DNA of 35,518 bases from Verrucomicrobia subdivision 6 bacterium. Its GTDB lineage: Bacteria; Verrucomicrobiota; Verrucomicrobiia; Methylacidiphilales; Verrucolacustridaceae. The position numbers and the translations under genes are program-made. The notes beneath the pieces are model-generated. The model was not told where the DNA came from. It was given only the letters and a program-made list of their open reading frames with translations, and did not search any database. Shown here piece after piece: positions 1 to 35,518 of this stretch. How positions within the stretch are numbered: the stretch's first letter is position 1; each line of letters starts with the position of its first letter. The stretch spans positions 1 to 35,518 of the forward strand of contig CANIEM010000017.1 of NCBI GenBank assembly GCA_947466515.1. The letters run 5' to 3'.

Positions 1-19
1 AATTGGAAGCTTAGGTAGG

Positions 20-40
20 GGCGGCATCTCCGAGGCCGCC
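20..40. repeat. REP-like hairpin (GGCGGC / GCCGCC)
   Basis: Inverted repeat with arms GGCGGC (20-25) and GCCGCC (35-40) around a 9-base loop, preceded by GGTAGG. The lead-in and GC-rich arms resemble dispersed REP-type intergenic elements. A second hairpin with a related GGACGACC arm follows at 107-128. That it is a genome-wide repeat is inference, since only this window is visible. Confidence 0.45.
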
Positions 41-80
41 TAGCTGGGCGAACAAAATTGAATATTGAGCGCTTGTTTGC

Positions 81-128
81 GTTCTTTTCCGTTTAGAAAA
101 GAACTAGGACGACCAAGGATGGTCGTCC
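81..128. repeat. Two adjacent perfect hairpins, REP-like
   Basis: First hairpin: GTTCTTTTC (81-89) and GAAAAGAAC (96-104), a perfect 9-base stem with a 6-base loop. Two bases later comes the second: GGACGACC (107-114) and GGTCGTCC (121-128), a perfect 8-base stem with loop AAGGAT, followed by CTACC. Neither is followed by a T-run on either strand, so they do not look like intrinsic terminators. Stacked short stems in an intergenic region fit a composite REP element. No RAYT transposase is present in the window. Confidence 0.5.
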
Positions 129-147
129 CTACCAGTGTTATGATATG

Positions 148-163
148 GGGCTAGGGATAGCCC
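148..163. repeat. Short hairpin with GNRA-type loop
   Basis: Arms GGGCTA (148-153) and TAGCCC (158-163) enclose the tetraloop GGGA, which fits the GNRA pattern. It is the last of four stem-loops packed into bases 20-163 upstream of the dehydrogenase gene. The stretch 164-248 shows no further structure or credible gene. A promoter for the downstream operon is expected somewhere in 1-248, but I cannot place it. Confidence 0.4.
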
Positions 164-248
164 GGCCTGCCGTGCGAACAGGATTTAGGGTTTGGGACTT
201 AGGTGGACCACTATTGGTCTTCGGCAGGATTCCATCTATAAAGAGTTT

Positions 249-1097
249 ATGGCTGACTCAGCGTTAAGTATGAAAGGGAAAGTGGTCCTGATTACGGGTG
301 CGTCGCGTGGCATTGGGCGTGCTGGTGCTCTGCAGTTAGCGGATTTGGGTGCGGAGCTGATTTTGGTTGGGCGGCACCGAGGTCGATTGGAGGAGGTGGC
401 ACGGCTAGCGAGGTTGGCAGGCTCTCCGCAGGTCCGGGTTTATGTTACGGACCTGAGTTTGCGGGAGCAGGTGGCGGAGTTAGGTAGAAAGTTAAAACTG
501 GCGGAACCAAAACTGGATGTGCTTTGGAATAATGCGGGGGGGTACTTCACGGAAAGGAAGGTGACGGAAGAGGGGTTAGAGCGAACCTGGGCGATGAATC
601 ATCTGGCGTATATGGATCTGACTCAAGTCCTCTTGCCGTTATTAGAAAAAGCGGAGGATCCGAGGGTGATCTGTACTGCCTCTGAGGCGCATCGGATGGG
701 GGTGCTGCAGTGGGATAATCTTCAGGGGGAAAAGAGGTGGGGTGGATGGAAATCATATTGCCTGACAAAATTGGCTAATATTTTATATGTGGCAGAGCAG
801 GGGCGTCGTTTGGGTGATTCGAAAATCCGAATCTGCTCGATGAAGCCCGGGCTAGTGAACTCAGCTTTTGGTGATGAAAATAAGGGGCTGGCTGGATTGA
901 CTTTTCGTATCTTCAAAAAACTCTTTGGGAAAACGAACGAGGAGGGAGCGGACACAGCGGTCTGGCTCGCCTCCCGAGAGGCCCGACCGATTCAAGGTGC
1001 CTATTATGGGGATCGCAAAGAGATAGTTTCTTCTTTAGCTGGGCGAAGCCTGGAGGATGCCCAACGATTGTGGGAGATAAGTGAGGGGAAGGCGTGA
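249..1097 (+). CDS. Short-chain dehydrogenase/reductase, retinol-dehydrogenase-like
   Basis: NAD(P)-dependent oxidoreductase of the classical SDR fold, cytoplasmic; the substrate is unknown. From the ATG at 249 the cofactor motif TGASRGIG is at residues 16-23, NNAGG at 94-98, the catalytic serine in TASEAH at about 145, and the catalytic YxxxK (YCLTK) at 170-174. The combination of SEAH followed by YCLTKLANIL is the pattern of the RDH11-14/WWOX-like branch of SDRs, so a lipid or aldehyde substrate is a family-level guess only. The length of 282 residues is normal. The frame stays open upstream to a TTG at 192, but that part runs out of the hairpin region and does not look like protein. ATG 249 or ATG 270 are the realistic starts. 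The stop overlaps the next gene by four bases, implying co-translation with the tRNA-modification gene. Confidence 0.92.
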   Translation: MADSALSMKGKVVLITGASRGIGRAGALQLADLGAELILVGRHRGRLEEVARLARLAGSPQVRVYVTDLSLREQVAELGRKLKLAEPKLDVLWNNAGGYFTERKVTEEGLERTWAMNHLAYMDLTQVLLPLLEKAEDPRVICTASEAHRMGVLQWDNLQGEKRWGGWKSYCLTKLANILYVAEQGRRLGDSKIRICSMKPGLVNSAFGDENKGLAGLTFRIFKKLFGKTNEEGADTAVWLASREARPIQGAYYGDRKEIVSSLAGRSLEDAQRLWEISEGKA

Positions 1098-2200
1098 AAC
1101 TCAAAATTGGAGATTTGGAGTTGGCCACTCCGTTGTTTTTATCGCCTCTGGCGGGATACACCAATTTACCTTTCCGGCGGACCGTACGGGAGATTGGTGG
1201 GTGTGGCATGGCGACGACGGATCTGGTTAATGCGCGATCATTACTGGAAAATAATCGCAGAGCTTTGGAGTTGGTGGCGACATCCCCTGACGATCGACCA
1301 TGGGCGGTACAACTTTTTGGGGCAGTGGCGTCGGAAATGCGGGATGCGGCGAAGAAGTGCGAGGATCTGGGGGCGAACTCGGTGGATATTAATATGGGCT
1401 GTCCCGTCAGGAAGGTGTGCAAGGTGGGGGGAGGGTCGGCGATGATGACGGAGTTGGGCAAGACGGCGGAGCTGGTCAGGGGGATGGTGGCAGGCGTAAA
1501 GATTCCGATCACGGCGAAGATGAGGTTGGGTTGGGATGAGAAGAATCTGACGGCACCCGATTTGGCTAAGGCTTTGGAGGAGGCGGGGGTAGCGGCGATT
1601 TTTGTTCACGGACGAACAAGAGAGCAGGGTTTTGCGGGTTTGGTTAATCTACAGGGTATCGCCTCGGTTGTAGCCATGGTGAAAAGTATTCCTGTGATTG
1701 GGAATGGGGATGTGACGACTCCCGAAGGGGCGAAGAGGATGATGACGGAAACGGGTTGTGCGGGGGTGAGTGTCGGACGGGGGGCGTTTTACAATCCATG
1801 GATCTTTCGAGCCACGGCTCACTATTTAGAAACTGGGGAGTTGATGGCAGATCCTGATTTCGAGGAGCGGGTGAGGGTGATGAGTAGGCATTTGGAGAGG
1901 AACATTGATTTCTTTGGGGAAGAGAGAGGGTGTGTGCTTTTTCGTAAAGTTATTCCCTGGTATGCGAAAAGGTTCGGTCCTGCGAGTGAGTTTAAGAAGG
2001 TGGCGGTGAGAATCAGCTCAAAAGCAGATTACGACAAAGGACTGAATGAGTATCGCGATTGGCGTAAGCAGTTTTTGGATGAGAAAGGAAATTTACAGGG
2101 CAAGTTTGCCCCATCGAAGTTGGAAGCGGTTTTTGCTGGGGATGGGCCAGTGGAGAGGTCGGAACTTCCTGTACCGAAAGGGCCAGTGGAGAATTGGTGA
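1094..2200 (+). CDS. dusB: tRNA-dihydrouridine synthase, DusB type
   Basis: FMN-dependent reductase that converts uridine to dihydrouridine in the tRNA D-loop, cytoplasmic. The TIM-barrel signature is complete. Near the N-terminus is PLAGYTNLPFR. The catalytic cysteine is Cys103 in NMGCPVRKV, followed by the glycine-rich GGGSAMM. ITAKMRLGWD, VHGRTREQGFAG, VIGNGDVTTPEGA and VGRGAFYNPWIF bind FMN and phosphate. The C-terminal part, with HYLETGEL and a helical tail, follows DusB rather than DusA or DusC. At 368 residues it is slightly longer than E. coli DusB, through a hydrophilic tail rich in Pro, Gly and Glu. Translation starts at GTG 1094, sharing GTGA with the stop of the upstream dehydrogenase. 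An AG-rich GAGGGGAAGG lies just before it and could serve as ribosome-binding site. Confidence 0.93.
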   Translation: MKLKIGDLELATPLFLSPLAGYTNLPFRRTVREIGGCGMATTDLVNARSLLENNRRALELVATSPDDRPWAVQLFGAVASEMRDAAKKCEDLGANSVDINMGCPVRKVCKVGGGSAMMTELGKTAELVRGMVAGVKIPITAKMRLGWDEKNLTAPDLAKALEEAGVAAIFVHGRTREQGFAGLVNLQGIASVVAMVKSIPVIGNGDVTTPEGAKRMMTETGCAGVSVGRGAFYNPWIFRATAHYLETGELMADPDFEERVRVMSRHLERNIDFFGEERGCVLFRKVIPWYAKRFGPASEFKKVAVRISSKADYDKGLNEYRDWRKQFLDEKGNLQGKFAPSKLEAVFAGDGPVERSELPVPKGPVENW

Positions 2201-2209
2201 ATACAAAGC

Positions 2210-2241
2210 ATTCATTATTAGTAAGATATGCACTAATGAAT
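2210..2241. promoter_or_regulatory. Inverted repeat ATTCATTA / TAATGAAT between dusB and the PEP-CTERM gene
   Basis: Perfect 8-base arms, ATTCATTA (2210-2217) and TAATGAAT (2234-2241), are separated by 16 bases and lie 10 bases after the dusB stop in AT-rich sequence. The arms are too far apart and too AT-rich for a convincing terminator. An operator, or chance in AT-rich DNA, are both possible. Confidence 0.3.
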
Positions 2242-2256
2242 CTTAATAAATCTCCG

Positions 2257-2280
2257 CTTGAAAAAATTTAAAATTATGCT
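2257..2280 (+). promoter_or_regulatory. Promoter-like motif shared with the FecR/YDG gene
   Basis: The core CTTGAAAAAAT at 2257-2267 is followed by AAAATTATGCT to 2280 and lies 35 bases before the ATG at 2292. The same 11-base core with similar flanks (AAA-N-TT-N-TGCT) occurs at 6174-6197, upstream of the gene at 6367. TTGAAA could be a -35 element. The -10 is unclear: TAATTG at 2281-2286 has the right 17-base spacing but is a poor match. Confidence 0.4.
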
Positions 2281-2291
2281 TAATTGTATAA

Positions 2292-2888
2292 ATGAAATCA
2301 AATGTAAGCAGGTCATTCATCTGTGCAGCGTTACTGTTGTCCGGGGTCAATCTAGTCCCTGCGGCAATTGTTCTTACCACTTTAGTCGACAATATGTCAC
2401 AATCTGTGCAAGATGATTTTTATTTAGGATCCACCTTCGTTCAACCATTTACCACGGGTGGTGCAGCATCCCTGAACACGCTTATTATATCCTCCAATTC
2501 GGGTTGGAGTGCATCAGACTCGCCCACCGTCTCTTTGCTTGATAGCGGGCGCAATCTTGTCGCGTCTTTTGTGTATAGCGCCAGCTATTTGTCAGTTGTT
2601 ACCTACAGCGCCCCGAGTTACGCACTGCAAGCAGCCAGCACATACTTTATTGAAGTTTCAGGTGGTACTGGGTACTTAAACGTAACAACTAGTCCAAACC
2701 AGACTGGTCTACCTAGTTGGACCATCGGTGACTTATCCTATCGGGGGTTTGATTCTTCTGCTTCGACACCAAGTAGTCAGATATTGCAATTTTCTTTGTC
2801 AGGACAGGTGCCTGAACCAGCAACTAGCTCCCTCCTCGCCATAGGATTAGGACTCTTTGCCTTAGCTCGTCGCAGGTCTCGCGCTTAA
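2292..2888 (+). CDS. PEP-CTERM sorting-domain protein
   Basis: Exported surface protein of 198 residues. An N-terminal signal peptide runs to about residue 25 (basic start, then ICAALLLSGVNLV, ending PAA). The middle is rich in Ser, Thr and Tyr and predicts as beta-structure. Its opening, with NMSQS, FVQPFTTGG and a long Ser-rich strand region, resembles the choice-anchor R type domain seen in other PEP-CTERM proteins. The C-terminus (residues 173-198) is textbook PEP-CTERM: VPEPATSS, a hydrophobic helix LLAIGLGLFALA, and the basic end RRRSRA. In known systems this tail is recognised and cleaved by an exosortase in the inner membrane; none is encoded in this window. There is no Shine-Dalgarno before the ATG, only AT-rich sequence. 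It appears to be a single-gene unit, and its ligand or role is unknown. Confidence 0.9.
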   Translation: MKSNVSRSFICAALLLSGVNLVPAAIVLTTLVDNMSQSVQDDFYLGSTFVQPFTTGGAASLNTLIISSNSGWSASDSPTVSLLDSGRNLVASFVYSASYLSVVTYSAPSYALQAASTYFIEVSGGTGYLNVTTSPNQTGLPSWTIGDLSYRGFDSSASTPSSQILQFSLSGQVPEPATSSLLAIGLGLFALARRRSRA

Positions 2889-3161
2889 GCGATTCCTTCG
2901 CTCCCGAGTGTGAGAAAATGGGGCTAGGTCCCCGTATTCGGTGGTGATCGATTTGTCCACAGCATCGTGAGGCTAGGTGAATTTCTAGATGGGTGGCTGC
3001 TTTTTCTAGAGGCGTTGACATAAAGGGGCGATAGCGGGAGTCTTAAAACATGAGCCGATCGACGTATTCCTCAGCGTGGAGTGACCGCCCTCTAGCGATG
3101 TCGAGGAAACTGGTTTCGATTATGAACACGCGACTGCAGGCGGAGCGGTAGGGGACGATTT
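2889..3161. other. Intergenic region without a convincing gene
   Basis: There is a weak GGGG/CCCC hairpin at 2920-2933 without a T-run, which is not a good terminator. ATGGGGCTAGG around 2918-2928 also occurs at 145-155 in the left-end hairpin region. On the minus strand, the frame ending with TAA near 3047-3049 reads about 30 residues containing FIIETSFLDIARGR and EEYVDRLMF. It could be the end of a decayed gene but has no good start. Nothing else is supported. Confidence 0.35.
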
Positions 3162-3974
3162 GTGGGAATGACAGTTTTCCATCAGGCTCCGTTGGCGCTC
3201 TTTGCACTTTCCTTGCCAATGATCTTTGGTTTGGCAGTGGCCATGTATTTCTTCTTGGAGTTTGGCTCTTGGATGGGAAAGAAACACCTGCGATCAGGTC
3301 GTGGTTCGATTCAAGAAACTCTTGGAGTGATTGATGGACCGATCTTTGCTTTATTTGGGTTGCTTATTGCCTTTACCTTTTCCTCGGCGCTGAACCGGTT
3401 TGATGATCGGCGAAAGTTGATTGTGGAGGAGGCCAACGATATTGGGACGGCGTATTTGCGACTCGATCTGTTGCCCGTGGCGGATCGAGAAGCGGTCCAA
3501 GGGCTTTTTCGGCGTTATCTGGATTCGCGGATCAAGACCTATGAACTGATTCCTGACATGACGGCGGCGGTGGCGGAGTACAATCGTTCGCAAGATTTGC
3601 AGGCTCAGATCTGGAAAGAGTGCGTCAGTGGGGCTAACAAGACGTCGAATACGCTGGCGGGAATGCAGTTACTGCCTGCGATTAATGCGATGATCGATAT
3701 TACAAGTACGCGGACGGCGGCGATGCAGTTTCATCCCCCTGTGATTATTTTTGGAATGTTAATGGTGATGGCCTTGGTGACAGCCTTGCTGGTGGGGTAT
3801 CAGATGGCGGGGTTAGAGAAGCGCAGTTGGCTGCATGTGGTTCTTTTCATCATTACCATCTCCCTGACTTGCTATGTAATTTTGGATATCGAGTACCCAA
3901 GGATTGGTCTGATTCGGATGGATGCGACCGATGTGATTTTGAGAGATCTACGTGAGGGAATGCAACAGAAGTAG
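3162..3974 (+). CDS. DUF4239 / bestrophin-like membrane protein
   Basis: Inner-membrane protein of 270 residues with four hydrophobic segments at about residues 8-31, 55-77, 190-215 and 222-245. The two pairs are separated by a long soluble helical segment. The family hallmark follows the second helix: GLLIAFTFSSALNRFDDRR, then an EANDIGTAYLRLDLLP stretch. This is characteristic of DUF4239, whose members are often named bestrophin-like. The function is unproven, and channel activity is only an analogy from that name. The first codon is GTG 3162, with GGGGA about 7 bases upstream; ATG 3168 two codons later is an alternative. It stands alone and converges on the minus-strand pair at 4057-5972, with a hairpin between them. 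Confidence 0.82.
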   Translation: MGMTVFHQAPLALFALSLPMIFGLAVAMYFFLEFGSWMGKKHLRSGRGSIQETLGVIDGPIFALFGLLIAFTFSSALNRFDDRRKLIVEEANDIGTAYLRLDLLPVADREAVQGLFRRYLDSRIKTYELIPDMTAAVAEYNRSQDLQAQIWKECVSGANKTSNTLAGMQLLPAINAMIDITSTRTAAMQFHPPVIIFGMLMVMALVTALLVGYQMAGLEKRSWLHVVLFIITISLTCYVILDIEYPRIGLIRMDATDVILRDLREGMQQK

Positions 3975-3983
3975 ATTTGATCT

Positions 3984-4007
3984 GATGACAAGTGCTCTGT
4001 CATCTTT
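3984..4007 (+). terminator. Possible terminator between convergent genes
   Basis: Arms GATGACA (3984-3990) and TGTCATC (3998-4004) form a perfect 7-base stem with a 7-base loop, followed by TTTGCT, 10 bases after the DUF4239 stop. The T-run is short and the stem only moderately GC-rich, so termination would be weak. Confidence 0.4.
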
Positions 4008-4044
4008 GCTGTGTCGGCAGGAAATCGATCGATGAAAAGATGTA

Positions 4045-4067
4045 GCTCCCGGTAGCTTAAGGGGAGC
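4045..4067 (-). terminator. Possible weak terminator at the end of the minus-strand pair
   Basis: GCTCCC (4045-4050) pairs with GGGAGC (4062-4067) around an 11-base loop that contains the stop codon of the minus-strand gene ending at 4057. Read on the minus strand it is followed by TACATCTTTTC, an imperfect T-rich tail. Overlap with the stop codon makes a true terminator uncertain. Confidence 0.25.
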
Positions 4068-4869
4068 GAAGGCCTCTCCTGGCGGATTTCGAGTTTGGTG
4101 CAAGGCGAACTGCAGGTTGTGCGATTTGTTGGAGTGAATCTTTTTGGGTAGCGGTTTTTAAATAGTAGTCGCGGGCCTCACTGTAAACTATCGATTGATC
4201 GGGGATGATGATATTTCCTGAGGACCATGCGCCAGCACCTGCAATCAAGCCGACAGGGGGAAAGATAAAGGTGAATGCTTTTGTCCAGTCGTCTGGCTCG
4301 ACCATTTTTTTGTACCAGATGCGGAGAGGCAGGTTATCGGTGGCTCGGATTCCGACATCGATACCTCCTTGCCGGTCCTGCCCGCCAATTTTGAGTTTAG
4401 CGTCTGAAAAGTATCGGATGTAACCTAGGCCCACGGCTTGGTTTTTTAATTCGGTCCCTTGAATAGCCTTACGCCCTTCGGGCCCCTCCATGACACTGAT
4501 TTGGCTGTAGGTTCCAGGAGGCAAAGTGATAGTGGTATTCTGGTTGGTAATAGATTGTGCGGCATCGATAGTTAGTTGGCAGTTTTTAGGCCGAGAGGGG
4601 TCGAGCAAGGGGTCGATCTCACCATCGTTTCGCTGGGGTGTGGTGACCGAGGAATTGTTTTTGGTTTTGGAGGTGGGAATCGGTAGGCGGGCTGGAATTT
4701 TGGGTTGAACGGTGGCAGCTTCCGATGCCACAGCGGCGGAGGATCCTGCGTTTTGAGATTGGGCATGGACGTTTAGGTTTGGCGCAAGGACTAGCATAGC
4801 GATGAGCGTCAGGTACGTGTTGGAAACGTGCCTGATTCTAGGGCTAGTGGTGGTTTGGATTGGATTCAA
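4057..4869 (-). CDS. Secreted protein of unknown function
   Basis: Protein of 270 residues with no family I recognise. The N-terminus carries basic residues and then TYLTLIAMLVLA, ending NVHAQ, a plausible signal peptide with cleavage near residue 37. A low-complexity Ala/Pro/Thr/Asn segment runs to about residue 95. A compact C-terminal domain of about 170 residues then has short beta-like stretches such as TITLPPGTYSQISV, GLGYIRYF, LRIWYKKM and the hydrophobic FIFPPVGLIAGAGAW. The start is TTG at 4869, sharing TTGA with the stop of the upstream beta-barrel gene. The only later Met lies inside the signal peptide, so TTG is favoured. Overlap with the barrel gene suggests one mRNA and a shared job at the envelope, perhaps as a periplasmic partner of the barrel; this is inference from context only. 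Confidence 0.75.
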   Translation of the reverse strand: MNPIQTTTSPRIRHVSNTYLTLIAMLVLAPNLNVHAQSQNAGSSAAVASEAATVQPKIPARLPIPTSKTKNNSSVTTPQRNDGEIDPLLDPSRPKNCQLTIDAAQSITNQNTTITLPPGTYSQISVMEGPEGRKAIQGTELKNQAVGLGYIRYFSDAKLKIGGQDRQGGIDVGIRATDNLPLRIWYKKMVEPDDWTKAFTFIFPPVGLIAGAGAWSSGNIIIPDQSIVYSEARDYYLKTATQKDSLQQIAQPAVRLAPNSKSARRGLRSP

Positions 4870-5972
4870 AATTTGTAAATTAGGTTGATGCCCGTGCCAG
4901 CGTTAAGAGCTTCGTAGTCGCCCGTTTCGGGAACGGAGACACTACTGTCGCTTTTGGTCCAACTGACAAAGCCTCGCACGGATACGTATTCGAAGGGGGT
5001 GTAGGTGATGGAGATTCCGTAGGTTTGCTGAAAATCGAGACGATCGGCATTATTAAACTGATCTTCCAGTTGAGTACCAGTGTATTTGGCAAGCCGGAAG
5101 CTGGCGTAGGCTTGAGTGCTGAGCTGCTGTGTAGGATTGGTGGACCAAGAAAAAGTTAGATTATTATCGGTACGGGTAAAGTTGGTGGGATTGGCGAGAA
5201 CATAGGAGGCACGACCGGTGATTGAAGTGGAGGTCCAACTGGCTAATTTGTGATACCAGGTGGCCTGCCAAGCCAGCGGGTATTCGTCGAGAAAGTTTAC
5301 GTATTGGGTTAACGATTGATCCCGTCCTGAGCCATTAAATACATTGGCATCAGCAGAAAATGTAATGAAAAGATCTTCGCTGAAGGACCATCCCAAAGAG
5401 ATAAAGGGATCCATCACAGTGAAATTATTTTGCGAGATGCCTGTCTGATTATACGGGGGGGAACCCGGTTCCGCTGTGGCATAAGTAAAGAACTGATAGC
5501 GAAATCCAGCTTTAGGGAAAAACATCGCATACTGTTCGTCCTGAATCTGAGGGGCGAAGCCGATTTCAGGAGTGGTAATGATTTGCCATGCGGAGAACTT
5601 CTGTCCACCGCTTTCGGCATAAAGGACGTTGCTGTTATAGAAAGCTTGGCAATCGACGGTGATATAAAACCAAGGTTTATGAGGAATTTCAGAGATAATC
5701 TGAACATCGCCCAACTCGCCAGAAAGAGGTCTCGCGGTTACCGACTCCTCTTCAAGATTCTGGGTGTTGGCATTTTCGTCGGTGGCCTGAACCTGACGAG
5801 TGAGTTGGTTGTCCTGCCGGGTTTGCGAAGAGACAGCAGAGGCACCCCCTCCTGTTTGAGCGGCTGAATCAGAGGGAACTGCTATCCAACAGATAACCAA
5901 CAGCGAGAGTAGACATAGGTTAGGTCTAATTGGTGCTGAGCTAAACTGAAAAACCCCGATGGTGATTACCAC
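4866..5972 (-). CDS. Outer-membrane beta-barrel protein
   Basis: Protein of 368 residues beginning with a signal peptide (hydrophobic core LCLLSLLVICWIAV, cleavage near SAAQ at about residue 38). A Gln/Ser/Thr-rich spacer follows to about residue 90. The rest alternates polar and aromatic/hydrophobic residues in strand-sized blocks, for example WFYITVDCQAFYNSN, FPKAGFRYQFFTYA, DLFITFSADANVF and TYGISITYTPFEYVSVRGF. It ends GTGINLIYKF, the terminal-Phe signature that the BAM machinery recognises. It is much shorter than two-partner-secretion transporters and shows no POTRA domain, so it is not an obvious exporter. The start appears to be GTG at 5972, with an in-frame TAA 12 bases upstream and no clear Shine-Dalgarno. 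It is the first gene of the minus-strand pair, divergent from the FecR/YDG gene. Confidence 0.83.
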   Translation of the reverse strand: MVITIGVFQFSSAPIRPNLCLLSLLVICWIAVPSDSAAQTGGGASAVSSQTRQDNQLTRQVQATDENANTQNLEEESVTARPLSGELGDVQIISEIPHKPWFYITVDCQAFYNSNVLYAESGGQKFSAWQIITTPEIGFAPQIQDEQYAMFFPKAGFRYQFFTYATAEPGSPPYNQTGISQNNFTVMDPFISLGWSFSEDLFITFSADANVFNGSGRDQSLTQYVNFLDEYPLAWQATWYHKLASWTSTSITGRASYVLANPTNFTRTDNNLTFSWSTNPTQQLSTQAYASFRLAKYTGTQLEDQFNNADRLDFQQTYGISITYTPFEYVSVRGFVSWTKSDSSVSVPETGDYEALNAGTGINLIYKF

Positions 5973-6366
5973 TATATTTTGTTAGGTGGAATTTCATCAA
6001 TTTACAATAAAATGCATGACACACTGCAGAGGAAGTTATTTGTATTTCATTGAAAGGTAATGATTAATCTCAAAAAATAGCCATAAGAGGATACGCAAGC
6101 GCCCCGTCCTTTAAAGGTAAAGCAAAGCAATGATCATTAATAAAATACACCATTAATAATTACTAATCCGGCACTTGAAAAAATACAAACTTGTGCTACT
6201 TATTTACTTTATATGGGATTGGTAGTGTCATGATATTGAACGATCAGATCACTTTTGTATTACCCTGTCTGTCAATTGCCAATGCAGTTTCGTCGCTAGT
6301 TCCCATCGCTCATTCTTTAATGAGGCCAAGGCCTAAAATTTAACAATATAAAAAAATAATCGATCT
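5973..6366. promoter_or_regulatory. AT-rich divergent intergenic region
   Basis: This 394-base region separates the minus-strand barrel gene from the plus-strand FecR/YDG gene and should hold both promoters. Visible elements are the palindrome AATGATCATT (6129-6138), direct repeats ATTAATAA at 6136-6143 and 6152-6159, the CTTGAAAAAAT motif at 6174-6184, and AGGCC-AA-GGCCT (6323-6334) 32 bases before the ATG. No small gene or known riboswitch is recognised. The leader ends in A/T-only sequence with no Shine-Dalgarno. Confidence 0.6.
6174..6197 (+). promoter_or_regulatory. Promoter-like motif shared with the PEP-CTERM gene
   Basis: The core CTTGAAAAAAT (6174-6184) is identical to 2257-2267. 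The following 13 bases (ACAAACTTGTGCT) match the other site at 9 positions. TTGAAA at 6175-6180 could be a -35 element, but a convincing -10 is not seen. If this is the promoter, the leader of the FecR/YDG mRNA is more than 150 bases long. Confidence 0.4.
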
Positions 6367-9300
6367 ATGGCTTTATTACGTTGGGGATTATGTCTGGGGA
6401 TTTCTTTTTCCTGTATTTACTGGAGTGAGGCGGCGGAGCTCGGTTCTAGCAAGGTGACAGCCTTGCGTAATTGCGTGGATAAATATGAGGGAGAGGTGAA
6501 AAGACCTGCAGCGGTGGGAGATGCCGTTGTGCAGGGTGACTCGATCACGACAAAAGAGAACGCTTTGGTTGAATTATCCTGTAACGACTCGAGCATCGTC
6601 CGACTTGGAGAAAACTCGGTCTTTTCTTATAATTCAAAGGAAAGACTGGTCACAGTTGATAAGGGTACATTCCTTATGCATACACCACCAGGGGGTGGTG
6701 GAGTGACGATTAACTCAGGGGGGGTCACGGGAGCAATTTCTGGCACCACCTTCATGGTCACAGCAACTCCCGCCAAATGTGCTACGTGCGCGCGAGAACT
6801 GATCGTCGATAAGCAGGGGAATGTACGCTGTGCCGAGCATCCCGAGATCAAGCCCGTGGGCACTGGAGGTTTTGCGCTCCTTGTTTTAGAGAGTTCTTCT
6901 GTAACAAAAATCACCGGTCCTGATGGTAAATTCACCGAAGTTACTCCAGGACAGATGGCGGTTCTTGGGGGTAAGGCGGGTACTGGGCCGCAGGTTTTTA
7001 CGGTGAGCTTGGCCCAAGTTCTCCGATCGAGTCCGTTGGTGAATGCATTTCCGCAGCCCCTGCCTTCTTTAAGTGCGATTTTGACGACTGCTACGCAGCA
7101 GCAGTCATTGATTGCGAGTGGCTCGACGCGCACCACGGGCACTTCTGGAGTAGCGATTACCTCGGGGGGATCACTCCTTGCCGCCAGTTCGCCTCCGCCT
7201 ACTCCATCTCCTATTTCATTTGTCATGGCTAGTAGCACTCCCGGATATAACGGGGGAAATTCTCCATCGAATGCAGGCGTGGGCAATCCGTTGAATATTG
7301 CTACATCTTCTCCAGGTACTGGTGGGAACACAACAGTGGTCAACGGGGGTGGTCCAGCTGGAGGCTCTGGCGGAAGCGGGGGGGGTGGAGGTGGAGCGGC
7401 TGGCAGCGGGGTAAACCCACCAAGCAACACCGGTCAGAGCGGAATTACGGCCAATCCAAATAATCCGAACAACCAAAACGCAACCCCTCCGACCTCAGTT
7501 TCGGTCGTGAGCGCTTCTGTGACGCCCAAGGTTTACGATGGTACTACTACAGCCACGATTAGCGGAGCCTCTGCCAGTGTGGGAGGGGTTGGGTTGGTCA
7601 ATGAAACCACGGGAGTGTTTGCCTCAAAGAATGTCGGGTCCTCCATTTCAGTCGCCACGACTATTTCCCTAACCGACCTAGTTCACTACAGCCTGACAGG
7701 ACAACCTTCTCTGTCTGGCGACATCATAGCCAAAGCGCTAACGATGACCGGATCGATTGGTGGGACCAAGGTGTATGATGGAAACAGAACGGCTTTAGTA
7801 ACGATGGGATCGTTGAGCGGTGAGGTGACTGGAGAAATCCTTGGCACCCCGACGGTGGTGGGAACGTTTAACAGCAAGAATGTGGTGGGGGCTTCGAGCA
7901 TCACGGCGGTTTATACATTGGTTAATGGAGCTAGCGGGGAGTTGGCCAGCAACTACAGCCTAGGCAACGACAGCTTGGCCTCGACGATCACAGCCAAAGC
8001 AGTAACGATCTCGGTAGCGACTCCATCAACGGTAACGAGCAAAGTTTACAACGGAAACAGGGTGGCATCGGTGACTGTGGGAGCGGTGGATGGAGTGATT
8101 GCGGGGGAAGTGCTGGGGGCGACCACGGCAGTGGGAACATTTGTCGATAAGAACATTGGGACCAAGAGCGTGATGGCGACTTACACGCTGGTTGATGGAG
8201 TTAATCCACTGCACCTGGCATCAAACTACTCCTTGGCTAGTGAAACCTTGAGCGGAACAATCACGGCCAAAGATCTGAGTGTGTTTAGTGCAGCGGTGAC
8301 GACCAAAGCATACGACGGCAACGATGCGGCGGTGGTGACAGGCGCGGTGCTGGTGGGGAGTTCGGCGGCGGATAATGATGGGAAGTATATCGGCTCTGAG
8401 GTGGTGACTCTGACGGGTGCGGCCAGCGGAACCTTTGCGAGCAAGAATGTGGGAGCGGGGCAGGCGGTGACAACGGTGATGACTTTGGGTGGAAGTGATG
8501 CGGGCAACTACACGCTGAGCACACAGCCGACGTTGACTGGCACGATTCAAGCAAAAGGGCTTTCGATCACTTCGCCTTCGATAGCTGCCAAGGTGTATAA
8601 CGGAAGTGCTGTGGCGGGAGTTGTGACGTTGGGAACACTTACCGGTTTTGTGGGGACGGAGACGGTTACGGCGAGCGGAACGGCGGCCAATTACAGCAGT
8701 GAGAATGTGGGGAGTTATAGCTCGGCCATCACCTATGCGCTAGCCGACGGCCTGAACGGTGGGTTGGCCTCCAACTACAGCTTGGCCGCTGGATCGGCCA
8801 CTGGAGTGATCACCGCCAAGGGACTTTCGATCGCTTCGCCTTCGATAGCTTCCAAGGTTTATAACGGAAGTGCTGCAGCGGGATTGGTGACGGTAGGGAC
8901 GCTTTCAGGATTTGTGGGGAGCGAGACGGTCACGGCGAGTGGGCTGGGAGCGGATTACAGCAGTGCCAATGTGGGTAGTTACAGTTCGGCGGTTGCCTAC
9001 ACGTTGAGCAATGGATCCAACGGTGGATTGGCTTCGAACTACAGCTTGGCTGCGGGATCGGCCACGGGAGTGATCACGGCGAAGGCGTTGACGATGACCG
9101 GATCCAGCGCGGGCAACAAGGTTTACGACGGCACGGTTACGGCAGCGGTTGCATTGGGAACGCAAAGTGGGGAGGTGGTAGGGGAGGCTTTGGGAACGAC
9201 CATCGTTGCCGGAACATTTGCCGATCGGAATGTTGGCTCGGCCAAGAGTGTGACCGCGGTCTACACCTTGGTGGACGGAGTTAATGCTGCTGCGAACTAC

Positions 9301-10989
9301 TCCCTAGCGAACGACACGCTGTCGGCCAATATCACGGCGAAGGCGCTGACGGTTGCGGGTGGAGCGGTGACCACGAAGGCTTATGACGGAACCACCGTGG
9401 CGACGATTACGGGGGCTGGCCTTCAGTCGGCGATTGCGGCTGGAAGCGGTAGCAGCACGGATGGAAAGTCTTACTCGGTGGATTCAGTCACCTTGGCTGG
9501 AGGGAGTGCCGGAACATTTGAGCGAAATCTTCCTGGAACATTAATCCCTGTGAGCACAACCATGTCGGTCGCTGGATCGGGTGCGGGCAATTACACGCTG
9601 ACCCAGCCGACAACCTTGAAAGGGGAGATTACTGGTAGCGCCAACCTTAATCGCAATGGTGCGGCCATCACGGTCTCGTCCGCGGACTATGTTCACATTC
9701 GGGACACTACGGCGACCCGGATGCAGGACGGATTGACGATTAGCTCGAGCACCGGAGGTGTCTTATTGGAAAATAGTAGATTCGACGGCTGGATGCAGAG
9801 ATCGACTCCCAATCAGACGATCTCGGATGGTGGGGTGACAACCTTTACCTTCAATGAATCGGCGGCTACTGCGGTGAATTCTCCGGTGCTGCGCTTGAAG
9901 ATGGAGGCGAACGATCCGACTTTACCTCAACCCACCGATCTCAACTACATGCTGTTGGGGGATTATCAGGTTCTTCTGCGTAGAGACCCAAATGGAGTGC
10001 CTCGCTCTGGGGACGAGATGGCGCAAACCCTGTTCTCCTTCCCAGGTTCGGCGAACGATCCAAGCGGGATTGGTTCGTTGGCTCCTTCAGCCGATCTAGT
10101 AATCCGGGATAGTGCGAGCACGCAGGTGAAGGATCTCCCGTGGAACACCAAGGAGTACTCTTCTTTGGACGGAAGCGGAGGTGCGGTGGATTCCGGAAAC
10201 TATGCGGGCGTGAGTGGAGAATTTAAGGGGGATAACGCAGCTTCAAGTTTAGATATTGCCACTTCTTCTGGTGGTGCTGCAGGAAATTGGGATGTGGTGG
10301 TTAGTGATCCGAGTTTGGGAGGTGAGGGAAAGGTGACGGATTTACGATTGAAGTATAACAACAATACTAAGGCGCTGATTCAGGGACCGAATGGAGTGCG
10401 TTTGGTTAACGTGATCTTCGAAGGAATGGATACGGTGGAGGTGGCTGCTGGTTTGAACGACAAGGTGCTGATGAGCGGAACTTTGGTGAGCGATCCGAAT
10501 ATCGGGAAGATGGTGGTGAAGGCTGGGCAGACTTTGGAGGCTCAGTTCGCCAGTGATGCGACGATGAAAGAAGTTCGAACATCGGCTGGGAATGCGGAGA
10601 TTTTGGCCGGAGTGGTGAAGGACTCGGCATCGCCCACTGGATATAGTTTTCTCAGCGGACCTAACCGGGTGTTGGAAATGCAATCGGCGACGATCGCGGG
10701 TCAACTCAGTCTGGCCTCACATACGATTGTCTTTAACAACGCCAACATTACCAGCGGCGGGGTGATCGATGCTCGGACTCGGGACGGAATGGTGAATCGG
10801 ACCTACGGAAGTGTGGTGCCTGGAACGGTCAGTTTCATGGGAGCTGCGAATAATTTCCTCAACACAGCGAACAGTGCATCGATGAGTATCGCGAATTCGG
10901 GCAACATAGTGAGTGCGCTGAGCGGAGGCCAGATGAGAGAGAACGGGGTGGGTGGAGCAACTGTGATGAATGTGGGGAGGGTGAGATGA
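6367..10989 (+). CDS. Secreted FecR-like/YDG-repeat protein
   Basis: Exported 1540-residue protein. The signal peptide is about residues 1-22 (RWGLCLGISFSCIYWS, cleavage at EAA). A FecR-like beta-domain covers about residues 30-200, recognisable from VGDAVVQGDSITT, SIVRLGENSVF, the glycine turn and GAISGTTFMVTA. It contains an unusual CATC/CAEH insertion (Cys138, Cys141, Cys155, His158). A Pro/Ser/Gly/Asn-rich linker follows to about residue 380. Eight YDG repeats come next, with the aromatic of each YDG/YNG motif at residues 390, 470, 561, 649, 744, 832, 920 and 1006. The last about 450 residues are Ser/Gly/Asn-rich and probably beta-helical or beta-sandwich. No barrel, PEP-CTERM tail or lipobox is visible, so it is likely released, periplasmic or held by a partner. 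Here the FecR domain is not a sigma-factor regulator in context: no sigma factor or TonB gene is adjacent. ATG 6367 has no Shine-Dalgarno. Confidence 0.9.
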   Translation: MALLRWGLCLGISFSCIYWSEAAELGSSKVTALRNCVDKYEGEVKRPAAVGDAVVQGDSITTKENALVELSCNDSSIVRLGENSVFSYNSKERLVTVDKGTFLMHTPPGGGGVTINSGGVTGAISGTTFMVTATPAKCATCARELIVDKQGNVRCAEHPEIKPVGTGGFALLVLESSSVTKITGPDGKFTEVTPGQMAVLGGKAGTGPQVFTVSLAQVLRSSPLVNAFPQPLPSLSAILTTATQQQSLIASGSTRTTGTSGVAITSGGSLLAASSPPPTPSPISFVMASSTPGYNGGNSPSNAGVGNPLNIATSSPGTGGNTTVVNGGGPAGGSGGSGGGGGGAAGSGVNPPSNTGQSGITANPNNPNNQNATPPTSVSVVSASVTPKVYDGTTTATISGASASVGGVGLVNETTGVFASKNVGSSISVATTISLTDLVHYSLTGQPSLSGDIIAKALTMTGSIGGTKVYDGNRTALVTMGSLSGEVTGEILGTPTVVGTFNSKNVVGASSITAVYTLVNGASGELASNYSLGNDSLASTITAKAVTISVATPSTVTSKVYNGNRVASVTVGAVDGVIAGEVLGATTAVGTFVDKNIGTKSVMATYTLVDGVNPLHLASNYSLASETLSGTITAKDLSVFSAAVTTKAYDGNDAAVVTGAVLVGSSAADNDGKYIGSEVVTLTGAASGTFASKNVGAGQAVTTVMTLGGSDAGNYTLSTQPTLTGTIQAKGLSITSPSIAAKVYNGSAVAGVVTLGTLTGFVGTETVTASGTAANYSSENVGSYSSAITYALADGLNGGLASNYSLAAGSATGVITAKGLSIASPSIASKVYNGSAAAGLVTVGTLSGFVGSETVTASGLGADYSSANVGSYSSAVAYTLSNGSNGGLASNYSLAAGSATGVITAKALTMTGSSAGNKVYDGTVTAAVALGTQSGEVVGEALGTTIVAGTFADRNVGSAKSVTAVYTLVDGVNAAANYSLANDTLSANITAKALTVAGGAVTTKAYDGTTVATITGAGLQSAIAAGSGSSTDGKSYSVDSVTLAGGSAGTFERNLPGTLIPVSTTMSVAGSGAGNYTLTQPTTLKGEITGSANLNRNGAAITVSSADYVHIRDTTATRMQDGLTISSSTGGVLLENSRFDGWMQRSTPNQTISDGGVTTFTFNESAATAVNSPVLRLKMEANDPTLPQPTDLNYMLLGDYQVLLRRDPNGVPRSGDEMAQTLFSFPGSANDPSGIGSLAPSADLVIRDSASTQVKDLPWNTKEYSSLDGSGGAVDSGNYAGVSGEFKGDNAASSLDIATSSGGAAGNWDVVVSDPSLGGEGKVTDLRLKYNNNTKALIQGPNGVRLVNVIFEGMDTVEVAAGLNDKVLMSGTLVSDPNIGKMVVKAGQTLEAQFASDATMKEVRTSAGNAEILAGVVKDSASPTGYSFLSGPNRVLEMQSATIAGQLSLASHTIVFNNANITSGGVIDARTRDGMVNRTYGSVVPGTVSFMGAANNFLNTANSASMSIANSGNIVSALSGGQMRENGVGGATVMNVGRVR
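7501..9650 (+). repeat. Array of eight YDG repeats
   Basis: Eight modules of 80-95 codons each open with a strand, then K-x-YDG or K-x-YNG, continue through a T/S-rich sheet with FxSKNVG or similar, and close with a NYSL-x-ITAK-type strand. YDG modules are known in bacterial surface and adhesin proteins as extracellular beta-sandwich stalk units. The same module recurs at the right end of the giant gene. Confidence 0.85.
8557..9084 (+). repeat. Recent 264-base tandem duplication within the YDG array
   Basis: Bases 8557-8820 and 8821-9084 each encode 88 residues starting GLSI-(T/A)-SPSIA-(A/S)-KVYNGSA. Both end with ASNYSLAAGSATGVITAK, and most residues in between match. The equal length, high identity and direct adjacency point to a recent unit duplication, more recent than for the other repeats of the array. 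Confidence 0.85.
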
Positions 10990-10995
10990 ATATCA

Positions 10996-11023
10996 GGGAA
11001 TTAGGGGTTAAGGGATTAAGGGG
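10996..11023 (+). other. Four-run G-tract motif (potential G-quadruplex)
   Basis: G-runs at 10996-10998, 11004-11007, 11012-11014 and 11020-11023 are separated by loops AATTA, TTAA and ATTAA. This meets the standard G3+N1-7 pattern and looks telomere-like. It begins 7 bases after the stop of the FecR/YDG gene, on the coding strand, in the spacer before the giant gene. Folding in vivo is inference. Confidence 0.6.
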
Positions 11024-11060
11024 TTCAGGAATTGATTCCGGATGTTTTTATGCAAAACAG

Positions 11061-11066
11061 TATAAT
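11061..11066 (+). promoter_or_regulatory. Possible -10 element TATAAT before the giant gene
   Basis: A perfect TATAAT lies 95 bases before ATG 11161 in the AT-rich part of the spacer. No good -35 is found at 16-18 bases upstream; TTGATT at 11032-11037 is too far away. The remainder of the spacer (10990-11160) contains only the G-tract motif and no gene. Confidence 0.25.
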
Positions 11067-11160
11067 CCTAAGTCATTTTTAGTTAGGGCCTTATGATAGG
11101 AGTGACTTTTGTTGAACAGTGGAATTACTCTGATGGTCAAAGATTTAGACTGAATTAAAG

Positions 11161-14100
11161 ATGAGATATAGAAAAGAGGACCTGCGTAGGGGGGTGGTCG
11201 ACGTAGTTACGTCGGGCGCAGGAGATATATATATTCCCGTTGGTGGAAAGGCACAGGTGGAAGGAGGAAGAAGTAGGGGTTTGCGGGGGTCCGTTTTGGG
11301 CTTGGCGTTAAGTTTCGGGTTCTTGGCTAGTGCCTATCCACAGGCGGCGAATCAGACCGCGTTTAAGTCGGCTGGAGGAACGACCTGGACCGTGCCGGCC
11401 TATGTCACACGCGTGGATGTGCTGGTGGTGGGTGGTGGTGGAGGGGGTGGATCGTTTGGAGGAGGAGGCGGCGCGGGAGGATTAATTTATAAGAATGACG
11501 TGGTGGTGGCACCCGGAACCTCTATTGGAGTGACGGTCGGCGCAGGTGGAGCAGGTGGTCCTGTTAATGGCGGCAACGGCACCACATTGATGCCGTATGG
11601 ATCGAACGGTGCTGACTCTGTTTTTGGAACACTTACCGCATTGGGTGGCGGTGGGGGAGGATCGCGAAAGAATTATGCCGCTTATGCAGGACAACCTGGC
11701 ATGCCGGGTGGGTCAGGCGGTGGCGGTGGCCAAAATAACACTGCTGCAGCGGGACAAGCAGAAGGTGGGGCCTCTCTCCAATCGGCCACTGCTTCGGGTG
11801 GATACGGAAATGCAGGTGGCAAGGGTAAGTACGGGAACTCCGGCGTGCCTAATCACGGTGGAGGTGGAGGTGGTGGAGCCGGTTGGCCGGGACGGGCTGT
11901 GGTGGAGAATAGTGGGGGATTCGGCGGTATCGGTGGAGACGGACTTTATGTTCCGCAGTTCTCCACTTTGGGCGATAGCGGTTGGTTTGCCGGTGGTGGT
12001 GGAGGAATCATTTACAGTGACGGGCAGCAAGCCAACTACGGCGGGCGTGGTGGTGGAGGTCGAGGTGGATGGTCTAGTGCCACGGCCTTCGATGGATCAG
12101 CGGGCACATCCAACACAGGAGGTGGAGGAGGAGGCGGACGTGATTCAGTATCCGGCTTTGCGGGTGGATCGGGTGTGGTGGTGGTGGACTATTCGCCTCG
12201 CCTGACTGCCAACCTTCCCACCGACGGCTTTTATCACACCACGGGAACCGCTTCCGATGCGAAGGGAATTACCGTCACCGCTTACAACCTAATGGGGAAC
12301 ATCACGGTGTATGCTCCGACGGGTTATGAGGTCGCGGCCACCTCCGGCGGTTCCTACGTCTCCACACTCACCCTCACGCCCAACTCTGGGGTGGTCAGTA
12401 CCACATGTTATGTCCGGATTGCCGCCGCCACGATTTTTGCGAATCCGACGGGAACGGTCACCCTCTCCACCTCCGGTCTGGCCAACACCAGCGTGGATCT
12501 GAACGTGTTCCGGCTGGTCTTCACGAATGTTGGAAACAACAACTTCACCATGCCTTCCCACGTCTCGAAGGTGGATCTGTTGGTGGTGGGCGGTGGCGGG
12601 GGTGGAGGAACGGATATGGGCGGTGGCGGTGGAGGAGGTGGAGTCATCTATCAGCAGGACTACGACGTCGTTCCTGGCACGCAGTACAAAGCGGTGGTGG
12701 GAGTGGGTGGAAGGGGTGGACCAGCGGGCGCTTCTCCGGTGCAGGTCGGGGAGAACGGAGGGAACTCGCAATTTGGAAATGGAAGTGCAGTCCTGACCGC
12801 CATTGGAGGCGGAGCGGGAGCGAGTGGACATCGTGGTGATGCCGGTGGAGCGACCGTTTCCGCAAGGTCGGGCGGATCGGGTGGAGGGGCCTCAGGCGCT
12901 GGAGCAAACCGTAGTGGTGGCGTGGCCGCGGCTGGAACAGCGGGCCAAGGATTTGCGGGCGGCAACAGCGGTGGTGACTGGTATTCGGGTGGTGGGGGAG
13001 GTGCGGGTGGAGCGGGAAGCAATAATCCGGGCAACGGTGGACCCGGTTTGCTGGTTCCGATTTTGGGTCGTGATCTTTACTGGGGCGGTGGTGGCGGTGG
13101 CGGCGGGTATAGTGGTAATGGAGGAAACGGAGGTATCGGAGGTGGTGGTGGCGGCGCTATCGGCACAACTTACGGAGGAGCGGGATTGAACAACGGACAG
13201 CCGGGTGGTGGTGGAGCTACCGCCAGTTGGGCGCTGACTCCGGGCGGACACGCGGGTGCGAACACGGGCGGAGGCGGTGGTGGTGCGTCTTACTGGGCGG
13301 CGGGCACCGGCGGCTACGGCGGATCGGGCATCGTCGTGGTGAACTATGCGCCAATGCTTTTCTATGCGAACGGACTGGCGTTGCCTTTCACCCACGTGGC
13401 CAACACGCCTTCGACCGAGCAGGGACTTCCCATCTCCGGTAATAATCTGATCGGCGAGGTGAAGGTGACACCTTCTTCCGGTTACGAGGTCTGCACCACC
13501 GCCAACGGCACCTACCAGTCCGGCACGCTCTCCGTGGTGCCGACGAACGGAACGCTCAACACCACCGTGTACGTTCGGATCGCGGCGGCCACGGCTCAAT
13601 CCTCACCCGCCGGGGTTCTGACCGTTTCCGCTCCGGGTCTGCCCGACCGTCAACTCCTCTTGAATCAGGGTGAAATACACGCCGGCCTTTGGAACAGTGG
13701 TTACTTCACAATCCCGACGCTGACCGGCTCGCAACTAAGCGGAGACATCACAATCGAGGCCTGGATAAATATTCAGAGCTATGAGAATTGGGCGAGGATT
13801 GTGGATATCGGGAATAGCGCAGGAACGGATAATATTCTTCTAACGCAGAACTACACGACCGGGAAAATCAACTTTACCGTATTTGGCGGAGCGAGTGGAA
13901 CTACTGCGGTCGAGGTTAATACAGACAGCGCCATCCCGCTCCAGACCTGGACTCATGTGGCTGGGGTAGTGGAGGCAAACGGAAATCTCAAGCTGTACAT
14001 CAACGGCGTGCTGGTGAAGAGCAACACCCAGACAGCGATTTTGCCACGGGACCAGACCCGGTTCAGTAGCTTCATCGGAAAGAGTAACTGGTCGGGTGAT

Positions 14101-17100
14101 GCCCTGTGGAACGGTCGAATCACCGACGTGCGACTCTGGAACGTGGCCCGGACCCAGGCCGAGATCCAGGCGGGCATGGCGATCGGATCGATTTCCGGTT
14201 CAGCCGCCGGGCTGACGGCCTGTTATCCAATGGGCTCAACCGGGCAGTCGCCCACGGATGATGTGAGCGGCAACAACTACAACCTCGCGCAGAACAGCAG
14301 CGTGCAGTATGTGAAGCAGCAGAGTCAGACCGCCTCTTTCGGAGATGGGAGCCAGTCCCTGACCTTGGGGGAGACGCTCTCCGGGACTTCGCAACTTTAT
14401 CTGGGTAGCGGAACGTTGAGTCTGCCGGAGTGCTGGTATGAGGTGCCGTCTACCGCGGTGATTGGCGGAGATCTGACGCTCGAAGGATGGGTCTATCCCA
14501 CCCGCTTTACCGATTGGGTGCGGATGTTTGATTTTTCCACCAGTGCCAGCGTTGGTAACGGTGGAACCCAGTACTTGGGTATGGCGGTATGCGGTTCTGC
14601 TGGCACGACTGGTCCGGCGTTCTGGGTGCTGGGCGCGAATGGGACGCAGTACGACATCACTTCCAGCACGGCTCTACCGCTCAACGCATGGAGCCATATT
14701 GCCGGTGTTTTGGAGAGCGGGGGAACGATGCGTCTTTATGTGAACGGAGTGCAGGTGGGCACGGCCACGGCCGCCAGCATGCCGCCGAGCGTCACTCGGG
14801 CACGGAGCTATATCGGGAAATCGAACTGGGCGATTGAGGCGCTCTATCAGGGATCGATGCGGGATCTCCGGATCTGGGATGTAGCCCGGACGGCCGCCCA
14901 GATTCAGGCGGGGATGACGCTGGGTTCGGTCACCGGGTCGCAGACTGGGTTGGTGGCCTGCTATCCAACGGGTCTTACCGGGCAGAGTTATCTGAAGGAT
15001 GCCAGTGGCAATAGCAGAGATCTCGTGCAGATGGGGGAGACCCAGTTTGTGGAGAATGGGATTTATTTCCCCGGCTCCAACCAGCATTCCAGCGGGACCG
15101 AGGTTTTTAATAGCACGTTGGAGACGACCACTGCCGTTGCTTTGGGAACCGGTTATCTGGGGTTGAAGGGGACCCTGCGCTACACGGGCACCAGCACGGA
15201 GACGACCAGCCGGGCACTCTGGGCTGATGTAAACGGAACTGGGGCGACGTTCGACATCGTCAACGCCAACGCGAACCTGATCTTTAACGCCACGGCCGGA
15301 ACGGTGAATCAGACCTTCACCAAGAACGGTGCTGGAAAGTTGACGTACTCGGGTAGCAGTGGTCCAACGATCACGGGGAACGTGGTGGTGAATGGAGGGA
15401 CGTTGGCCTTAGGCGGAAAATCGGACATTGCCGCCGGTGGTACCTGGACGGTGAACAACGCCACGATCCAGAATACGATCAACTCAACGCAGACCATTCT
15501 CGGGAGGCTAACCCTGAATGGTGGGACTCTTTCCTCCACCGCAACCAGCCCCGATTCTACTTACGGGGATTTTTACCTGCGGAATAACGGGGCAGCGGTC
15601 ACTACCACGGGCGACACCACTTCGGTCATTGGCGCCAACTTCAATATGGAAGGCGGGCATGATTTTGTTGTGGGAAATGGTGCGGCCGCAATCGACTTGG
15701 ACGTTACGGGCCGGCTTTCTAATAAGGATGGTTATGCTTGGGGCCTGATACGTAAATATGGGGATGGCACCATGCGGATCCGGGCCGGCGGAAACAATAC
15801 GGCCGGCACCGACATCCGTGGTGGGGAGGTGATCTTCGGGACCGGCGGGCTGGGAAATGGAATCAGTGGGCAGATGTGGAAGGTGGGTTTCTATGGCAAC
15901 AGCACCCTGACCTGGGATGTGGGGAACACCGAAGACGTTACCGTGGGCTCCAGTGCCGGGGCATTTGTGGAAGACGGGGTGACAGCCACCCTGAACACCG
16001 GTGCCAATAACGTAACCTTGTCGAGTGCGTTCAGCGTGGGTTCTTCCCAGACCGGGGCGATTACGAAGAAAGGGAGTGGGACGCTGACGATCGGCGGGGC
16101 GAACAGTTATAAAGGGGACACCACCATTCTGGAGGGGACGTTGGCGACTTCGGGAACCAGCAAGATTTCCGATTCTTCGGCAGTGGTCCTGGGGAGCGGG
16201 ACCACGTTCCGTCTTGGCGGAGATGAGTTTGTGCGTAAGTTGTCCGGTTCGGGAGACGTCCAGTTGCAGGGCAACTGGCTGGGGTTTGGCGATAGTTCGA
16301 ACGAAACGTTGAGCGGGACCTTCTCTGGATCGGGGGGAAGGATTGCGAAATACGGTAGTGGTACGGTCACCTTGACGGGGAACAACACCTTTAACGGCGG
16401 GGTGGAATTTTACGCGGGAATTCTATCGGCCAGTTCGCTGGCGAATTTGGGCGGAACAACCGGCTATTTTGGATTGCACAGCGGAACCCTGCAGTACACT
16501 GGCACGGGAAGTGAGACGCGGACGGGAGCGATGTGGAATGATCAGGCGGGCAAGGATGCCTATATCGACATCACCAGTGCCACGGCCAACCTGACCCTGA
16601 ACGCGACCAGTGGGACGAGAAACCAGAGCGTCAACAAGAACGGGGCGGGGACGTTGACCTTGAATGGTGGCGGTTGGACGGGCGGGTCGGCGGTGAATGT
16701 GAATGCCGGAAAACTGGTGACGACAGCGGCCAACATGCTCTCGGATGCCGCAACGGTGACGATTGCGAGCGGAAGCACGGTGGACTTGGGCGGGGCAGAG
16801 ACGATCGGTGCTTTGGCCGGGGCGGGGAACATCAGTCTGGGATCGGGTCGGTTGACCACGGGCGGAAACAACGCGACCACGAGTTACAGTGGCATCATCA
16901 CCACGACTGGTGGAATGACTAAGACTGGTTCCGGCAACTTCACCCTGACTAAGGGCCAGAACTACACCGGTTCAACCATCATTTCCAGCGGTTCCACCGC
17001 TTATGAAACGATGGGGACCCTTTCTCTTGCGAATACTTCCGGACCGGCTCTCTACGTAGGCACGACCGGGACGGTCAGCATCAACGGAGGAGGTATCCTT

Positions 17101-20100
17101 CATACCCGTGCGGCGAACCAGTTGGGGTCGAATGTCACGCTTCGATTCGATGTCGGGACCGGCAACGCCTTTTTTAATTTAATGGGCAACAACCAGACGA
17201 TCGGAAACCTGGAGATCGGGGCGAATCCCTCCGAGGCGGTTATCCAGAACACGCAGAACGAGACCGGCTTCGGTAACTCCATTCTTACGGTCAACCAGAC
17301 AACCGACGCGACCTACTCCGGCTACTTCCGAAACGGGACCTCGGGAACGATCGGACTGGTGAAGGAGGGTTCCGCCAACCTGACACTTACCGGTAATCGG
17401 ATCAGCTACAGCGGCGGAACTACCGTGAATGCGGGGACGTTGACCTTGGGCGGAATGACGACCGATGGTTATGGGACGATCCGTGGGACGGTGACGGTGA
17501 ACAGCGGGGCGACGCTGAACTATATCAACGCTTCAGGTGACAAGTATTCCGGTGCTCACTCCTTCGGATGGGATAACGGGATCTCGGTCAACACTCTTAA
17601 CATCAACGGCGGAACGGTGGGAGGGGCGGACCTTTCGAATCATTTCTGGGGTGGCGGCACCTTCACGATGAACATGACCGGTGGAGAGCTGAAATTGGGC
17701 GGAGGTCAGAATCCGACCCAAACGTTGAACTTCAACGTGCTTTCCAGTAGTAGCCAGGCGAAGGTGTCCGCGGTCACGGCCAGCGGTTCCCTCGCGCTGG
17801 ACGGAACGGCCACCTTTAACGTGGCGGACGGTTCGCAGGATGTGGATTTACTCGTTTCTTCGGCGCTATCCACACGCAACACCAGTGGCCGGGTGAATAA
17901 GACCGGCACCGGAACGATGCGAATGACGGGCACGGGCACCTATACCGTGGGAACCTGGGTGCAGGGTGGGGTTCTGGAAATTAACAACAGCAGTGCTTTG
18001 GGATCCGGGGCCCTCGCAGTCGAGGGCGGAACTTTGCGGTATCTGGGTTCGGGAACCGACACCAGCAGCCGGGTGTTCTGGCAGAATTATTCCGACGGCA
18101 CTTTTGATATCGTGAATGCGTCAGCCAACCTGACTTTCAACAATACAACGGGCAATCAAGGTGTAAGCGGATCCAAGATCACTAAGGTGGGTGCGGGTCA
18201 GCTGACCTTGGGGAATGTGAATCTGGCGAGTGGAGCGGTTGTCTCGGCCGGGACGTTGCAACTGGGATCCAGCGCCGGGAACGGAAATGCCGGGGGCAAT
18301 ATTTCCGTGGCGAGCGGATCGACCTTGAAATATTACACTGCAAACACGGGTTGGATCCCGCTGGGCAACTCTATCTCCGGAGCGGGGAATCTGATTTTTG
18401 AAGGCAATGGAAACATGGGGGTTGGGGATTTTGGTATCAGTCAAAACAACAGCGGATTCAGCGGACCGACCTCCATCAACAGTGCCCGGGTTTGGTTGAC
18501 CCATGGAAGCGGACTCGGCACCGGAACTGTGACAGTCGGAAGTGGGGCAGCGTTGGCGGTGGAGAACGTGACGTTTAACAACTCCATTTCCATCGCCGGC
18601 AATGGTTGGTGGGAAAGTTCAGGAAATCTGGGTGCGATCCGTTTCGCCGGCACCACCGGCAACGTGGCGGGACCGGTGACCATGACGGATAGCGCACGGG
18701 TTACCGTTTACGGTGGTTCAGAAATCGGGACGATTTCCGGAGTCATCTCCGGTTCTGGTAAAAACCTGTCGAAGTGGGGCTCAGGGAAACTGATTCTTTC
18801 CGGAGCGAACACTTACACCGGGTCGACAACCATCAGCGAGGGGAAGCTGACCTTGGGGGCGGCGGAGCGCTTGGCCGATGCCTCCAATCTTTCGGTGGCG
18901 GGTGGGGCGACCTTTGAGATGAGCAACTTCAACGAGACGCTGGGTTCGATCGACGGGGCGGGCACGATCAGCATGGGGAGTGGAAACCTGAAGAGCGTCA
19001 CCGCGGCCAACAGCACCTTCAGCGGGTCGATGACGGGCACGGGCGGATTCACAAAAGAGGGAACAGGGGAATTGACCTTGAGTGGGAACAACACGACCAC
19101 AGGGGCGACGGTGGTGAACGGCGGGAAGATCATCTTCTCGGGTTCGGGATCGATGTACAACAACGGGACTTCGACAGGATCCATCACGCTGAACAGCGGA
19201 ACGACTCTGCGCTTTGACCGGCAAGACGTCTTTGGCGGAGCCGATGCGAGTAGTCCCGTTGTGATCACAATCAACCAGGGGGCGCTGGTGGAAAACGGCG
19301 CGTATTTCAATAACCTGAACAATCTGACGATGAATGGTGGAGAGTTGCGGGCGAATGGAGGATCAGCCAGTGGATGGCAGGCGTATGAGCTACGCGGAAC
19401 GGTGACGGTGGGAGGGACGAGTGCATCGTCGATTACGGCCAACAGTTCGGTGAACTCGCTGAACAACATTCTATTGAGCCGCGCGGGGACGACGACCTTT
19501 GCGGTGGCGGATGTGACCGGGAGTACCGCTGCGGATTTAAATATTTCGGCCAAACTGGTGGATGCGAATGGTATTCAGGCCGGGTTGACTAAGACGGGTG
19601 CGGGAACGATGGCGCTGGCGAACAATAATAGTTACACCGGGGCCACCACGGTGAACGGGGGTGTTCTGCAGGCCGGGACGGTGAACGCCTTTGGATCCAA
19701 TTCGGCGGTAACCCTGGCCAATACACCGGGAGTGGTGCTGGATCTCTTTGGGTTTAATCAGAGCATCGGTTCGCTCTCGGGTGGCGGGGCGAATGGTGGA
19801 AATGTCACCTTGGGATCGGCCACCCTGACTACGGGTGGGCTGAATACGGATACCACTTATTCGGGGGTGATTTCCGGAACGGGTGCCTTGGTAAAGAACG
19901 GGACGGGGAACCAGACGTTGAATGGGGCCAGCACTTATACGGGCGGAACGACGTTAAATGCTGGTGGATTGACGGTGGGGAATGCGCAGGCGTTGGGAAC
20001 AGGGGCACTGACCTTTGCCGCGAACAGCACCACGCTGTACGCCGGAGCCTCGGTGACGTTGACGAACAACATCGTGCTGAACGCAAACGGAACGATCAAC

Positions 20101-23100
20101 ACGCCGACCTCCCTGACGCTGACGGAGAACGGCATCATTAGCGGGACCGGAAGCCTGACCAAGGCCGGAGCGGGCACGCTGGTGTTGGGTGGGCAGAACA
20201 CATTCTCGGGAGGTACCCTCCTGAACGCCGGCACGCTTTCCTTTGGCAGCACGGACGCGTTGGGGTCGGGCTCGTTGACCTTTGTCTCGAACTCGGTCAT
20301 CCAGGCTACAGCCAATCTGAACATCACCAACCGGATCGCAATCAACAGCGGTGTTACCGGAACGTTTGATTATGGGAACTACGCGATGACCAACTCCGGT
20401 GTGATCAGCGGGGCGGGAAGCTTTATCAAGTCAGGCAATGGTTCGCTGAGCCTGACGGCGACGAACACCTTCACGGGTTCGATGCAGATTAATTCCGGAA
20501 CCGTGGATTTTGGCAGCACGGGAAGCGTGACGCCTTCCACGGTGTTTCTGGGTTATGCGACGAGCGACCGTGGTTTGATGAAGGTGCAGACCGGCAACAC
20601 CCTAACGATCAGCAGCAGTACCGGGATGATCATCGGACAGGATGGATCGGGAGCGCTCTACCAGTCGGGCGGAACGATCAATGTGACGGGGGCGACAGGA
20701 GCGGAAAACTTTATGATCGGGCGGAATGCGGGCAGTTACGGCTACTACAATCTCTCCGGCGGCTCGGTCAGCCTCGCCGAGTTGGGGGTTGGTTCCTATG
20801 CAGGCGGCAACGGGATTATGGATGTCACCGGTGGGACGTTGACCACCACCCAGTACTTCTTGCCAGGTCGTTCGGACAGTGTGGCGAACCAGAAGGCCTC
20901 GGTGAATCTGTTGGGTGGCACAGTGAACGTGAACAACGCCCGTGGGGTTTGGATGAACGTCAGTGGTGGTGCCGGAAAGTACACCGTCATGAGCGTGGAG
21001 AATGGAGCTGCGCTGAATATCGGCTCCGGTGGCGGGATCGACATGAATTATGCGGGATCGGGTGGTTCAGTGTTGAACCTCAACGGGGGATTGACCAAGA
21101 CCGCTTCGATCGGAGTCTCGAGTACGTCGGGTACGCAGTACCTAAACTTCAATGGTGGAACGGTGCAGGCCACGGCTGGTTCGAGCACTTTCTTTAATGG
21201 GATCGACCGGATCACGATCAATTCGGGCGGGGCGAAGATCGATTCGGGTGGGAACTCGATCGGGACGTCCTTGGCGTTGGAAGCGCCGACGGGCAAGGGG
21301 CTGGCGGGAATTTCGGTGACGGACGGGGGCGATGGCTATATCGGATCGCCCTTTGTGAATATTAGCGGCGGAGGCGGATCGGGGGCCACGGCGCGGGCGG
21401 TCGTGGATCCGGTAACGGGCAAAGTGACCAGCATCGTGGTTACCAATCCGGGCTCGGGCTACACCAGTGCGCCGACCATAACGCTGACCCAGGGAGGCTT
21501 TACGCGGCTGGCGACTCTGGGGACGGCGATATTGTCGGATAATATCTCCGGCGGACTGACCAAGCAGGGGGCCGGGACGCTGACGATTTCAGGTCAAAAT
21601 ACCTACACGGGTGAGACGACGGTGGAAGCGGGAACACTGCAATTTAACTCCGTGAGCGGAACCTATACCTATTCGGGCAGCACGGTGAACATAGGGAACG
21701 GTGCTACCGCACAGATCAGTGGCGACCGGTATGACTTCAACCAGAAGACCTTCCTGTTTGGCACGAACGGGAACGGCACTCTGCTGAATACCGCGGGCAA
21801 CTTTGTAAACCGGGCGAATACTTTCCGGACCTCCGGCGGCGCCCGGAATCAGATTAATAATAGCGGTGCAGCATTCTTTAATTTCGACAGCGGCATTAAT
21901 ACCTTCGACGTGGTACGGGGAACAGATGCCAGCAGCGACTTAACAGTCAATGCCGTGATGGCGAACGCCGGGAGCGTCCTCAAGACCGGCAACGGTATCC
22001 TAACCCTGACGGCTCAGAATACCTACGTTGCCGGTACGACGGTCGATGCGGGAACCCTGGTGCTGAACGATAGTTGGAATTTTAGTCCGTCTTGGCCTGG
22101 GATCGGTGTGGTCCGAGGAAATCTGACCATCAACCAAGGTGCTACCGTGGCACTTAGGGGAACTGGGGCAGGTGCCTTGGGGTGGACGGCGGGCTCCCAA
22201 GTGACCAACTTGGTGATCAACGGAGGTTTGTTGGATGGTTACAACACCAATGTCGATGGGCGTCAGCTCATCTGGAATATCACGGGTGGGGTGAACTTGA
22301 CGGGTGGGCAGATGCGGATGAATAACGGCGTCTCCTCCACCACAACATCCAATTATTGGGAGTGGGGAAATACGGCGGTGAACACTTTCGCCAGCGCAGA
22401 CAGTTCGGAAATCTCCGGCCGCGTCAATATTCGCACCGACTCCTCTTCTACAATCAGTTTCAACGTGGCGGATGGTGCCGCGGCGAGCGATTTGATCGTT
22501 AGTGCGGCGATCACGCAGAGTGCGGCTGGGGGTGCGATCACCAAGAGTGGGGCGGGGGTGATGCTCCTCTCCGGCACGAACCTTTACACCGGCGCCACCA
22601 CGGTCAACGGCGGTACGCTGCGTGCGGGATCGAATGCAGCCTTCGGATCGAACTCGGCGATGACCTTGGCCAACACGGTGGGGGCAATCTTGGATCTCGC
22701 TGGGTTTAATAATTCGATCGGTTCACTGGCCGGTGGTGGATCGGCTGGGGGGAATGTGACGATGGGTTCCGCCAATCTGACGGTGGGTGGGGACAATAGC
22801 TCGACGAGCTACTCGGGATCGATCTCGGGCACGGGCGGGTTGGTGAAGAACGGATCGGGCACGCAGACATTGACGACGGCGAACAGTTATACCGGCGGGA
22901 CAACTTTGAATGCGGGCGGGCTGACGATCGGTCACGGATCGGCCTTGGGGACGGGCAATGTGAAGTTTGCCACGGCGGGGGCGAAGTTGAATGCAGGGGC
23001 GACGGTGACGCTGACGAACAATGTCGAGCTCAACGCCAACGGGACGATCAACACGCCCAACTCGTTTAATCTGACGGCGAGCGGGATCGTGAGTGGGACG

Positions 23101-26100
23101 GGGAGTCTGACGAAGGAAGGGACGGGGACGTTGACCCTGCTGGGAACTAACAGCTATTCGGGCGGAACGGTGATGACGTCTGGCACGGTGGCGTTGGGGA
23201 ATGCCTCGGCGATGGGGACAGGGCCGGTCTCGGTGACGGGAACGTCGACCAACTTGGCGCTGGCGAGCATGACCTTGACGAACAACTATGCGATGAGCAG
23301 TGGCCGAACGGGGGTGATGGATTCCGGAGTGTACACGGTGACGATGGATGGGGTGATCTCGGGTCAGGGTAATTTTGGTAAGCAGGGAACGGGGATGGTG
23401 ATTCTGACGAAGGATAATAGTTGGAGCGGCACCACGACGATTTCGTCTGGAACCGTGCAGATCGGCAACGGGGGATCAAGTGGCACGCTGGGTTCGGGAA
23501 CGGGTGCGGTGGTGAATAATGGGACGCTGGTCTTTAACCGTTCCGGCACGAACGTGATCGCCAACACCATTAGCGGGACGGGCACGCTGATCCAGGAAGG
23601 GCCGGGCGAACTGCAGTTGACGGCGGTGAATACCTACACGAACACCATCGTAAACAATGGAAGCTTGCGTCTGACAGCGGGCGGGGTGGCCGGTGCGCTT
23701 CGGGGTACCCTGACGATCAATGAAAACGGTCTGGTGATCGCTGACGCTCACGACGCTCTAGGTTATTACGCGGGTGGCGTTTCTCAAAAGATCGACACCC
23801 TAAACATTTTCGGCGGGACCCTGCGGGATATTTACAATTCGGACAACCTGACGCTGGACGGAGTGGCGATCACGATGCGCGCGGGTCTGATCGAGACGGT
23901 GACGAGCAGTGCCCAGGGTCGGATCGACCTATATGCGGGTCAATCGGCGAGTACTTTCCGTTCCCTGGCCAGCAGCAACACGGCGGAGTGGCGCGGGAAT
24001 CTGCGACTGCGGGAAAACCAAACGATGACGGTCTTTACTATCGAGGAAGGTGCTGCGGCGACCGACTTCTTGCTGAGTGCGAATGTTGTGAACATGGATT
24101 ACTCCGGAAATCTCTCAGCAGGCAAGGGGGTCACTAAGGCCGGGGCCGGCTTGATGCAGATGTCCGGCAGCAATGCCTACTCCGGATCGACCATTGTGTC
24201 GGGTGGTATTCTTCAGGCGGGATCGACCACGGCCTTCGGAAATAAATCGGCGGTGACACTATCCAACGTGGCGGGGACGACGCTCGACCTGAACAACTTC
24301 AATGTGACGATTGGGGCCCTTTCCGGAGGTGGAACCATCGGCGGAAACGTGGTTCTGGGCTCCGGCAATCTGACGGTGGGGGCGGACGGTGGCACTGGTT
24401 CCTTCGGCGGGGTGATTTCTGGAACGGGAACGGTGACCAAGACTGGTGTTGGAAATGAGACCTTCACCGGGGCGAACACCTTTACAGGGGTATTCACTCA
24501 GAATGGTGGTGTAACCATTCTGGCCAACCCCAGCGGTCCGGCTCTCTTTAACGGGCAGGGCGGGGACATCGTGATCGGAAACAGCGGGAGCAGTGGAAGC
24601 TACAGCACCCTGCGGATGGGGGCGGCCAACCAACTGGGTACGAATGTGAACGTCACCTTTGGGGCCAATGCGACCTCTAGCTCCTATGGGACGCTGGATT
24701 TAATGGGATATAACCTCTCGATCGGAAATCTGAACATGAACGGGAATACGGCCCAGGCGCATATCCAGAACTCCCAATCACTTGGTTACTCCGGAAATTC
24801 GATCCTGACGGTCAATCAAACCACCAACGGGAGCTTCAATGGACTGATGCGTGACTATGCCGGCAGCGGCAGTGGAACGTTGGCGTTCGTGAAGAACGGT
24901 GCCGCAAACCTGACTCTTACCGGAGGGGGCATGAGCTACACCGGCGGGACCACCGTCAATGCGGGCACGTTGTTCCTGGGTGGGATGGTTACCGACGGGC
25001 AGGGAACGATCCGTGGGGTGGTGACGGTGAATAGTGGGGCAACGTTGAACTACACCAACGCCCCAGGTGACAGGTATGCAGGTGCACACTCCTTCGGGTG
25101 GACGACGGGACAGGCGGTCAATGTTCTGAACATTAACGGGGGGACGGTGGGCGGAGCGGACATTGCTAATCACTTCTACGGGAGCAACACCGGCGGGGCA
25201 GATGTCTTCACCCTGAATATGACGGGCGGAGAGTTGAAGCTGGGTGGGGGAGATAACCCCACCTCAACTATGAACATCAATGTGCTTTCTTCCAGTAATC
25301 AGGCAGTGATCAGCAAGGTCACGGCCAACTCGGCGCTGACGATCGACAGCAAGGCCACCTTTACCGTGGCGAACGGTTCGCAGGATGTGGATCTACTGGT
25401 TTCGGGTAACCTAAACCAGCGCAACAGCAATATTGGAAAAGTGGAAAAGCAGGGTGCGGGGACGATGTTGCTTTCGGGAAGCAACACTTACAGCGGCACC
25501 ACGGTGGTGGGGGGTGGAGTGGTGCGGGCGGGATCGACGAATGCGTTGGGCAACAACTCTTCGGTCACCTTATCGAATCTAGCCGGTGTGACGCTGGATC
25601 TGAATGGTTTTAACAACCGGATCGGGGCGTTATCCGGTGGTGGTTCAACGGGTGGAAATATTACTTTGGGGAACGGGACGTTGACGGTGGGAGCGAACAA
25701 CGAAACGGGTACCTACGGTGGGGTGATTTCTGGTAACGGAGGATTCGTCAAGGTTGGGCAAGGAAGGCAGACCCTCACCAGCGGTCAACTCTACAGCGGG
25801 GACACGGCGATCTATGGTGGGTATCTGAAACTCGCCGTGACGAATGGTCCGGCGCTCTATTCGGACGGAAGAGGCGGTACCGTAGTCCTGGGCAACGACC
25901 GGAGCGGACCCGCGGCCGGTATTGGAAACTTTACCTTCCTGGAGATGGGGGCGAAGAACCAGCTGGGAACGAACATTAATGTGGCCTTTAACGTGACGAA
26001 CCGGTGGTCGTACATGGTGTTGATGGGGTACGATCAGGAGATCGGGAATTTGACGATGAGTGGGCCGAATCCGGACTGGGCGGTGATTGAGAACGGGGAA

Positions 26101-29100
26101 AATACTTCGGTGAGTGGGGTGGTTGCGACCAGCAGCACTCTGACGGTCAACCAGAGCTTGAACACGACCTACAACGGATACATGCGCGACGGTTGGGCGG
26201 GCGGGACGCTAGCCCTGACGAAGAAGGGAGCGGGAACGTTGACGATCGTGGCCACGAACGTGGATTACACGGGTGGAACGAAGGTGATGGAAGGAAGGTT
26301 GGCAGTGCAGGCGGGTTCTCTTGGCGGGAGCAGTTCCGCGAACCAGGTGTTTATCAATACGAACGCCGTGCTGGAGTATAATCTCACGAATGCACCGGGT
26401 TTCGGCAGCGGCGTGATCCAGAAAGGTGCGACGATCTCGGGTGCCGGGACGCTGGAAAAGACTGGGCAGGGAACGTTGATCTTCGGTGGTTCGGGACAGG
26501 TGAACATCGCGATGGACGCCGGCTCGTGGATCAACCTGAATGAGGGAGATATCAAAGCTCATAACTGCGTGCAGGCGAATTGGGAGAACAACAAGGCCTC
26601 TCTCTTTGTGAACACCAATTCGACGTTCTGGCAGGTGGAAGGGAATGTGACGGTGGGAGCCTTGGCGGGCGCCGGAAACATCAAACTGGGATACGACTGG
26701 CCCAACTTCAAGCCGGTGATGAAGATCGGTTACGGGGACGCGAGTTCCGAGTTCTCCGGGCAAATTTCTGAATACACGGCATCTGGCGCAAAGGGTATTC
26801 TCACCAAGATCGGGAAAGGTACGCAGACTTTCTCCGGGACGAACAATGTCATCAACGGCGACCTGACGGTCAACGACGGGATCATGAACTTTGGGACTAC
26901 CGGAAAATTCACGGCCAACGCGCTGTGGGTGGGGAACTTGGCTGGTTCCCGCGGTCGGGTCGACGTGCAGACCGGCAACAAACTTACCACGCTGGCCAAT
27001 ACCGACCGCTATGGAGTGGTGTTGGGTGATAACGGTGGAGCTGGAGCGATGTACCAAAACGGTGGCGTGGTGGACATCAACGCATTGGCCAGCATCAACA
27101 ACTTCATGATCGGAAAGAGTGCCGGAAGCTTCGGTCACTACGGCCTGGACAACGGCTACTTGGAGCTAACGGAGTTCGGTATCGGTTCCGGAAGCGGGGG
27201 CAACGGTGTATTGGAGGTGAGGGGCGGGACTATTAAGACCACCGATTACTTCCTCGTGAGCCGTGGTGACAGCGGAACGGGGCAAAATGGGTCGGTCAAC
27301 CTCTTGGGCGGTGCCATCCAAGTGGACAACGGTGGTGCGAACACCGGGGCGGACTTGGCCTTCAACATCGGGTTTCCCGGTGGCTCCGGAAAGACCTCGG
27401 TGATGACAGTGGCCAATGATGCCCTGCTTTCTGTCAACAATCGGGGGATCAATCTGAACTATAACGGCGGCAACAGCACCGGCATCCTCAACCTTAACGG
27501 TGGCAACACCAAGACGGCCTACATCCGTTCCACGGACACGACTGGCAATCAGTTCCTTAACTTTAGCGGAGGCACGCTCACGGCGACGGCGGCCAACGCG
27601 AACTTCATCTCTGGGGTGGATCGGGTGACGATCAATCAGGGTGGGGCAAAGTTCGATACGGCTGGATTCAATGTGACGATTGGTCAGTCCATGCAAGCTC
27701 CCGCAGGGAAAGGTCTATCTTCCGTCGCGATCGCCAACGGTGGATCAGGTTATATTGCGCCTCCGATCGTGGAGATTAGTGGTGGAGGCGGAACGGGAGC
27801 CACAGGGTATGCGGAGATCGATCGGGTGACCGGAGCGGTGACCAACATCGTGATTTCCAATCCAGGGAACGGTTACACCACGCCTCCTACGGTGGTGTTG
27901 AAGCAAGGTGGATTTATCACCACGGCCACGGTGGGACTGGTTGGGCTGGCGGACAACGTATCGGGCGGGATCACAAAGCAGGGGAACGGAGAGTTGCTCC
28001 TGACCGCAGGCAACACCTACACGGGTGCGACGGTGGTGGAGAAGGGAACTCTCAAGGCTGGAGTCGCCAACAGTGCGTTCGGCATCACCTCGGCGATGGT
28101 TCTTTCCAATGTGGCGAATGTTTTGGTGGATCTAAACGGAAACAATCAGACGATCGGATCGTTGGCGGGCGGCGGAAGCACGGGCGGAACGGTGAGTCTC
28201 GGAGCCAACACCTTGACGATGGGGACCGACAACACGAGCACGAGCTATGCGGGCACGATCACGGGTTCGAACGGGCAGTTGATCAAGACCGGCACGGGCA
28301 ATCAGACCTTGGCAGCGTCGAACAGTTATACGGCGACGACGACCGTCAACGGCGGTACGCTGACGCTGACAGCCAACAACGCGCTGGGCACGGTGGCGGG
28401 TGGGGTCACGGTGGCCAGCGGAGCTACGACCGACTTCAAGAATGTGACGTACAGCACGGCTGAGGCGATGGGGCTGAATGGGGGAACGATCGCCAACAGT
28501 TCCGCCACTAGTCTCTTTGCGGGGAATATTACCTTGGGAGCGAACAGCTTTGCGAATGTGACGGGAACGGCGTTGACGCTCTCGGGTGCGATCAGTGGCG
28601 CGTACGACCTGACGAAGACCGGGAGCGGGGCGCTGATCTTGACGGGCACGGGAGTTCAAACGGCGACGACGATTTCGCAGGGGACGTTGCAGTTGGGTGC
28701 GGCGGGAACCACCGGTTGGGTCAGCGGCAACGTGATCAACAACGCGGCGCTTGTGCTGGATCGGTCAAACGATGACACGCTGGGCGGGGTGGTTTCTGGC
28801 ACGGGCACGTTGGAGAAGAAGGGGGCGAACACAGTGACCCTAACCGGAGCGAACAGTTATGGTGGTTTGACGACAATCACGGCCGGGACGTTGCAGGTGG
28901 GGAGTGGTGCTGGGGTGGGATCGCTCGGCACGGGGGATGTGGCGAACAGCGGGATGTTGACGTTTAACCGGACAGGATTGCTGAATTATGCTGGGAAGAT
29001 CACGGGCACGGGCTCGCTGACCAAGTTGGCCGCCGGAACGGTGGTGTTGACTGGGGACAGCACGTTTTCGGGTGGAACGACCATCACCAGCGGCATCCTT

Positions 29101-32100
29101 CAGGTGGGTAACGGGGGAGCGACCGGAGCGATTGGGCAGGGTGCGATTACGGACAATGCGGCGCTGGTCTTCAAGCGGTCGGATGCGATCAGCTATACGG
29201 GAGCCATCACCGGGACCGGTTCGCTGACGCAGGATGGAGCTGGAATCTTGAGCCTCTCGGGCGCGAATGGATACACCGGGGCGACACTGGTTAATTCCGG
29301 CAAGCTGTTGACGGTGGGGGCGGATCGTTTGTCGGATGTAACGGCGGTGACGGTGGCGGGTGGGGCGACCTTCGGTCTGGGTGGAGACGAGAGGATTGGT
29401 TCTTTGGCCGGAGCTGGAGCGGTGCAGTTGGGTTCTTATCTGCTGACGGTTGGAGATGCGAGCACCACGAGTTTCACGGGCAATATGACTGGATTGGGCG
29501 GAATCACAAAGGTCGGTAGTGGGTTTATGACTCTATCCGGTGTTAATACATTTAAAGGAGACATGATTATATCTAACGGAACCGTTGTGTTGGATAATAC
29601 CAAAGCTTTAGATCGGTCTGTCTTCGTTGAATTGGCGGCAGGAACTAAGCTAACCATTAATCAGAATATCGTATTAGGTGCGATCGATTCTTCTGGAAGT
29701 ATCGATGGCACAGGGAAGTATGCCACTCAATATGAAGTGATTCGAACTGGTGATTATAATGCGACGCGCCAGGATTTCCTAGGCGATGCAGATTTCGCCG
29801 CATTCTCTACTGGTTTAATGAAAAGGGGCGCAGGAGAAGCGACTATTAGTGCCGCAAATACCTACACGGGCGACACAAAAGTTCAGGAAGGGACATTGAA
29901 GTTGGTGGGTGGTGGATCGTTTAACTCAGCAAGTTCCGTGATTCAGTCGGCTGGGACCGTTCTGGATCTTAATGGGAAAAGCCAAGAGTTTGCGGCTGTG
30001 AACGGGGTTGGAGGAACGATCAAGCTGGGGAGTGGAAATCTGGCGGTCGGTGGTGCGGTGAATTCGCAGTTTGACGGGGTGATCGAGGGGGCGGGCGGCT
30101 TCAACCAGAAGGGATCCGGAACGTCGACGCTGAATGGTCAGAGCACCTTCAGCGGTGCCACGGCGGTGGATGCGGGCAAGTTGGTGGTGAACGGGGCTCT
30201 CAACACCGCAGGGACGGTGACGGTAGCGGATGGCGCCAAGCTGGGCGGATCCGGCACGGTCGGAGCGATCGGTGGAGCGGGCCTGGTGGAAGCGGGGAAC
30301 AGCCCAGGAATCTTGACGGCGACGCAGGTGATTCCGACGAGTGGTTTGGATTTCAACTTTGAGCTGTTCGGATTTAACCCGGTCTACAGCAGTCCGACCA
30401 ACAGCGTGAACGACGTAGTGCGGTTGACCGGTCCGACCCCGTTCGGCAGTAGTCTGGCGGCAGCGAACGTGCTGGCGTTTTATATCGATCTTCCAGGCAG
30501 CTTTGTCTTTGGAAGCAACCAGGCGTTTGAGGGCGGGTTTTTTGCGGATCAAGGGGCCGGGCTGTTGGCGTCGGTGAAGGATGCGACGATGAACTACTTC
30601 ATCAAGGATGCCTCGGGAGCAGTTTCCTATAACGGCAACACCTATGTGAGCTTTGCGGATTACGCTAAGAAGACGGCGGGTCAGTACGATGCGGCCTTTG
30701 TTTTGTCGACGATGGACAAATCGGGCACGGCGTTCAGCGGATCGACGGCAGCCAGTGGCGCGAAGGTGATGGGATTGACGATGGTTTCCACGATCACGAT
30801 CACGCCGAATAGGAACTTGGTTTACAACGGGAGTACAAAGCCGGCCACGGCAACCTCGATCGACACTGGTGTAGTCGGATTCACCTACAGCTACGAAGGG
30901 GTGAATGGGACAGCTTATGGTCCGACCTCGACGGCTCCGCATGAGGCGGGGGATTACATGGTGACGGCCACGACGACGAACAGTGCAGACGTAAAGAAGA
31001 GCGAGAATTTCACCATCCAGAAGGCGACCGCCACGTTGGCGTGGTCGGCCCTATCGCCGATAACGTACGTGCACACCGGATTGCTAGCTGGTCAGTTGAA
31101 TGCGACGGAAACGCACTCAATTGCCGGTACGATCACGTATAGCGACAGCGTGGTGGGGTCGCTCACGGCCGGAACGGTCCTGGAAGTGGGGAGTAATGCG
31201 TTGACGGCAAACTTCGCACCGACCGACGCCCGCAACTACACAACAGCTACCGCCAGCAACACTCTGGTGGTGAGCAAGGCCGATCCAGTGATTACCTGGG
31301 GAGCTTTGACGGCGATCACTTATCCGACTGCCTTAAGTGGAACCCAGTTAGGTGCGACCGAGGCGGGGTCGGTGGCGGGATCGATGAACTACAATCAGCC
31401 GATTGGAACGGTGTTGAATGCGGGAACGCAACCGTTGCAGTTGACCTTCTATCCGACCGACACGAGAAACTACAATTCAGCAACGGCGAACAACACCCTG
31501 GTGGTGAACAAGGCGGCGGCAGTGGTGACCGTGACCTCCGCCACGGAGACCTACAACGGAATGGCTAAGAGCGTGGCGACCTCCGTGAGTCCTGCCGGGC
31601 TTTCGATGGACGTGACCTACAACGGTGCTACTCAGGCTCCCACCAATCTTGGACCTTATGCGGTGGTGGCAACGGTGACCGACCCGAACTATGTGGGAAC
31701 GGCGAACGGCACCCTCGACATCGTGTGGCCCGTCTCGTCGGCCAGCCCGACGATCACAATGACGCCTCCCGCCAACTTAGAATATGATGGAATTGCCAAG
31801 ACATTTACAGCGAGTGCCAGCAATCCGTTGAACAACGGGACTCCTCAGCTCGGATCGCCGGCTAACTTTGTCTTCGAGTATACCGGAGCAGGCGGCACCA
31901 CGTATGCAACCAGTTCGAACGCACCGACTGAAGCGGGTGATTATACGGTGAAGGTTTATCTGTATTCCGGTTCGTCGATCATCGAAACGGCCAGCTTCAC
32001 CATCGCCAAGAAGTCTTTGACCATCGGATCGGTGGTGGCGGCGAACAAGGCGTACGACGGGTTGAACAGTGCCTCGATTTCCGGGGAAAGTTTGGTCGGC

Positions 32101-35100
32101 GTAGCGGGAGCGGATGCGGTGAGCCTGGTGAGAGGGTCTGGATTTAGTTCTACCTTTGCAGACGATAACGTGGGCACAGCTAAGGCCATCACGGTGACCG
32201 GCTTTGAGCTGAGCGGGGCGAAGGCGAGTAATTACATTTTGGCCGGTCAGCCGACCGGGTTGACAGCCGATATCTCCAAGAAGCTGCTAACAGCGACAGG
32301 GCTGTCGGTTTCGACTAAGACGTATGACCAGTCGAAGGCCGCAACTTTGATCGGAGGGGGATCGATCGTCTTATCCGGGGTGGTTGCGAAAGATATTGGT
32401 AATGTCTTGGCGGATACGGCTTCGATGGTGCCGGAGTTTGTTGATGCGAATGCAGGAGCAGGCAAGGCGGTGACGTTGACAGGCTTGGCTCTGACGGGTT
32501 CGCGTTCAGGGAACTACGAGCTCAATGCCGTGAGTGGTCTGACGGGAACGATTCAGCCAATATCGGTGACGATCAGTGGAATGACGGTGGCCGACAAGGT
32601 GTATGATACGAACCGAAACGCGATAGTTTCAGGCGGAACGGTTTCGGGAGTATTGAGTGGGGATTCGCTGCAGATCGACGTCAGCGGGGCGACGTTCCTC
32701 TTTAACAACAAGGATGTGGGGGCGGCCAAGGCGGTGGCTGCCTCGGGAGTGGTCTTGGGAGGATCCGAGGCCATCAATTACGCGCTTTCGGCTCAGCCGA
32801 CCCTACCTGCGGCAAGTATCACGGCGGCGCCGTTGACGGTCACGGGATTGGCCATTGCGAACAAGATCTATGACGGTGGGACGACGGCTACCCGGACGGG
32901 GACGGCGGCGCTGAGCGGTTTGGTGGGCGGAGAAACTCTGGTGCTGGGTGGGACGGTGACGGCCAACTTTAATGACAAGAACATTGGGACAGGCAAGGCG
33001 GTGGTGGTGAGTGGATATACAGCCAGTGATTTGGGTGCATCCAAGGCCTCCAATTATGCCTTAAGTCAGCCGAGCGGACTGACGGCAGATGTTACGGTGA
33101 AGAGTCTGACGGTTACTGGGGCGGTGGCGGCCAACCGAGAGTATGATGGAACGGATTCGGTGCAGGTGACGGGCGGAACTTTGGTCGGCGTCATCGGGGT
33201 GGAGGATGTCCAACTTCGGACGAATGCAGCCTCCTTTGCGGATGCGGATGCCGGAACAGGCAAGATCGTGGCGAATACCGGATTTAGCCTCTCCGGACCT
33301 GATGCGGGCAACTACCAACTCACGTTGCCCACCCTCTCGGCCGATATCACGCAGAAGAACCTTTATGTGACAGGATTGGTGGCCGACAATAAAGTCTACG
33401 ACCGGACGACGACCGCGACCTTGAGTGGGACGCCTGTGCTGAGTGGATTGGTGAGTGGAGAAACTCCAGGCTTCGGGACGTCCTACACGGCTAACTTCAG
33501 CACGAAGGCGGTTGGCACGGGCAAGCCTGTCACGGTCACTGGATATACGGTGGCGGATTCCGCTACCTTCAAAGGGTCGAATTATCAGTTAGTTCAGCCG
33601 AGTGGGTTGACCGCGGACATTACGCCATATCAACTTTCCTTGTCTGGTCTGGGCTCTCTAAGTAAGGCCTATGACGGAACCCGGACGATTGCGATCTCCG
33701 GCCATACGATGGGAGGAAAGCTCGGTGCGGATGATGTGAACCTCGCCGGAACGCCGAGCGGATTGTTTAACGATCCGGTGGTGGGAAATCCAAAAGCGTT
33801 GGCGGTAACGGGGTTGACACTGACGGGAGGTGATGCGGCGAATTACACACTGACGTCTGCGCTCAGTACTACTGGGGCGATTACGGCCAAGGCGTTGACG
33901 GTGGTAGGAATGTCGGCCCAGATCAAAACCTATGACGGCAGTGCGGGGGTCACTCTGATTGGCGGAACACTCGTGGGGGTTGAGGCGGGGGATACGGTGA
34001 CTTTGGTGGGACCTGGAACGGGTACCTGTGCGGATGAAAATGTGGGCCTGAATAAGGTAGTGACGGTTACCGGATTGAGTTTGAGTGGGGCGGATGCTTC
34101 GAAGTACACCATGGTACAGCCCACGGATGTGAAGGCCCAGATTGATCCGGCTCCAGTGACGCTGACTGGGGTGGCGGCTACGACTCGGGCTTACAACGGT
34201 GCGGCAGACCGAAGTGTGGCGATTACTGGGGGAACCTTGAGCGGAGTATTGGCAGGGGATAATGCGGCAGTTTCCCTAAACCAGTCGGGCCTGAGTGCGC
34301 TTTACACGGATGGAAATGTGGGGACCGGCAAGGCGGTGGCGATCACGGGGTTGACCCTATCCGGGGCTAAAGCCGGCAACTATTCGTTGGCTCAACCCGC
34401 CTACGTGACGGGTGACATTACGCCCAAGACACTGGCTGTGGCCGGGGTGGCAGTGGCCAACAAGGTTTACAACAGCAGTGTGAACGCAACTCTCACGGGA
34501 ACAGCCGCTCTTGGGGTAGGGGTTGTGGGGGCGGATAGCGTCAACGTGACCTTGGTGACGAGTTCGGCCACGGCAGTGTTTGCCGATGCACTGCCTGGTA
34601 GCGGAAAGCCGGTGACGGTGAGTGGTTACTATCTCTCGGGTTCGGCTCTAGCGAACTACAGCGTGCAGCAACCGTCCGGATTGACGGCCGATATCACGGG
34701 CGTGACTTTGACGATTTCTGGCGCGACGGCGGCAGACAAGAGCTACGACGGCAACGACGTTGCCACGGTAAGTGGCGGGGTACTGGTCGGGGTAGTTTCC
34801 GGGGATGCGGTGACTTTGAGTGGGTCGGCAACGGGCACGTTTAACAACCAGAGCGTGGGGACAGGCAAGGCAGTGGCCGTGACCGGTTATACTTTGAGCG
34901 GCTCGGATGCGGGTAAGTATAGCCTTAGTCAACCGAGCCTGACCGCCACTATTGCGGCCAAGCCCTTGACCGTTACTGGTCTGTCTGCTCTGGATAAGAG
35001 CTACGACCGATCAACTTCAGCCACCATGACGGGAACGGGTGTGTTGGTGGGTAAGGTGGGAGCTGAAGTGGTCAATCTTGATGCAAGCTCGGCAACAGCC

Positions 35101-35518
35101 TCTTTTGCGAATTTTACGGCGGCATCAGGTAAGATTGTAACCGGAAGCGGGTATGGCCTGAGCGGCACAGATGCCGGCAATTACAGGCTCGTCCAACCCA
35201 CGGCCACCGCGACCATCAGCCGAAAGATGCTCACGTTGAGTGGTCTGAGTGCTGCCAACAAGACGTATAACCGGAATACTTCAGCCACTATCAGTGGGAC
35301 AGGAACCTTGGTGGGGATTGAGCTGGGCGATACGGTGACTCTCGATTCAAGCGGGGCCTCGGCAGGTTTTGCCTCGGCCGCTGTGGGAACGGGCAAGATA
35401 GTGACCGGAGCTGGATATCTTTTGGCTGGAGCGGATGCCGGAAATTACGATCTAACTCAACCCACGTGGACGGCAGATATCAATGGAATCGTGCTAACGA
35501 TCAGTGGGATCTCGGCGG
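11161..35518 (+). CDS. Giant multidomain surface protein (Gly-rich, LamG, autotransporter repeats, MBG, YDG); 3' end outside window
   Basis: One uninterrupted frame of at least 8119 codons, still open at the right edge. From ATG 11161, residues 1-40 are hydrophilic. A signal-peptide core GSVLGLALSFGFLAS ends PQA near residue 62. A glycine-rich domain (about 72-345, opening TWTVPAYVTRVDVLVVGG) is followed by an Ig-like domain to 447, a second glycine-rich domain (449-730) and a second Ig-like domain (to 830). Two LamG-like domains occupy 834-1054 and 1070-1304. About forty autotransporter-associated beta-strand repeats (KxGxGTLTLxGxNTYTGxTTVxxGTL) fill about 1310-6390 and end with GNSPGILT. 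MBG-like modules come next (about 6540-6950), then thirteen YDG repeats plus the start of another. It is predicted to be a long extracellular beta-rich fibre. The anchor or transporter domain is not in view. The true start may be GTG 11257 or TTG 11281. Confidence 0.93.
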   Translation, partial: MRYRKEDLRRGVVDVVTSGAGDIYIPVGGKAQVEGGRSRGLRGSVLGLALSFGFLASAYPQAANQTAFKSAGGTTWTVPAYVTRVDVLVVGGGGGGGSFGGGGGAGGLIYKNDVVVAPGTSIGVTVGAGGAGGPVNGGNGTTLMPYGSNGADSVFGTLTALGGGGGGSRKNYAAYAGQPGMPGGSGGGGGQNNTAAAGQAEGGASLQSATASGGYGNAGGKGKYGNSGVPNHGGGGGGGAGWPGRAVVENSGGFGGIGGDGLYVPQFSTLGDSGWFAGGGGGIIYSDGQQANYGGRGGGGRGGWSSATAFDGSAGTSNTGGGGGGGRDSVSGFAGGSGVVVVDYSPRLTANLPTDGFYHTTGTASDAKGITVTAYNLMGNITVYAPTGYEVAATSGGSYVSTLTLTPNSGVVSTTCYVRIAAATIFANPTGTVTLSTSGLANTSVDLNVFRLVFTNVGNNNFTMPSHVSKVDLLVVGGGGGGGTDMGGGGGGGGVIYQQDYDVVPGTQYKAVVGVGGRGGPAGASPVQVGENGGNSQFGNGSAVLTAIGGGAGASGHRGDAGGATVSARSGGSGGGASGAGANRSGGVAAAGTAGQGFAGGNSGGDWYSGGGGGAGGAGSNNPGNGGPGLLVPILGRDLYWGGGGGGGGYSGNGGNGGIGGGGGGAIGTTYGGAGLNNGQPGGGGATASWALTPGGHAGANTGGGGGGASYWAAGTGGYGGSGIVVVNYAPMLFYANGLALPFTHVANTPSTEQGLPISGNNLIGEVKVTPSSGYEVCTTANGTYQSGTLSVVPTNGTLNTTVYVRIAAATAQSSPAGVLTVSAPGLPDRQLLLNQGEIHAGLWNSGYFTIPTLTGSQLSGDITIEAWINIQSYENWARIVDIGNSAGTDNILLTQNYTTGKINFTVFGGASGTTAVEVNTDSAIPLQTWTHVAGVVEANGNLKLYINGVLVKSNTQTAILPRDQTRFSSFIGKSNWSGDALWNGRITDVRLWNVARTQAEIQAGMAIGSISGSAAGLTACYPMGSTGQSPTDDVSGNNYNLAQNSSVQYVKQQSQTASFGDGSQSLTLGETLSGTSQLYLGSGTLSLPECWYEVPSTAVIGGDLTLEGWVYPTRFTDWVRMFDFSTSASVGNGGTQYLGMAVCGSAGTTGPAFWVLGANGTQYDITSSTALPLNAWSHIAGVLESGGTMRLYVNGVQVGTATAASMPPSVTRARSYIGKSNWAIEALYQGSMRDLRIWDVARTAAQIQAGMTLGSVTGSQTGLVACYPTGLTGQSYLKDASGNSRDLVQMGETQFVENGIYFPGSNQHSSGTEVFNSTLETTTAVALGTGYLGLKGTLRYTGTSTETTSRALWADVNGTGATFDIVNANANLIFNATAGTVNQTFTKNGAGKLTYSGSSGPTITGNVVVNGGTLALGGKSDIAAGGTWTVNNATIQNTINSTQTILGRLTLNGGTLSSTATSPDSTYGDFYLRNNGAAVTTTGDTTSVIGANFNMEGGHDFVVGNGAAAIDLDVTGRLSNKDGYAWGLIRKYGDGTMRIRAGGNNTAGTDIRGGEVIFGTGGLGNGISGQMWKVGFYGNSTLTWDVGNTEDVTVGSSAGAFVEDGVTATLNTGANNVTLSSAFSVGSSQTGAITKKGSGTLTIGGANSYKGDTTILEGTLATSGTSKISDSSAVVLGSGTTFRLGGDEFVRKLSGSGDVQLQGNWLGFGDSSNETLSGTFSGSGGRIAKYGSGTVTLTGNNTFNGGVEFYAGILSASSLANLGGTTGYFGLHSGTLQYTGTGSETRTGAMWNDQAGKDAYIDITSATANLTLNATSGTRNQSVNKNGAGTLTLNGGGWTGGSAVNVNAGKLVTTAANMLSDAATVTIASGSTVDLGGAETIGALAGAGNISLGSGRLTTGGNNATTSYSGIITTTGGMTKTGSGNFTLTKGQNYTGSTIISSGSTAYETMGTLSLANTSGPALYVGTTGTVSINGGGILHTRAANQLGSNVTLRFDVGTGNAFFNLMGNNQTIGNLEIGANPSEAVIQNTQNETGFGNSILTVNQTTDATYSGYFRNGTSGTIGLVKEGSANLTLTGNRISYSGGTTVNAGTLTLGGMTTDGYGTIRGTVTVNSGATLNYINASGDKYSGAHSFGWDNGISVNTLNINGGTVGGADLSNHFWGGGTFTMNMTGGELKLGGGQNPTQTLNFNVLSSSSQAKVSAVTASGSLALDGTATFNVADGSQDVDLLVSSALSTRNTSGRVNKTGTGTMRMTGTGTYTVGTWVQGGVLEINNSSALGSGALAVEGGTLRYLGSGTDTSSRVFWQNYSDGTFDIVNASANLTFNNTTGNQGVSGSKITKVGAGQLTLGNVNLASGAVVSAGTLQLGSSAGNGNAGGNISVASGSTLKYYTANTGWIPLGNSISGAGNLIFEGNGNMGVGDFGISQNNSGFSGPTSINSARVWLTHGSGLGTGTVTVGSGAALAVENVTFNNSISIAGNGWWESSGNLGAIRFAGTTGNVAGPVTMTDSARVTVYGGSEIGTISGVISGSGKNLSKWGSGKLILSGANTYTGSTTISEGKLTLGAAERLADASNLSVAGGATFEMSNFNETLGSIDGAGTISMGSGNLKSVTAANSTFSGSMTGTGGFTKEGTGELTLSGNNTTTGATVVNGGKIIFSGSGSMYNNGTSTGSITLNSGTTLRFDRQDVFGGADASSPVVITINQGALVENGAYFNNLNNLTMNGGELRANGGSASGWQAYELRGTVTVGGTSASSITANSSVNSLNNILLSRAGTTTFAVADVTGSTAADLNISAKLVDANGIQAGLTKTGAGTMALANNNSYTGATTVNGGVLQAGTVNAFGSNSAVTLANTPGVVLDLFGFNQSIGSLSGGGANGGNVTLGSATLTTGGLNTDTTYSGVISGTGALVKNGTGNQTLNGASTYTGGTTLNAGGLTVGNAQALGTGALTFAANSTTLYAGASVTLTNNIVLNANGTINTPTSLTLTENGIISGTGSLTKAGAGTLVLGGQNTFSGGTLLNAGTLSFGSTDALGSGSLTFVSNSVIQATANLNITNRIAINSGVTGTFDYGNYAMTNSGVISGAGSFIKSGNGSLSLTATNTFTGSMQINSGTVDFGSTGSVTPSTVFLGYATSDRGLMKVQTGNTLTISSSTGMIIGQDGSGALYQSGGTINVTGATGAENFMIGRNAGSYGYYNLSGGSVSLAELGVGSYAGGNGIMDVTGGTLTTTQYFLPGRSDSVANQKASVNLLGGTVNVNNARGVWMNVSGGAGKYTVMSVENGAALNIGSGGGIDMNYAGSGGSVLNLNGGLTKTASIGVSSTSGTQYLNFNGGTVQATAGSSTFFNGIDRITINSGGAKIDSGGNSIGTSLALEAPTGKGLAGISVTDGGDGYIGSPFVNISGGGGSGATARAVVDPVTGKVTSIVVTNPGSGYTSAPTITLTQGGFTRLATLGTAILSDNISGGLTKQGAGTLTISGQNTYTGETTVEAGTLQFNSVSGTYTYSGSTVNIGNGATAQISGDRYDFNQKTFLFGTNGNGTLLNTAGNFVNRANTFRTSGGARNQINNSGAAFFNFDSGINTFDVVRGTDASSDLTVNAVMANAGSVLKTGNGILTLTAQNTYVAGTTVDAGTLVLNDSWNFSPSWPGIGVVRGNLTINQGATVALRGTGAGALGWTAGSQVTNLVINGGLLDGYNTNVDGRQLIWNITGGVNLTGGQMRMNNGVSSTTTSNYWEWGNTAVNTFASADSSEISGRVNIRTDSSSTISFNVADGAAASDLIVSAAITQSAAGGAITKSGAGVMLLSGTNLYTGATTVNGGTLRAGSNAAFGSNSAMTLANTVGAILDLAGFNNSIGSLAGGGSAGGNVTMGSANLTVGGDNSSTSYSGSISGTGGLVKNGSGTQTLTTANSYTGGTTLNAGGLTIGHGSALGTGNVKFATAGAKLNAGATVTLTNNVELNANGTINTPNSFNLTASGIVSGTGSLTKEGTGTLTLLGTNSYSGGTVMTSGTVALGNASAMGTGPVSVTGTSTNLALASMTLTNNYAMSSGRTGVMDSGVYTVTMDGVISGQGNFGKQGTGMVILTKDNSWSGTTTISSGTVQIGNGGSSGTLGSGTGAVVNNGTLVFNRSGTNVIANTISGTGTLIQEGPGELQLTAVNTYTNTIVNNGSLRLTAGGVAGALRGTLTINENGLVIADAHDALGYYAGGVSQKIDTLNIFGGTLRDIYNSDNLTLDGVAITMRAGLIETVTSSAQGRIDLYAGQSASTFRSLASSNTAEWRGNLRLRENQTMTVFTIEEGAAATDFLLSANVVNMDYSGNLSAGKGVTKAGAGLMQMSGSNAYSGSTIVSGGILQAGSTTAFGNKSAVTLSNVAGTTLDLNNFNVTIGALSGGGTIGGNVVLGSGNLTVGADGGTGSFGGVISGTGTVTKTGVGNETFTGANTFTGVFTQNGGVTILANPSGPALFNGQGGDIVIGNSGSSGSYSTLRMGAANQLGTNVNVTFGANATSSSYGTLDLMGYNLSIGNLNMNGNTAQAHIQNSQSLGYSGNSILTVNQTTNGSFNGLMRDYAGSGSGTLAFVKNGAANLTLTGGGMSYTGGTTVNAGTLFLGGMVTDGQGTIRGVVTVNSGATLNYTNAPGDRYAGAHSFGWTTGQAVNVLNINGGTVGGADIANHFYGSNTGGADVFTLNMTGGELKLGGGDNPTSTMNINVLSSSNQAVISKVTANSALTIDSKATFTVANGSQDVDLLVSGNLNQRNSNIGKVEKQGAGTMLLSGSNTYSGTTVVGGGVVRAGSTNALGNNSSVTLSNLAGVTLDLNGFNNRIGALSGGGSTGGNITLGNGTLTVGANNETGTYGGVISGNGGFVKVGQGRQTLTSGQLYSGDTAIYGGYLKLAVTNGPALYSDGRGGTVVLGNDRSGPAAGIGNFTFLEMGAKNQLGTNINVAFNVTNRWSYMVLMGYDQEIGNLTMSGPNPDWAVIENGENTSVSGVVATSSTLTVNQSLNTTYNGYMRDGWAGGTLALTKKGAGTLTIVATNVDYTGGTKVMEGRLAVQAGSLGGSSSANQVFINTNAVLEYNLTNAPGFGSGVIQKGATISGAGTLEKTGQGTLIFGGSGQVNIAMDAGSWINLNEGDIKAHNCVQANWENNKASLFVNTNSTFWQVEGNVTVGALAGAGNIKLGYDWPNFKPVMKIGYGDASSEFSGQISEYTASGAKGILTKIGKGTQTFSGTNNVINGDLTVNDGIMNFGTTGKFTANALWVGNLAGSRGRVDVQTGNKLTTLANTDRYGVVLGDNGGAGAMYQNGGVVDINALASINNFMIGKSAGSFGHYGLDNGYLELTEFGIGSGSGGNGVLEVRGGTIKTTDYFLVSRGDSGTGQNGSVNLLGGAIQVDNGGANTGADLAFNIGFPGGSGKTSVMTVANDALLSVNNRGINLNYNGGNSTGILNLNGGNTKTAYIRSTDTTGNQFLNFSGGTLTATAANANFISGVDRVTINQGGAKFDTAGFNVTIGQSMQAPAGKGLSSVAIANGGSGYIAPPIVEISGGGGTGATGYAEIDRVTGAVTNIVISNPGNGYTTPPTVVLKQGGFITTATVGLVGLADNVSGGITKQGNGELLLTAGNTYTGATVVEKGTLKAGVANSAFGITSAMVLSNVANVLVDLNGNNQTIGSLAGGGSTGGTVSLGANTLTMGTDNTSTSYAGTITGSNGQLIKTGTGNQTLAASNSYTATTTVNGGTLTLTANNALGTVAGGVTVASGATTDFKNVTYSTAEAMGLNGGTIANSSATSLFAGNITLGANSFANVTGTALTLSGAISGAYDLTKTGSGALILTGTGVQTATTISQGTLQLGAAGTTGWVSGNVINNAALVLDRSNDDTLGGVVSGTGTLEKKGANTVTLTGANSYGGLTTITAGTLQVGSGAGVGSLGTGDVANSGMLTFNRTGLLNYAGKITGTGSLTKLAAGTVVLTGDSTFSGGTTITSGILQVGNGGATGAIGQGAITDNAALVFKRSDAISYTGAITGTGSLTQDGAGILSLSGANGYTGATLVNSGKLLTVGADRLSDVTAVTVAGGATFGLGGDERIGSLAGAGAVQLGSYLLTVGDASTTSFTGNMTGLGGITKVGSGFMTLSGVNTFKGDMIISNGTVVLDNTKALDRSVFVELAAGTKLTINQNIVLGAIDSSGSIDGTGKYATQYEVIRTGDYNATRQDFLGDADFAAFSTGLMKRGAGEATISAANTYTGDTKVQEGTLKLVGGGSFNSASSVIQSAGTVLDLNGKSQEFAAVNGVGGTIKLGSGNLAVGGAVNSQFDGVIEGAGGFNQKGSGTSTLNGQSTFSGATAVDAGKLVVNGALNTAGTVTVADGAKLGGSGTVGAIGGAGLVEAGNSPGILTATQVIPTSGLDFNFELFGFNPVYSSPTNSVNDVVRLTGPTPFGSSLAAANVLAFYIDLPGSFVFGSNQAFEGGFFADQGAGLLASVKDATMNYFIKDASGAVSYNGNTYVSFADYAKKTAGQYDAAFVLSTMDKSGTAFSGSTAASGAKVMGLTMVSTITITPNRNLVYNGSTKPATATSIDTGVVGFTYSYEGVNGTAYGPTSTAPHEAGDYMVTATTTNSADVKKSENFTIQKATATLAWSALSPITYVHTGLLAGQLNATETHSIAGTITYSDSVVGSLTAGTVLEVGSNALTANFAPTDARNYTTATASNTLVVSKADPVITWGALTAITYPTALSGTQLGATEAGSVAGSMNYNQPIGTVLNAGTQPLQLTFYPTDTRNYNSATANNTLVVNKAAAVVTVTSATETYNGMAKSVATSVSPAGLSMDVTYNGATQAPTNLGPYAVVATVTDPNYVGTANGTLDIVWPVSSASPTITMTPPANLEYDGIAKTFTASASNPLNNGTPQLGSPANFVFEYTGAGGTTYATSSNAPTEAGDYTVKVYLYSGSSIIETASFTIAKKSLTIGSVVAANKAYDGLNSASISGESLVGVAGADAVSLVRGSGFSSTFADDNVGTAKAITVTGFELSGAKASNYILAGQPTGLTADISKKLLTATGLSVSTKTYDQSKAATLIGGGSIVLSGVVAKDIGNVLADTASMVPEFVDANAGAGKAVTLTGLALTGSRSGNYELNAVSGLTGTIQPISVTISGMTVADKVYDTNRNAIVSGGTVSGVLSGDSLQIDVSGATFLFNNKDVGAAKAVAASGVVLGGSEAINYALSAQPTLPAASITAAPLTVTGLAIANKIYDGGTTATRTGTAALSGLVGGETLVLGGTVTANFNDKNIGTGKAVVVSGYTASDLGASKASNYALSQPSGLTADVTVKSLTVTGAVAANREYDGTDSVQVTGGTLVGVIGVEDVQLRTNAASFADADAGTGKIVANTGFSLSGPDAGNYQLTLPTLSADITQKNLYVTGLVADNKVYDRTTTATLSGTPVLSGLVSGETPGFGTSYTANFSTKAVGTGKPVTVTGYTVADSATFKGSNYQLVQPSGLTADITPYQLSLSGLGSLSKAYDGTRTIAISGHTMGGKLGADDVNLAGTPSGLFNDPVVGNPKALAVTGLTLTGGDAANYTLTSALSTTGAITAKALTVVGMSAQIKTYDGSAGVTLIGGTLVGVEAGDTVTLVGPGTGTCADENVGLNKVVTVTGLSLSGADASKYTMVQPTDVKAQIDPAPVTLTGVAATTRAYNGAADRSVAITGGTLSGVLAGDNAAVSLNQSGLSALYTDGNVGTGKAVAITGLTLSGAKAGNYSLAQPAYVTGDITPKTLAVAGVAVANKVYNSSVNATLTGTAALGVGVVGADSVNVTLVTSSATAVFADALPGSGKPVTVSGYYLSGSALANYSVQQPSGLTADITGVTLTISGATAADKSYDGNDVATVSGGVLVGVVSGDAVTLSGSATGTFNNQSVGTGKAVAVTGYTLSGSDAGKYSLSQPSLTATIAAKPLTVTGLSALDKSYDRSTSATMTGTGVLVGKVGAEVVNLDASSATASFANFTAASGKIVTGSGYGLSGTDAGNYRLVQPTATATISRKMLTLSGLSAANKTYNRNTSATISGTGTLVGIELGDTVTLDSSGASAGFASAAVGTGKIVTGAGYLLAGADAGNYDLTQPTWTADINGIVLTISGISA
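11181..11222 (+). promoter_or_regulatory. Nested hairpin over the first codons of the giant gene
   Basis: The outer arms CCTGCG (11181-11186) and CGCAGG (11217-11222) enclose the near-palindrome CGACGTA-GT-TACGTCG (11199-11214). It lies between ATG 11161 and the alternative in-frame starts GTG 11257 (preceded by GGAAAGG) and TTG 11281 (preceded by AAGGAGGA at 11261-11268). This fits a structured leader better than coding sequence, but the frame is open throughout. Confidence 0.4.
11374..13350 (+). repeat. Duplicated glycine-rich plus Ig-like units of the giant protein
   Basis: Two glycine-rich domains (11374-12190 and 12505-13350) both open with a W/F-T-V/M-P-x-HVxKVDxLVVGGGGGGG type strand and close with SGxVVVxYxP. 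Each is followed by an Ig-like domain of about 100 residues with NLxGxxxVxxxxGYEV and TxxYVRIAAAT (12196-12500 and 13351-13650). The glycine-rich coding DNA consists largely of GGT/GGA/GGC runs, giving strong local G bias on the plus strand. Confidence 0.8.
13660..15070 (+). repeat. Two LamG-like (concanavalin-type) domains of the giant protein
   Basis: Copies at about 13660-14320 and 14370-15070 share GDITIEAWI / GDLTLEGWV, then ALPLNAWSHIAGVLE-type and LYVNGVQVGT-type strands, SYIGKSNW, then DVRLWNVARTxAxIQAGM and a closing GL-x-ACYP-x-G. This is the LamG/Laminin-G-3 pattern. In other surface proteins such domains bind glycans or proteins. The ligand here is unknown. Confidence 0.82.
17041..17950 (+). 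repeat. Module A, copy 1 (others at 24535-25500 and 25846-26310)
   Basis: Encodes GPAL, then AANQLG, NLMGNNQTIGNL, SILTVNQTT, SYSGGTTVNAGTLTLGGM, GTIRGTVTVNSGATLNY, AHSFGW, LNINGGTVGGAD, NMTGGELKLGGG and GSQDVDLLVS in this order. Copy 2 keeps every one of these blocks with small changes, and copy 3 keeps the first third. This is a segmental duplication within the gene, far longer than one beta-strand repeat. Confidence 0.8.
19585..20283 (+). repeat. Module C, copy 1 (other at 22537-23229)
   Basis: A unit of about 230 residues containing YTGATTVNGG, AFGSNSA-x-TLANT, GFN-x-SIGSL, YTGGTTLNAGGLT, GASVTLTNNI and LNANGTINTP. Copy 2 aligns end to end with almost equal length (693 against 699 bases). 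Its first half recurs in looser form near 24133, 25440 and 27960. Confidence 0.78.
20497..21645 (+). repeat. Module B, copy 1 (other at 26878-28056)
   Basis: A unit of about 385 residues in order: VQTGN, GALYQSGG, NFMIGRNAGSYGYY, GVGSYAGGNGIMDV, ASVNLLGG, LNLNGGLTKTA, QYLNFNGGT, GGAKIDSGG, then a 60-residue inset with GGDGYIGSPFVNISGGGGSGA and NPGSGYTSAPTITL, ending in a standard repeat. The copy at 26878-28056 matches block by block. Confidence 0.8.
30781..32010 (+). repeat. MBG-like Ig modules of the giant protein
   Basis: Four to five modules of about 75-95 residues with ITPNRNLVYNGSTKP, GAxEAGDYxVxAT, ITY-x-T-x-LSGTQLGATE, FxPTDxRNYxxATAxNTLVVxKA and YNGMAKSVATSVSP. These match the MBG family of repeated extracellular beta-sandwiches that commonly precede YDG arrays. 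They link the beta-helix block to the YDG array. A short non-repetitive region (30331-30780) lies before them. Confidence 0.7.
32011..35518 (+). repeat. Array of at least thirteen YDG repeats (continues past the window)
   Basis: The motif aromatic of successive modules begins at 32053, 32323, 32602, 32869, 33142, 33397, 33670, 33931, 34192, 34468, 34744, 35002 and 35266, a period of 85-93 codons. A fourteenth module begins at the edge. Several motifs are degenerate (YDQ, YDT, YDR, YNS, YNR) while the rest of each module is well kept, ending in NYxLxQPxGLTADIT. Confidence 0.88.

Follow-up and report, generated by a model that had tools for sequence, protein, structure and literature searches.

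A giant PATR-YDG surface-type protein without an autotransporter barrel in a Verrucomicrobiota genus

Introduction

Huge proteins of more than 5,000 amino acids are frequent in the PVC superphylum, which has a high propensity for them (PMC11573180), and the giant open reading frames (ORFs) of the Omnitrophota reach 39,678 aa (PMC10066038). The gene described here resembles the published huge bacterial surface proteins in that it is a single ORF of more than 5,000 aa, built of repeats, apparently exported and carried by a member of the PVC group. Giant PATR proteins are already known, and the present one is a large example of that kind.

Other described systems share parts of its design. With the PATR/TIGR02601 autotransporters (type Va secretion; IcsA, Ag43, ShdA) it has in common the PATR repeats, a sequence match to IcsA and a predicted beta-helix; with the FHA-type exoproteins it shares a long beta-helix and arrays of repeats, and the genus possesses real two-partner secretion (TPS) pairs. 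The end of the protein recalls the PEP-CTERM and T9SS tails, in which exported proteins that are otherwise unrelated share a short module confined to the C-terminus.

The giant gene and its 3' end

The window that we analysed is the whole of contig C17 (35,518 nucleotides) from the source genome G000, a draft of 2.06 Mb in 84 contigs that is 88% complete. The initial annotation had described a frame open from position 11161 to the last base without a stop, and this is confirmed: the ORF (11161..35517, + strand) begins with ATG and continues for 8,119 codons, where the chance of an equally long open run at the local base composition is about 10^-124. Over most of the frame the G+C content at the third codon position is unlike that at the other two, the pattern of coding DNA. 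As the window spans all of C17, and its last base (35518) is the contig end, the truncation of the gene at this point is genuine.

11161..35518, + strand: giant ORF, 8,119 codons in the window, then 679 codons on contig C69 to the stop

A search of the whole source genome for YDG repeats found them within C17, in a complete 2,030-aa gene on contig C1, and on C69, which is the sole other contig end in G000 to carry them. The array enters C69 from the contig end, and the open frame there closes at a stop after 679 codons. No direct sequence overlap was found between the ends of C17 and C69, and independent evidence for the join was therefore required. A second species of the genus (G002) has the orthologue as a single uninterrupted ORF of 9,093 aa on a 45-kb contig (C66). 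Residues 1-8119 from C17 align to residues 1-8403 of this orthologue with 65.6% identity, and residues 1-678 from C69 align to residues 8407-9092, its last 686, with 70% identity, the next-best register giving 45%. Three residues of the orthologue fall between the two pieces, and the reading phase is compatible with a gap of about 7 bases. The YDG matches number 13 on C17 and six on C69, and the resulting 19 are also the count in the G002 orthologue. By orthologue alignment, phase and YDG count, C69 was found to carry the predicted 3' end of the giant gene, and the stop codon that lay beyond the initial annotation's view is thereby reached.

The full gene, of about 26.4 kb or 1.3% of the draft genome, is predicted to encode a protein of ~8,801 aa (~870 kDa, pI about 5), with eight cysteines in the part on C17. 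It is fair to count it, as the initial annotation did, among the larger bacterial protein genes, although far longer ones have been published (39,678 aa, Omnitrophota; PMC10066038). The giant is one intact coding sequence, selected in at least two species.

Domain architecture

The domain order is a Sec-type signal, two Gly-rich plus Ig-like units, two LamG domains, the PATR region, MBG_3, 19 YDG repeats and two Ig-like C-terminal domains. The features in the window are as follows.

11371..12192, + strand: Gly_rich_2 domain 1, then an Ig-like unit (aa 71-344; Pfam)
12508..13350, + strand: Gly_rich_2 domain 2, then an Ig-like unit (about aa 450-730; second PF21722 stretch, borders read from sequence)
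13696..14169, + strand: Laminin_G_3 (ConA-like) domain 1 (aa 846-1003; PF13385, E 1.9e-55 for both copies together)
14428..14910, + strand: Laminin_G_3 domain 2 (about aa 1090-1250; second PF13385 stretch, borders approximate)
15148..30840, + strand: PATR / TIGR02601 repeat region of about 5,200 residues (~1,330 to 6,560), predicted beta-helix
31519..31722, + strand: MBG_3, the best of two (PF18887)
32008..35466, + strand: YDG array, 13 in the window; a 14th breaks off at the contig end, with its remainder on C69, for a total of 19

In the C17 part, Pfam recognizes Gly_rich_2 twice, Laminin_G_3 twice, PATR, MBG_3 twice and YDG thirteen times. The previously proposed domain list, with its binding-type domains at the N-terminus, is supported by these matches and recurs in the G002 orthologue; the general description as a giant surface-type protein is likewise supported. 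The two Gly-rich plus Ig units of that list are upheld in their Gly-rich parts; the Ig-like units gave no Pfam match in the giant, and their assignment comes solely from a resemblance to the repeated domains of an endonuclease-bearing protein of 1,812 aa that the same genome encodes (G000:C19). The giant is built almost wholly of known extracellular beta domains, its MBG and YDG repeats being of Ig type.

The PATR region yields 32 significant Pfam stretches in four tiles (3+14+11+4), and TIGR02601 also matches; weak local matches to a ShdA model were seen as well. A tile of 601 aa matches the solved passenger of IcsA (E 3.3e-6). For this tile, AlphaFold gave a model of low confidence (pLDDT 58.5), and in a Foldseek search with this model autotransporter passengers top the list, with no match at E<=0.001. 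The earlier proposal of a PATR beta-helix of about 5,000 residues thus gains from the similarity to the IcsA passenger but not from the tile model, and we regard the predicted beta-helix as supported by family membership and sequence similarity, not by a good structural model.

Start, leader and signal peptide

The sequence around the annotated start is unusually conserved, and the following features are relevant to where translation begins.

11030..11232, + strand: conserved leader, ~130 nt 5' of the ATG plus codons 1-24, holding the palindrome CGACGTAGTTACGTCG
11257..11259, + strand: possible alternative GTG start, codon 33, which would yield an ordinary signal peptide of ~30 residues
11290..11346, + strand: hydrophobic core of the signal peptide with a putative cleavage region (VLGLALSFGFLASAYPQA), identified in the translation and conserved across the three species

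The leader, present as a single copy in the G000 genome, has 90-92% nucleotide identity in G002 and in a third species (G004) over 233 nt. Within codons 1-24, 22 of the 24 are identical in the three species, the average for windows of this size being 6.8; a second window, at codon 374, is equally conserved. The G002 version of the palindrome deviates in the loop alone. An Rfam scan returned nothing at gathering score, a weak snoRNA match in the leader being dismissed as far below the cut-off; the leader RNA folds no better than shuffled sequences (z -0.36), and no promoter or terminator consensus was found near the start of the giant.

In the alignment, all three species have a purine-rich, Shine-Dalgarno-like stretch 5-6 nt upstream of the GTG at 11257, and the true start may be this codon 33 instead of the ATG at 11161. 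Because of the codon conservation and the GTG with its Shine-Dalgarno-like stretch, we suggest that codons 1-24 may be a leader, possibly untranslated and regulatory, or may be coding under an extra constraint. The core of the Sec signal, VLGLALSFGFLASA, was identified by inspection; it follows a basic stretch, lies at about residues 44-58 and is conserved in the three species.

Export and the C-terminal module

An autotransporter barrel, a PEP-CTERM motif and a T9SS tail had each been named as anchors that the unseen 3' end might hold; our searches found none of them there, but a different C-terminal module instead. The barrel family PF03797 is absent from the giant, including the C-termini on C69 and in G002, and from 21 congeneric genomes, in a search that detected the family in its controls, E. 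coli and Caulobacter. Since neither C69 nor the G002 tail has it, a barrel at the 3' end is rejected. Measured against type Va secretion, the protein has the Sec signal and a predicted beta-helical passenger with PATR-type repeats, but not the C-terminal beta-barrel. The PEP-CTERM motif (PEP-TM-basic) is absent from the tail, so the giant is not read as a PEP-CTERM substrate, and T9SS tail models gave no match to 23 tails.

The final ~70 residues make up a module for which Pfam and NCBIfam have no family, with the approximate consensus F-x-I-x-F/W-x-x-x-P-G-x-x-Y-x-V-Q-x-x-x-x-L-x-x-x-x-W ... F-Y-R-x-x-x-x-P-stop. They match other ORFs in 19 of the 62 genomes of the order, in frames between roughly 100 and 9,097 codons long, of which some are cut by contig ends. 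In all 20 further matches inspected the module is at the extreme C-terminus, within a few residues of the stop; one match that ends 24 residues short is partial, and its leftover tail also fits. The owners include ORFs recognized by eye as amylase-like and sulfatase-like, and a hydrophobic signal segment stands at the beginning of several owners. No Pfam, NCBIfam or PDB entry matches the members consistently, and no paper naming the module was found in the open-access literature. The 178-residue C-terminus of the giant is modelled as all-beta, Ig-like domains without a membrane segment (pLDDT 76.8), and this model has generic Ig-like structure matches only, with low TM-scores. A second giant, of 4,209 aa, is encoded in G002 (locus L086, contig C28, 7291-19917, - strand) and combines PATR, fn3, Big and MBG domains with the same C-terminal module.

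As it is strictly C-terminal on unrelated exported proteins, the module resembles a sorting signal, and we infer that it serves in sorting or attachment. A more far-reaching idea is that the Verrucomicrobiota have an undescribed outer-membrane pathway for export or attachment in which this module is the sorting or anchoring signal, a pathway that would handle giant beta-helical fibres and ordinary secreted enzymes alike and would replace the autotransporter barrel; this is possible, and we advance it tentatively.

The occurrence of the same module at the ends of soluble-type enzymes (amylase-like, sulfatase-like) would also fit a protein that is released and not cell-bound, a matrix or shield component of a biofilm or sheath, perhaps cleaved between the beta-helix and the YDG array, with the module as its secretion signal. 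The giant's C-terminus has no lipobox, transmembrane anchor or PEP-CTERM, which is in keeping with release, and secretins, found in 19 of the 21 genomes, make it conceivable that folded proteins leave by a type II-like route. Known type II cargo sizes, however, are ill-suited to a beta-helix of ~870 kDa, and we consider release rather unlikely.

Two-partner secretion, in which a TpsB (ShlB-type) pore of the genome would export the giant in the way of FHA-type adhesins, many of them with long beta-helices, appears very improbable. ShlB-family genes do occur in G000 (C67) and in six other congeneric genomes, but each of the TpsB loci that we read adjoins an exoprotein gene of its own, and none lies beside the giant in the flanks of the window, C69, G002 or G004. 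The giant also lacks the TPS domain PF05860, which the same library detects in an exoprotein of G002 (C75), and with the TpsB genes paired to their own partners this route is rejected.

Searches for further machinery gave only weak matches, below cut-off, to the HlyD-family adaptor TIGR01843 in the 21 draft genomes; no RTX repeat family was reported by Pfam in the giant, and a search for SprA gave no match in the 21 genomes and none in its controls either. Gene position links the giant to no secretion or anchoring machinery.

Genomic neighbourhood, spread and divergence

Directly upstream of the giant is a gene that combines a FecR domain with YDG repeats.

6367..10989, + strand: upstream partner gene, 1,540 aa, with signal peptide, FecR, eight YDG and a C-terminal region of ~450 aa without a Pfam family

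It occupies the same 5' position in G000, G002 and G004 (L060), all three species in which the start of the giant is assembled, and its C-terminal ~450 residues are 93% identical in G004. The two genes are linked by gene order alone. A 264-bp tandem duplication (8555-9085; two copies, 79% match) lies in the YDG array of the upstream gene. Further upstream in the window, two adjacent ORFs of 270 and 368 aa on the - strand (4057-5972) have no Pfam or NCBIfam match, with ORFs of similar size at the same place in G004, and a small PEP-CTERM protein is encoded next to dusB (2292-2888), so that the genome makes exosortase-type substrates, the giant not being among them. On the 3' side the neighbour is an LptE-like gene in G000 and gyrB in G002 and in a further species, G013. 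Since the downstream genes differ between species, the 3' flank is not conserved, and no conserved operon beyond the upstream FecR-YDG gene backs an export route.

In G004, the N-terminal 2,386 codons of the giant are present up to a contig end, the first 1,350 residues being 84% identical. Several other congeneric species have the end of such a gene at a contig end, and the absence of the gene elsewhere may for this reason reflect fragmentation. In G013 (C55, locus L088), a homologous PATR-YDG stretch is broken over three frames, which may mean that the gene is decaying in some species or may stem from assembly or sequencing errors. Of the 62 genomes of the order, 42 have ORFs with PATR repeats; the matches listed include PATR frames of 6,192-6,285 codons in three genomes of another family, and the giant is the longest of those listed. 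Two public records carry the same-genus locus: CAJBOM010000053.1, from an uncultured Verrucomicrobia (isolate Loc080925-7m), and JASGCJ010000008.1 (L066), whose title, Candidatus Paceibacterota, contradicts the genus placement and is probably wrong.

At four-fold degenerate sites, agreement between G000 and G002 differs between blocks, from 24% to 92%. Over residues 2584-4383 (window 18910-24309), G000 is 91-97% identical to G002 in amino acids and 69-92% identical at four-fold sites, against about 30-60% in much of the remaining gene. Because this block is far more alike than its flanks, the mosaic divergence suggests recombination or conversion inside the giant gene.

That the frame is an assembly artefact, with several smaller YDG/PATR genes collapsed or joined into one, is extremely improbable and is rejected in view of the intact orthologue in the second species: YDG arrays do break contigs in the genus (between C17 and C69, and at contig ends in several further species) and the gene sits in a draft genome that is 88% complete, but G002, a separate assembly, has the same domain order across 9,093 aa on one contig and is collinear over the full length, the divergence between G000 and G002 is spread along the gene at synonymous sites, and the internal repeats are old, with three DNA self-matches only, at most 70% identical, which makes the collapse of near-identical copies unlikely.

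Discussion

Taken together, our data make it likely that the giant is a Sec-exported surface fibre of ~8,801 residues, attached at its C-terminus and with its LamG/Gly-rich tip pointing outward. The initial interpretation is partly supported, and we read the protein as a probable long surface fibre, one end of which carries sugar-binding-type domains. We propose that it would cross the inner membrane via Sec, be displayed at the surface by an outer-membrane route and stay attached near its C-terminus, where the short Ig-like module would act as the sorting or attachment signal. The PATR helix and the YDG array would then project the tip as far as about 180-200 nm from the cell. With ~22 aa per 0.48-nm rung, the 5,200 aa of the PATR region would account for about 110 nm, and 19 Ig-size domains of ~3.5-4 nm each for the rest; the regular helix and the fibre length are predictions, since the PATR tile model is poor (pLDDT 58.5). 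The tip may bind glycans or neighbouring surfaces, as is common for LamG/ConA-like domains, and the giant may thus have a role in adhesion or shielding.

The gene provides a complete giant surface protein, verified across species, in a genus with small genomes. As long PATR stretches occur here without an autotransporter barrel, the name 'autotransporter-associated repeat' should not be taken to mean 'autotransporter'. The module, present on many exported proteins of the order, offers a handle on the display of large proteins, and if it is indeed a sorting signal, barrel-less display becomes directly testable.

Compared with the published huge proteins, the giant is shorter, consists of well-annotated domains, has an intact congeneric orthologue and has no predicted transmembrane helices noted. 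It differs from the type Va autotransporters in lacking PF03797, in being 5-10 times longer, and in carrying LamG and Gly-rich domains in front of the PATR region and YDG repeats behind it, and from the FHA-type exoproteins in having neither a TPS domain nor an adjacent TpsB. Unlike the PEP-CTERM and T9SS tails, its module matches none of the models for these tails, has no hydrophobic helix and is predicted to adopt an Ig-like beta fold. New relative to these systems are a complete gene checked across species, a PATR region of about 5,200 residues with no barrel behind it, and the C-terminal module.
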